From positions 8,121,001 through 8,185,000 of the forward strand of contig OZ004584.1 in the NCBI GenBank assembly GCA_963924555.1: a stretch of DNA of 64,000 nt. The letters are read 5' to 3'. The first letter of the stretch is position 1, and every line of letters starts with the position of its first letter. The notes under the pieces were generated by a model. It ran no database searches, was not told the origin of the DNA, and saw only the letters and a list, made by a program, of their open reading frames with translations. The position numbers and the translations under genes are program-made. Shown piece by piece: positions 1 to 64,000 of the stretch. This DNA is from Crambe crambe (Eukaryota > Porifera > Demospongiae > Poecilosclerida > Crambeidae).

Positions 1-346
1 CCAGCTGCGGTTGTTGTTTTTTTTTGCCCTTCTCCTCCTCACAAAAAATACGTCTGGCGCACGAGACTACCTTCTCCCTAGCCTACCTCCAATGCTAGTT
101 TAACTTGTGCACGCAACAAAAAAAGCTGTAGATATCTCACCAGTCTATTAAACTGTCAGGTGCTTGAGTGGTGAGAACATGACTCTGCATGAGTAGAGCA
201 TGTGCATGTGGAGTAGAGCACATGTGGTGCAAGTCTTTAACTTAGTGATTTCAAGAAACTCCATTTCTACAGTCATAACCATGATGTGCTCCTGTTAGTT
301 TTCCTCACAACATTTATCTTGATTGCTCTGATATTAACAACATTAG
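1..346 (+). other. Intron 1 remainder of the first CAP-Gly-kinase copy
   Basis: This stretch matches the first introns of the downstream copies (for example about 10270-10555), including the block around 140-345, and ends in a consensus AG acceptor at 345-346. No first exon is seen in it, so the first exon of this copy lies left of the window. I see no other gene here. Confidence 0.7.
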
Positions 347-1645
347 GAACAGCAGTACCGTGGACGTGGGAACAATGATGGAACTAGTGATGGTCTTTTC
401 GGAAATAGGTACTTCACTTGTGATGCTGGATGTGGTCTTTTTCTGTCTTTGGATGAGATAAAGCAACCACCTCCTGTTAGTGCAACGTCAAGTGGTGAGT
501 CACAAGATCGTATCTTAAAACTGGAGAGAGAACTGAGAGAGAAGACACAAGAAACTCACCACCTCCAGCAGCAGCTGAGGCAAGAAAGAGAACAAGTGAA
601 CAGATTTCAGGGGGAGATGAGGAGGAAGGACCAGGAGGTGAGGGAGGAGAGGGAGAGAGTGGTCAGACTGGACCAAGAGATTAGGAGGAAGGATGAAGAG
701 CTGCGACAAACTGTGACTAGATTTATGGTTGAGTTGCAGCATGTGAGGAACGAGTCAGAACAGTACCAACGTCAGTTCAGAGAGGAGCAGGTCCAACGAC
801 AAGAACTTGCAGGTCATATTGCCCAACTGAGGGGAGAGACAGTGAACCCTCAACTGCTGGATCTGTGGGAACTCCCTCGTGAAGATGTCCACATCTCACA
901 GACCCTATTGGGAACTGGTGGGTGGGGCTATGTGGCTCGAGGCACATTCCGAGGTGAGAAAGTGGCAGTGAAGTGTCTCCATCGAGAAATTCTCTCCCCA
1001 CAGAACGAGGGGAGGGTGAGACGTGAGATCAGCATCATGGCTCAGGTCCGCCATCCCAACCTCCTCCTCCTGATTGGAGCCGTCTTAACCACAGAAGGGG
1101 CAGGGCCTCTGATCGTCACTGAGCTACTGGACAGGTCCTTACGTTCTGCCTACCAAGATGGTGTGTTGGAGGAGAGAAGTAAAGTGCCCATCTTAAGGAA
1201 CGTGGCATCAGCCCTCACCTACCTCCACTCCCATCGCACCCCCATCATCCACAGAGATGTCAGCAGTGCCAACGTCCTCTTGGAGCATACAAGACCAGAA
1301 ATTCAATGGAAGGCCAAGCTTTCTGACTTTGGATCAGCCAACCTGAGTTACCTTGCCACCACCCCCTTTGAGGGAGCAGCTGTGTACTCTGCCCCTGAGG
1401 TGAGCACGGAAGACCGGAGCCGACAGACAGCCAAGATAGACGTGTACAGCTTTGGTGTGCTGGTGTGTGAGGTGGCTCTGTGTCGCTTCCCTCCTGACAG
1501 ACTCCAGTTCCCCTCCATGCTGAGAGACGTGCACCATGCTACTCCAGACATGTTCCCACTGGCACGAGACTGCACCAGCCATGCCCACCAAGACAGACCT
1601 GCAATGAGGCAAGTCCTGGAGAGAATCGACCAACTCAGAACCTGA
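347..1645 (+). CDS. CAP-Gly (C-terminal half)-coiled coil-TKL-like protein kinase, copy 1, last exon (partial gene)
   Basis: Second exon of the array family; the first exon lies off the left edge. It opens right after the acceptor AG at 345-346 in phase 0 and encodes 432 residues to the stop. In order: the second half of a CAP-Gly domain (GRGNNDGT, then RYFTCDAGCGLFLSL), a Ser/Thr-rich linker, a charged coiled coil with one copy of the 21-residue repeat, and a protein kinase domain. Kinase motifs seen are the glycine loop GTGGWG, the VAVK lysine, the HRD catalytic loop, DFG and APE. The catalytic loop reads HRDVSSAN. The protein should be cytoplasmic, since no signal peptide or membrane segment is visible. 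Catalytic residues are complete, so activity is expected; substrate unknown. The open frame suggests a functional gene. Confidence 0.85.
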   Translation, partial: EQQYRGRGNNDGTSDGLFGNRYFTCDAGCGLFLSLDEIKQPPPVSATSSGESQDRILKLERELREKTQETHHLQQQLRQEREQVNRFQGEMRRKDQEVREERERVVRLDQEIRRKDEELRQTVTRFMVELQHVRNESEQYQRQFREEQVQRQELAGHIAQLRGETVNPQLLDLWELPREDVHISQTLLGTGGWGYVARGTFRGEKVAVKCLHREILSPQNEGRVRREISIMAQVRHPNLLLLIGAVLTTEGAGPLIVTELLDRSLRSAYQDGVLEERSKVPILRNVASALTYLHSHRTPIIHRDVSSANVLLEHTRPEIQWKAKLSDFGSANLSYLATTPFEGAAVYSAPEVSTEDRSRQTAKIDVYSFGVLVCEVALCRFPPDRLQFPSMLRDVHHATPDMFPLARDCTSHAHQDRPAMRQVLERIDQLRT

Positions 1646-2393
1646 GATAAAAAACGGTTGTGTGTCGCTTATTATATTGGCGACCCTTACCATATTCACA
1701 AACTGATGACCCTTTACCTGTATTCATGATGATTAACCATGACTTGGAGTTTCTAATAGTGTTTGGACAGTTCAGATCTGACTGGTAGACTCAGATCATG
1801 AGGCAATGAGAAGATGTCCTTTCTCACTGGATATTTCTGTGGGGAGTGTCCATAGTGACCACTCTGGAGGATGGAGGAAAGGGGGCATACTCACAGAGAC
1901 AGGTACAGACAGACAAGCCCGAGTCCCAGAGAATTACTATGGCAATTTCATAGATCTCTGTCTAGTCCAATAATCACCACAAGGCAGTGAGATGAGGAAG
2001 ACTCTGATATGGAATACTTAATGAACTCCCTCCTACAGAACATGCCTCATGGCACCCAGCCCTCAAGTACGTATGAGCCCCCTTTAATTACTGTACTGTA
2101 ATCACTATGGAGATTGATGTATTGTCGAAGGTATTGTACATGGAGACTTCAAGATTCCATAGTTCCTTATAGTTTTAACTTTCCACTCCCTCCCCTCCCC
2201 TCCCTTCCCTCGGTCAGCATCATCAATAGCATATCATCCTATTAATAATTAATTCCTGCAATCTGATTGGTCAATTTGCAGTAAAGACTTCAACTTATCA
2301 TCACTAGACTCTGACTGCAGACCATGCCTAGTTTCTAGTTCCATAGCTTGTTCAACAGGTTCTTGGGCCTTGCAAATGAATCCGAGAATGTTC
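1646..2393. other. Intergenic segment duplicated downstream of copy A
   Basis: About 400 bases here (roughly 1790-2090) resemble 7760-8060, which lies in the same position behind another kinase copy. It is part of the duplicated unit. No convincing exon is seen. A CT-rich run occurs near 2185-2215. Confidence 0.5.
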
Positions 2394-3617
2394 CGTGGAC
2401 TTGGGGACCTATACAGGAATAAGTACTTTACTTGTGATATACTCTTTCTGTCTTTGGCTGAAATTGAGCAACCAACTTCAAGTGGTGAGTCACAAGATCG
2501 TGTGTCACAACTGGAGAGAAAACTGAGAGAGAAGACAACCACCTCCACCAGCAGCTGAGCCAAGAAAGAGAACAGGTAAACAGACTGCAGGGGGAGGTGT
2601 GGAGGAAGGACCAAGAGATTAGGAGGAAGGATGAAGAACTGCGACAAACCGTGACTAGATTTGAAGATCAGCTGAGAGGACAAAGAGAGCATCATGTGAT
2701 TGAGTTGCAGCATATGAGGAGCGAGTAAGAACAGTACCAACGTCAGTTCAGAGAGGAGCGGGTCCAACGACAGGAACTTGCAGGTCATATTGCCCAACTA
2801 AGGGGAGAGACAGTGACCCCTCAACTGCTGGATCTGTGGGTACTCCCTCGTGAAGATGTCCACATCTCACAGACCCTATTAGGAACTGGTGGGTGGGGCT
2901 ACGTGGCCCGAGGCACATTCCGAGGTGAGAAAGTGGCAGTGAAGTGTCTCCATCGAGAAATCCTCTCCCCACAGAACGAGGGGAGGGTGAGACGTGAGAT
3001 CAGCATCGTGGCTCAGATCCGCCATCCCAACATACTCCTCCTGATTGGAGCTGTCTTAACCACAGAAGGGGCGGGGCCTTTGATTATCACTGAGCTACTG
3101 GACAGGTCCTTACGTTCTGCCTACCAAGATGGCGTGTTGGAGGAGAGAAGTAAAGTACCCCATCTTAAGGAACGTGGCATCAGCCCTCACCTACCTCCAC
3201 TCCCATCACACCCCCATCATCCACAGAGATGTTAGCAGTGCCAATGTCCTCTTGGAGCATACAAGACCAGAAATTCAATGGAAGGCCAAGCTTTCTGACT
3301 TTGGATCAGCCAACCTGAGTCACCTTGCCACCACCCCCTTCGAGGGAGCAGCTGTGTACTCTGCCCCTGAGGTGAGCACGGAAGACCGGAGCTGACAGAC
3401 AGCCAAGATAAACATATACAGTTTTGGTGTGCTGGTGTGTGAGGTGGCTCTGTGTCGCTTCCCTCCTGACAGACTCCAGTTCCCCTCCATGCTGAGAGAT
3501 GTGCACCATGCTACTCCAGACATGTTCCCACTGGCACGAGACTGTACCAGTCACGCCCACCAAGACAGACCTGCAATGAAGCAAGTCCTGGAGAGAATCG
3601 ACCAACTTGGAAACTGA
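2394..3617 (+). pseudogene. CAP-Gly-coiled coil-kinase, copy 2, pseudogene
   Basis: Clearly homologous over its length to the other kinase exons but not translatable. The CAP-Gly half is shortened (NKYFTCD remains). About 10 bases are missing near 2544 relative to copy 1, shifting the frame. There is an in-frame TAA at 2726, one extra C in the run near 3157-3160, and a TGA at 3393 where other copies have CGA. No CAP-Gly first exon is found upstream. The kinase motifs (GTGGWG, VAVK, HRD, DFG) are still readable in pieces, so decay is recent or slowed by gene conversion. Confidence 0.85.
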
Positions 3618-4352
3618 ATGGCAGCAGTAGCTTTATGTCACATTGGCCTCTTATATGTCCACTCAGAACTGTAAGGAACTTACTATAGTTATTCTCTATT
3701 TTAAATTATTGCCTTAGATCATGAAATTTCGTGGCTAATCTAATTAAAATTTGTGACGTGTGCGTGTGTAAGAAAGTTGAATCACTGAGTCACCAAAAGC
3801 TGCATTTTCGGAAAAGCATAAAATTAGAATTGGCATAGCTAGCTATAGGTAGAATAAAAGGAATAATATGCACTGGCCAATGTATAATTCCCTTCTATAG
3901 GCCACATCAACTTAATTACTTGTTTATCATCCCCTCCCTCTCCTAATTTTTGCTCTTCTGGACTTTTAATTTTATTTCTACTGAGCATGTGCATGGTGTA
4001 CTTTACTTGAAATTTAGGCGTGATTTTCAGTATAATTTCAGTTTTATGTCTTCATAATGATATGGAAACCAATAAAAAAATAAAAGCCTCAGAAATGGCT
4101 TCAAACTCTAGGCTCTAGCCTAGTACCAGATTTGAAGGATTAGAATCAGATCCCTATAATTATTAGACTATACCCTTGTTCCTCCAGGTAGCTCGTAGTC
4201 GTAGAGGCATCATATGCTGTATGGCCACATCAAATTAATTACTTGTTTATCATGGACAGCACAATGTGTTTGAATAATGCTCCAGGAAGCACCAAATTAC
4301 ATATTTGCACTTGGAGGACGAGCCACGCCCTAGTTACGTAGGGTAGCACTAG
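3618..4352. other. Intergenic, AT-rich, with a locally repeated motif
   Basis: No gene is recognised. A block near 3898-3932 (ggccacatca...ttacttgtttatcat) recurs at about 4218-4250, suggesting a short local duplication. The last nine bases (4344-4352) form the left flank repeat of the palindromic element that follows. Confidence 0.45.
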
Positions 4353-4803
4353 GCGATTTTTTAATTTGGGCTCAGTTTGGGGGTCAAAGGTCAACCAATT
4401 GTATGCGCATGCGCTAAGAACTTAGAAAAATTACCTGCCTGAAAAATAAATTCTTGTCTGGGGGGTGAAGGTCACTTTAACAAGTATCTCTGGTGACAAC
4501 TGCATCTGTTGAACTTATGTAACGCTACTTTCTTGTTTTGCAAGCCTTCGGTTTGCAGTAAACCATTCGTGACCTTTGACCCCAGTATGTGCTGACAGCA
4601 AGTTTCAAGTTTCTGCTTCGGATCTAAAGCTTTCTGAGACTGGAAACAGAGAAAGAAGGTGGCGAAGAGTCAATCCTGTAGCTTATGGACTCAGAGACAA
4701 GAATTTATTTTCAGGCAAGAAATTTTTCTTAAGTTCTTAGCGCATGCGCATACAATTGGTTGACCTTTGACCCCCAAACTGAGCCCAAATTAAAAAATCG
4801 CTA
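4353..4803. mobile_element. Palindromic MITE-like element with about 110-base inverted termini
   Basis: The left terminus from 4353 (GCGATTTTTTAATTTGGGC) is matched in reverse complement by the right terminus ending at 4801, and pairing continues for about 110 bases. The nine bases tagcactag flank both sides (4344-4352 and 4804-4812, with two extra bases on the right), consistent with a target-site duplication. No ORF is inside, so it is non-autonomous. It ends only about 16 bases before the start codon of kinase copy A and so forms that gene's upstream region. Both termini carry an NRF1-like TGCGCATGCGC motif. Confidence 0.75.
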
Positions 4804-4819
4804 TAGCACTAGGCCTATA

Positions 4820-7591
4820 ATGCAGGCTGCTCATTCTTACATACTGTTGAAAGATAAAGATAATTCTTGTCATCGTGGAAGGCTATTAAAATTGCGAAGC
4901 GATGGTTCCTACAGTCACCATCGACACAGCCGTTTAGCACTTCCTCTTGGCATACGTTGTAGTGCTGATGAGGTGGCTGCACTGAGTGAGGAAGAGTGTG
5001 TGCTTCTGGATGGCATTGACTCTGAAGCTGACCGCTACACAGTCTACAGCACTCCAGGGAAGCTGAAGTGGGGGTGTGGTCTCAAGGTGGGAGACACTGT
5101 TTTGGCTCAATTACCTCGTAGGAGTGGGCGTGGCACCTCTAGTCGACAGTACATAACTTCCATCATTAGGTGGTGCGGCCAGACTCAGTATGGTTGCCAC
5201 ATATATGGAGTGGAGATCACAGTTAGTAGTCGCAATTCTGTGTGTGGAGTACTTGTATTCAAAACTATGACAGTATGAATAGTCTCGCGTAGCCAGACCC
5301 TTTTTATATCAGGAAAGAATTGGTCTGGCTACGCGAGACTAAGTATGAAGGCCTAACTTGAGAAAATATTTCAGCTAACGGGTGACCAGGGCTGTATCCA
5401 AGGCTGCCCCAGACCCCTCCACCCTTTACTAGCTCAGGAGGGGAAAGGGTGTGGTAAACTTTACATAGCAGAGTAGTCAGCTCACAAAGGGCATATACAG
5501 CTATTACAGCTAAAAGTCACCAAAAAAAAATTCTTCATTAACTTTGATAAATTCTTTAGTAATAGAGTTTATATATGTGACAGTCGAGGGTAGAAATCAA
5601 ACTTTATTCACGTTTTAGTCAAACTTTCCTTTTATCATGACTGATGCTTTACAATAGAATTTTCTGCCTTTCGAACTTTTTTTTTCGAAAGTAGAAAGCG
5701 TGAATAAAGTTTGATTTCTACCCTCGACTGTCACATATGTAATGTATAATTGTATAATGCTGACTAGCTGGTTTACCTCACATGGCAGCAAAAAAGTGGG
5801 GGGGGGGGGGGGGGCATTATATATTAGAGTAAAAAAGTGGGGGCCCATGGCCCCCCCGGCCCCCCCTTTTCCTCCGCCTATGCACTATTAGCTGGGTTTA
5901 TAATATGATCCTTGAGTTGGTAAAGGTTTACTATGCTTTCTGACTTTGTCACTACAATATGCATTATCCTTCGGTGGAAACCAATGAACTGAGCACGTCT
6001 AGGGTCTGCCTCAAAACAGAAGAAGAGGTATAGCTAGTTAGTTAGCCACCACTGCACATGCACCATCCATAACTATAATGTCATGCTTCTCATGTCACGT
6101 TGTGAGTAATCATAGTGAGAGATAGATAGCTAGCTAGGAACTCTGTTGAAACTATTAGAAATCCCCACTGATACGGCCCAGCTAGGGAACTGAAGACACA
6201 AATAAATTATTGTATATGTGGCTCTGGATTCATTCTTTTTCATATTATAGGACCAGAAATATCGTGGATATGGGGATAATGATGGCACATATGAATCATG
6301 GAGACTTCAAAAAAAGTACTTCATTTGTGAGGATAAATGTGGTCTTTTTCTGACACTAGATAAGTTGAAGCAACCTCCTGTTAATGTTATGTCAAGTGGT
6401 GAGTTACAAGATCGTATCTCACAACTGGAGAGAGAACTGAAAGTGAAGACACAAGAAAATGACCACCTCCAGCAGCAGCTGAGGCAAGAAAGAGAACAGG
6501 TGAACAAACTGCAAGAACAAGTGAGATGGAAAGTACAAGGAGGAGAGGCATCTGAAGCAGTAGTCAGGCTGCAGGAGGAGATAAGAATGAAGGATGAAGA
6601 ACTGCGACAAACTGTGACTAGATTTGAAGATCAGCTGAGAGGACAGAGAGAGCGTCATGTGGTCGAGTTGCAGTGTGCGAGAAATGAGTCGGAACAGTAC
6701 CAACGTCAGTTCAGAGAAGAGCAGGTCCAACGACAGAAACTTGCAGATCGTATTGAAGGAGTAATTGCCCAACTGAAGGGGGAGACAGTGATCCCTCAAC
6801 CACTGGATCTGTGGGAGCTCCCTCGTGAGGATGTCCACATCTCACAAACCATATTAGGAACTGGTGGGTGGGGCTATGTGGCTCGAGGCACATTCCGAGG
6901 TGAGGAAGTGGCAGTGAAGTGTCTCCATCGAGAAATCCTCTCCCCACAGAACGAGGGGAGGGTGAGACGTGAGATCAGCATCATGGCTCAGGTCCGCCAT
7001 CCCAACCTCCTCCTCCTGATTGGAGCTGTCTTAACCACAGAAGGGGAGGGGCCTTTGATCATCACTGAGCTACTGGACAGGTCCTTACGTTCTGCCTACC
7101 AAGATGGTGTGTTGGAGGAGAGAAGTAAAGTGCCCATCTTAAGGAACGTGGCATCAGCCCTCACCTACCTCCACTCCCACCGCACCCCCATCATCCACAG
7201 AGATGTCAGCAGTACCAATGTCCTTTTGGAGCATACAAGACCAGAAATTCAGTGGAAGGCCAAGCTTTCTGACTTTGGATCGGCCAACCTGAGTCACCTT
7301 GCCACCACTCCAGCTGAGGGAGCAGCTATGTACTCTGCCCCTGAGGTGAGTAAGGAAGACCGAAGCCAACAGACAGCCAAGATAGACGTGTACAGCTTTG
7401 GTGTGCTGGTGTGTGAGATGGCTCTGTGTCGCTTCCCTCCTGACAGACTCCAGTTCCCCTCCATGCTGAGAGACGTGCACCATGCTACTCCAGACATGTT
7501 CCCACTGGCACGAGACTGCACCAGTCATGCCCACCAAGACAGACCTGCAATGAGGCAAGTCCTGGAGAGAATCGACCAACTCGGAAACTGA
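4820..7591 (+). CDS. CYLD-like CAP-Gly-coiled coil-TKL-like kinase, copy A (2 exons)
   Basis: Exons 4820-5221 and 6251-7591, joined in phase 0 (donor GTTAGT, acceptor ATTATAG), giving about 580 residues. Exon 1 holds an N-terminal region resembling the N terminus of CYLD (HSYILLKDKD, then DEVAALSEEEC) and the first half of a CAP-Gly domain (KVGDTVLAQL, then SIIRWCG and YGVEIT). Exon 2 completes it (GDNDGTYE, KYFICEDKCGLFLTL), then a coiled coil with one degenerate 21-residue repeat and an intact kinase (loop near residue 337, VAVK Lys near 357, HRD near 449, DFG near 475). The intron is about 1 kb against about 270-310 in the sisters because of palindromic insertions. The start ATG at 4820 aligns close to the start of the other copies, but the usual 5' flank is replaced by a MITE. 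Confidence 0.82.
5280..5342. mobile_element. Short hAT-like foldback MITE
   Basis: A 63-base hairpin: AGTCTCGCGTAGCCAGACC on the left and its reverse complement on the right, with a short spacer. Both flanks carry the eight bases AGTATGAA, the duplication length typical of hAT transposons. It sits in the first intron of kinase copy A, just after the donor. A partial relative (TAGTCTCGCGAGCCAGAC) lies at about 54702-54720 in SF3B1 intron 1. Confidence 0.7.
5573..5738. mobile_element. Foldback MITE-like element with about 40-base inverted termini
   Basis: Left arm 5573-5612 and right arm about 5699-5738 are near-perfect reverse complements (core GACAGTCGAGGGTAGAAATC). A second nested stem (CTTTCGAA/TTCGAAAG) lies in the centre. 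No ORF. It lies in the first intron of kinase copy A and helps explain its length. A G-run of about 17 bases at 5799-5815 lies just beyond. Confidence 0.7.
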
Positions 7592-8582
7592 GATAAGAAG
7601 CAATTGTACTGACTATTCGAATTTAGTAGTTAGTGCTTGTGTGCGTGTGTTGTGATGTACATGCTTGATGACCCTACCCATTCCTGTATTCAGTCATGAA
7701 TGAATATTTCTGCAGTCAGAACCAAATTTAATGGCTAATTGATTACGAGTTTCATGTTCACGTAACATCATGTGTGGAGATGTCTCACTGGATATTTTCT
7801 GTGGGTAGTTTCCATGGTGACCACTTTGATCCAGACATCAACTTCAGAGAAAGGGGGCATACTCAAAGAGACAGGTATAGACAGTCCCAGTCTAGATCCA
7901 GGAATAATTGCCATTCATAGATCTCTGTCTGGTTCAATAACTAGCTACCTCAAGGCAGTTCTCAAAGGTGACAAGGAAACCCCTTAAACCCCTCCCGCAG
8001 AACATGCCTCATGGCACCCAGCCATCAATGCAAGTATCAAGCCCCTTCGAGGTTGTGGAGATTAATGTATGGCTGAAGGTATTGCTACCTTCTCCCTCAT
8101 CAAGCCTGGACGAATAATCCTTGCTGGCACCTCAGGTGTGCACTAATAAACTCCTCCCCATCTCTTCCTGGGTGTACTGGAATATGTCTCTTCATGATCG
8201 GGCTTTGTGATTGGTGCAGTTGGGAAGGTAGTGGAGGACGTGGAGGGGATTCCCAGAGAGGAGGACATTACTCAATCGTTTGTACTCTGCCCTCACTCGA
8301 CTGCCACACCCCATCCCACATTGGGTGTTCTTCAAGGCCCTCTCCTGTTTCAGAATAGCCTCAGGTCTGGCAAAGGCCTCCGAATAATCAATGGGGACCT
8401 AGCCTTTCTTTTGGAGGTATACTTTGTTGCTCTTTCGGAGTACTACATGTTATGGTAATATGTACCTATTGGATGTATAAACATCAGGTTAACTTTCACT
8501 AATACCATAGATTATGTTATTGTTATGGTCTAGTGCATGACTGAGCATGGTCATGATTGTTGTGGGAGTGGCATGTGAACTA
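7592..8582. other. Intergenic segment of the duplicated unit
   Basis: About 7760-8060 resembles 1790-2090 behind copy 1. A short open stretch at about 8195-8320 reads like possible coding sequence, but I recognise no family and no splice frame. It may be a remnant of another duplicated gene. No confident gene is called. Confidence 0.4.
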
Positions 8583-9005
8583 ATGGCTGAAAAGAATAGT
8601 AGACCTCATTCTTATATATTATTGAGAGAGAAAGATCGCTGTTCTCGTGGATGTCTATTAGAATTGCAAAGTGATGGTTCCTACTTCCGCCATTCCCATG
8701 TATACGTCTTTCCTCATGGTCCTCCTCTTCGTTGTACTATTGATGAGGTGGCTGCACTGAGTGAGGAAGAGTGTGTGGTTCTGGATGGCATTGACTATGC
8801 TGCTCACCGCTACACAGTCTACAGCACTCCAGGGAAGCTGAAGTGGGGGTGTGGTCTCAAGGTAGGGGACACTATTTTGGCACGACTACCTGGTAGGAAT
8901 GGGCATGGCTCCTCTGGTGGTGGACAGCAGCACCACACAACTGCCATCATTAGGTGGTATGGGGAGACTGAAGGTGATGATCACAGATTTGGAGTGGAGA
9001 TCACA
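8583..9005 (+). pseudogene. Orphan CAP-Gly first exon, copy B
   Basis: An intact 141-codon first exon of the array family: HSYILLREKD, DEVAALSEEEC, KLKWGCGLKVGDTILARL, then AIIRWYG and FGVEIT, ending at a good donor (gtatgt at 9006). No kinase exon follows. Within about 75 bases the sequence changes to acyl-CoA dehydrogenase remnants, and the next kinase exon belongs to copy C, which has its own first exon. It could be spliced past copy C's first exon into copy C's second exon (phases match), but a half-gene left by unequal exchange is simpler. An in-frame upstream ATG exists here and not in most copies, so the start could be a few codons earlier. Confidence 0.65.
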
Positions 9006-9078
9006 GTATGTATGACTGTTAGCTATAGTTGTCTGTCCTGTCCTGATATTGTAGCAAACAGTGAGGATGGATGTGTCG

Positions 9079-9740
9079 GAGTCCAGGATGGAGATTGACC
9101 GATGTCGTCTTCTCGACCTCAAGGCCGCCCACACCATTGATTGCAATGGAACCAAAGTCGGTGTGTCATTTGTATGCTCATGGGGGTGTGGTCAGCTGCT
9201 CTTTATTGATTGCTGTATTTGGTTTGTTTTTTCAGATTGCCGCTATCAAAGTTTGTCACTGGAATGGCCTGCAAAGTCATTGACGGAGCTATTCAGGTAA
9301 GTCATGTACCCTCCAAATAATGCACACCTTGGAATCATGTGAACACTTAGCTAATTACTACTGTGAAACTGATAAAGAATATCCTCTCAATCTAAAATAC
9401 TTTTTGAGTCCTTCTTTGAGTACTTTTGCCCGGATGTTCCTTCTTCAAATTCTTTTCACATTTCTTACAAAATAACCTCCAAAAGAGGACAACCTCTCCG
9501 AAGGGTCCCAAGTGTGTCCATTCTTTGGAGGACAGGTGACATTATAATGTTGCATTCTTAACTGCCACTCCTCTAAAGCACAATCAAATGACTCATGACT
9601 CATTATTGCAGGTGTTTGTGTCAGGACACGCCCCTGGCCCACATGTATGCAGGGGCATGTAGCCTGCGAATCGCTGACGGTCCAGATGTGGTCCACATGC
9701 TAAGATGGAGCTAAAAGAACAGCTCCAGTCCAAACTGTAG
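9079..9740 (+). pseudogene. Acyl-CoA dehydrogenase (ACAD10/11-type) 3' remnant, copy i
   Basis: Three exon-like blocks. 9079-9160 reads MEIDRCRLLDLKAAHTIDC, the helix region near the ACAD C terminus. 9236-9296 follows a TTCAG acceptor and reads IAAIKV, then MACKVIDGAIQ after an extra base shifts the frame. 9612-9740 follows GCAG and in one frame reads AHMYAGACSLRIADGPDVVH and ends QLQSKL-stop, the family's last exon. The catalytic core is absent, so this is a broken fragment carried by the duplicated unit. Its stop lies about 110 bases before the start of kinase copy C. Confidence 0.75.
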
Positions 9741-9850
9741 AAGGATCTTCTTCTCATGCAAAATTGTTGTTTGTTATTGATGTTGTGCATATTGTTGTCT
9801 ATTGCTGAGTGGGTGTGGTCATCATTGTTGTGGGAGTGGCTTGTGGACTA

Positions 9851-11989
9851 ATGGCTGGTGGACCTCATTCTTACATATTGTTGAGAAATAAACGTCACTA
9901 TTCTCGTGGATGTCTATTAGAATTGCGAAGTGATGGTTCCTACTATCATTGCCACGGCCTCGCGAGACTAACTGCTCCTCCTCTACTTTGTAGTGCTGAT
10001 AAGGTGGCTGCACTGAGTGAGGAAGAGTATGTGGTTCTGGATGGCATTGACTCTGATGCTGACCGCTACGCAGTCTACGGCACTCCAGGGATGCTGAAGT
10101 GGGGGTGTGGTCTCAAGGTGGGGGATACTGTTTTGGCACCACTACTACCTGATGGGAGTGGGCGTGGCTCCTCTGGTGGTGGACAGTACACAACTGCCAT
10201 CATTAGGTGGTGTGGGAAGGCTGATTATGCTGGTCATAAATTTGGAGTGGAGATCACAGTATGTTAGTACCAAGCATCCCTCCCTTCTCCCTAGGCCTAC
10301 CTACTAGCTTAACTTGTGCACACATAGTGACAAAATGGATATGGGCTGTAGATATCTCACCACTCTATTAAACTGCTTGAATGGTGTTGATAGAACAGGA
10401 CTCTGCATGAGTAGAGCATGTGCATGTGTCACATTGTGGAGTAGAGCACATGAGGTGCAAGTCTTTAACTTAGTGATTTCAAGAAACTATTTCTACAGTC
10501 ATGTTAGTTTCCCTAACAATATTTCTCTTGATTGCTCTGATATTAACAACATTAGGACCAGCGGTACCGTGGACGTGGGGACAATGATGGAACTTATATT
10601 ACTGTGCTAAATACTACTAATAAATACTTTACTTGTGATAAAGGATGTGGTCTTTTTCTGTCTTTGGATAAGATTAAGCAACCACCTCCTATCAGTCCAA
10701 CGTCAAGTGGTGAGTCACAAGATTGTGTGTCACAACTGGAGAGAGAACTGAGAGAGAAGACACAAGAAACTCACCACCTCCAGCAGCAGCTGAGGCAAGA
10801 AAGAGAACAGGTGAACAGACTGCAGGGGGAGGTGAGGAGGAAGGACCAGGAGGTGAGGGAGGAGAGGGAGACAGTGGTCAGACTGCAGGAAGAGGTGAGG
10901 AGGAAGGACCAGGAGGTGAGGGAGGAGAGGGAGACAGTGGTCAGACTGCAGGGGGAGGTGAGGAGGAAGGACCAGGAGGTGAGGAGGAAGGATGAAGAGC
11001 TGCAACAAACTGTGACTAGATTTGAAGATCAGCTGAGAGGACAGAGAGAGCGTCTTGTGATTGAGTTGCAGCATATGAAGAATGAGTCAGAACAGTACCA
11101 ACGTCAGTTCAGAGAGGAGCAGGTCCAACGACAGGAACTTGCAGGTCGTATTGAAGGAGTAATGGCCTTATGTAGGGGGGAGACAGTGACCCCTCAATTG
11201 CTGGATCTGTGGGAACTCCCTCGTGAAGATGTCTATATCTCACAGACCCTATTGGGGACTGGTGGGTGGGGCTACGTGGCCCAAGGCACATTTCGAGGTG
11301 AAGAAGTGGCAGTGAAGTGTCTCCATAGAGAAATCCTCTCCCCACAGAACGAGGGGAGGGTGAGACGTGAGATCAGCATCATGGCTCAGGTCCGCCATCC
11401 CAACCTCCTCCTCCTGATTGGAGCCGTCTTAACCACAGAAGGGGCGGGGCCTTTGATCATCACTGAACTATTGGACAGGTCCTTACGTTCTGCCTACCAA
11501 GATGGTGTGTTGGAGGAGAGAAGTAAAGTACCCATCTTAAGGAATGTGGCATCAGCCCTCACTTACCTACACTCCCACCACACCCCCATCATCCACAGGG
11601 ATGTCAGCAGTGCCAATGTCCTCTTGGAGCATACAAGACCTGAAATTCAGTGGAAGGCCAAGCTTTCTGACTTTGGATCGGCCAACCTGAGTCACCTTGC
11701 CACCACCCCCTTCGAGGGAGCAGCTGTGTACTCTGCTCCTGAGGTGAGCATGGAAGACCGGAGCCGACAGACAGCCAAGATAGACGTGTACAGCTTTGGT
11801 GTGCTGGTGTGTGAGGTGGCTCTGTGTCGCTTCCCTCCTGACAGACTCCAGTTCCCCTCCATGCTGAGAGATGTGCACCATGCTACCCCAGACATGTTCC
11901 CACTGGCACGAGACTGTACCAGTCACGTCCACCAAGACAGACCTGCAATGAGGCAAGTCCTGGAGAGAATCGACCAACTCGGAAACTGA
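9851..11989 (+). CDS. CYLD-like CAP-Gly-coiled coil-TKL-like kinase, copy C (2 exons)
   Basis: Exons 9851-10258 and 10556-11989, phase 0, about 613 residues. Start ATG lies in CTAATGGCTGG; the frame upstream is closed by TGA with no earlier ATG. Exon 1: HSYILLRNKRHYSRG, DKVAALSEEEY, KWGCGLKVGDTVLA, AIIRWCG, FGVEIT. Exon 2: DQRYRGRGDNDGT and KYFTCDKGCGLFLSL finish the CAP-Gly fold (residues about 100-175). Coiled coil spans about 185-345 with two full 21-residue repeats plus a partial one. Kinase covers about 362-610: GTGGWG, VAVK Lys near 389, HRDVSSAN near 483, DFG near 508, APE near 531. No signal peptide or membrane segment, so cytosolic. By CYLD analogy the N-terminal part may bind microtubules or ubiquitin-pathway partners; this is inference. 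Confidence 0.87.
10820..10990 (+). repeat. 63-base coding minisatellite in the coiled coil of copy C
   Basis: Units start at 10820, 10883 and 10946, exactly 63 bases apart, and encode the 21-residue module LQGEVRRKDQEVREERETVV plus R. Twenty-one residues is three heptads, so each added unit lengthens the coiled coil without breaking its register. The third unit is cut short and runs into the conserved RKDEELQQ segment. Confidence 0.85.
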
Positions 11990-13236
11990 ACGCCAGCAGT
12001 AGCTTTATGTCACAGTGGCCACTCAGAACTGTTAGGAACTTGGATGTATAGTTATTCTCTATTTTTAGTGTTGAAATTATCGTGAATTAACTAGTAATTT
12101 TAAGTTTAGAATTTGTAAATTTTGTGGCTATTAAATTTACATGTGTGTAAGAAAGTTTTATGCATGCTGATGATGTCCTTCACTATCTACTAGTCTATTA
12201 TGATGATTAACTTTACAAAATTCCAGTTCATTGAATCACTGAGTCCCTGACCAAGAGCTGTATAATAATATAAACCAATGTAATAATTATGCTGTAGAAC
12301 TAGTTTGGGAGGGAGTTATATACTACCACTACTATGGTGTTATGAATTATTGTACCACTCCTTCACTCCCCCCATAAAAAAGTCTCTCTCCCAACATAGC
12401 TAGTCATGCCAGGCTGATAGGTGTAGTAGCTAAATTAACCACATCATGCAAGCATGAGTGGTTGAGTCTCTCCCACTTGAATAATTTAGCCTCATTCCCA
12501 GGCCCATTAAAAAAAAATTGGCTTCCATGGGAACGAGGCTAGAACCACATTAATTATATTGGAGTAATGTGTAATATAATAATTATGAGCTCAACAGGAG
12601 TGATGACTGTAGGTCACTGATGATTGATCACACAAGCATGCACCTCTAAAAGCTTGTCTACAGCCTTGAGAAGGAATGGAGAAGAGTGCATACATTAACA
12701 ATGATGTGTCCAATGTGTGGAGTGGAATGGGTAAACAGGAAAATCGTGTCTCCCTGTGTTTATCTTACCAGCTATAGCTACATACACTTAACCACTGCTA
12801 AATAATTTCACTAGATACCCAAACTAGAAAGTTATATTTCATCATGACAGCTAATAAACCAACTAATTAACTATATAGTGAAGTTCAGTATACTTATCAC
12901 CTTTTCTCTGAATGAAAGGACTTCACTATAAGATTCTTATCAGGTCTAGCTATAGGATGTCTAGTAAGCATGGCACACAATACCATGGCACTTCATTTAA
13001 ATTTTCATAAACAATTCTCATTAAGGCTATAGTTTATGTTATAAACATAATTTATAGAGGGTAGGTACCACCCGTGATAAACTATGTTGTACCGTCTATC
13101 ATACTTTTAGCTTAAAAACCTGAAAAACAAACAAAAGTGTTCCATGGGCCTTGCTGGCTAACACAGTAGCCAACCTTTGCATGTGCTACATGCATAGCAT
13201 CATTTGTATAGTTGGTTTTACTAGTACTCACCATTT
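11990..13236. other. Intergenic between copy C and Kunitz gene A
   Basis: No gene seen. It contains a hairpin at about 12485-12542 (agcctcattcccagg pairing loosely with gaacgaggct) and AT-rich sequence. The two genes on either side converge, so this is a shared 3' flank. Parts match the 3' flanks of the sister kinases. Confidence 0.5.
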
Positions 13237-14447
13237 TTAACGACACTGTTGAAGACAGTCATTTTTGGTTTTGAAATTGTTGGCATTTCCTCTGCATCCA
13301 CCATAGATGAACCTGCGACAGGAGCGAGACCTACTGTGGTAGTAGTAACGCACGAAGCGGGCAAGACATGGACCAGCCTTCGGAGGGAGGGAGCAGGTAT
13401 TACTGGGACTACATGCTCTCCTAGTGCAGGCTACACGACCATTAGCCAAACATCGACTATATAAATAATTATTTAATGGATAGCTAATAAGGTGACCTTC
13501 CATTATGATGCTCTATTCATCTTGGCCTTACCACTTATTGCAGCCATCAGAGGATGGAAAAGATTCTCCCACATTATATGTCCTGCCATTGTACCTGCAA
13601 GCTGTAAGTAGCTAGCTCTGATGCTATTAACTAGCACTTCAATATGTGTATTCATCGTGCACTTACTTTTTTTACTGCTACACTTTTGAAGACAAGCTTT
13701 CACTGTTTTGAAATTGTTGGCATTTCCTCTGCATCCTCCATAGGTGAACCTACGACAGGAGCGAGACCTACTGTGGTAGTAGTAACGTGTGAAGTGGGCA
13801 CGACATGGACCAGTCTTCGGAGGGAGGGAGCAGGTATTACTGGGACTACATGCTCTCCTAGTACAGGCTACACGACCATTAGCCAAACATCGACTGTATA
13901 AATAATATATGACAGAAATGCAATCATATAGTAGCTAATAGTTTAGAAAAGCAAAAGGGACCCCAGCCAGTGTTGGGTTCTTAGGGTGCACCTCCATTAT
14001 CTATTCTCTTACCACTTATTGCAGCCATCAGACGATGGAAAAGAGTCCCCCACATCATATGTCTGGCCATTGTATCTGCAAGCTTCAAGGAATTATTATC
14101 ATTTATGCTACCACTTCTTTTGTTATAAACTGCTTACTTTTTGCACTACACCTTTGAAGACAGGCTTTTTCAGTTTTGAAATTGTTGGCATTTCCTGCAC
14201 ATCCACCATAGATGAACCTACGACAGGAACGTGACCTACTATCATAGTGGTAACGCACAAAGCGAGCACGACATGGGCCAGTCTCCGGAGGGAGGGTGCA
14301 AGGATTATCACCTGTTTCATAGAAGTTAATTTCTAGCCCATGGTTACATTAAGTATTTGGCTACAGTGTAGACCCACCTGCAGCTGTTATGACAAGTAGA
14401 AGACTGCTGAGAACACACAGGACAACAAAACCTGCAGTGGGTGACAT
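13237..14447 (-). CDS. Secreted triple-Kunitz serine protease inhibitor with VWC-like linkers, gene A
   Basis: Six exons read on the minus strand: 14378-14447, 14138-14311, 14013-14082, 13667-13893, 13532-13601, 13237-13456; all junctions are GT-AG and the total of 831 bases gives 276 residues. Exon 1 is a signal peptide (MSPTAGFVVLCVLSSLLLVI). Three Kunitz domains follow, each with six cysteines and the Y-GGC-GNANNF signature. Domains two and three are each preceded by a small cysteine module, CRYNGQTYDVGDSFPSSDGC followed by [18 protein letters not shown], which looks like a von Willebrand C-type half. The residue after the second Cys (P1, sets specificity) is Arg, Arg and Leu, suggesting trypsin-like targets for two domains and an elastase/chymotrypsin-like target for the third. 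It acts outside the cell. Confidence 0.85.
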
Positions 14448-14584
14448 CTTCAGAAAAGTAGTAGTAGTACTAATAGTAGCAAAGCAGCAATAGTAATAGT
14501 TTTAATAGCAGAAGTGAGAGGAAATAGTCAACCCATCCTACGCGCATGCGCATCAGAGGGGGAGGGATCCGCTGGGCATATTTA

Positions 14585-15229
14585 CCTTTGAGTGAGAAAG
14601 TACTAACGATAATTCGTCCCCTCAATGTGTACGTCAACGCCCCCCATGGCCACATGGAAATAGAATTCAACAATGTCAGAGTCCCTGCTTCTAATCTAAT
14701 ACTAGGTGAGTACTGTGACTCTTATTAAGAAGACTCTAATTAGAGAACTGTCTTAATAAGAGGTGGCCATTATTTGCTAGGAGTAATGAGATTCCAGCTA
14801 GTGGCAGGGGTCAGCATATTTATTTATTGCCCAGGGGAGGGGCATGGCTTTGAGATGGCCCAGGGGTGTCTTGGTCCAGGGAGGATCTTTGAGTACTTTT
14901 GCCCTATCTTCCATGGATCAAATTCTTTTTACATTTCTTACAAAATAACTCCAAAGAGGACAACCTCTCCACTAAGGAGAGAACACTGGGTCCCATAGTG
15001 TGTCCATAATTTTGGAGGACAGGTGTCACTGTTAGTGTAATGTTGCATTCTTAACTGCCACTCCTTTAAGGCACAATCAGAAACTCAAATGACTCATGAC
15101 TCATTATTGCAGGTGCCCCACATGTATGCAGGGGCACGTAGCCTGCGAATTGCCGACGGTCCAGATGTGGTCCACATGGAAACTGTTGCTAAGATGGAGC
15201 TAAAAGAACAGCTCCAGTCCAAACTGTAG
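14585..15229 (+). pseudogene. Acyl-CoA dehydrogenase 3' remnant, copy ii
   Basis: Blocks read TIIRPLNVY then [20 protein letters not shown] and ILG up to a donor at 14706; GEGHGFEMAQGCLGPGRI after an AG near 14831; and HMYAGARSLRIADGPDVVHM to QLQSKL-stop in the last exon. These match successive parts of ACAD10/11-type enzymes, but intervening exons (including that seen at 9079-9160) are missing, so no enzyme can be made from here. It separates Kunitz gene A from kinase copy D. Confidence 0.8.
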
Positions 15230-15326
15230 AAGAATCTTCTCACACAAAATAGCAACTTGTGTGTTTGTTGTTTGTTATTGTTTATATGCATGAGTGGGTG
15301 TGGTCATCATTGTTGTGGGAGTGGTA

Positions 15327-15713
15327 ATGGCTGCAAGGAATAGTGGACCTCATTCTTACATATTGTTGAGAGAGAAAGATTACTTTTCTCGTGGATGTCT
15401 ATTAAAATTGCAAAGTGATGGTTCCTACCATTACCATATTCATGCTGATCGCTACATTAAGTAGACTGATTCTGGTTCTCTACGTTGTCGTGCTGATGAG
15501 GTGGCTGCATTGAGTGAGGAAGAGTGTGTAGTTCTGGATGGCATTGGCTCTTATGCTGACTGCTACACAGTCTACAGCACTCCAGGGAAGCTGAAGTGGG
15601 GGTGTGGTCTCAAGGTGGGCGGTGAACAGCAGCACCAGTACACAACTGCCATCATTAGGTGGTGTGGGAAGACTGATCCATTTAATATTTATCAATTTGG
15701 AGTGGAGATCACA
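15327..15713 (+). pseudogene. CAP-Gly first exon of copy D, with in-frame stop
   Basis: Homologous to the other first exons (HSYILLREKDYFSRG, AALSEEECVVLDG, KLKWGCGLKVG, AIIRWCG, FGVEIT) and keeps the donor gtatgt. But codon 46 is TAG (15462-15464), and about 16 codons after GLKVG that hold the TVLARL strand in sister copies are deleted in frame. The CAP-Gly half is therefore unlikely to fold even if read through. Start ATG is at 15327. Confidence 0.75.
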
Positions 15714-16018
15714 GTATGTATATACTACCTATCCCTTCCTATGCTAGTTTAACTTGTGCACACATAGTGACAAAATGGATATGGACCGTAGATATCTCAC
15801 CACTCTATTAAACTGTCAGGTGCTTGAGTGGTATCAATAGAACACGATTCTGCATGAGTAGAGCATGTGCATGTATCACATTGTGGAGTAGAGCACATGT
15901 GGTGCAAGTCTTTGACTTAGTGATTTCAAGAAACTTCATTTCTACAGTCATAACCATGACGTGCTCCTGTTAGTTTCCCTCACAACATTTATCTTGACTG
16001 CTCTGATATTAACATTAG

Positions 16019-17626
16019 GACCAGCAGTACCGTGGATGTGGGGACACTGATGGAACTTACATGTATCATGATGATGATGATCTGTGCACCATGGGTACTA
16101 TGTACTTCACTTGTAATGCTGGATGTGGTCTCTTTCTGTCTTTGGCAGAGATGGAGCAACCATCTCCTGTTAGTGCAACGTCAAGTGGTGACTCTCAAGA
16201 TCGTATTTCACAACTAGAGAGAGAACTGAGAGAGAAGACACAAGAAACTCACCACCTCCAGCAGCAGCTGAGGCAAGAAAGAGAACAGGTGAACAGACTG
16301 CAGGGGGAGGTGAGGAGGAAGGATCAGGAGGCGAGGGAAGAGAGTGAGACAGTGGTCAGACTGCAGGAGGAGGTGAGGAGGAAGGACCAGGAGGCGAGGG
16401 AAGAGAGTGAGACAGTGGTCAGACTGCAGGGGGAGGTGAGGAGGAAGGACCAGGAGGTGAGGGAGGAGAGGGAGACAGTGGTCAGACTGCAGGGGGAGGT
16501 GAGGAGGAAGGACCAGGAGGTGAGGGAGGAGAGGGAGGCAGTGATCAGACTGGAGGGGGAGGTGAGGAGTAAGGACCAGGAGGAGAGGGAGGCAGTGGTC
16601 AGATTGCAGGGGGAGGTGAGGAGGAAGGATGAAGAACTGCGACAAACTGTGACTAGATTTGAAGATCAGCTGAGAGGACAGAGAGAGCATCATGTGGTTG
16701 AGTTTCAGCATGTGAGGAATGAGTCAGAACAGTACCAACGTCAGTTCAGAGAAGAGCAGATCCAACGATGGGAACTTTCAGGTCGTATTGAAGGAGTAAT
16801 TGCCCAACTGAGGGGAGAGACAGTGACCCTTCAACTGCTGGATCTGTGGGAACTCCCTCGTGAAGATGTCCACATCTCACAGACCATATTGGGAACTGGT
16901 GGGTGGGGCTATGTGGCCCGAGGCACATTCCGAGGACAGGTGGTAGCAGTGAAGTGTCTTCATCGAGGAATCCTCTCTCCACAGAACGAGGGGAGGGTGA
17001 GACGTGAGATCAGCATCATGGCTCAGGTCCGCCATCCCAACCTCCTCCTCCTGATTGGAGCCATCTTAACCACAGAAGGGGTGGGGCCTTTGATCGTCAC
17101 TGAGCTACTGGACAGGTCCTTACGTTCTGCCTATGAAGAAGGTATTTTGGAAGAAAGGTGTAAAGTACCCATCTTGAGGGATGTGGCATCAGCCCTCACC
17201 TACCTCCACTCCCACCGCATCCCCATCATCCACAGAGATGTCAGCAGTGCCAATATCCTCTTAGAAGAAACAAAGCCAGCTCTTCAGTGGAAGGCCAAGC
17301 TTTCTGACTTCGGATCTGCCAACCTGAGTCACCTTGCAACCACTCCAGCTGAGGGAGCAGCTGTGTACTCTGCCCCTGAGGTGAGCACGGAAGACCGGAG
17401 CCGACAGACAGCCAAGATAGATGTGTACAGCTTTGGTGTGCTGGTGTGTGAGGTGGCTCTGTGTCGCTTCCCTCCTGACAGACTCCAGTTCCCCTCCATG
17501 CTGAGAGACGTGCACCATGCTACTCCAGACATGTTCCCATTGGCACGAGACTGCACCAGCCACGCCCACCAAGACAGACCTGCAATGAGGCAAGTCCTGG
17601 AGAGAATCGACCAACTCGGAAACTGA
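16019..17626 (+). CDS. CAP-Gly (C-terminal half)-coiled coil-TKL-like kinase, copy D, second exon
   Basis: Open from the acceptor at 16017-16018 to the stop: 535 codons. It reads DQQYRGCGDTDGT, MYFTCNAGCGLFLSL, then the longest coiled coil of the family, with four 21-residue units, one 18-residue unit and the terminal unit, and a complete kinase (GTGGWG, VAVK, HRDVSSAN, DFGSANL, APE). Because the first exon carries a stop, translation may start at an internal ATG such as 16061, giving a 521-residue coiled coil-kinase without a working CAP-Gly domain. From about 17145 to the end it is almost identical to copy E. Confidence 0.8.
   Translation, partial: DQQYRGCGDTDGTYMYHDDDDLCTMGTMYFTCNAGCGLFLSLAEMEQPSPVSATSSGDSQDRISQLERELREKTQETHHLQQQLRQEREQVNRLQGEVRRKDQEAREESETVVRLQEEVRRKDQEAREESETVVRLQGEVRRKDQEVREERETVVRLQGEVRRKDQEVREEREAVIRLEGEVRSKDQEEREAVVRLQGEVRRKDEELRQTVTRFEDQLRGQREHHVVEFQHVRNESEQYQRQFREEQIQRWELSGRIEGVIAQLRGETVTLQLLDLWELPREDVHISQTILGTGGWGYVARGTFRGQVVAVKCLHRGILSPQNEGRVRREISIMAQVRHPNLLLLIGAILTTEGVGPLIVTELLDRSLRSAYEEGILEERCKVPILRDVASALTYLHSHRIPIIHRDVSSANILLEETKPALQWKAKLSDFGSANLSHLATTPAEGAAVYSAPEVSTEDRSRQTAKIDVYSFGVLVCEVALCRFPPDRLQFPSMLRDVHHATPDMFPLARDCTSHAHQDRPAMRQVLERIDQLGN
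16298..16669 (+). repeat. Expanded 63-base coding minisatellite in copy D
   Basis: Units begin at 16298, 16361, 16424, 16487 and 16550 (63-base period), then a 54-base unit leads to the last unit near 16604. Neighbouring units share private variants (AREESE in units one and two, VREERE in three and four), the mark of recent local duplication. It encodes about 120 residues of uninterrupted charged coiled coil. Confidence 0.88.
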
Positions 17627-18136
17627 ATGCCAACAGTAGCTTTATGTCACAGTGGCCTCTTATATATTCACTCAAAACTGTTAGGAACTTGAATAACTTG
17701 AAATATATCCCACCTAATACATTTACTCCCATAGAGAAAAGTGCTCTTACTGTCATAAATTCCCTCCCTTAGGGTAAAGTGCGTTATGACTCATAACGCA
17801 CTGTTCCCCAGGCTATGAATAACAGGTTTTCTGAAGCTGACTGTTGGAAGAAGATGATAATGAAGATAATCTATAATGATAATGATAATGATATAAGATA
17901 ATGAAGATAATCTATGCATGAGATAATGATCAGATAACATTGTCATTAATTAGCTATTATTAAAGAGTTTATTTCTGTCTCTGTATTATATTGGTAGTTC
18001 ATAGCTGACTGTTGGAAGAAGAAGTTAACGATCAGTCTATAACATTGTCATTAATCTATTTCTGTCTCTGGGTAGTTTATAGCTGATTGTTGGAAAATGA
18101 AGAAGTCATCTGGTGCTGGGTCACAAGGAAACTTCA

Positions 18137-18173
<37 letters not shown>

Positions 18174-19666
18174 AATTTTCACACAAGAATAGATTATTTC
18201 TAAGGCCCATTGGTATTTTTTGGCGTCATACCTTCCGCTAGCTTCGCCAAAACGTGGGTGGGGGAACTCGTTAATAGCTGGGTACCGGGTGTGGTGGGCA
18301 TGGGAGGAGCTTCGTAGTTCGTAGTCTTGCTTGAGAGCACGAGGCTCTGTACTGTGAGTTCGAGTCTGAACAACGGCACATCCCAGGACAGAGACGAGCC
18401 ATGGCAGGAGTTTTCGTTTTGTTTCGTAACTAAGGGGTAGCTACGCTCTAGCTACAGACCGACCAATGAAATCGTGCGCCCTGGGGATATATAACAGTTA
18501 GAACACGGTAGTCCTGGTGATTATGGCCAAATAAACAACCTTATCCTCGGGCTGCGCCCTCGGATTCGGTTGTTTATTGGCCATAATCACCAGACTACCG
18601 TGTTCTAACTATTACATACATGTAGCTATTGCCCTTAAATTTTTCTAAAGAGGGTATTATAATTATTATAAATATCATATCTGAAGAGCATGACTATACA
18701 CTTTGTGTGTGTAAGAAGTCTCATCATGCATTTGGCTAGCTATCTAGCTACTAGTCAGTTATGATGACTAGCTTAGCTAGTGATACAAAAAAAAATAACA
18801 AAAAAAACAAACCAGTTCATTGAATCACCAAGTCTCCAAGAGCTGTATATATAAAGTATGAAGTGACATGATATTAATATGTCTGCCTGCCTGTGTAGAG
18901 CTAGTCAGAGTTTATCAGTGAGCAGGAACCCAATCACGTTCTACTAGCTAGCTACAGTGAACCTCCAAATAATGGACACGCTTAGCTACAACCCAGCATT
19001 ATATCCTCTGTGCAGAGGTTGTCCGGTTATGTCATGCAGAATGCATGCAGGTGAGCAGTGAGCTGCCATGTTTCAGAATAAAAGGGAGTGAAATGTAGCT
19101 ATATAGATCACCATTAGCTACTTGAGAAAAGGGATCTTATCATACAAGCTATTGAAGGCATGCATGCAAAGTTTACAAGCTACATATGAAAATGTACATG
19201 AGATATAAATTCAAGAACAAATGGTCAGATTTTTCACTTCATCCCTTTTTTCTCAAGTACGATATTACATATGATCACACTTGCTAGTATGCACCTTTAA
19301 AAGTTTGTCTACAGTCCTGGAAAAGAAGGGAGAAGAGTAGAACAGTGATTATGATGTGTCCAAATAGCTATGTGTTTATTCCATGGAGTGGGAAATGGGT
19401 ATGCTGTTGCTATAAAATCAGTGTTTATTGTACTGCATGCAGTTGAAGATGACCATGCATAGCTATACAGTAACTGAATTCCTCATTTGAAAGCAGCTAG
19501 CTATATATAACTAGCTCTTTCATTATAAGAGGCTGCAGACAAACTAATACACACAGCAGCCGATTTTCACTAGATACTTGAAGTTGTGTCACTACTTCTA
19601 GCGAGCTATATAATAAGGTAGCTAATTAATTATAATCCATGTGGGCACTAACTCATATAGTTATTT
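17627..19666. other. Intergenic between copy D and Kunitz gene B, with an inserted block
   Basis: Compared with the 3' flank of copy F (28949-29200), this region carries about 0.9 kb of extra sequence between roughly 17703 and 18614. The extra block holds an AT-rich repeat (gataatgat, about 17850-17940), a poly-T run (18141-18171), a tRNA-like stretch at about 18325-18400 with a B-box-like GAGTTCGAGTCTG, and a foldback at 18497-18609. After it the duplicated flank resumes. No gene is seen. Confidence 0.55.
18497..18609. mobile_element. Foldback element with about 43-base arms
   Basis: GTTAGAACACGGTAGTCCTG at the left pairs with CAG(A)CTACCGTGTTCTAAC at the right. The inner arms GGCCAAATAAACAACC and GGTTGTTTATTGGCC continue the stem, with a GC-rich loop (ctcgggctgcgccctcgg) that is itself a small hairpin. 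It lies at the right end of a block that is extra relative to the sister flank of copy F. Confidence 0.65.
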
Positions 19667-20873
19667 TTAACGACACTGTTGAAGACAGTCACTTTTGGTT
19701 TCAAAATTGTTGGCATTTCCTCTGCATCCTCCATAGATGAACCTGCGACAGGAGCGAGACCTACTGTGGTAGTAGTAATGCACGAAGTGGGCATGACATG
19801 GACCAGTCTTCGGAGGGAGGGAGCAGGTATTACTGAGACTACATGCTCTCCTAGTGCAGGCTACACCACCATTAGCCAATTAAACATCGACTGTATAAAT
19901 AATTATTTAATGGATAATAAGCTAGGTGTCCTTCCATTATGATGCTCTATTCATCTTGGCCTTACCACTTATTGCAGCCATCAGAGGATGGAAAAGATTC
20001 TCCCACATTATATGTCCTGCCATTGTACCTGCAAGCTATAAGTAGCTCTGATGCATTTTAATGCTATTAACTAGCACTTCAATATGTGTATTCATCGTGC
20101 ACTTACTTTTTTTACTGCTACACTTTTGCTTTCTCTGTTTTGAAATTGTTGGCATTTCCTCCACATCCTCCATAGGTGAAACTATGGCAGTAATGAGACC
20201 TACTGCTGTAATAGTAATGCGTGAAGTGGGCACGACATGGGCCAGTCTCTGGAGGGAGGGTGCAAGGATTACATGCTCTCCTTGTGCAGGCTACACGACC
20301 ATTAGCCAAACATTGACTGTATACAATAATATATGACAGAAATGCAACCAATTGTATCATAATTATAGTAGCTAATGTTGTAGAAAAGCAAGGGATCCCA
20401 GCCAGTGTTGGGTACTAGGTTATGTTCTTAGGGTGCACCTCCATTATCTATTCTCTTACCACTTATTGCAGCCGTCAGACGATGGAAAAGAGTCCCTTAT
20501 ATCATATGTCTGGCCATTGTATCTGCAAGCTTCAAGGAATTATCATTTATGCTAGCACTTCTTTTGTTACACATGTATAAACTGCCTACTTTTTGCTCTA
20601 CACCTTTGAAGACAGGGTTTTGAAATTTCCTCCACATCCACCATAGGTGAATCTGCGACAGGAACGAGACCTACTATCATAGTAAATGCACAAAGTGAGC
20701 ACAAGACTCCAGAGGGAGGGTGCAAGGATAACCACCTGTTTCATATCAGTTATCGCATGCTTCCAAATACTATATTGAAGTATTTGGCTACAGTGTAGAC
20801 CCATATTAAATACCTGCAGCTGTTATGAGAATCTGAGAACACACAGGACAACAAAATCTTCAGTGGGTGACAT
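19667..20873 (-). pseudogene. Kunitz inhibitor gene B, degraded
   Basis: Same layout as gene A on the minus strand: a signal-peptide-like exon near 20873, a decayed first Kunitz domain (about 20600-20740), a linker exon near 20460-20540, a second Kunitz domain (about 20130-20310), a second linker near 19965-20040 and a third Kunitz domain (19667-19879) whose six cysteines are intact with His at P1. Several disruptions affect the signal exon and the first two domains, so no full-length product is expected. The best-preserved part is the last domain. Confidence 0.7.
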
Positions 20874-21013
20874 CTTCAGTAAAGCAGTAGTAGCAGTAGT
20901 AGCAATAGAAGGATCTTCTTACACAAAATTGTTTGTTATTGATGTTGTACTGCATGTTGTTATCTATTGCATGAGTGGGCGTGGTCATCATTGTGGGAGT
21001 GGCTCGTGGACTA

Positions 21014-23056
21014 ATGGCTGGAAAGAATAGTAGACCTCATTCTTACATATTGTTGAGAGAGAAAGATAACTTTTCTCGTGGATATCTATTAGAATTGCGT
21101 AGTGATGGTTCCTACTACCAACATTCCCATAGATACATCCCTTTTATGATTGATCCTCTTCCACGTTGTACTTGTAGTGCTGATGAGGTGGCTGCACTTA
21201 GTAAAGAAGAGTGTGTGGTTCTGGATGGCACTAACTCTGATGCTGACCGCTACACAATCTACAGCACTCCAGGGAAGCTGAAGTGGGGGTGTGGTCTCAA
21301 GGTGGGGGACACTGTTTTGGCACGACTACCTGATGGGAGTGGGCGTGGTTCCTCTGGTGGTGGACAGCAGCACCAGTACACAACTGCCATCATTAGGTGG
21401 TGTGGGGAGACTGATTATGTTGGTCATAAATTTGGAGTGGAGATCACAGTATGTATGAACTAGCTAGTACCAAGCTAATCTGGCAGCCCCGAGCGCTGGC
21501 TACGCCAGATCAGTACCAAGCATCCCTCCCTTCTCCCTGAGTGGTGTCAACTCTGCATGAGTAGAGCATGTGCATGTGTCACATTGTGGAGTAGAGCACA
21601 TGTGGTGCAAGTCTTTAACTTAGTGATTTCAAGAAACTCCATTTCTACAGTCATAATTATGATGTGCTCCTGTTAGTTTCCCTCACAACATTTGTCTTGA
21701 TTGCTCTGATATTAACTTTAGGACCAGCAGTACCGTGGACATGGGGACACTAGTGGAACTTGTGGTCCTACTAGGTACTTCACTTGTGAAAAAAGATGTG
21801 GTCTCTTTCTGTCTTTGGCTGAGCTGGAGCAACCACCTCCTATTAATGCAATGTCAAGTGGTGAGTCGCAAGATCGTATCTTACAACTGGAGAAAAAATT
21901 GAGAAAGAAAATACAAAAAACTCACCACCTCCAGCAGCAGCTGAGGCAAGAAAGAGAACAGGTGAACAGACTGCAGGGGGAGGTGAGGATGAAGGACCAG
22001 GAGGTGAGGGAGGAGAGGGAGACAGTGGTCAGACTGCAGGAGGAGGTGAGGAGGAAAGACGAAGAGCTGCAGCAAACTGCAATTAGATTTGAAGATCAGC
22101 TGAGAGGACAGAGAGAGCGTCACATGGTTGAATTGCAGCGTGTGAGGAGCGAGTCAGAACAGTACCAACATCAGTTCAGAGAGGAGCAGGTCCAACGACA
22201 GGAACTTGCAGGTCGTATTGAAGGAGTAATGGCCTTATGTAGGGGAGAGACAGTGCCCCCTCAATTGTTGGATCTGTGGGAACTTCCTCATGAAGATGTT
22301 CACATCTCACAGACCATATTGGGAACTGGTGGGTGGGGCTACGTGGCCCAAGGCACATTCCGAGGACAGGTGGTAGCAGTGAAGTGTCTCCATCGAGGAA
22401 TCCTCTCTCCACAGAACGAGGGGAGGGTGAGACGTGAGATCAGCATCATGGCTCAGGTCCGCCATCCCAACCTCCTCCTCCTGATTGGAGCCGTCTTAAC
22501 CACAGAAGGGGTGGGGCCTTTGATTGTCACTGAGCTACTGGACAGGTCCTTACGTTCTGCCTATGAAGAAGGTATTTTGGAAGAAAGGTGTAAAGTACCC
22601 ATCTTGAGGGATGTGGCATCAGCCCTCACCTACCTCCACTCCCACCGCACCCCCATCATCCACAGAGATGTCAGCAGTGCCAATGTCCTCTTAGAAGAAA
22701 CAAAGCCAGCTCTTCAGTGGAAGGCCAAGCTTTCTGACTTCGGATCTGCCAACCTGAGTCACCTTGCAACCACTCCAGCTGAGGGAGCAGCTGTGTACTC
22801 TGCCCCTGAGGTGAGCACGGAAGACCGGAGCCGACAGACAGCCAAGATAGATGTGTACAGCTTTGGTGTGCTGGTGTGTGAGGTGGCTCTGTGTCGCTTC
22901 CCTCCTGACAGACTCCAGTTCCCCTCCATGCTGAGAGACGTGCACCATGCTACTCCAGACATGTTCCCATTGGCACGAGACTGCACCAGCCACGCCCACC
23001 AAGACAGACCTGCAATGAGGCAAGTCCTGGAGAGAATCGACCAACTCGGAAACTGA
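21014..23056 (+). CDS. CYLD-like CAP-Gly-coiled coil-TKL-like kinase, copy E (2 exons)
   Basis: Exons 21014-21448 and 21722-23056, phase 0, about 589 residues. Exon 1: HSYILLREKDNFSRG, DEVAALSKEEC, KLKWGCGLKVGDTVLARL, AIIRWCG, FGVEIT. Exon 2 starts DQQYRGHGDTSGT, so the usual (N/T)DG of the CAP-Gly signature is TSG here; a change at the groove could weaken binding. RYFTCEKRCGLFLSL follows. The coiled coil has one full 21-residue unit plus the terminal unit. The kinase is intact (GTGGWG, VAVK, HRDVSSAN, DFG, APE) and nearly identical to copy D over its last 450 bases. Confidence 0.86.
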
Positions 23057-24540
23057 ATGCCAACATATGTCACAGTGGCCTCTTATATATCCACTCAAAA
23101 CTATTAGGAACTGAGTGGATGTAACTAGAGTTCATTTTTATTGCATGTAGCTATTGGCCTTTTCTAAAGAGGGTATTTAATATCAATTATTATATCTGAA
23201 GAGCATGACTATATACTTTGTGTGTGTAAGAACTTAGAAGTCTCATCATGCATTTGGCTAATATTGTCCTATACAGCTACTGATGCCAGTTCATTGAATC
23301 ACCAAGTCTCCAAGAGCTGTAATAAAGTATGAAGTGACATGATATTAATATGCCTGCCTGCCTGTGTAGAGCTAGTCAGAGTTTATCAGTGAGCAGGAAC
23401 CCAATCACGTTCTACTAGCTAACTACAGTGAACCTACAACCCAGCATTTTATCCTTTGTGCAGAGGTTGTCCTCTTTATGGAGGTTATTTTGCATGATTG
23501 TATTTCAGTTAGATCTTTCTTAGTTGAGAGTTTTCAGAGTGTCCTTTATCAGAAGTTTCATTGACTAAATACAAATAATTTACCCCCCCCCCCCCCCAAA
23601 AAATAATTACATACCAAGTAGAAAGAAAAAGAAATACGTAATAAATGTAATGTAAATAATCCAAGCATGTTTGAAAAACAAAAAACAAAAATAAAACAAA
23701 AACATAACAACAACAACAACTTTCCCACAAAGGTTTAGTCTGAGCAGTCACATCATGCAAGCATGAATAGTTAGTTTATATGAAGTATGAACTAATTATA
23801 AGTTATGTGGCAATATAGTCTTAATAAGTTAGAGCAATGAAGTGTATAATAGCAGAGAAAAAATGACTATAAGTTATGCAGAATGCATGCAGGTGAGCAG
23901 TGAGCTGCTATGTTTATTCAGGAATAAAAGGGAGTGAAATGTAGTATATAGATCATCATTAGCTACTTGAGAAAAGGGAAAGGCATGCATGCATGCAAAG
24001 TTTACAAGCTACATATGAAAATGTACATGAGATGTAAATTCAAGAACAAATGGTCAGATAGCTAAGACCTCTTTTTTCTCAAGTACGATATCTTTATATA
24101 ATCACACTTGCTAGCATGCACCTTTAAAAGCAGTCGAAGGGAGAATTAAGAGTAGAACAGTGATAATTATGATGTGTCCAAATAGCTGTGTTTATTCCAT
24201 GGAGTGGGAAATGGGTATGCCGTTGCTGAAATCAGTGTTCATTGCTGCATGCATGCAGTTAAAGATGACCACCCATAGCTATATCTCATTTGAAAGCAGC
24301 TATATAAAACTAGCTCTTTCATTACAAGAGGCTGCAGACAACTGCAGTTCCAAACTAATACACACAGCAGCTAATTTTCACTAGGTATTCAAAGTTGTGT
24401 CATCATGATAGCTGCTTAGCTAATAAGGTAGCTAATTAATTATAATCCATGCGGACACTTGATGAAAAGGACTTTGCTATTTAGGTGGTCATATGGTGTG
24501 TATATCAGTCTGCTTTTAGCTATAACTATCTACTCTGTTC
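23057..24540. other. Intergenic between copy E and Kunitz C
   Basis: The start (about 23140-23290) matches the 3' flanks of copies D and F. A C-run (about 23583-23597), A-rich runs and a partial copy of the dispersed AACCTCC/GGACAC repeat (about 23430-23545) are present. No gene is seen. Confidence 0.5.
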
Positions 24541-25790
24541 ACCATTTTTAATGACACTGTCGAAGACAGTCACTTTTGGTTTCAAAATTGTTGGCATTTC
24601 CTCTCTGCATCCTCCATAGATGAACCTGCGACAGGAGCGAGACCTACTGTGGTAGTAGTAACGCACGAAGTGGGCATGACATGGACCAGTCTCCAGAGGG
24701 AGGGAGCAGGTATTACTGAGACTACATGCTCTCCTAGTGCAGGCTACACCACCATTAGCCAAACATCGACTGTATAAATAATTATTTAATGGATAATAAG
24801 GTGTCCTTCCATTATGATGCTCTATTCATCTTGGCCTTACCACTTATTGCAGCCATCAGAGGATGGAAAAGATTCTCCTACATTATATGATATCCTGCCA
24901 TTGTACCTGCAAGCTGTAAGTAGCTCTGATGCATTTTAATGCTATTAACTAGCACTGCAATATGTGTATTCATTATGTGCTTACTTTTTTTACTACTACA
25001 CTTTTGAAAACAAGCTTTCTCTGTTTTGAAATTGTTGGCATTTCCTCCACATCCTCCATAGGTGAAACTATGGCAGTAATGAGACCTACTGCTGTAATAG
25101 TAATGTGTGAAGTGGGCACGACACGGGCCAGTCTCCGGAGGGAGGGTGCAAGGATTACATGCTCTCCTTGTGCAGGCTACACGACCATTAGCCAAACATC
25201 GACTGTATACAATAATATATGACAGAAATGTAACCAATTGTATCATAATATATTAGCTATATATTGTTGTAGAAAAGCAAGGGATCCCAGCCAGTGTTGG
25301 ATACGAGGTTATGTTCTTAGGGTGCACCTCCATTATCTATTCTCTTATCATTTATTGCAGCCATTAGACGATGGAAAAGAGTCCCCCACATCATACTGGC
25401 CATTGTATCTACAAGCTTCAACTTCAAGGAATACACATCATTCATCACTTCTTTCGTTATAAACTGCTTACTTCTTGCACTACACCTTTGAAGACAGGCT
25501 TTTTCAGTTTTGAAATTGTTGGCATTTCCTGCACATCCACCATAGGTGAACCTGCGACAGGAACGCAACCTACTATCATAATGGCAACGCACAAAGCGAG
25601 CACGACATGGGCCAGTCTCTGGAGGGAGGGTGCAAGGATTATCACCTGTTCCATAGAAGTTAATTTCTAGACCATGGTTACGTTAAGTATTTGGCTACAG
25701 TGTAGACCCATATTAAATACCTGCAGCTGTTATGAGGATCAGAAGACTGCTGAGAACACACAGGACAACAAAACCTGCAGTGGGTGAGAT
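24541..25790 (-). pseudogene. Kunitz inhibitor gene C, probably degraded
   Basis: Same exon order as gene A on the minus strand: a signal exon near 25790, first Kunitz domain (about 25480-25660), linker (about 25355-25425), second Kunitz domain (about 25005-25210, six cysteines intact, Arg at P1), second linker (about 24835-24915) and a third Kunitz domain (about 24541-24770). A few disruptions, including in the signal exon and the last domain, argue against a normal product, although the middle domain is perfectly readable. It might still be expressed from another start. Confidence 0.6.
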
Positions 25791-25939
25791 CTTCAGAAAA
25801 GTAGTAGTAGTACTAATAGTAGCAAAGCAGCAATAGTAATAGCAGAAGTGAGATCGAGAGGAAATAAAATTAGTCAACCCATCCTATGCGCATGCGCATC
25901 AGAGGGGGAGGGAGCCGCTGGGCATACGACCCTTACCTG

Positions 25940-26783
25940 ATTTTGAGTGAGAAAGGACATTTTCCATTAGAGTCTACCAGCAAAAGCGGTTTAAGAGATC
26001 TAAGAGATTGGCTTGACCAGTTTCTTCTCAGGTACATGTCCACATACCTAGCTAGTTAATAGCCATTCAGTGCTAACCAGAATCTGAACACATCTGCACC
26101 GCACCAGATACTGGTCCCCCTTGATTCTCCAGGGGTGACGATAATTCGTCCCCTCAATGTTTTCTAGTACGTTGATGTCCCCCATGGCCACATGGAAATA
26201 GAATTCAACCATGTCAGAGTCCCTGCTTCTAATCTAATACTAGGTGAGTACTGTGACTCTTATTAAGAAGACTCTAATTAGAGAACTGTCTTAATAAGAG
26301 GTGGCCATTATTAAGATTCCAGCTAGTGGAGGGGCGTTTCCAGGGGTCACCACTCCACTGCATATTTATTTATTGCCCAGGCCAGGGAGGAGCATGGCTT
26401 TGAGATAGCGTCTTGGTCCAGGGAGGATCTTTGGGTACTTTTGGCCTATCTTACATGGATGTTCCTTAAATTCTTTTTGCATTTCTTATAAAATAACCTC
26501 CAAAAGAGGACAACCTCTCTACAAAGGAGAGAACACTGGGTCCCAAGTGTGTCCATAATTTTGGAGGACAGGTGTCACTGTTAGCGTAATGTTGCATTCT
26601 TAACTGCCACTCCTTTAAGGCACAATCATAACTCATTATTGCAGGTGTTTGGAGGTATGGGGGTGTGTCAGGATACGCCCCTGGCCCACATGTATGCAGG
26701 GGTGCATAGCGAATTGCCAACAGTCCAGATGTGGTCCACATGGAAACTGTTGCTAAGATGAACAGCTCCAGTCCAAACTGTAG
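25940..26783 (+). pseudogene. Acyl-CoA dehydrogenase 3' remnant, copy iii
   Basis: The longest remnant. It reads HQILVPLDSPGVTIIRPLN (about 26100-26160), then after a frame break [18 protein letters not shown] up to a donor at 26244; a decayed block near 26376-26420 (GFEIA, LGPG); and a last exon from 26646 reading VFGGMGVCQDTPLAHMY and ending QSKL-stop at 26783. An open stretch before it (about 25957-26031, ending in a donor) may be an upstream exon that I cannot name. Middle exons are absent, so no enzyme is expected. Confidence 0.75.
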
Positions 26784-26914
26784 AAGGATCTTCTCGCACA
26801 AAATAGCAAACTATTAATTTGTGTGTTTGTTCTTTGTTATTGATGTTGTACTGCATGTTGTCTATTGCATGAGTGGGCGTGGTCATCATTGTTGTGGGAG
26901 TGGCTTGTGGACTA

Positions 26915-28948
26915 ATGGCTGGAAGGAATAGTGGATCCCATTATTACATATTGTTGAGAAGTACAGTTCTTTATGCTCGTGGATCTCTATTAAAATTGCT
27001 GAGTGATGGTTCCTACCGACACCATACTACTAGGCATACATCATCTTGGTTTTTAAACATTTTTTCGGTACGTTTTAGTGCTGATGAGGTGGCTGCACTG
27101 AGTAAGGAAGAGTGTATGGTTCTGGATGGTATTGACTCTGATGCTGACCGCTACACAGTCTACAGCACTCCAGGGAAGCTGAAGTGGGGGTGTGGTCTCA
27201 AGGTAGGGGACACTGTTTTGGCACGACTACCTGGTTTGAGTGGGCGTGGCTCCTCTGGTGATGGACAGCAGCACCAGTACACAACTGCCATCATTAGGTG
27301 GTGTGGGAAGACTGAATATAATGGTCATAAATTTGGAGTGGAGATCACAGTATGTATGTACTAGCTAGTACTAAGCATCCCTCCCTTCTCCCTAGGTCTA
27401 CCTCCTATGCATGCTAGTTTAACTTGTGCACGCATAGTGACAAAATGGATATGGGCTGTAACTGTCAGGAGAACACGACTCTGCATGAGTAGAGCATGTG
27501 CATGTGTCACATTGTGGAGTAGAGCACATGTGATGCAAGTCTTTAACTTAGTGATTTCAAGAAACTCCATTTCTACAGTCATAATTATGATGTACTCCTG
27601 TTAGTTTCCCTCACAACATTTGTCTTGACTGCTCTGATATTAACATTAGGACCAGCAGTACCGTGGATGTGGGGACACTGATGGAACTTATACTGAAGAT
27701 GGTGATGTTTCAAGGTATTTCACTTGTGATGATGGATGTGGTCTCTTTTTGTCTTTGGATGAGATGGAGCAACAACCTCCTGTTAGTGCAATGTCGAGTG
27801 GTGAGTCGCAAGATCGTGTGTCACAAGATCGTGTGTCACAACTGGAGAGAGAACTGAGAGAAAAGACACAAGAAACTCACCACCTCCAGCAGCAGCTGAG
27901 GCAAGAAAGAGAACAGGTGAACAGATTGCAGGAGGAGGTGAGGAGGAAGGATGAAGAACTGCGACAAACTGTGACTAGATTTGAAGATCAGCTGAGAGGA
28001 CAGAGAGAGCGTCATGTGGTTGAGTTGCAGCGTGTGAGGAATGAGTCAGAACAGTACCAACGTCAGTTCAGAGAGGAGCAGGTCCAACGACAGGAACTTT
28101 CAGGTCGTATTGAAGGAGTAATTGCCCAACTGAGGGGGGAGACAGTGACCCCTCAACTGCTGGATCTGTGGGAACTCCCTCGTGAAGATGTCCACATCTC
28201 ACAGACCATATTGGGAACTGGTGGGTGGGGCTATGTGGCCCGAGGCACATTCCAAGGACAGGTGGTAGCAGTGAAGTGTCTCCATCGAGGAATCTTCTCC
28301 CCACAGAACGAGGGGAGGGTGAGACGTGAGATCAGCATCATGGCTCAGGTCCGCCATCCCAACCTCCTCCTCCTGATTGGAGCCGTCTTAACCACAGAAG
28401 GGGTGGGGCCTCTGATCGTCACTGAGCTACTGGATAGGTCCTTACGTTCTGCCTATGAAGAAGGTATTTTGGATGAAAGGTGTAAAATATTTATCTTGAG
28501 GGATGTGGCATCAGCCCTCACCTACCTCCACTCCCACCGCACCCCCATCATCCACAGAGATGTCAGCAGTGCCAACGTCCTCTTGGAGCGTACAAGACCA
28601 GAAATTCAGTGGAAGGCCAAGCTTTCTGACTTTGGATCGGCCAATCTGAGTCACCTTGCCACCACTCCAGCTGAGGGAGCAGCTGTGTACTCTGCCCCTG
28701 AGGTGAGCACGGAAGACCGGAGCCGACAGACAGCCAAGATAGACGTGTACAGCTTTGGTGTGCTGGTGTGTGAGGTGGCTCTGTGTCGCTTCCCTCCTGA
28801 CAGACTCCAGTTCCCCTCCATGCTGAGAGACGTGCACCATGCTACTCCAGACATGTTCCCACTGGCAAGAGACTGTACCAGTCACGCCCACCAAGACAGA
28901 CCTGCAATGAGGCAAGTCCTGGAGAGAATCGACCAACTCGGAAACTGA
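26915..28948 (+). CDS. CYLD-like CAP-Gly-coiled coil-TKL-like kinase, copy F (2 exons)
   Basis: Exons 26915-27349 and 27650-28948, phase 0, about 577 residues. Exon 1: HYYILLRSTVLYARG, DEVAALSKEEC, KLKWGCGLKVGDTVLARL, AIIRWCG, FGVEIT. Exon 2: DQQYRGCGDTDGT, RYFTCDDGCGLFLSL. This copy has no full 21-residue unit; the coiled coil goes straight to LQEEVRRKDEELRQ, so it is the shortest. A short duplication DRVSQDRVSQ precedes it. The kinase has GTGGWG, VAVK, HRDVSSAN, DFG and APE; the usual KVPILRDV is KIFILRDV. Nearest neighbour downstream is intact Kunitz gene D on the other strand. Confidence 0.86.
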
Positions 28949-29577
28949 ATGCCAACAGTAGCTTTATGTCACAGTGGCCTCTTATATATTCACTCAAAAC
29001 TGTTAGGAACTTGAATAACTTGAATTACATGTAGCTATTGCCCTTAAATTTTTCTAAAGAGGGTATTATAATTATTATAAATATTATATCTGAAGAGCAT
29101 GACTATACACTTTGTGTGTGTAAGAAGTCTCATCATGCATTTGGCTAGCTATCTAGCTACTAGTCAGTTATGATGACTAGCTTAGCTACTGATACAAAAA
29201 AATGCCTCATTGAATCACCAAGTCTCCAAGAGCTGTATAAAATATGAGGTGACATAATATTAATATGCTTGCCTGCCTAGCTAGTCAGAGTTTATCAGTG
29301 AGCAGGAACCCAATCATGCTAGCTACAGTGAACCTCCAAATAATGGACACACTTAGCTAGAACCCAGCATTTTATCCTTTGTGCAGAGGTTGTCCTCTTT
29401 GGGAGGTTATTTTGTATAATATAACATGATTGATCTTTCTTAGTCGAGAGATTTGTCCTCTTTCAGAGTGTCCTTTATCATTATATATGCAAGTAGGAAA
29501 AAAAAAGAGAAAAAGACTTTGGTATCTAGGTGGTCATATTCAGTCTGCTTTTATAACTAGCTATCTACTCAGTATTT
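28949..29577. other. Intergenic, convergent 3' flanks
   Basis: Matches the flanks of copies D and E at its start and contains a copy of the dispersed AACCTCC...GGACAC repeat at about 29328-29480. No gene. Confidence 0.5.
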
Positions 29578-30395
29578 TTAACGACATTGTTGAAGACAGT
29601 CACTTTTGGTTTCGAAATTGTTGGCATTTCCACTGCATCCACCATAGATGAACCTGCGACAGGAGCGAGACCTACTGTTGTAGTAGTAACGCACGAAGCG
29701 GGCATGACATGGACCAGTCTTCGGAGGGAGGGAGCAGGTATTACTGGGAACACATGATCTCCTAGTGCAGGCTACACGACCATTAGCCAAACATCGACTA
29801 TAAAATTATAGAATTGTCCTTAAGGGATGCTTTTCGTACATCTTTACTCTTGTAAACGGAGCATTGCACTACTTTAGTAAGAGTATAAACACTCTTATTT
29901 TGTGCATTTAAACTTACCACTTATTGCAGCCATTAGATGATGGAAAAGATGCTCCTGCCTGATATCTCATACCCTTATACCTGCAGGCTTTTCCTATTAA
30001 AGAATTAGTATGCACATTTTTGATTGTATCATGTTATCATTACATAATATGTAATAGGCACTTACTTCTTGCACTACATATTTGACGACAGGCTTTTACA
30101 GTTCTGAAATTGTTGGCATTTCCTGCACATCCTCCATAGGTGAACCTACTGCAGGAGCGAGACTTACTGTTGTAGTAGTAACGTGTGATGTGGGAACGAC
30201 ATGGACCAGTCTCCGGAGGGAGGGTGCAAGGATTACCACCTGTTTCATAGAAATTAGTTATCAGTTTTCGAATAATTTCTATATTGAAGTATTTGGCTAC
30301 AGTGTAGACCCATAATATTAAATACCTGCAGTTGTTATGAGGACCAGAAGACTGTTGAGAACACACAGAACAATAAAATCTGCAGTGGGTGACAT
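29578..30395 (-). CDS. Secreted double-Kunitz serine protease inhibitor, gene D
   Basis: Four minus-strand exons: 30326-30395, 30066-30239, 29918-29987, 29578-29797; all GT-AG, 534 bases, 177 residues. Signal peptide [20 protein letters not shown]; Kunitz 1 begins [20 protein letters not shown]; a VWC-like half [20 protein letters not shown]; then RVACTRRSC and Kunitz 2, which ends CLQQCR. P1 residues are Arg and His. It lacks the middle domain pair of gene A, either an ancestral two-domain form or a loss. The promoter side (30396-30540) contains an NRF1-like ACGCGCATGC, also present upstream of genes A and C. Confidence 0.85.
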
Positions 30396-30723
30396 CTTCA
30401 GTAAAGTAGTATAGCAGTATTAGTAGTTTAGCGGTTTAGTTTAGTTTAGATAGCTAGTTGTAAAAGCAGTTTAGTGAGAGAAAGTGTTGAATCTCTTTAT
30501 GTATTGGCAGCACACCCTACGCGCATGCTCAATAGAGCAAAAATTTAAACCGATTGTTTGTTTTGGCATTGGCCCTTAGGGCTTAATGAACCAAACATTG
30601 GTGAGGTACACAAAAAAATAATAATTATAAAAGCTACTAATGTTTATATCAAGAGATGAGAACAGGTTTTATGTTGAATGGATGCATGATGACACAACAA
30701 GCTAGTTGCCACTAGCTGTGTAT

Positions 30724-31053
30724 TCAAGACGACTTGCCACTGGGAACCTCACATGCTACAATCTTCACCTTTTTGCTGCTAAGTTGTTCCTGGGAATGTG
30801 ATTCTTTGAACTCTGCGTCTTCTATCACACAAGTCCACACATTATCACAGTATCTGTATACTTTTAGTTTTCCCTTGAAGGCATATCGTGTCTTGACTTT
30901 CTGGTTCAGGGATTGAGTCATGCTTTTGTCGAACTGTTGGAGAACCTTGAGTGCAAGATCTGGAGTGACTTGCTGTGATTTTATTTGTTCGTCCAGAGCA
31001 TCTTGGAGCGCTATCCCTAGTGATGTGTTACGGTAAAGTTGATAGGAACTCAT
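30724..31053 (-). CDS. GTF2A2: Transcription initiation factor IIA gamma subunit
   Basis: Single-exon frame of 109 residues, the normal length for the TFIIA small subunit. It starts [20 protein letters not shown], matching the four-helix N-terminal part, and has [17 protein letters not shown] and KVKIVACE of the C-terminal beta-barrel. TFIIA-gamma joins TFIIA-alpha/beta to stabilise TBP on the TATA box in the nucleus. Divergent from citrate synthase, with 125 bases between the two start codons. Confidence 0.95.
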
Positions 31054-31178
31054 TCTTCTCGAGAATCCAGGAGTTCAAAGGTCATCTAATGTCCACGTGA
31101 TCCAATAATTGACCTTTGGTTTCCTAGATTCTCTCTAATAGCATAGCTCTCACTCGATCTCCATCAGGGAGTAAAGCA
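31054..31178. promoter_or_regulatory. Bidirectional promoter of GTF2A2 and citrate synthase
   Basis: Only 125 bases separate the two start codons. The segment contains a CACGTG E-box at 31094-31099 followed at once by a CCAAT motif (atCCAATaat). No TATA box is obvious. A single short region serving two housekeeping genes is inferred from the geometry. Confidence 0.7.
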
Positions 31179-34100
31179 ATGGCGTTGAATATGTTCAGAA
31201 TTTTGCGTCCCATACAAAGAGTAAGTCTAAAATGAGATATCTAATTAAGCAGCAAATCTGATATCTTTTCCACTTCCTCTCTTACAGGTGTGCAGGCTGT
31301 CTCCTATTCTGGTGAGTAATAGTATCTACCTTACTGTATACTCGTACAGTGAAATGAAAATCCCCTTTTATAAATTTCCTGAGAATTTATAAAAAATTTT
31401 CACACCTCAAACAACAATAGACACTGACCTCCTATTGTTCATAATAGGAATCCTTTTAGATAGAAGTGCACTGACCTCCTGTCATTCATTCTCACTGTCT
31501 AAAAGAGCCTGTATTTAAACTTGCAGGCTCGTCATGAGTCCACTGACTGTGGCTTGAAGGAAATACTGGCCCAGATCATCCCAGAAAAGCAGAAGCAAGT
31601 GAAGGAGTTTAGGGCTGCTCATGGCAACTTTGTAGTGGGGGAAGTAACCATTGATATGGTATGTTATAGCCATAATCAAACTTCATACTAGAGAAATGAC
31701 AAGTGCATTCACACTTTTTTTGCACTCTTACTCTTTGACCCTTGACCTTGCAATGGGGCAATTAACAGTCTGACATAGGACTGACACAAAAGAAGAGACT
31801 ATGGCCACCTCTCTTCAAGGACCACTTGGTTGTGTTCCAATAGTGCTTGCACCATTGATTTTGACCTCTGTAAAGAGACCACCTCCATTAAGAGACGGTT
31901 GGTTTCAAAATGTCGGGTCAAGGCCTTATCGTACCACTATTGCTTCATGGGCTCAACTTAAATGAGGTGACTTTACTCTCTAGATGTATGGAGGTATGAG
32001 AGGGATCAGGGGACTCGTAACAGAGACATCTCTCCTGGATCCAGAGGAGGGAATTCGATTCCGAGGGTACAGCATCCCCGAGTGCCAGGAGCTGCTCCCC
32101 AAGGCCGAGGGAGGGGAGGAGCCACTTCCAGAGGGACTCTTCTATTTATTACTCACTGGAAAGATTCCAACTGTTGATGAGGTACACAGTAACAGTTGTT
32201 TTTTTTTTGTTTTTTGTTTTTTTGTTGTTGTTTTTTGAGTACCTCTCTCTCCCCTCCCTCCCATTTCCCCTTTCCTCCTCCCCCTCCAGGTGAGGGCCAT
32301 TTCCAAGGACTGGGGTAGTCGTGCCGGTCTCCCTCAGCATGTGGTTCAGATGGTAAACAGCTTTCCCTCGGAGCTCCACCCCATGGCCCAATTCAGTGCT
32401 GCCATCACAGCAATGCAATCAGAAAGCAAATTCGTGAAGGGCTACTCCGAGGGGATTCCCAAGACAAAGTACTGGGAGGTGAGTCAAACAAATAAACATT
32501 TTCACTATCCAAGACAGTGTAGTCCATTGATTTACTTCAATATAGTGTAAATGGAGTTATAACAAAATGAACACAATAGAGTCTTTCATGCTTACCATTG
32601 TTTTCTGCGTGACCTAAAATCATTTCTTCCTACTAACTCCTGGATCCCAAGCTCATACTAAGGAGACGAGTACTGCTCATACATGTATTCTAGCATTCTT
32701 CGTGATGACAGAAAGCCTGTTATGCTCAATGGGATTTCCAATGGAGTATTGTTCCTTTTCAAGGAGGAAATCCCCTAAGAATCACTGGTAAAAATATGAC
32801 TTTCTTCTTGCAGTATGCGTACGAGGATGCCATGGACCTGATAGCCAAACTCCCCACCTTAGCTGCTGCAATCTACCGAAACCTCTACCGGGATGGGAAA
32901 GTAAGTCGGTATAGCTGATAATATGGGAGTAAGGAGTTGAATTGGGTTGGACATACAATACACTACCTTGATTAACCACACCCCTTTACCACACCCCTTT
33001 ATCCCTCCCAGATTGGGTGCATAGACCCTGGTAAAGATTGGTCTGCCAATTTCACTAGCATGTTGGGGTATGACGAAACCACCTTCACAGAACTCATGCG
33101 TCTCTACCTTACGATCCATACCGACCACGAGGGGGGCAATGTCAGTGCTCACACCTGTCATCTTGTGGGCTCAGCCCTCTCTGATCCCTACCTCTCCTTC
33201 GCTGCTGCCATGAATGGATTGGCAGGTAGAAAGGGGGCGGTAGTGGTTGATATTTAGCCAAAAAAACAACAACAGTGTCCTAGCTACCATAGGATTAACA
33301 AACACTCTACAACTGAATTCATTTCCCCCTCCCCTCTCCTTCCCACCCCTCCTTCTCCCACCGTCCCCTCCTCCTCTCCCCTCCCTTTCCCCTCCTCCCC
33401 CCATCCTTCCCCTCCTCCCCCCTCCCCTTCGCCTCCTCCTCCCCCTCCCCTTCGCCTCCTCCTCCCCCTCCCTTTCCCAGGCCCACTGCATGGCTTGGCG
33501 AACCAGGAAGTGCTGGTGTGGTTGACTAAAGTGATTGAGCAAGTAGGGCCAGATGTCACACAGGACCAGCTCAAGGACTTCCTTTGGGACACCCTCAAGA
33601 GTGGCCAGGTATGCACTTATTATGCAAAAGAAAAGAAGAATAGCTCTCGTGCTACTTCAGACGGTCAATGTTTAGAGTTGAGTAAGTGCACCAGAGATGT
33701 TTTTATTCTTCGGTTAAAGCCTCTAACGAAGTATGCAACTTCCCTACAGTGTTAGTTAACAGTAGAACCACTGAATAACGGACTGGTTGGGGCCATTGAA
33801 ATACACAAAGTACTATGGTGGGACAGCAACAAGTGTCCTTTACAGAGAGGTGTGCTTTATTTGGAGTGTCCATTATTCGGAGGTTCTATTGTGTAATGTA
33901 TTATGTCACTTTGTATTCAGTTCTTAAGGGGTGATATTATTATTATCATAGGTGGTTCCAGGATATGGGCATGCAGTATTGAGAAAGACTGACCCTCGCT
34001 ACACATGCCAGCGAGCATTTGCTCAAAAACACCTTCCCAATGACCCCATGTTCAAACTGGTCAGCAATCTCTTTGAAGTGGCACCAGGTGTTCTGACAGA

Positions 34101-34511
34101 GCATGGAAAGACCAAGAACCCATGGCCTAACGTTGATGCACACAGTGGTGTCCTACTGCAGGTACAGACATTGTCCTATTTATAAACACTGTCCTACTAT
34201 ATAAACAGTGGTGTCCTATTGCAAAGAGTATGGGAGAACCCTATATAGGGGGCAGTGATATTAGTTTTTTTCAAGTCCTAATATGGATTTTTCATGTGCA
34301 CGCGCACACACACACACACACACATACACACACACACACACTGCAGTACTATGGTATGACAGAGATGAGTTTCTATACTGTGCTCTTTGGTGTATCACGT
34401 GCACTGGGTGTGCTCAGTTCCTTGGTGTGGGATAGGGCACTGGGACTGCCCATTGAGAGACCGAAAAGCTTCACCACAGAGGCACTCATAAAGATGGCCA
34501 CGAAAAAATGA
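31179..34511 (+). CDS. CS: Citrate synthase, mitochondrial
   Basis: Ten exons: 31179-31220, 31288-31311, 31527-31658, 31984-32181, 32290-32478, 32814-32900, 33012-33225, 33481-33608, 33952-34161, 34347-34511; 1389 bases, 462 residues, the usual size. It condenses acetyl-CoA with oxaloacetate in the mitochondrial matrix. The N terminus ([14 protein letters not shown]) is a basic presequence. Catalytic regions are visible: [13 protein letters not shown] (His), [17 protein letters not shown] (His), and WPNVDAHSG (Asp). The C terminus is [18 protein letters not shown]. Introns are short, one holding a CA repeat and one a foldback repeat. Confidence 0.96.
33772..33893. mobile_element. Dispersed foldback repeat (GAACC...GGTTC type) in a citrate synthase intron
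   Basis: Left end agtagaaccactgaataacg and right end attattcggaggttctattg are inverted relative to one another, with internal GTGTCCTTTA and GTGTCCATTATTCGGAGG. It matches the copy at 59108-59209 and partial copies in the kinase array. No coding capacity. Confidence 0.55.
34301..34341. repeat. CA microsatellite
   Basis: A run of (CA)n with two interruptions, just upstream of the acceptor of the last citrate synthase exon. Confidence 0.9.
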
Positions 34512-34842
34512 AGACTTCAGCTGAAAAAAAACAACGAGTTTTAGAGCAGTTATTTTGCATACCATATAACATATCACATTTAGTATGCACTATAATTATG
34601 CATGTCGTGATTAATTTTTTTCCTGTAAAATTTGGGCATGCGCAAAGGAAAGAGGCGGGTCTTATTGCATCAGCCACGTGGCCTTTTTTCAATACACGTG
34701 GTCGTACAATTCATTTTCTAGTTCGGGCAAAGAACTTCAGTTACTGATTGTCCACCCCATATACCAATCTTGTAAGTTATATAACTAGGATGTCTGTCTG
34801 AGATACTCAGTGACCCTACTTCTGTCCATTTTCAGCCACACC
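34512..34842 (+). promoter_or_regulatory. Promoter/5' region of HSPD1
   Basis: About 330 bases between the citrate synthase stop and the HSPD1 start. Two CACGTG E-boxes (34675-34680 and 34695-34700) and an NRF1-like GGCATGCGCA near 34636 lie about 150-210 bases upstream of the ATG. No clear array of heat-shock elements is seen by eye. Confidence 0.55.
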
Positions 34843-37472
34843 ATGTCCATGCTTCGTGCTACCACCCTCCATCGACCTGTCACTCAGTTGCTATCTCAGT
34901 CCGCTAAATGCCTGACCCAGGCCAGGTTTGCCCACGACCTGAAGTTCGGTCAGGATGCCCGGATCAGCATGCTCAAGGGGGTGGACACTCTGGCTGATGC
35001 TGTTGCTGTCACCATGGGGCCAAAGGTATGCTTGCTTGTTACTAATTTCTAAAATTATCATTTTGGAGTTGATTTTTTCCTTCCATTTTTCTGTTGTAGG
35101 GACGTAACGTAATATTAGAGAAATCCTGGGGTAGTCCCAAGATCACTAAAGATGGGGTGACTGTTGCCAAGGGGATCGAGCTAGAGGATAAGTTTCAGAA
35201 CATTGGAGCAAAGTTGGTCCAGGATGTGGCTAGCAACACAAATGATGAAGCTGGAGATGGTACCACAACTGCCACTGTGTTGGCACGGTGAGTAAGAGGG
35301 AGGGTTGGTCATGTGATTGATGGTCATGCAATACGGAGGTGTGATTTTTTTTCATCCCCACAGTTCAATAGCCAAAGATGGATTTGAGGTGGTAACGAAA
35401 GGGGCTAACCCTCATGAAATGAGGATGGGAGTCATGTCTGCCGTGGAGACCTCCATAAAATTCCTCAAAGAAAGTTCAAGGCCAGTCACCACTCCTGAAG
35501 AAATAGCTCAGGTGAGAGTGGGACCATCTTGTCAACAATTTATGTATAGTGCAAAATTTTTTTATAGGTAATAATTTTATGGTTTTAGTGTAATTCCCAT
35601 TTGTGCAGAATCTTACCTTACACTGCCCCCCTGTATGGAGGTCAAAATCCCACTTTTGGAATACAACCATATAGAAGGGTGGTCAGGTCAGGTTTTGTAT
35701 TAGAGCAAATGTCTACAAAATGAGGTCATTCAATAAGTTTGTGCTGAAAACAAAAGTATTCATGACATTTCAATGCCTATAACAAAGTGTTACCACTTCC
35801 TTGCCACGCTTCTTTGTGTGTGGTCACGCCATTACCTTTATGCTAATGTGACTGTTAATGCTCTAGGTTGCCACTATCTCGGCCAATGGGGACAAGCAGG
35901 TTGGTGAGCTCATCTCGACAGCAATGAAGAAAGTGGGAAGAAATGGCGTCATCACTGTCAAAGATGGAAAGACACTTAACGACGAACTGGAGGTCATCGA
36001 GGGAATGAAATTCGATAGAGGATTCATTTCTCCTTATTTCATCAATACATCCAAAGGTAATAATTGCCGATGAAGCATTATAGAAAACTCACCACTTTGT
36101 GCCTTTAGGCAGTCGTGTCGAGTTCGAGAACGCTTTTATTTTATTCTACGAGAAGAAAATCTCCAACATTCAACAGATCATTCCTGCCCTTGAGCTGTGC
36201 AACAGTCAGGGGAGACCCCTACTCATCGTAGCTGAAGATATCGACGGGGAAGCACTCACTGCTTTGGTGATCAACAGGTAAAGGTCAAATTTTCATTTAT
36301 CTTTGAACACCCCTTTATAACTTATTTGTACTGCAGACTAAAGGTCGGACTAAAAGTAGCCGCAGTGAAAGCACCAGGCTTTGGTGATAATCGCAAGAAT
36401 CAGCTGCTGGATATGGCCATTGCCACCGGTGGAACAGTACTAGGGGACGAAGCACTCGAGCTCAAGATTGAAGATGTTATGCTCTCCAATCTGGGACAGG
36501 CTGGAGAAGTGGTGGTAACAAAGGATGACACGCTAATCATGAAAGGTGGAGTTGTGTATGGCTTTGTTGTTCTACTTTTATTTGACCTTTGGACTGTACT
36601 GAAGGTAAGGGTGACGAGGGAACAATAAAGGAGAGAGTGGAACAATTGAAGGAACAGATTGCAGAGACAACATCAGATTATGAAAGAGAAAAAATGGAAG
36701 AAAGACTTGCCAAATTGTCGGATGGTGTTGCAGTCCTCAAGGTGAGTGGAAAAGTCTTATTGGGTGGTTACACATTAAGGTGTCACCTTTGATGACTGCA
36801 TTGTGTTCTGTCCAGGTTGGTGGCTCAAGTGATGTGGAAGTAAGTGAAAAGAAGGATCGTGTGACAGACGCTCTCAATGCTACCAGAGCTGCTGTGTCTG
36901 AAGGCATCGTCCCTGGTGGGGGTGTGGCTCTCCTCAGGTTTGTGATAGTGTCACCAGATTCTGTGTATTGACTGACTTTCTCTCTCTCTCTCAGGTGTAT
37001 CAAAGCTCTCGATGAATTGGAATATACAGGGGACAGACAATCAGGTGTGGACATTGTACGTAGAGCTCTCAGAACCCCTTGCTCAACGATTGCAAAGAAC
37101 GCTGCCAGAGACCCCTCGATAGTGGTGGAAAAGATCCTCTCTTCAGAGAATTCCAATGTTGGCTACGATGCCCTCAAAGACCAATATGTAGACATGATCC
37201 AGGAAGGTAGGACTACACCCAATAGACCACACAGTACAACTTTGTTGAAAGGTTGTCTTCATGACTTGAGCTGGCTCATTCATTCCTCTTCTTTTCTAGG
37301 TATTATTGACCCTACTAAAGTGGTTCGATCAGCACTCCAAGATGCAGCAGGTGTGGCATCCCTCTTGACCACTGCTGAAGTAGTAGTGACAGAGATTCCT
37401 GCCAAGGATCCTCCTTCACCGCCAATGGGAGGAGGCATGGGTGGTATGGGAGGTATGGGTGGCATGATGTAA
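34843..37472 (+). CDS. HSPD1: 60 kDa heat shock protein, mitochondrial (chaperonin 60)
   Basis: Ten exons: 34843-35025, 35100-35287, 35364-35511, 35867-36056, 36109-36277, 36337-36545, 36605-36741, 36816-36937, 36995-37206, 37300-37472; 1731 bases, 576 residues, matching HSP60. It forms the folding chamber of the mitochondrial matrix with HSPE1. Seen: a basic presequence up to about [11 protein letters not shown], the nucleotide-binding [43 protein letters not shown], and the glycine/methionine tail [14 protein letters not shown]. One intron (36546-36604) is only 59 bases; the phase joins MKG to KGDEGT. HSPE1 lies 16 kb downstream on the same strand. Confidence 0.97.
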
Positions 37473-37701
37473 AAGAAGACATTTTTGGTCACTGATGAAC
37501 TAATCATTTAAAGAATCAGCTGTCCTCATTTTTTTTTGTGTGTGCTGCATCTTGCTATATATATTTTTCCTTGGCTTATTTATTGAATGTACAATTTAAT
37601 TGCTCATGCGTCCGTGCGCGTGCTCGCTGGAATTAATTACGCGTGGTTGTCACGTGGTTTAGGACTAATTATTTGCGATCAATCTATGTGAGAAGAATAT
37701 T
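37473..37701 (+). promoter_or_regulatory. Intergenic promoter of the ORMDL gene
   Basis: 229 bases between HSPD1 and ORMDL, with a GTCACGTGG E-box (CACGTG at 37651-37656) about 45 bases before the start codon. Confidence 0.5.
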
Positions 37702-38679
37702 ATGGAAGTAGTACATCGAAGAGCGAAGTCTCCGCAGGGGAACCTGCACAACTACTGGATGAACAGTAGAGGGACATGGCTGGCCTGGTTTCTCTCGGTG
37801 GCAATCGTCCATTTCTTTCTACTCAGCATGCCTTTTTTCTCCACTCCAACAGTCTGGACTCTCACTCATGTCATTCACAACATTGTGAGTTGGTTCCTGC
37901 AATCATGATCTCTCCACCAGCATTATGCAGTATGTCTCTTCCTCCCCTCCCCGTTGCATCATGCAGCATTCCGTCCTCCCAATTTCCTATAGGCCTGTTG
38001 TATTGTCCACATACACTTTATGAATATACTAGCACCTTGGGCCCTATCTAGATTCTAATATAGAGAACCCATCACTGATTACAGGACCTAGGGCTCAACT
38101 TTATTTTTTTCCTTCTATTGCAGATAGTATATGTCATGTTTCACTATGTAAAAGGGACTCCTTTTTTCTCTGGGGATCAGGGAGCTTCTCGTAGGCTCAC
38201 CAACTGGGAACAGATGGACGATGGGGAACAGTTCACTGCCAATAGGAAGTTCATTATCTTCATGACCATTCTCTTGTATGTCAACTGCTAGTATGCTTTC
38301 CTATAAAGGAGCAGGACAATAAATGGAACACAAGTCAAAGCTATATCCTTTTATGCTTTTGCATATACCTTTGTGGAGAGCACAATGATACAAATATTTC
38401 GGAAAATCTCTCCATCACATAAATTTACCTTGTAAAAAAGTGGGTAACAATTGTAGTGCCTGTCAGCATGCAAATCTTTATATAGCTGATACTGGCAAAT
38501 CAAAGAATGAATAATTAGCTGTGAAATGTTTCTTTTTATGCAGATTTTTCCTCGCCTCTTTGTATACATTTGGTGACAAGACACAGACCATAGTGAACTT
38601 GCTGGCACTTTCGCTAGGACTTGTTCCCAAGTTTCCGTTCTTCCATAGATTCAGACTCTTTGGAATCAACAAATACTGA
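37702..38679 (+). CDS. ORMDL: ORMDL sphingolipid biosynthesis regulator
   Basis: Three exons: 37702-37884, 38124-38275, 38544-38679; 471 bases, 156 residues, close to the usual 153. ORMDL proteins are ER membrane subunits that restrain serine palmitoyltransferase. Family signatures seen: MNSRGTWLAWFL, LLSMPFFSTPTVWTLTHVIH, HYVKGTPFFSGDQGASRRLT, NWEQMDDGEQFTANRKFI and the invariant end RLFGINKY. Four hydrophobic segments are visible. The vertebrate paralogue (1, 2 or 3) cannot be assigned. Confidence 0.95.
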
Positions 38680-39085
38680 TTTCTAGGACAACTTTACACT
38701 TGCATAATAAGCATCATCTCTGCAGCTAATCTACTTAAAAATCAGATTTTTTTTCTCTTGTTGTGGGTGTATGACCAATACTGTCACAACGCCTCCCAGC
38801 ATACCAGTTAGCAGTAAACAGATATGTTTGCTGACCTTTGTGCCTCCAAGGGTCAATGGGGGAGTAGAACCATCAGATTATCACATGGCCAAGATTCCTT
38901 ATTAGTTCACATAATAGTGCAGTACAATATTATGTGCTGTATGCTGATAATATAAACTATGTGGATATGAGAACACACAAACACACCAAGTTTCAAAAAA
39001 CTGAACAAAAAAACAACCGGTTTGAACACATGCCTTAGAAAGAAGTAACTTGAAAAACAGATTTTGATGAAAAGGGTATACACAC
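38680..39085. other. Convergent intergenic region
   Basis: Between the ORMDL stop and the stop of the minus-strand membrane protein. AT-rich; no gene or clear repeat seen. Confidence 0.5.
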
Positions 39086-39946
39086 TCAATCTTGTTCTTC
39101 TTCATCAAAGTAAACTGTTGGTGCCATTCTGATGTACGAGTTCTTTTTCTTTGCTCGCTGACAGTAATAGCATATCAATGCAGTGATGATGGATGATATC
39201 AAAGCACTGCAAGGTACGAAGATGCCTACATAGAGGCCAATGTCCTTTGCACAGTTGCAAGATGGTGCTGGAGATGGGGAATTCGTAGGATAAGGTGAAT
39301 TCGACCCAGACGGTTTAATGGTAGTAGTAGCTTTCATTGTCGTGGGTATCACTGTACCAACCGAATGGAATGAAGTTGTAGTAGTGGGTTCAACTGTGAA
39401 TTCACTGAAAGATGAAGACGAAATGGTGGTAGATGTTACTAGAGAAGTGGCAATGGAAGCTTCCATAGAGAATGTAGTCATAATATCTTCTGTTTCGGAT
39501 GAAATGATACTAGAAGGCTCTATATTTGTATCAGATATATGAGGGTAAACAAGTGAAGATTGGTATGAGGTGCTGGGCGAGATTGGTGTTCTTGGATTAA
39601 AGGAAGAAGTAGCAAGTAGCTGGCTTGTTGATAAGACAGTGCTAGGAAAAGGCCAGCTAGCTGTTGGTGAGACAGTAGCAAGTGCTTGGCTCTTAGAGTT
39701 AGCTGGTGACTGACTTGGTAAGACAGTAGATGACTGGTTAGCAAGTGGCTGGGTTGAAGAGCTAGCAGAAGGCGGACCTGCACTGGTGGAGGAGGTAGAC
39801 GTCGATGAATCATTAAGAGGTGCACTTGCAACTGATAAATCCACAGCCGTTGGGTTTACTTTAACAGCAGAGTTGTCTGCTGCTGTTGTAGCCGGTATTA
39901 CCGCTTGGCCTTGGAATAGAAGCAGAACAATCAGTAGCTCCTTCAT
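39086..39946 (-). CDS. Ser/Thr-rich type I membrane protein, unknown function
   Basis: Single-exon frame of 286 residues. An N-terminal signal peptide (MKELLIVLLLFQGQAVIPA) is followed by about 200 residues rich in Ser, Thr and Pro, the composition of a heavily O-glycosylated mucin-like stalk. A short Cys pair (SCNCAKD), one membrane helix (GLYVGIFVPCSALISSIITA) and a short tail with a basic stop-transfer (QRAKKKNSY) and acidic end DEEEQD follow. No enzyme domain. Divergent from another Ser/Thr-rich membrane protein on the plus strand. Likely a cell-surface protein; family not recognised. Confidence 0.75.
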   Translation of the reverse strand: MKELLIVLLLFQGQAVIPATTAADNSAVKVNPTAVDLSVASAPLNDSSTSTSSTSAGPPSASSSTQPLANQSSTVLPSQSPANSKSQALATVSPTASWPFPSTVLSTSQLLATSSFNPRTPISPSTSYQSSLVYPHISDTNIEPSSIISSETEDIMTTFSMEASIATSLVTSTTISSSSFSEFTVEPTTTTSFHSVGTVIPTTMKATTTIKPSGSNSPYPTNSPSPAPSCNCAKDIGLYVGIFVPCSALISSIITALICYYCQRAKKKNSYIRMAPTVYFDEEEQD

Positions 39947-40221
39947 CTCGCCTGCCGATGTTCAAATAAAGAGCACCGACGCGTGATCAGCACGTGCACT
40001 CTAAATTCGCGGATCTTTTGCAAATCTTCTGCAGCTGCATAGTAGACAAGATCGATTTTTTGCAGGTTTTTCCACGTCTGGAACAGAAATCGAAGGTTAG
40101 CAGCATGTTAAGTAACAACTCTTAATGTTGATTACAAGTATAATCTTCGTCTGCAGTGTTGCTGTTTAGCTGATAGCTCTCCAGCATCTATTCAGGTGTC
40201 CTCAACTCTAAAAACAGCACA
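39947..40221. promoter_or_regulatory. Shared 5' region of two divergent membrane-protein genes
   Basis: 275 bases between the two start codons, with a CACGTG at 39991-39996. Divergent geometry suggests joint control; this is inference. Confidence 0.5.
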
Positions 40222-43200
40222 ATGCATGTTTCTTCTCTCATCCTACTCTCTCTGATTGCCTGTTTGCAATCTGCTGTGTCACAGGAGTCTTCATCATGCT
40301 CTACCATATGTGTGGAACCAACAGCACCTGTTCCAAGCCCTTCCCCATCCAACCCAGTGTCCTCATCCAACCCAATGTCCCCATCCAGCCCAATGCCCAC
40401 AACAACTTCCACGATGAGCTCACTTCCTCCAGAAATGTCCTCGGCTCTCATGCCCACTATGACTCCATCTTACGAGTCCTACGACACTCAGGAAGTGGAT
40501 GAAGATGAGAATGTGATGATGGAAACAGGTATGGGAAAATAGCTCATTACAGAATCTGAAGCCCCTGGATTTTCTGCATGAAAGTATAGCCAATAGTTTG
40601 ATTAATTAACAGCTGATTACCACTAGTGAGTGTGATTTATCGCCAATCTCATCATTTGACTTGTTATGTCATTCTTCCTTTGTCTTCAGTTTCATCGTCA
40701 TGTTTTGTCACTTGCTATCCCCCGATGATGTCCACTTCCTCCCGATCCAGTGTTCCTTCGTCTACATCCACCACGGGGACCACTGAGCCCAAGCCCACAC
40801 CTACAACAGGCACCCAGGGAACTACAGAACCTACTGCTGCACCACAGGCAAAGGTATGACAAAATAACCTTTACAAAGCTTGCTATGAATTTGTGTGGGC
40901 CAAAAAATGAAAGAGGAAAGTCCATGAAAGTAACACTCTATTTTTATATTACAACTAATGGATGTTGACAGCAGCTGCTATTATCTTAAGTATATATATT
41001 ACAACTAATGGATGTTGACAGCAGCTGCTATTGTCTTAAGTATATATATACATGTCATATGACACAATAGTTATGAATTTATGACAAATGAATTTTACTG
41101 AAGCCATGTGGGAGGTCGTCTTGTGCTCAATTTAAATATAATGCTCTGAAGAACACTGTTTAGCTTCAACCAGATGTGATGCCTCCTTTTTAACAACCCA
41201 TAGAAGTAACAAAGTGGTTGCTACCCCAACTTTCCCCTTGAAGAAGCCTTGGTGGCTTATGTCTAGGGGTGATTGTTTTTCTGTTATAATTGTAGATTGA
41301 AGGGGTTACATTAATCGATAGCTTTGTTCACGCCTTATCAAGTTTGAAAGTTATTTTTGTTCATACAGTATTATAACAACCAACATGTCCATGTGTAGAT
41401 TCAAATTATACTTTCATTATGTGTGTACTTAACCAAAAAAAAAAAAAAAAAAAATGGCAGCTACTGCTTTCCTAGTATTTCATGTAGTCACTAGCTTACT
41501 TTCCTGGAATCGTGGTTACTCCAGTTCTGTTCCCTCCCTCCCTCAATCACCCGTTCTATAGGTCTCTACCATTCTATTAAGGGGCAGAGGCATGAATGAT
41601 TTCTTTCTGATCTCTCAAGTGTTTTACTGATTGTAAAGAGACAAATATTGTCCTTGCTAAAACATGACTCACCAATTAATTTTATAATATATACGGTGTG
41701 TCTTCTTTGAATGGCCTGCGAATTACATGCAAGAGACCAATACTTTAAGCTGAATACTGTTTAAAACCACTCAAGCCATGTGGGAGTATGATTAAAAGTG
41801 CCTACAATCAACTTGTATAGCAATAGAAAATCTTTTTAAACAATCCATAGAAGTAACTAAGTGGTTGCTACCCTAATTTTATTACACTTTCCCCTTAAAG
41901 AAGCCTTGGCAGCTTGTGTCTGGCATTCCCAAGGGGTGATCGTTTTTCTTTCACTATTATAAAAATACAGATCTTCTTTCACTGTAGTTATAAAAATACA
42001 GATTCGTAGGTTGAAGGGGTTATGTTAACATGATGGTACCTTTATTTGTTCATGCCTTATCAAGTTTGGAAGTTATTTTTAATCCGGTAGATTCATTATG
42101 GTCATAACAACATGTGTAGATTCAATATGTTTACTTTAAAATGGTATAATAATAACAAGGTTAATTTCCTAAGTATTTCATGTAGTCAATCTGTTGTCTC
42201 ACTCTCCTTCACAGGAATCATAGTACCTCTAGCTAATCCACCAAGTTCTGTCAGAAGCCCTCCCTCCTTAAATATTAGCCACAATTCCTAGTACTTCCAT
42301 TTGTCTCTCATTCTCCCATCTCCACTTCCCTAGTGGAACACACCCAGTAGTAACTACGTACTGATAAACATCATGAGACAATAGGTCTCTCCTATTACCA
42401 TCTATTTATATACATTTATCATCCTATTAAGTATATAGAAATTAAGGGGCAGAGACATTCTGATCTCTACTGATTGTGGAGAGATAAACATTTCTTTTAT
42501 TGAAGAAGAGTATCTTCAATGCACTTTACTTGCTCAGCAATTAATTCATTTTTCGTGAAAATAATATACAGTGCGTCTTCTTTGAATGGCTTGCGAATTA
42601 CGTGCAAGAGACCAATACTTTAAGCTGAATACTTTTTGCCTTGGCACCGAAGTGCCGAGGAGTAGTGCTGGAGTATGCATGGTGGTACGTTACACGTGCA
42701 CGCGCAATGATGCACGATGATGCGCGTATTGAGCACGTGCATTAGCTCTAGCTAGCTAGCTCTACTAAACGGACAGAGGCTCAGGCTCGCAGTCACTACA
42801 CGGAAGTGCTGATGCTTCTTGGCCGTCTTTGCCAACAAATCAAGCCCATTATGACATGCAGAGAACTGACTAAAGACAAAAACAACAGAGATTGCGAACT
42901 AGTGATCGTTTGAAGTGCCAAAGAGAGAGCCATGGTGAAGGAGAATTTCAGAACTAAGACTTTGAGGCTTCCAAACAATGAGAGAATCCAGTACACATAC
43001 TTCAATCAAGCTATGCGTGGAATAACCATTCAACGGCAGGTTGAACAACAAGAATGCTAGCTGACTAATCAGTTACTCCAATAAGCCATGTTGCTCAGTG
43101 CGCATTGGTAGAAACATTTGACCCCACAAACCCCTGCACTTTTCATTATTTATGCAAGTGTTCAGCCAGACTAATTGGACTCTGATCTCAGTGTACACCT

Positions 43201-43470
43201 TTTACTTGTCTTACCACTGTCATATTCAAATAAGTTAGGTTGCACTTGTGCCAAGGCATTCCTAGTCTTTTTAAAAGACTAACTTGTTATGATATGAATC
43301 ATCAATTGATTTTCTCCTTTCTGTAGCCGAATGTTGGCCTAGCAGTGGGTCTCTCCGTCGCTGTTCTGGTGGTGATAGTCATAGTGGTGGCAATTGCTGG
43401 CTACTTCATCTACAAGAAATATGGCCCGTATAGGTCTGCAGAATATGCACCTCTTACCAGTGACAAGTAA
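40222..43470 (+). CDS. Ser/Thr/Pro-rich type I membrane protein, unknown function
   Basis: Three exons: 40222-40528, 40690-40853, 43327-43470; phases agree; 615 bases, 204 residues. Signal peptide MHVSSLILLSLIACLQSAVS, a Pro/Ser/Thr/Met-rich ectodomain with two short Cys clusters (SSCSTICVEP and SSCFVTCYPP), one strong membrane helix (GLAVGLSVAVLVVIVIVVAI) and a 20-residue tail ending YAPLTSDK. The two similar Cys clusters suggest an internal duplication. The second intron is about 2.5 kb, far longer than its neighbours, and contains duplications and a possible nested ORF. Family not recognised. Confidence 0.72.
40946..41050. repeat. Two tandem copies of a 50-base unit
   Basis: The unit with core ACAACTAATGGATGTTGACA repeats at a 50-base spacing, nearly identical, flanked by TATATA runs. 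Located in intron 2 of the plus-strand membrane-protein gene. Confidence 0.85.
41101..42636. repeat. Tandem duplication of about 0.66-0.86 kb within an intron
   Basis: 41101-41763 and 41773-42636 are related direct repeats. Both begin AAGCCATGTGGGAG, share AGTGGTTGCTACCC and GAAGCCTTGG, and both end with a closely matching block ending CAATACTTTAAGCTGAATAC. The second copy carries extra sequence. No coding content seen. Confidence 0.7.
42932..43060 (+). other. Small ORF nested in an intron, unproven
   Basis: ATG in good context (gccATGg) opens a 42-codon frame starting MVKENFRTKTLRLPNNERIQ and ending QQEC. It follows a GC-richer block (42640-42740) with two CACGTG sites (about 42695 and 42733) and a small hairpin near 42640-42661, unlike the AT-rich intron around it. 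It resembles a promoter plus short transcript, but nothing confirms that it is coding. Confidence 0.25.
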
Positions 43471-44644
43471 CAGATTGTTTAATTTAGATGTGATTTTTTC
43501 TGTATACATGTTTTGTAATGGCACCTTTTTATTTTGAATATATTCGGTTTCTTTTCCTTCATCTTCCTAGCTATAATACTGGTGACTGGGATATTATCTT
43601 AGTTATTTACTGAGGTATCCGGGCTAGAATCAATCTTGATGGGAAAAATAATTCACTACATGAATTCCTTGATACTGGCATGTTTTTCAGGTACTGGGTT
43701 GATACCCTGTGGCTGTGCCTGTACTAGAATTAATTGCTGTATGTATGATGTATGCTACTAATGATCAGTGCCTAGGCGCCTCCTCATGGTGACCCCTGGG
43801 CAGCTCAGTTGTTACTTGTGACAGCTGGCTGGAACTGCTCCACTTTTGGTTACGCTTGTTTTGAGCACTGGATGCTGACCAATGGCATCACTCAATTGGT
43901 CATAGAGGTTTTGCACCTCTCTCAGGGTATGGTGCATGCAGAGCAGGTCAAGTGCAGGACTCTCATGGAGTGGGTTCTAGATAGCTTCGTGGAATGTGTA
44001 TGTATGTATGTATGTATGTATGTATGTATGTATGTATGTCAATCATAATTAAGACTTATCTGTTGGGAGTTTTATACTACCTTTTATCAACAGTAAACCA
44101 GCAGGTCAGAACTGTAGTGCATGCTATTCACATGTCTTGCATATGTACATATTATCAGTACACATAATGAATATTATTATTACTCTGTGGTGGACAGCCT
44201 TATAAGCACTACTATGGCCTCATTGCATCACATCATCACTACCTCACACACTTGTGGTCTGGTGGCCCTGGGAACCAGATCAAGAGATAAAAGGGATTCT
44301 CTATTTTGTCTCACATGTGATGCAGCCAATACGGATGATTCTAACCAGACCTCTAAACACACAGGACCCTCTTTTCTTTTCAAGGTTAGTTTGTACGATG
44401 TATAACAAAAGGTATTTCGTTGAGAGGTTTGTCCTCTTTCAGAGTATCCAAGTATATTAAATGTGACAGAGCCTCAGAGGACCTCCCACATTAGGCTATC
44501 TTGACAAGTCTGGGCTATAGGCACTGTTATTCACAGAGATGACGATTATGTCTGGATGATATTTTTATTAAACATGACTGTACTAAAAAATAGATTTTAA
44601 AGCATGCATGCATGACTGTGCAGTATAAATGAAGATGAGATTGG
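43471..44644. other. Intergenic, convergent
   Basis: Between the plus-strand membrane-protein gene and the minus-strand aquaporin. No supported gene. It contains a GTAT microsatellite (about 43998-44040) and a fragment of the dispersed GGTTTGTCCTCTTTCAGAGT repeat near 44423-44445. Confidence 0.5.
43998..44040. repeat. (GTAT)n microsatellite
   Basis: About ten uninterrupted copies of the tetranucleotide gtat. Confidence 0.9.
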
Positions 44645-45448
44645 TCAATCAAGATGGTGTTTGTACTTCCAGATTCTAGGTTGCATGTTGGCAACACTTA
44701 CTGCCAAAATGGTCCCAATGAACGGACCGAGCCAAAAGACAGTTACGTGAATCCATAATTCCTGCAAGAACCAGAATGATTCAGAGTGCCACATGAGAAC
44801 AGAGGCTAGAGCAGCCATTGGGTTCATGAAGGCCCCCGTAAGCATTCCAAACTGTGAGATCAAGTAAACGATGAAGAAGACGTCTACAACTTTGAAGAAC
44901 TTTGAGTCCGGGAGGAAGATTTGAGGCATAAACATTAGAAATGATATTATCATTTCTGTAAAGAATCCAGCAACAGGAGGGATGGAGAGAAAACTGTCTA
45001 TCTTCTTCTCTAGGAAGTAGAAGTGGTAATCGGACATAGGTGAAATGAGCTGCCAGATAGCAAGGGAAGAGGCAATCCCCAAAGGGACAGCTAAAAGTTG
45101 GACACATATAGGGAGAAAGAGTGGGGTAGTCTTTCTAGAATGAGCGGGCTCTTTCAAGTATTGGTAGAGAGTCGAACAAGGATTTCCATGGACTCTTTGA
45201 GAAATAATAGGACTGAAAAGGAGTCGTAACCCTAACACAACCAATCCGCTTATCTTGGAAGTCATGTTTGTAATGAGAATGTTTTCCATGGTGGACACCA
45301 CCCAAAATAGGGAGAAGAGGAACTCATTGATTATGGAGGAGTGAGGAGACAGGAGTGGACAGAGAGAGACCAGGCGCTGTGTGCCTGCCAGGGCCACCGA
45401 CACTCCAGAAAACACGATTGTACTCCAAATAGTGAGGGGGTGGAGCAT
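44645..45448 (-). CDS. Aquaporin-11-like (unorthodox) channel protein
   Basis: Single-exon frame of 267 residues with about six hydrophobic segments. The first pore motif reads NPC (residues 89-91, in HGNPCSTLYQYL), the form known from the AQP11/12 subfamily in place of NPA. The second reads NPM (209-211, in GAFMNPMAAL). AQP11 homologues are intracellular water/glycerol/peroxide channels, mostly in the ER. The NPM at the second site is unusual and would change the constriction; transport activity is uncertain. Divergent from p23, with 377 bases between starts. Confidence 0.75.
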   Translation of the reverse strand: MLHPLTIWSTIVFSGVSVALAGTQRLVSLCPLLSPHSSIINEFLFSLFWVVSTMENILITNMTSKISGLVVLGLRLLFSPIISQRVHGNPCSTLYQYLKEPAHSRKTTPLFLPICVQLLAVPLGIASSLAIWQLISPMSDYHFYFLEKKIDSFLSIPPVAGFFTEMIISFLMFMPQIFLPDSKFFKVVDVFFIVYLISQFGMLTGAFMNPMAALASVLMWHSESFWFLQELWIHVTVFWLGPFIGTILAVSVANMQPRIWKYKHHLD

Positions 45449-45825
45449 TGTACACAGCGCTAGCGATGTCTGTCCGAGGAAGACCGAAGATTGGGGCTGC
45501 CGCTCTTCAAGACTAGAATTTGAGCTTTAACTAAAGCTCACATCGGCTACTTTTTAGCACTTTGCTTTGTCACATTGTGGCTTCTTCAATCAGACAAACA
45601 GTCATAGCATGCAGGAACCGAGATTGGACTGCATGAGCAGCTGCAGCTCCTCCTACTACAGAAGCCCGCTAATTTCGTGCGAAATACTTAATATGCGCGC
45701 ATGGATTAGCCGAATTTGGCACGTGGATGGAAATTTTTCCCTGAAGACAGCTTGAGGAACAGCTTATTTCACAGAATCATTCATATTCAGTTCATATCCA
45801 TCGACTTCACCAGTGACTGAAAGCT
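45449..45825. promoter_or_regulatory. Shared 5' region of the aquaporin and p23 genes
   Basis: 377 bases between divergent start codons. A CACGTG lies at 45720-45725, about 100 bases before the p23 ATG. A short inverted repeat, TTGAGCTTTAACTAAAGCTCA, is at about 45520-45540. Confidence 0.5.
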
Positions 45826-46802
45826 ATGGCAACTCAAGAGTACGTTGTACTTGTAGCTAGGATGTAATTGTATCCTAATAAAAGAGCACCGTTATGACTT
45901 TTCATATCATGGGTCAAAGTAGATCTGGTGCAGTGAAAACTGACTTCTTCCTATTTGCTTGATTGCTGGCTACTTTTTTGATACTTCTTTAAAACAGGCT
46001 ACGACCAGAAATCTTGTGGGCGCAGAGAAATGATACCATCTTACTCACAGTCTCACTCAGTGACATACGAAACGAAAAATTCACTTTACAAGACGATATT
46101 TTCACCTTTAAAGGAAATGGAGGCTCTGATGGGAACGTGTACGCAACAGAACTAAAGTTCTTCAAGGATGTTGTTCCACAGGTGCATACATAGAGAATGC
46201 ATATATCTGATTTTTGATCCCTCTTTCCCCCTCCTCCCCCTCTTTCCCTCTCCCCTCTTTCCCCCTCCTCCCCCTCTTCCCCCCTCCTCCCCTCCCTGTA
46301 CAGGAGTCTAAACACAGAAAGACAGACAGAGGACTTTATTTTGTCATAAAGAAGAAAGAGCCTGGGCCTTATTGGAAAAGATTACTGAATGATTCAAAAA
46401 AGGTGACATAGTTTATAGATAACTCTCTGCACAATGAGGTCAACTGTTGTCCTTTCTATCTATTGTCATAGTATTCCTTTATCAAAACGGACTTCAACCG
46501 CTGGAAGGATGAGGATGAAAGTGGATCAGAGGGAGAAAACCCTTATAATGATGACAACTTGAATTCGGTAAGTTGCAAGGCTTAGACATCTGTTGCTCTT
46601 TATCACCTCCTGCCTTCTGTTTCTAGTTGATGCAGCAGATGGGTGGAGCTGGAATGGGAGGGATGGGAGGGAGACCCAACTTAGATGTAGGTTCCTCTCA
46701 TGCCTGATAGATAAGCATTCAAAATGATTTTTTTAGGATCTGGAAGGTGACAGCAGCAGTGATAGTGACGATGAACCATTGCCTGATCTTGAAGAGTCAT
46801 GA
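45826..46802 (+). CDS. PTGES3: Hsp90 co-chaperone p23 (prostaglandin E synthase 3)
   Basis: Six exons: 45826-45839, 45998-46181, 46304-46402, 46472-46567, 46627-46686, 46737-46802; 519 bases, 172 residues. The CS-domain beta sandwich is visible from LRPEILWAQRNDTILLTVSL through NVYATELKFFKDV and RGLYFVIKKKEPGPYWKRLL, which contains the conserved WxRL-like motif. A flexible acidic tail rich in Gly-Met (GAGMGGMGGR) and Ser-Asp ends DEPLPDLEES. p23 locks Hsp90 in its ATP-bound client state in the cytosol. The first exon holds only 14 coding bases. Confidence 0.93.
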
Positions 46803-47026
46803 ACAAACAGCATGCAGAATCTAGCTAGCTCTGATGCTACGTAAAACCTCTCTTTTTTTGCAATGTGTGTTTTTTTCCTTCTTTGTGTATGGTTTGTTTG
46901 TGCTGCAAACACAACGATTCTTTTGTGAGGGCAAATAGAACTGTAGCTAGCGCACGTGCGCGTAACGCTGTGCACGTGATCGAATAGGGGCGGGCGCGCT
47001 GCGGGCTAACACCTGTAAAAGAAAAC

Positions 47027-50000
47027 ATGCAGTCTTTATGGATGGAGGGACGGGAGAAGGTATGATTAAAAGCTAAACTGATCCAATAGTTGTGAGGCTG
47101 GTCTCTGTTGACTCTCAATGCCTAAACATCACATGATGGTTGTACTTCTAGAACCACTCGCAATGGTTTTAAACTGTCTTGCTGCCATCCAGAGAGTGTG
47201 GGTGGGACATCTATGTTATTGTGGGGATCTGTATAATAATCCTGTATAGGGATTGGGATCCTCGAGTTTGTCTAAAAGTGATCCAGTGTCTAGAACAATC
47301 CCTGGCAATCCATGGCCACGGTGAGAGATAGTCTGACGTAGCTGACCCTTGACCTCATGCTACTAAACTAGCATGTGTGCTGGATGAGGCATCAAAACTT
47401 ACACTATTCCTCATGTCAGAACCTACCCGCCAATGGAGCCAATGATCATAAGTGGTGTGAATAGATAGGTATACGTGACACGTCTGTATTTCACTGCTTG
47501 TACTTTCAAGGTCACGTAATTGTTAGACAACTCAGTGTGTTACTGTATAGCGCAAATTTTTCATGGGTCAAAATTTTCGTGGATTTCGTGGTTTTGAAAA
47601 AAAAAATACATGAGAATATGATGACGCTATACTTTAACAATCACACCTGTGACTATGCACATCACTTCTAAGATGTCTCAGAGATTGTACATGGCTAGGC
47701 TAAGTAGCTATGCATAATAAAAACTTTTGGGGCATTTCAGTGTACCATTTTAGCTACGCCCTAGCTTGGGAACAAAAGAGGAGATTGCAACCCCCTCAAC
47801 CCCACCCCTTGATCCAGCCCTGAAGAATGGAGAACCGGCCTGCAGGGTGTGTTGGGTTGTCTGCCATAAACTTATCTCTGCTCTACACTCCAGCTTATGC
47901 CCTTCAAGGCCGGCCTTCATAAACTGCACACAAGTACACATGGCTTATAGATGGATAGAGGGGCTGGCTTGTTCAAACAACACAGCATTATCAATCAACT
48001 AGTTGCAATATAAAAACAAACACTAATTTAGCCACTAGCCACCTCCGAACAATTCTCCTACCTCCAACATGGCAGTTGTGTTGTAATAATGTTACTGAAA
48101 CTGCAAATAATATTCTCTGCTCACTAAGATGACAGGCTTTTATGTGACACACCTCCATGTGCAGGCCCTCTATTCTGTCCCTCCATTATGTCAAAGACGA
48201 CCCCCTGTTGTGCATGTGTGCAAGGTAACTATTCTCTACTATACCTCTACAGGTTGATATCCTCCACCCCCTAGCCTCACTTGACTGGGCAGAGTGCACT
48301 CCACTACCAGTGGATGTGCATAATGCCCAATGTGTGCTACTGCAGGATAAGATATATATAGGAGGAGGGATCACACCATCACTGGAAAGTGATGCCTCAC
48401 TGTTTATCTCCTCCACTGATTTGAACTCATGGTCACAAATGACCACACCCACCCGTTATTATGGCCTCACCACCTACCACTCTCAGGTGGTGCTTGTTGG
48501 TGGAATAGAACTTGATACTCGTATGGCTACAAATAAACTATGGACACTTAAAGGAGAAATGAACTGGCAACCATCACTGCCACCAATGCCAACTAGTCGT
48601 TATTATTCATCAGCATTGAACACTGGAAGTCCCGAATGTTTGGTGGTATCAGGTGGTAGAGTAAGTGGAGGGGATGAAGTGAATGTAGTGGAGATACTCA
48701 AAGACAATGAGTGGTCGTCTGTTCAACCTCTACCTAAAGCATGCAGTAGTTTGAAATCCACTCTCCATAAAGGAAGATTGTATTTGATGGGTGGTTTGAA
48801 ACAGGGTTACTCAGTATTTCACTGCAAGTTGGAGTCACTCCTTAATGAAGACCATACTCAAGAAATGTCACACTCCAGTGGTTTGTGGAGTGAGTTACAG
48901 ATTCATTTCAAACTTTCCTCTCCTTCATCATTTGCAAATCAGCTGATATCTACTGGAGGAGATCTTATTAGTGGTACCTGTTCCTCTGAGATTTGTGCCT
49001 ACTCCCCCCACACCCTCTCCTGGTTACACATGGGGGATTTGCCTATAGAGTTGAATAGCACTGCTACTATTGTCCTCCCCACAGGAGAATTGGTGGTGTT
49101 AGGGGGATGGGGTGCATCTAAATGGAGTAACAGGGTGTTCAAGGCATCATTGAAAGGTGACTACTGAATTCTGCCCAAATAATTGATTATGTCATGATGA
49201 TGTAATAGTATCACAAGATCAAAATGGTCCATCCCAACAATTCTTAAATACTCTGGAGGCCCCAATTTAACTGATTTGTAATTTATCCCATTCCCAGTGA
49301 CCCCATTCAACCCCGAGAGTCAATTCAGCATGAGTGCTCTCTCTAGACTGGAGGGAGTAGGAATCCAGGTGGTCACGTCACTGGCAAAGGTCTACACTAA
49401 ACTGATACAAGCTGCTGGGATCACTTTGGAGCATCGTCTTGTGTCTGATCCTGCTCAAGCTGTTGAAATTGTGATCACCCAATGGGAATCTCCAAGAAAG
49501 AGTCGTCTTCCTCCAACCTGGACGTCATTGTTCGGTATATTGAAAATACTTGAGCTGAAAGAACTGAGTGTGCAGATTGAGGACTACCTCTCTGGTGAGT
49601 GGAGCATGGCTGATAATTTATGTCCAAAATAGACCACTGTGGTCTGCCCACTTCCTCTGAATCAATCAAGGTTGCTAAAGGTTGGGAGGTTGTACCATGT
49701 GATAGACATTAATATTAATGGTGACTATTTTCTATTGGTCAGGTCCCACTGGAGGTTACATTGCTGCCTACCGACAGATTCTTGCCACACGAGGGTCTTT
49801 AGACATGTATTTCCTCAAGTTCCTCTTTGTTGGTGCTCCTCGTTTGGGAAAGACTTCGATGCGTCGCCGCCTGACGGGAGAGATCGCAGACATCAGCTCA
49901 GCTGGAGAGGCAGAGCAGCCTAGCACGGGAACAGTCGAATCTGGACAAGTCATCATTAGAAGTCTCTCTAGCAGTACTGCTGTGATATCTGCAGAGAATT

Positions 50001-53000
50001 GGTCATCTCTCCAAGGTCTTTCAGACGAAGCATGCATGCTCCTCCAGTTCTTCTATGAAACTAACTCTGTTGTAGCATCTGAACCATCAGTAGATAGATC
50101 ACTCTTAATCATGCCAGAGGGCCCACCACCTCAGGCAATAGAGACCCAGTCTCAGTTCAATTCTGCAAGCACGCGTGTTGGTTCTACTCAAGCAAATGTC
50201 CCCTTGGAAGATGCAGATGAGTCAGAGCCACCAGTAGAGGTTGAGCCCCAGCAGGAAGAATCAGCTTATAACGGTCCAGCCGATATCAATTTTGCATTCG
50301 ACATGAACGACATGTTGACGAAGGCAATGGCTTCCAAGGATTGGGAGGTGATCAAGTATACACTCAAATACACTGCTCTCATCAAGATGGAAGACACTGG
50401 AGGTCAGCCAGAGTTCATGGACATGCTACCAGCTCTCGTAATGGGTCCTTCCCTGTACCTAATCTTCTGCAAACTCATCGACGATCTCAAGAGTCGCTAT
50501 AGCATATCGTACCTGGATCCATCGACAGGTGAGTCGACCATACCGGTGGAATCGACGTACACCGTGGAGGAGATGATACTCCAAGCCCTGTCTGCCGTTG
50601 CTTGCTGTCGCACTTGTCCTGATAACACTTTAGGTAGAGACATCTCTGACCTTAATCCAGCAGCCAAGTTGGTTCAGCCATCATCCAATTCAGTAGCTTT
50701 CATAGTCGCTACTCACAAAGACAAGGTGAGCAAAGAAGAGATCAAGAAATTCGACGATGAGCTCAAAAGTACCATTATGGACACTAGTTTCTATAAGGAA
50801 GGTCTTGTTGAGTTTGCTGAGAAGGATCAGTTGATCCTTGCAGTCGACAACAAGACAGGAGGCAAGGAAGAGGTGGATTCCATTCGCAAATTCCTTCAGG
50901 ATCGCATTCGGCATCACTTCAAGAAGATCCCCATTCCAGCAGCTTGGCTCATGTTCAGTCTCTGTCTTCGCAAACAAGTGCTGAGAATGCTGAGCCTGGA
51001 GTACTGCATGGAACTAGCTTGGCAGTTTGGCATGTCCCCAAAGGAGACTAAAGTGGCCTTGTGGTTCCTGCACCACTACGCTGGAGTCTTGATGTACTTC
51101 CCTGATGTTCCTGAGCTGGAAGACACTGTCATTTGTGACGTACAAATAGTATTTGACAGTGTGACCAACATGATTGTCAACACATTCAAATATGGCAAAG
51201 TGAAGAGGGCAGCTCAGGAAAAATTCCAGAAAACTGGACAGTTTTCATTCGAAGATGTGAAGGAAGCTTTAAAGGAACAAGAAACAAGGGACGAACGTTT
51301 GGACTTCATCCCCTTCAAAGACATAGCAGCAGCACTTTATGAACATCGTCATATCTGGACGAAAGGAAAAAGTCTTAAAGAACGTGAAGAAGACTTCCAG
51401 TACTTTGTAGTGAAAAATTTGCAAGATGCTTTGGCAGCCATCAAGAAAGATCACATTCCCTTACTCCAACTGGTGAAGCTGTTGGAGCATCTCAACATCA
51501 TAGCTCCCATAGTCCAGTCCGACCCTTCACAGAGTTCAAAGGTCTACCTGATGCCATGCATCCTTGAGAATGTAAGCAGTAAAGAACTGAGTGATTGCCA
51601 AAGGATTGATTCCAACCAACTCCTTCCTGCCTCTCTCTTGATTCGATACGAATGTGGTTTTGTACCCCTTGGGGTCTTTCCTGCCACCATTGCCAACTTA
51701 GTTGGGCAGAGCTCACACAAACTCAAGTTGATTGAAGAAGGCATCAAGAAGAACCGAGTGCAGTTTCGATTTGGAGTTGATCGTGACACCATCACCCTCA
51801 TCTCCCAACCAAAGTACTACGAGGTATCCATCAAGAGACTACCGATCACCAAGACCCCAACACATGAGGTGTGTCATGCCATCCGAAAGATCATTGAGTG
51901 TACACTGAAGACAGTCACCTCTCGTATGAACTATGCCTTTTCTATGAGCTACCAACTCTCCTTTGAATGTCCCTCTCACCCTGGAAGAGACCACTTGTGC
52001 GTTGTGGACAGTGAAGAGACTTCTCCTTACATAATGGACTGCCTCAAGAATCCCAAAGAACCTGATCCAGTTTATATGCAAAGTCAGCATTTGGTTTGGT
52101 ATGGAAAGGTAAGTAAATTGCCTTGCTCTGAAGTGTGCATTATATAGAGTAGTGTCTTAATATATGCAATGTGCATGACTTTAGTTCACATTGTACTACT
52201 GTAGCCCATGACTGGAGATGGAAGTGGTGTGAATGGACCTGACCCAGTTCTCCCCTCAGGTTAGTGTGAGTCCCATTGTCCTCCATGGATCCACTCTACA
52301 CTGCAACTACATGCCATAGGACCAGATTACCGATCCTACCTCTCACGTCTCCCAGTGGATGCACGCCCCCATTTGGAGCGGCAGTTGGACTGGGGCCATG
52401 GGGGAGTGGACAGGGACCTGAATGAGATTGCGGACCACTCACTGGATTGGGAGGAGAAGCTCTCTGTTCCTCTGGGACTGACTACCACTGACATTAGTGA
52501 CATCAAGACCATGCATCAGAATAAACCTCAACTGCAGAGGTGAGTATTCTCTGGCTTCTTATGGAAGTGGTTACTATGGTGGGGAAGCCTAAGATATCCT
52601 CCCAATGTTTGGATCGATGGTTTCAACAAACATTTCACCTAAGAAACCTTCCCTCCCTCTCCCCTTGCATGAGGACAAATCTCCCCCTCGTCCAGTGTGA
52701 ATCACTGATCTGTTTGACCAATAGACGAGAGGCACTGAGGAGGTGGAAGGAGAGGCGTGGCCTTGCAGCCACCTATGGGAACTTGCTGGAGGTGTGTGTG
52801 AAGGCTGGACACACTCAGTCTGCTGAGGCCATCTGTGAAGTGTTGAAGAAGGAATGTGAGGAATTAAGATGACCTTGATATTGCATGTATCTAGTGTTGA
52901 TCATCTCCTACAGATGTTGCCAGCACATCCAAGACATCCAAGACATCTTTGAGTACGAGTGAGGCTTCTACCTCTAGCCACACCCACTATCCCCCTAGCA

Positions 53001-53475
53001 CTGACGGTGGAGGACATATGAGAGGACCTCATTCAGTACCTCAATCCAGTGAGTCTCCAAGTGGTCATTGTAGACAAACTGAGTGGAAACAAGTTCTTGA
53101 AATGATAGATGATTCTGAACTAGGTGAGTCATCAGATATCCCTCAAACTTATAATGAGTCAATGTTGCATTGATAATAGATCCTGAAGACACAGCAGATG
53201 TGATGGATGAAGTGGAGGACTTGGCAGCCAGTTGGAATGACCTTGCTATTTACCTCAGATTGAAGACCAGTGTCATTGAGGACATTCGCAGGAATAATTC
53301 TGACAGGTGTCGCTGTCTTTTAAACACCATTACCGAGTGGTTGAAGCAGAATTATAACACTGCCAAATATGGCAAACCAAGTTGGCGGCAACTAGCAGCT
53401 GGTGTTAGGAAGCTTGATGGAGGAATGTTCAGAAGGATAGCCACAGCACACCCAAGAGGTGAGGTGTTATACTAA
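47027..53475 (+). CDS. Kelch-death-Roc/COR-like GTPase-death-death domain protein
   Basis: Nine exons proposed: 47027-47059, 48253-49156, 49298-49594, 49743-52108, 52205-52259, 52320-52539, 52725-52855, 52914-53123, 53180-53475; phases agree throughout; 4512 bases, about 1503 residues. Order: Kelch beta-propeller repeats (about 12-312; KIYIGGGI, QVVLVGGIE, RLYLMGGL, ELVVLGGWG); a death-like helical fold ending LPPTWTSLFGILKILEL (about 330-410); a GTPase with P-loop VGAPRLGKTS (about 440), DTGGQPE (about 629) and THKD (about 734); a COR-like region (about 830-1080); then two death domains, one with LNEIADHSLDWEEKL and RREALRRWKER, the last with YGKPSWRQLAAGV. Likely a cytosolic STAND-like signalling scaffold. 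Exon 1 is the least certain. The 58-base intron 52856-52913 could be retained, ending the protein at 52872 after the second death domain. Confidence 0.75.
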
Positions 53476-53816
53476 CTAGTTTACTGGGTAGTTTACAGAT
53501 GACATCCCATGCATGGCCTCCTGCAGTACAAGTGACTCAGTGATAAGTCCTGAGTTGGAATTTCAATTGACCATTGCTAGGTAAGTCAGTAAATTCTGTT
53601 ATATATAATAATTATTGTGTGTCTTGTAGGACTTCAACATTCTTAATGGATGGATTTAAATTTTTAAAAATTACATAATTACATCATGATTTGAGCATGC
53701 GTACTCGAACTCGCACCTAGCAAGTCACGTGACCTATATTGGCCCAGTGCGCGCGAGTATATCAATTGGCCACGTGGCAAGCAACAATTTTAGTGGTTTA
53801 GTTGAATAGAGGAAGA
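53476..53816 (+). promoter_or_regulatory. HSPE1 promoter region
   Basis: Contains a palindromic GTCACGTGAC (CACGTG at 53726-53731), a second CACGTG at 53771-53776 and an NRF1-like GAGCATGCGT near 53694, all within about 125 bases of the HSPE1 ATG. It may include the last 3' UTR of the preceding gene. Confidence 0.6.
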
Positions 53817-54441
53817 ATGGTAAGTTTCCTTCTCTCGAAGTGGGTGAATGTGTTTTACTTTTGATGATCTCGATGCAGGCAGCAGCTTTCAGAGGATTCA
53901 GACCACTTCTTGATCGCATAGTGGTGCAAAGAGTAGCACCAGAAGTGGTAAGAAGTTCTAGTTGGCTTTCCAGCTCTTTAAGCCACACTCAGAATTGGTA
54001 ATATTGATGTCGGATCCTACTTTTTTCGTAGAAAACCAAGAGTGGCTTGTACATTCCACAGAAGGCTCAAGGAGGTGTCAACAAGGCTACTGTGGTTGCA
54101 GTTGGTTCTGGACTCAAAGGAGAGGTTCGTTACTACAAGATGAGCTAGGGTTTGCCCCTAAGGAATGGTAGTATCTTATGACGTTGTAATTTGTGCATAT
54201 GGCACGAAGAAACTAAAATTTTTTTATTGTTTCTAGAATGGTAACATCATCCCAAATAATGTTTCAGTTGGAGAAAAGGTTTTGGTTCCAGAATATGGAG
54301 GAACAAAACTGGTGTATGAAGAGGAGGTAAAGTTTGCTGTGTTCTGTAGTACTGTGATTTCAGTCGGGGTGTTCTATTACACTGTAGGATTACTACATTT
54401 TCAGAGATGGTGACATTCTAGGAGTTTATGATGAAAAATAA
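53817..54441 (+). CDS. HSPE1: 10 kDa heat shock protein, mitochondrial (chaperonin 10)
   Basis: Five exons: 53817-53819 (the ATG alone), 53879-53947, 54032-54124, 54237-54326, 54388-54441; 309 bases, 102 residues, the normal size. It caps the HSP60 ring in mitochondria. Seen: AAFRGFRPLLDRIVVQRV, SGLYIPQKAQGGVNKATVVA (mobile loop and barrel), VGEKVLVPEYGGTKL and the terminal DGDILGVYDEK. The first coding exon is just the start codon, followed directly by the donor GTAAGT. Confidence 0.95.
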
Positions 54442-54659
54442 AGCCGAGAAAATCATATTTCGCTTTGACATTATGACATTCATTATTCATTAATATTATT
54501 TTTGTTTCTGCTGCAAAGTTAAAAGAATTCAAAATCAATTTATGCGCATGCGTGCTCGATACTACTTGTCACGTGATCGTGACTGAACGTAAATTTTGCG
54601 TCTCTAGTCTTTGCTCTACCTACACTGTTAGTTCGTCCTTTCTTTGACCTCGAGAGACC

Positions 54660-57600
54660 ATGGCTAAACCAACCCATGAGGGTAAGCTAGGGAATTAGCT
54701 AGTAGTCTCGCGAGCCAGACATGGGAGGTGGGAGGTATCTAACTAGGCTATCTAGCCAACCTATTACATGATGTATTTATGCTGCTATTAGATATTGAAA
54801 GGCAAATGAAGGAGATACAAGCTAAAAGGAGGAAGCTTGAGATAACGGAGAGTGCTGAGAAGGTGTGAGAGTTGGAATAGGCATGTAAAATGGTAGTCAT
54901 GACATTACTTGTATTTTCAGGTTGGTATGTTTTCCACTGGTCATTATGACAGCATGATATATTCTTCTGGTGACAAGTCTGGCTATCACACTACAATAGC
55001 AATGGCTGAAGATGATGAGGTGGGCTTTAATTAGAAAGTACACATCGTGCCTGTGTAATTACAGTTTTCTCATGCAGGATGAAGATGAGGGTGTGGGACC
55101 TCCCCCAAGTAGAGCTTCTTACACAGCTACTCAAGATTTGCTGGATAATATACCAAGAAATGAGCAGGTTAGACTTCTCGATCACTTCTTAGAGAGAGAC
55201 TAGCAATGGTTTAGCAAAATTAGAAATGAAGTGATGGAGTTATAAAGGTGTAGTGATGCACATTCAAATGATACCTTTTTATGTTTCAGGAAACAGATGA
55301 CTTGCTGGCGGCAACCAAGCGGCGACGCATTGTCGAGAAACAAGACGAATATCATAAGAGGATGTATAATAACATGACAATCTCTCCTCGAAGAACTGAC
55401 CCTTTTGCTGATGGTAAGTATGTGACTTCAAGGGTTGTAATATACATCGTTATTATTACATTTGAAGTCCAAATTAGGGATCAGGTGATGCTTAAGTTTA
55501 TTGCACCTTGGCCTTGTAAATATGTCCCATATAAATGTTATAGGGATGATTGGGGTGCTTTATCAAGTAGGGCTAGGATATGTAAAGTTTGTAAAGAATC
55601 TATATAATATTATGCAGTTGGGGTACATCATTAAACTGTTAGGCCAAGCTCCCTAATCATCCATATAATTATTACTTTTCTCCTTATATGGGCTTACACA
55701 AGGGACTTGGCAATTAGAAACCTTAGAATCACAAATAAGTGAAATTTGATAAGTTACCTCCTATGATAATTAGGTAATAATTTGTTCTTTTGATGACCCT
55801 TTACCAAAGAACTCGTAATGTCTTTTTAGTTTAGCCAGTCAAAGGTAAGTATTAATTAAATACAAAACACACTACTTGACATGCTACCATCTCCATGATT
55901 TATTTACTTTAAAGCCCCCCTGTGAGTTTGGTGCGCCTCTCCCTGTAAACTGTGGAGTCGGTAAGTTTATCTTTCTGCTCAGCTGGATTATATGATCATT
56001 GGTCATCAGGGGAAAAAGTCACGCTTGGTGGTATAATGGTGTTAATGTAGTGTTGGATAGTAGTGTTTTATGGGAATGGCTTATGATAATATGAAATTAG
56101 GAGAGCAAAATTATAGAGATAGCATAATCAACTTGTTTCCTAAGGCCCCTCACAGCTTTAGTGTTTACAGAGTACTTGCGTTCAAAATGCATGAATTTGC
56201 TGATTTTTATCATAATTTGAAATTGCAAGTTCTCTGCAAATGAGGTGGGGTAAGCTCAGCCTTATAGCAAATATAGGGTATGTACTAATAAGCTAATTTT
56301 GTCAGTGGCTGAGGAGTGGTTACTTGCTAATGGCCTCTCGTAACTTAACTTTTACAGACCCTTTCTGAAAGCCCCTCCCTCTCTCCCTCCTCTTCCTCCT
56401 TCCTCGATCCAACCGCTCAAGGGATGGACTGCCACCTCAACACTTTTCTACCATCACGACACTTCACACACTCTAGCCACTATTTTTAATCCTGCTACTA
56501 TTTATAGTACAAGTGATGTCATCATTACATCGTGATGAACATGTACGGGGAAACCCCCTAGAAATAGTGGGACCTTATTATGAAGTGAAAAAAAAATTTT
56601 TCCCCAACCATAATAATAGTTAAAGGAGGTCCCACTAAATTTCCAATGGGTGCCCACCACATTTTTTTTAAAAAATTTTTTTAAATTTTATTTTATTTTA
56701 TTTTATTTTTTTTAATTTTTTTAGTTCACCAGCTCACTGGCACTAGGGACTGACACATTTAACTACCATATCTTTGTGCAGTCTCTTGCTGGTTTGAGCT
56801 ATGTGGCTAAATAACTTATAATACCACTTGAGATTGATTTCTCCTCTAATTTCTTTGATTGTGAAGTTGCAGCAGTTGTAGAACTGACATGATTGTGTTT
56901 GCCTTTTTCTGTTCACTTCGCAGGTGGCAAGACTCCTGATCCCAATATGAGGACCTACCAGGATGCTCTGTTGGAGACCAGGCTTCGCAATGAGGAGGTA
57001 AGGAGATAGATGTAAGAAGGTGTGGGTTTGTGTTCGGGAATTGGGTTAGTTGTTTTTATTTTGTTTGTTTATTTTTGTTTGTTTATTTTTGTTTGTTTTT
57101 GTTTTGTTATGTTTTTGTTTTGCCTTTTATTAACCCATTGCATTATTTGCAGATGAAAGTCCGACAGGCCATTGGTGAAAAGCTCTCTGAGAATGGAGTG
57201 GGAGGAGCAGCTGAAGCTCCTTCCAAGCCACGTAAGCGAGGGAGATGGGACTTGCAACAAACACCAGATGAGTCTTCCAAGAAGAGGTCGGCGTGGGATG
57301 ATGCAGCTGGCACCACTCCTGGCAAGAGCAGTTGGGACGAGACCCCTGGGAGGAAGGAAGGGGAAACCCCAGGGGGCGGGATCACTCCATCCACACGTAT
57401 GTGGGATGCAACCCCAGGTGCTACTACCCCCGGACATGCGACCCCTGGAGCTGCCACGCCCGGAAAGAAGAATCGTTGGGACATGACCCCGAAATGGGGA
57501 GACACTCCAAAGGCCGACGGACTTGGAGGGGAAACCCCAGGCCATGTAGGATGGGCGGAGACTCCAAGAGGTGATCGTGCTGAAGCTATTTCTGATACTC

Positions 57601-58780
57601 CTGGAACTGTGGGGAAACGGCGATCTCGTTGGGACGAGACACCACAGTCACAGCGTGTTGGAGGGGGTACTCCCAGTGTGATTAGTGGTACACCTTCTCT
57701 ACTGGGAGCAACACCTTCTTTTGGTGCTGCAACACCGAATTTTTCTAAGCAAACTCCAGCTGGAGCCATGGCAATGGGGATGATGACCCCTTCGACTGGT
57801 TTGGCGGGATCCATGACCCCTGAACAGATGCAGGCGTGGCGATTGACCAAAGAGATGGACGAGAGGAACAGACCCTTGTCTGATGATGAACTGGATGCCA
57901 TTTTCCCCCAAGAAGGCTATAAGGTTGGTGGGCATTAATTGGAAAGTAAATTGAGTTACCACGGTGAATTTTATTTTCGCAAATGTAGATTTTGAAGCCT
58001 CCTTCCAGCTATAAACCCATCCACACCCCCGCACGCAAGCTGACTGCCACACCCACTCCCATGGGGATGAGTGGGTTTCGTTTCCAGATGGAAGACGACA
58101 AAATCAAGATTGTGGACGACCTCCAGCCTGTGGGGGCAGGGAAGCAGGAACTACCTTATATGAAGATGGAGGACACACAGTATTTCGCCAAGTTGCTGGA
58201 GGACGTGGACGAAGAAACGCTACCTGCAGAGGAACAGAAAGAGCGAAAGATCATGAGGCTTCTCCTCAAAATCAAGAATGGTACTCCACCCATGAGGAAG
58301 GTTGGTTCATAAGCCCTCCTATCCCCACAAATGGATTTCCTTATAAAGAATTTCAAAGCTGAAATTTCCTTATAAGGAATTGCAAATTGAGAAGAATTAT
58401 AAAGCTGAACAATTGGGTTTCCTAGAAATTGAGAAATCAGGTTTCCTTATAAGAAATTGAGAAATCGGGTTTTTTGAACTTTGTATGTATCCTCATTTTA
58501 ATATCAATTTTAATATCATCTTTCTTTAGTCTGCTCTGCGTACCATTACTGACAAAGCCCGCGAGTTTGGTGCAGATGCTCTGTTCAATCAGATCCTCCC
58601 TTTGCTCATGTCACCCACCCTTGAAGACCAGGAGCGCCATTTACTGGTAAAAGTCATCGATCGAGTCCTCTACAAATTGGATGACCTCGTGCGACCTTAC
58701 GTTCACAAGGTGAGCTGATTCTTCAATAATAGTTATTTCAAATAAGCAAACAAGCAATGCACCTCTGACTTTTGTTAAGA

Positions 58781-58876
<96 letters not shown>

Positions 58877-60578
58877 ACACTCTCACACTCTCTCTTGCAG
58901 ATTCTGGTGGTGATAGAGCCCCTTTTGATTGATGAGGACTACTATGCTCGTGTGGAAGGGAGGGAGATCATCTCTAACCTTGCCAAGGCTGCTGGGCTCG
59001 CCACCATGATCTCGACCATGAGGCCGGACATTGACAACATTGATGAGTATGTCAGGAATACTACTGCCAGGTATGTGGGTGTGGTTTAACTAGTCTTCAT
59101 ATGGTACGGTGGAACCTTTGATAAAAGGACACTCTGAAAGAGGACAAACCTCTCAACAAAGGACATGCTGGGTCTCAAGTGTGTCCATTATTCGGAGGTT
59201 CCACTGTGATGAGTTCCAATATTGGATTTTTCCACAATTTTTATTTTTACTTTCTCCCTCAGGGCATTTGCTGTGGTGGCCTCAGCCCTTGGTATCCCCT
59301 CCCTCCTGCCTTTTCTCAAGGCCGTCTGTCGCTCCAAGAAGTCGTGGCAGGCTCGCCACACTGGGATCAAGATCGTGCAGCAGATAGCCATCCTGATGGG
59401 TTGTGCCGTGCTGCCTCACCTCAAGAGTTTGGTGGAGATCATTGAGAATGGGCTGGTGGATGAACAGCAGAAGGTGAGGACCATCACTGCCCTCTCTCTG
59501 GCTGCCCTTGCAGAAGCTGCTACACCGTATGGTATTGAAGCATTTGACTCTGTCCTTGTCCGACTCTGGAAGGGTATCAGGTATGTACTCCCCCTCTCCC
59601 CTCCCCCTCCTCCTCCCCTCCTCCGCCCCTCTACCCTCCTCCTCCCCTCTCCCTCCTCCTCCCCTCCTCCCCTCCTCCTCCTCCCCTCTCCCCTTCTCCT
59701 CCCTTTCTCCCTCCCTGCCTCATAATTGAACCATCTATTCCCTCCTCTGTCCTCCAGAGCTCACCGTGGTAAAGGTCTGGCTGCCTTCTTGAAGGCCATC
59801 GGGTACCTGATCCCACTCATGGACAACGAGTCTGCCAACTACTACACCAGAGAAGTCATGGTCATCCTCATTCGAGAATTCCAGAGTCCTGATGAAGAAA
59901 TGAAGAAAATTGTTCTCAAGGTAAAATCAATTGTTCTAGTGTGGGAAGGTATTGTACAAAATAATGTAACCTCTTAATAATGGGACCAAGCAATCTATTC
60001 ATTGTAGAGAAAGGTCCTTTTTATAGAGGTAGAAAATGCTCTAATGATCGGCCATTGGTCCTCAACAAATGTCCTTTATTTGGAGGTTTTGTCGTAGTAT
60101 GCTGGCAAACAAAGTCATCTCAATTTTTTTTTTCAGAGAAACTGCTTGCCATTTTCTTTACTTCCCTGCAGGTGGTGAAGCAGTGTTGTATGACTGATGG
60201 CGTAGAGCCTCATTACATCAAGGAAGAGATCCTCCCACACTTTTTCCGCCATTTCTGGAACCAGCGCATGGCTCTTGACAGGAGAAACTTCAGACAGGTA
60301 TGTCTCTCGATGATTGGTAAGGGGTCATCACCATAATATCATCTATTATTATAAACATTTGTGTTTGTTGTGGTGATGACCCTGTACCAGTCAAACTTAG
60401 TGTACATCTCAGGTAAAGGATTGATGGTTACATGTCGTACTCTTTCCTACAGCTTGTGGATACAACAGTGGAGATTGCCAATAAGGTAGGGGCGGCTGAA
60501 ATTACCTCTCGTGTGGTGGAAGACTTGAAGGATGAAAACGAGCAGTACAGGAAGATGGTCATGGACTGCATTGAGAAG
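54660..60578 (+). CDS. SF3B1: Splicing factor 3B subunit 1, N-terminal 882 codons (gene continues past the window or a long intron)
   Basis: Fourteen exons in continuous frame: 54660-54681, 54792-54862, 54921-55019, 55078-55167, 55290-55413, 56924-56997, 57153-57923, 57989-58300, 58530-58709, 58901-59070, 59263-59580, 59758-59920, 60172-60297, 60453-60578. SF3B1 is the HEAT-repeat core of U2 snRNP that grips the branch-point region. The N-terminal part has the tryptophan/Thr-Pro motifs ([36 protein letters not shown]) that bind UHM domains and are phosphorylated. HEAT repeats follow, with hotspot positions of human SF3B1 unchanged: [19 protein letters not shown] and EQQKVRTI. The last exon ends DCIEK with a donor; about 420 C-terminal residues are missing. 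Confidence 0.96.
58785..58872. repeat. TC microsatellite in an SF3B1 intron
   Basis: About 44 uninterrupted TC dinucleotides directly before a polypyrimidine tract and acceptor (exon at 58901). It probably extends the splice-site pyrimidine tract. Confidence 0.95.
59108..59209. mobile_element. Dispersed foldback MITE (GTGGAACCT...AGGTTCCAC) in an SF3B1 intron
   Basis: GGTGGAACCTTTGATAAAAG at the left end is mirrored by TTATTCGGAGGTTCCACT at the right end; inside are GGACACTCTGAAAGAGGAC and its loosely inverted partner. About 100 bases, no ORF. A related degenerate copy lies at about 59970-60105 in the same gene. Confidence 0.65.
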
Positions 60579-63500
60579 GTAAGGGGTTTGGTAATATAGT
60601 GGCAGCTCAGGTTATTATCATTAATTGCAGGCTTAGTTGGTCAATTAGTGCAAACTCAAATTAAAAGAATTGTGGTTGACTGTGGCAGCAACTTGTCAGA
60701 TCAAATTCTTCTGACCAGGTGCAGGAGAGATTTGATATTGGGCTCTTTTTCTTAATAGCTGCAATTTGGAATATGGTTTACAGGACTATTCCACTACATT
60801 GTGGTTAGTGGGTGTTGAGCTTTGATAGGTGTGGTCACTTCATTCTCATGTTTATAATCAAACCACTTGAGAGCCACTTATGGAAATACATTTTTAAAAA
60901 GTCTCAATGTGTGTGGTATATGATTTTGATAAAAAGGTGATAGATAGCAGATTTTTCTTGAGATCTCCCTAAAGTGCTGGCCAGACAGTCTATAACAATA
61001 CAAGCTTTCAATTGCTATGGATGAGAGTGGAATTTCGTCTTTTTGTTAGTCTCCCCTTGTTGCCTTCCCCTCCTCCTACTTCCTACTCGGATGCTTGCCC
61101 AGACTTCAAATTCATTTACAGCAACTTCAAAAATACACCTGCCATTATCCAGTGTCACAGCATGATTCAATTTGAGTGACTGGAATAAGCATTCTATTTG
61201 GCTTGGTTAATTTGTAGGGGATTTTTATAAAATCATTTTGTGTTGTTTACATGTAGCACTTAAAAGAGTTGTTGAATGAATTAGACAATCTTTTTATAAA
61301 CACCCTATTTAGCTTCGAAAAAGTCATGATAGTTTGAAAGGAGGATTTCCAGTCACTTACTGACCAAAAGAATTTCCAAAAGAATGTTAACTTTTTTGGC
61401 AGAAAAAGATAGCCTGTAGCTTCATGATGCAGCTTCATCTCCATGTCAGGCCAAGTCTAATCACACTTACTTAACAGGCACTAAAAATGGATAAAAATAT
61501 AAACATTACAAAATAGTCATAATGATGCAAGGTCAATAGTGAGTGATACAAGTATTTAAACTTTGGCAAAATAGAGTGATAAACCACTTGACATTGCGTG
61601 ACCTTGTGACCCTATAAGGTCTCCGTCTTTTGACTTAAAAAACACTAAGCTGTTGTCTCTTTCTTTAGCAATAAGGCCAAGCTGTCAAACATAGGTGCAG
61701 ATAATCACCTCACCAGAACCAACACTGGGAGATCGAATATCAGCCTTTAGCAATGTCAAGGAAGTCCCGGCCGAGTCAGTATTGATGTAAAAGGGTGTGA
61801 GTCAGCAGGTACAGCCACTTGACCTCTTTGAGTGCCAGCGCTTGTGGGAGTGCTTGAACTCGGAGTGTCGGAGCGTCTGTGGGAAAGCTTAGCCTCGGAG
61901 CGCTCATGGGAGTGCTCACCCTGGGAGAGTAACGGTAGGTATCCGTGGTGTTTGTGGAGTTCATCTCCTCTGCTCATCAACAGAAGCTCTCCATGCGTGC
62001 CTTCATTGTGGCTAGCAACTTCATTAGTGGAATTCTTTTTGTCTCCACCAAGAACCTCCAGGCGTCATGTTGGAATCACAGACACACCCCTTCCATCCCT
62101 CCCTGTCGAGATTGTAATTTATTTATATAATCGCTGATAATTTCGACATAACCAGCTAAAATAAACTTAAAGATCTTCTCTTCACCATACACTGCTATCC
62201 CTCCTCTTGTGGTTTCCCTATAACGAGTGTAAATTTTGATTACTAGGCCAATCAAATCGTGTGATAAATTGTGATCTTCTTTATTGCAGTAACATCTTTT
62301 TCAGCCAGTACGGACAAAGTTCATTTCCTCTTTCTGTCTTCCCACAAAATTGACAAAACAAAAACAAAATCCTAGTACTGTGCAGTGGCCAGGCTGGGCT
62401 GGCTGGGCAGGGCAGAACAAGTGGTGTCTGATTTCAGCGTGGGTGCAGTGTGGGGATGTCAGGACGCGTACTTGTAGGCATTCCCAGTCTTGATTATTGC
62501 AGGCTTATCCTTCATCTACTCTGTGGGTCCTCCCGGGAAGCAATTTTTTCCCAGAGACTTTGGCCCAGTATAGTCTCACCATGACTCTGTGGTTAGAAAG
62601 GAATGCTTTGTATGGTGGCACTTCCAGCTCCTTAAAATAAAGAAAAAAGAGATTGGGTCTAGTGATAATTTTGGGTTTTAGCGTCTGGACGATTTAGCCC
62701 ATTACAGATGGACCACCATCGGTCCCTTACATTGTCATGGTTACATCTATTATCTATGCGTGTGACCTTTTCATATGGGAGTGCCTACCCACATAATACT
62801 TCACTGCTAGATAAAGGGGCCTTTAATAGTGTCTAGTCTTGTTGATATATATACCCACAATACATGAGAAGTCTCCAATTGGATCTTAGTTATTAAAGGG
62901 GCCTATCTCAGACATGAGTAATTCTTCCCATCATAACTGAGACATAGTATACATAGTGATACCTCATTTTTAATGAAAGGGGCTCCTCTCTATATTAAGT
63001 GTAGCTATGTAAGACAGATGGTCATGTCATCCTTTCCTCATTTTTTGTGGTGGTAATCCAATGGAAGCCTCTTCCTGACTTAGTAATCTCTTGCATATTA
63101 GTTTCCTGACTTAGTAATCTCTTGCATATTAGTTTCCTGACTTAGTAATCTCTTGTATATTAGTTTCCTGACTTAGTAATCTCTTGCATATTAGTTTCCT
63201 GGCTTAGTATCCTATTATGTAATACTTCAATAAACTGCATGCCAGTCCCAATTATTTTTTCTGCCTTAGGTATGTTTAGTGGCTGCAATTGAATTACCTT
63301 AAAACAAAGCCCTTAGGGCAGGCTAAATGATATCATTTTTACCCTGATGGTAAACATTCAAATAATTATTCCTGGCCTCAATTGGTCAGACTATTGGATT
63401 AGATCAGCTGTTTAACCTACCCACCCTCTTCAAAGAGTTTTTAGAGGTTATGCTTTAATTAGATATGGAATAATTAGTGGTGTTGGTTTTGGTACATGGC

Positions 63501-64000
63501 ACAATGCTCTGGCTAGAATCTTAGTAAATAAATGATAAATGATGACATAAAATGATATCTTATTCCTAATTGGAATTTGATTGGAAATCGAGCAAGTGTC
63601 TGTGCAGTGAAAAAAATTTTATTTATTTTTGTGGCTCACAAAAGGATACTACTGAGTTTCTGGCTGACTGAAATTCTGGGAGAGTACAGTTTTCACAGGA
63701 GCAGGTTGCATGAATGGATCAAATAGTCGCTCAGCCCTCCCATGCTCCACTCAAATGTCGAAAATCAAGCATTCAAATTTGGTTGTTCAGGAGAAAAATA
63801 TCATCTGGGTCACCTAGATCATTACTTTGAAGTGGCAACTCTGCCATACCCACGCCATACCTACTGAAAGGAGCCCTCACCCCTGGCCCCATCTGATGGC
63901 GTCCCTTGTGGTGAGATGGTTTGGAATTGGTTTACACAGGACATGAGTGGGTCGTGCTAGTTGTGGTGGCCAGCCCAGACACCTGCTTACTCCAGTTTAC
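60579..64000. other. 3.4 kb with no recognised exon (SF3B1 intron or a gap in its continuation)
   Basis: The reading frame of SF3B1 stops at a donor at 60579, and I could not find the expected next exon (IMGNLGA...-like) on either strand. An open stretch at about 61945-62070 has somewhat protein-like composition (SMRAFIVASNFISGILFVST), but I cannot name it. A 31-base tandem repeat lies at 63074-63212. Otherwise AT-rich and featureless by eye. Confidence 0.5.
63074..63212. repeat. 31-base tandem repeat, about 4.5 units
   Basis: Units starting CCTGACTTAGTAATCTCTTG recur at 63074, 63105, 63136, 63167 and (diverged) 63198, nearly identical over the first four. Confidence 0.92.

Follow-up and report, generated by a model that had tools for sequence, protein, structure and literature searches.

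The window analysed here, a 64,000-nucleotide stretch of the Crambe crambe genome, carries a tandem array of two-exon genes joining a CYLD-type N terminus and a CAP-Gly domain to a coiled coil and a TKL kinase, an architecture that is well supported at the sequence level. The front part of these proteins varies strongly between copies while the kinase is constant, as would be expected of recognition proteins with one signalling output. We consider it probable that this CYLD-derived family functions in recognition, each protein coupling a variable sensor to a constant kinase output, most likely in defence, symbiont recognition or self/non-self recognition. The hypervariable loops, absent from the first-pass annotation of this DNA, are the most informative property of the family.

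Copies in and around the window

At least eight intact two-exon copies were found, seven around the window and one on another chromosome (C13), together with broken ones (gT, g4, g2b and C6:6474543), in agreement with the multi-copy family described in the first-pass annotation. The copies named there are real, but its list was incomplete, lacking g1 exon 2, the truncated copy, the lone exon 1 and g4. The features are as follows, in window coordinates unless stated.

C6:8120574-8120945, just left of the window (window start C6:8121001): g1 exon 1
347..1645, + strand: g1 exon 2, coding for the latter half of CAP-Gly, the coiled coil and the kinase (joined CAP_GLY 39.3 bits)
about 2400..3614, + strand: gT, truncated copy of exon 2, running over two frames and containing a TGA in frame
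4820..5221, + strand: g2 exon 1, coding for the CYLD-type N terminus and the opening half of CAP-Gly
6251..7591, + strand: g2 exon 2 (exons 1 and 2 together encode 580 aa)
8583..9005, + strand: g2b, lone exon 1 copy with donor and without its own exon 2
9851..10258, + strand: g3 exon 1
10556..11989, + strand: g3 exon 2 (exons 1 and 2 together encode 613 aa)
10816-10988: 63-bp coding tandem repeat in g3
15327..15713, + strand: g4 exon 1, interrupted by a single TAG in frame
16019..17626, + strand: g4 exon 2, open, 535 aa, with the longest coiled-coil repeat
16294..16629, + strand: tandem repeat of 63 bp within the coding sequence, in units of 21 aa, extending the g4 coiled coil
21014..21448, + strand: g5 exon 1
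21059..21085, + strand: HV1 of g5, hypervariable stretch, residues 16-24
21116..21169, + strand: HV2 of g5, hypervariable stretch, residues 35-52
21407..21430, + strand: HV3 of g5, hypervariable, residues 132-139, CAP-Gly hairpin preceding GVEIT
21722..23056, + strand: g5 exon 2 (exons 1 and 2 together encode 589 aa)
21758..21775, + strand: g5 CAP-Gly loop in exon 2, from the groove-motif SG to YFTC, variable in sequence and length
26915..27349, + strand: g6 exon 1
27650..28948, + strand: g6 exon 2 (exons 1 and 2 together encode 577 aa)

No exon 1 was found for gT, and the g2b exon 1 is followed by what we take to be acyl-CoA-dehydrogenase-like remnants.

Exon joining, CAP-Gly domain and kinase

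In g2, g3, g5 and g6, exon 1 ends with ...GVEIT and a GT donor, an AG precedes the start of exon 2 (6251, 10556, 21722 and 27650), the intron is in phase 0 and the joined reading frames are stop-free across the junction; the four junctions proposed earlier (5221/6251, 10258/10556, 21448/21722 and 27349/27650) are all correct from the sequence. A GTN codon (V) directly follows the GVEIx-type motif in 118 of 118 motif-bearing exon-1 ORFs (120 listed), and V-S is encoded by GTN-AGT or similar in 95 of those 118.

A CAP-Gly domain formed across the intron had been predicted, with an HMM search of the joined proteins against Pfam CAP_GLY proposed as a check. This search gave a match above the curated cut-off of 26.5 bits in seven of the eight intact copies (g1 39.3, g2 33.9, g3 33.2, g5 38.2, g6 34.5, g8 45.0 and C13 44.2 bits), g7 falling under it with 25.3 bits, and each joined protein contains a single CAP-Gly stretch. 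In Pfam controls, exon 1 alone gave no CAP_GLY match in either of the two copies tried, and the exon 2 heads alone stayed under the cut-off (g2 22.3 and g5 24.5 bits). In the genome search, the unjoined exon 2 halves of g8 (28.8 bits) and C13 (29 bits) cleared it, so the half domain is recognisable there without exon 1; joining raised both by about 15 bits. GKNDG, which we take to be the CAP-Gly groove motif, is exact only in g8 among the eight intact copies, the others having GDNDG, GDTDG, GDTSG, GNNDG, GDSDG or GNSDG. The Lys of this motif, which is important for tubulin binding, is thus missing in seven of the eight.

The assignment of the kinase to the TKL type was borne out. CTR1 and TNNI3K are its best PDB matches (top E 2.6e-27), followed by CSK, IRAK4, RAF and others, and Pfam detects both PF00069 (112.9-122.2 bits) and PF07714 in all eight intact copies. 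The glycine loop, VAVK, alpha-C Glu, HRD..N, DFG and APE are complete in all eight, making this by sequence a TKL-like kinase with catalytic motifs. CSK, which ranks next after TNNI3K, is a tyrosine kinase. Among 147 scored candidates out of 397, the closest near-full-length kinase of this genome that does not belong to the family shows 46% identity. The predicted coiled coil was likewise supported; the exon 2 model has one helix at residues 46-173, with pLDDT block means of 77-92 over residues 51-150, and its kinase part is poor (mean pLDDT 55.8).

The broken copies could be read as a sign that adjacent exons of unrelated genes were joined by the reader, or that the family consists mostly of pseudogenes. 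We regard such an artefact as very improbable given the eight intact copies, the donor kept in 118 of 118 motif-bearing exon-1 ORFs, the 16 equal-sized contigs common to exon 1 and exon 2 (see below) and the kinase dN/dS of 0.20.

CYLD ancestry of the N terminus

For the window family, the link to CYLD comes from the region preceding the CAP-Gly domain, from the intron and from the CAP-Gly tree. The suggested similarity of exon 1 to the CYLD N terminus was recovered by profile-profile comparison with the CYLD exon 1 of the same genome (99.2% probability over 123 columns; E 2.9e-19, calculated for a single comparison). When the query was trimmed to its pre-CAP-Gly part, the match had a probability of 97.4% (E 1.4e-11, 84 columns), all query rows but only three of the five template rows being cut. 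The phase-0 intron inside the CAP-Gly domain is common to the window family and both modelled CYLD genes (CYLD_A and CYLD_K3). In a CAP-Gly tree of 22 rows, the window copies group with CYLD CAP-Gly1 (90/78) and the CLIP-type domains stand apart (93/86), which we consider moderate support as these values fall under the tool's star mark of 95/80. The earlier statement that the best match is a CYLD CAP-Gly domain agrees with this grouping but not with the PDB search, in which CLIPR-59 is the best match of the g5 CAP-Gly domain, with CLIP-115 and Restin next. Foldseek returned no PDB fold match for the exon 1 model at E <= 0.001.

The window genes stop directly after the kinase, leaving no USP, and Pfam UCH was found in none of the eight intact copies. 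Pfam lists no UCH in the CYLD models on C21 either, so the stop after the kinase is the stronger evidence against a USP.

Kinase-bearing CYLD genes on C21

The first-pass annotation held that CYLD has no kinase. This fails in the same genome. On C21, a kinase different from that of the window family is encoded within CYLD genes, namely K5014, K5031, K5048 and the L028 locus combining kinase and USP. These genes retain CAP-Gly and USP exons; the gene layout at 5014 kb is tentative, a CAP-Gly3-type exon being found on either side of the kinase. The Cys box reads NSCYLD in both kinase-free CYLD copies, NSSCLD in K5014, K5031 and K5048, and NSGYLD in L028; the canonical deubiquitinase catalytic cysteine is replaced in all four kinase-bearing genes. 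The CAP-Gly1 of CYLD_A matched CYLD in the PDB (1whl, E 6.4e-9; next match 4.6e-3), as did the USP with B-box of CYLD_K3 (2vhf, E 7.9e-32) and the first USP exon of CYLD_A, at which that model ends (2vhf, E 1.5e-7). Since the C21 USP exons were listed under Pfam UCH neither in the genome search nor in the gene models, their USP identity rests on 2vhf. The C21 models were scored by splice consensus only, and intron 5 of CYLD_K3 is uncertain.

The C21 kinase is also TKL-like, of a different subfamily from the window kinases (tree separation 100/98, in a tree built without W_g3 and 4 of 10 chosen P rows and carrying a long-branch warning). Its closest outside relative, 73% identical, lies on C3 (134 rows scored of 511). 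A derivation of the window kinases from this CYLD-internal kinase was rejected, as the window family had no place among those 134 rows and the tree separates the two kinases. Judged by these gene structures, CYLD parts are joined to kinases in two ways in one genome.

Hypervariable loops and selection

Median dN/dS, from 28 pairs of the eight copies, of which 27 could be used for the CAP-Gly half in exon 2, was 0.20 for the kinase, 0.42 for the coil, 0.66 and 0.67 for the CAP-Gly halves and 0.91 for the pre-CAP-Gly region. At 33 of 139 columns, picked from arrays of other assemblies, dN/dS in the window copies was 1.40 by a counting method only (bootstrap 1.00-2.06), shifting with the threshold between 1.17 and 1.44, just above 1. 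The remaining exon 1 columns gave 0.73 (0.48-1.17), and exon 1 outside the loops appears not clearly constrained among the window copies. Synonymous divergence was also high at the variable columns (0.52 vs 0.11 elsewhere), so old cassettes or gene conversion would explain part of the dN/dS.

The variability profiles of the window copies and the other-assembly arrays (contigs with 8, 8, 8 and 4 copies, which may in part come from a single species; P0158 dropped) correlated with rho 0.71 over 139 columns, placing the hypervariable sites at matching positions in separate arrays as in diversified receptors. Contigs 73887 and 78063 have one exon 2 loop in common (P0010, P0081), so the arrays used for picking columns may represent one other species only. 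As a control, four CYLD paralogues (excluding B3717, the most diverged copy) differed by 0.222 at the variable columns vs 0.224 elsewhere; the corresponding values for the window copies were 0.736 and 0.158.

These proteins could instead be ordinary microtubule-associated kinases, the CAP-Gly domain docking on microtubules like CYLD CAP-Gly1 and the loops reflecting relaxed constraint in young duplicates. CYLD CAP-Gly1 and CAP-Gly2 bind microtubules (PMC8511506), g8 retains GKNDG, pre-CAP-Gly dN/dS is near 1 and the variable-column interval touches 1. We nevertheless find this unlikely, since the same positions vary in the other-assembly arrays and not in CYLD paralogues, one CAP-Gly loop changes length, the kinase and much of the CAP-Gly domain are preserved, and the GKNDG Lys is absent in seven of eight copies. 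In a decoy or guard, the CYLD-like end would catch a pathogen factor or regulator that targets CYLD, and the kinase would then fire. Such a role would fit the two kinds of CYLD-kinase joining in this genome and the activity of CYLD in innate immune receptor signalling (PMC8511506). A decoy is, however, expected to preserve the CYLD surface, so the variable columns of the kinase family, which are ordinary columns in CYLD paralogues, count against it, and we judge it quite improbable.

For the favoured variable-sensor kinases, reassortment of loops is suggested by the similarity between copies at HV1, HV2 and HV3, which is uncorrelated (rho -0.10, -0.01 and 0.02; 27 copies, 351 pairs). Fifteen of the 351 pairs share one stretch and none share all three; the test is only suggestive because the stretches are short and HV1 extends into conserved flanks. 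A contig of 143,462 bases, which we interpret as a second haplotype or individual, carries g3 exon 1 at 98.5% and five more listed exon 1 copies 76-83% identical to any window copy, while identity is 90-96% for its listed exon 2 ORFs.

Proposed mechanism and comparison with known systems

We propose that, at the CYLD phase-0 intron, the CYLD 5' end (exon 1 together with the latter half of CAP-Gly1) was joined to a coiled coil and a TKL kinase. The variable N-terminal/CAP-Gly surface would bind ligands that differ between copies, the long coiled coil would bring chains together, and the constant kinase, activated by proximity, would signal via one shared pathway, phosphorylation replacing the deubiquitinase output of CYLD. 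The window family resembles CYLD in its N-terminal region, CAP-Gly1 and phase-0 intron, but lacks CAP-Gly2, CAP-Gly3, USP and B-box and has a coiled coil, a TKL kinase and hypervariable loops. It shares the combination of CYLD parts with a TKL-like kinase with the C21 genes, which differ in kinase subfamily and in retaining CAP-Gly and USP exons. Its kinase domain is similar by sequence to the TKL kinases CTR1, TNNI3K, IRAK4 and RAF.

NLR, SRCR and FREP proteins are diversified invertebrate recognition families with multiple copies and a variable recognition part. The window family is likewise multi-copy with a variable part; this part, unlike theirs, is the CYLD N terminus plus CAP-Gly, and the kinase output lies in the same chain.

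No TKL kinase with a CYLD-type CAP-Gly domain was present among the literature matches listed. The earlier view that no CAP-Gly-coiled coil-kinase fusion had been described, and that the architecture is new, has to be narrowed. According to Table 2 of PMC1266030, each of three trypanosomatids has one CAMK-group kinase with cap-gly, and VPS15 elsewhere also combines CAP-Gly with a kinase. These trypanosomatid proteins likewise hold both domains within one protein, but belong to the CAMK group, occur once per genome and, in that part of PMC1266030, have no stated CYLD link. As CAP-Gly plus kinase is already published, novelty is limited to the CYLD-derived TKL form, which appears undescribed in the literature searched.

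More tentatively, and with rather less confidence than in the recognition role itself, the family might represent a new class of recognition kinases acting inside animal cells and probably shared by several sponges. These would be diversified in the germline by exchange of loop cassettes within tandem arrays, the CYLD-type N terminus and CAP-Gly groove forming the variable binding site, with a constant TKL output and a haplotype-specific repertoire; CYLD would then have given rise to kinase modules on at least two occasions in one genome, in one of them losing its catalytic cysteine in situ. If true, this would tie the immune-signalling regulator CYLD to a kinase repertoire in early animals, show how ubiquitin editing was rewired to phosphorylation through exon-level fusion, and make the CAP-Gly groove a new recognition scaffold. 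Sponges live with dense microbial communities, and the family would be a candidate for how they distinguish partners or tissues.

Relatives in other assemblies

Exon-1 relatives in other assemblies (rows P0136 onward) are 46-64% identical, and exon-2 relatives outside Crambe crambe 37-73%. The exon-1 and exon-2 ORFs of other assemblies (79 and 73 distinct contig sizes) have 16 equal-sized contigs in common, a linkage inferred from size, without order or strand; all 16 exceed 2000 bases, where size offsets of 1 to 10 gave no coincidences. When the first 190 residues of full-length g5 served as query, a protein search gave 774 candidates, none at E <= 0.1, probably because the database consists of exon-wise ORFs, as single-exon queries did match. 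A strict CAP-Gly pattern occurred in none of the 120 listed exon-2 matches and a shorter one in 26 of the 120. Viral contigs held no relatives. Prokaryote genome contigs gave one locus, a kinase 34% identical in a Bacteroidetes MAG, and phages gave eight records, the five listed ones being 28.8-31.8% identical.

Architecture and Genomic Arrangement

Joining the two exons of each gene gives a protein in which a CAP-Gly domain precedes a kinase, as the first-pass annotation had proposed, and we consider this architecture close to certain. Pfam analysis of the joined proteins recovered the kinase in 8/8 and passed the CAP_GLY cut-off in 7/8. No CAP_GLY match was obtained with exon 1 by itself (two tried), and the unjoined heads of exon 2 fell under the cut-off in g2 and g5 and narrowly over it in g8 and in C13, the copy on another chromosome.

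The assembly searched comprised 143.1 Mb in 119 contigs, with the window at C6:8121001-8185000. The first 29 kb of the window contain a plus-strand tandem array of genes that share one two-exon plan. The last residues of exon 1 (124-146 aa) are GVEIT, at a GT donor, and exon 2 (430-477 aa in intact copies) begins with D/E-Q/K-x-Y/F-R-G directly after AG; the introns of g2-g6 are in phase 0 and span 273-1029 bases. Intact copies were found in the array (g1, g2, g3, g5 and g6), ~72-80 kb past it on the minus strand (g7 and g8) and on C13. The non-intact copies are the truncated gT, g4 with a TAG in exon 1, g2b (exon 1 alone) and a copy with split matches at C6:6474543. Other features were noted among or near these genes (window positions unless a chromosome is given):

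5281-5340: two near-perfect arms of 19 bases forming an inverted repeat inside the g2 intron, resembling a small repeat element
9063-9712 and 15100-15230: remnants resembling C-terminal exons of an acyl-CoA dehydrogenase, upstream of exon 1 copies and apparently part of the duplicated unit
13503-13934 and 25317-25682, minus strand: Kunitz/BPTI domain genes (Pfam), interspersed in the kinase array on the opposite strand
24878 and 30040: open reading frames (ORFs) similar, by eye, to the Kunitz/BPTI genes
49706-52147: long ORF with a weak, below-cut-off COR-A (Roc/COR) match, adjoining a Kelch gene (48229-49167)
C6:8225347-8224967, minus strand, between g8 and g7: ORF similar to subunit 4 of mitochondrial NADH dehydrogenase, probably mitochondrial DNA inserted into the nuclear genome

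Between CAP-Gly and kinase lie 137-181 aa across the eight copies, a length that depends in part on how often a 63-base coding unit is repeated in tandem (2.8 times in g3, 5.5 times in g4), and the structure model of exon 2 contains a single helix of 128 residues. The kinase is TKL-like, with every catalytic motif looked for present. Further large groups of TKL-like kinases occur at C14:4.1-6.4 Mb and C3:5.3-8.6 Mb, and TKL-like matches lie within very long open frames at C13:2745195 (8104 aa) and C13:2833704 (3566 aa).

Derivation from CYLD

CYLD genes are present on C21 of the same genome. The first PDB match was CYLD 1whl for CAP-Gly1 of the modelled gene CYLD_A, and CYLD 2vhf both for its first USP exon and for the USP with B-box of the second modelled gene, CYLD_K3. 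The proposal that CYLD is the best match of the family's CAP-Gly domain held only in part: by PDB search alone the g5 domain is nearer to CLIPR-59 and CLIP proteins, but the CAP-Gly tree groups the family with C21 CYLD (support 90/78, under the tool's star mark). Exon 1 also aligns with C21 CYLD exon 1 from near the first Met through GVE, and the intron has the same position and phase in the family and both modelled CYLD genes. On these three comparisons, the family is derived from CYLD, yet it is not a CYLD, since it lacks the USP as well as two of the CAP-Gly domains. PMC5796713 describes a CYLD from the sponge Amphimedon that has both CAP-Gly and deubiquitinase domains.

The premise that CYLD has no kinase does not hold in this genome, where predicted CYLD genes with a kinase occur at C21:5014443-5053505 (L019-L023) and at C21:3737.5 kb (L028). 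At C21 5014 kb, within the first of these stretches, the same CYLD and kinase parts are found, with a CAP-Gly3-type exon both 5' and 3' of the kinase; across that stretch a GTGAGT donor is kept 3' of all three CYLD kinases, followed by an in-phase CAP-Gly3 exon (one fitted). At L028 the kinase exon is followed by a CYLD USP, and no N terminus was seen within the stretch read. The canonical catalytic Cys is replaced in all four kinase-bearing places (NSSCLD in three, NSGYLD in one), whereas NSCYLD is intact in both kinase-free CYLD genes. In the three NSSCLD copies a Cys lies one residue further on, so their deubiquitinase activity has probably, rather than certainly, been lost. These loci are candidates for kinase-pseudo-deubiquitinase proteins. 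As their kinase belongs to another subfamily than that of the window, CYLD parts appear to have been joined with kinases at least twice.

No CYLD-kinase fusion appeared among the results listed for the open-licence PMC literature searched. A CAP-Gly domain on a kinase is already known from trypanosomatids (PMC1266030). As far as that literature was searched, the CYLD origin, the TKL output, the hypervariability and the parallel kinase-bearing CYLDs are new.

Relatives in Other Assemblies

The exon 2 query returned 2678 proteins at E <= 1e-10 among 7995 candidates scored; among the best 120, 26 carry the second-half CAP-Gly motif in frame. In P0026, P0032, P0035, P0052 and P0078, ORFs from other assemblies, Q precedes the exon 2 start, as expected from a CAG acceptor. 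The exon 1 profile gave 198 matches at E <= 0.01, the best 120 of which were listed. Sixteen contig sizes are shared by the two lists, with 52 entries for exon 2 and 54 for exon 1, and two of these contigs (143462 and 2013234 bases) belong to Crambe crambe by near-identity. Among the matches listed, at least nine exon 1 copies lie on a 73,887-base contig and at least eight on a 78,063-base contig, so arrays exist in other assemblies too. The spread of identities suggests several species.

A Proposed Variable Sensor on a Constant Kinase

dN/dS drops from 0.91 before the CAP-Gly domain to 0.20 in the kinase. Arrays in other assemblies, with 8, 8, 8 and 4 copies, served to choose the variable columns. 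In the eight exon 1 copies of the window region, dN/dS was then 1.40 (1.00-2.06) at the 33 variable columns vs 0.73 (0.48-1.17) at the other 106; other thresholds gave 1.17-1.44 at variable columns. These lie mainly at residues 16-24 and 35-52 and in a hairpin at 132-139 (g5 numbering), are enriched in coil (23/33 vs 53/112 of the rest, p 0.03) and are ordinary in four CYLD paralogues. A further loop, which exon 2 carries between the groove motif and YFTC, differs in both length and sequence among the window copies and among database copies. On a Crambe crambe contig from another haplotype or individual, g3 exon 1 is nearly unchanged and the other exon 1 copies listed differ. The variable stretches are short and seem not to be inherited together. 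Synonymous divergence is likewise high at variable columns, a sign of old cassettes that have stayed distinct during homogenisation of the remaining gene.

Architecture, ancestry, motif integrity and the pattern of variability are read from the genes themselves; that the family functions in recognition we regard as an evenly balanced proposition. In the canonical CAP-Gly layout, two of the variable loops would flank the groove, and ligand choice would then differ from copy to copy; the coiled coil would gather chains and the kinase would fire by proximity. In human CYLD, CAP-Gly1 and 2 help microtubule binding, CAP-Gly3 binds NEMO, and CAP-Gly2 and 3, not CAP-Gly1, bind ubiquitin (PMC8511506). 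By analogy, tubulin-like tails or signalling adaptors would be natural candidate ligands; microbial or self proteins are bolder ones.

Silicatein-Like Loci

Elsewhere in the genome, eight cathepsin-like places have the catalytic Cys changed to Ser (C15, six CGASYAF and one CGSSYAF; C9, one CGCSYAF), which is the signature of silicateins and suggests a siliceous demosponge. They make up 8 of the 17 pattern matches, vs 2 for the reversed control pattern, and all eight fall within Peptidase_C1 matches.
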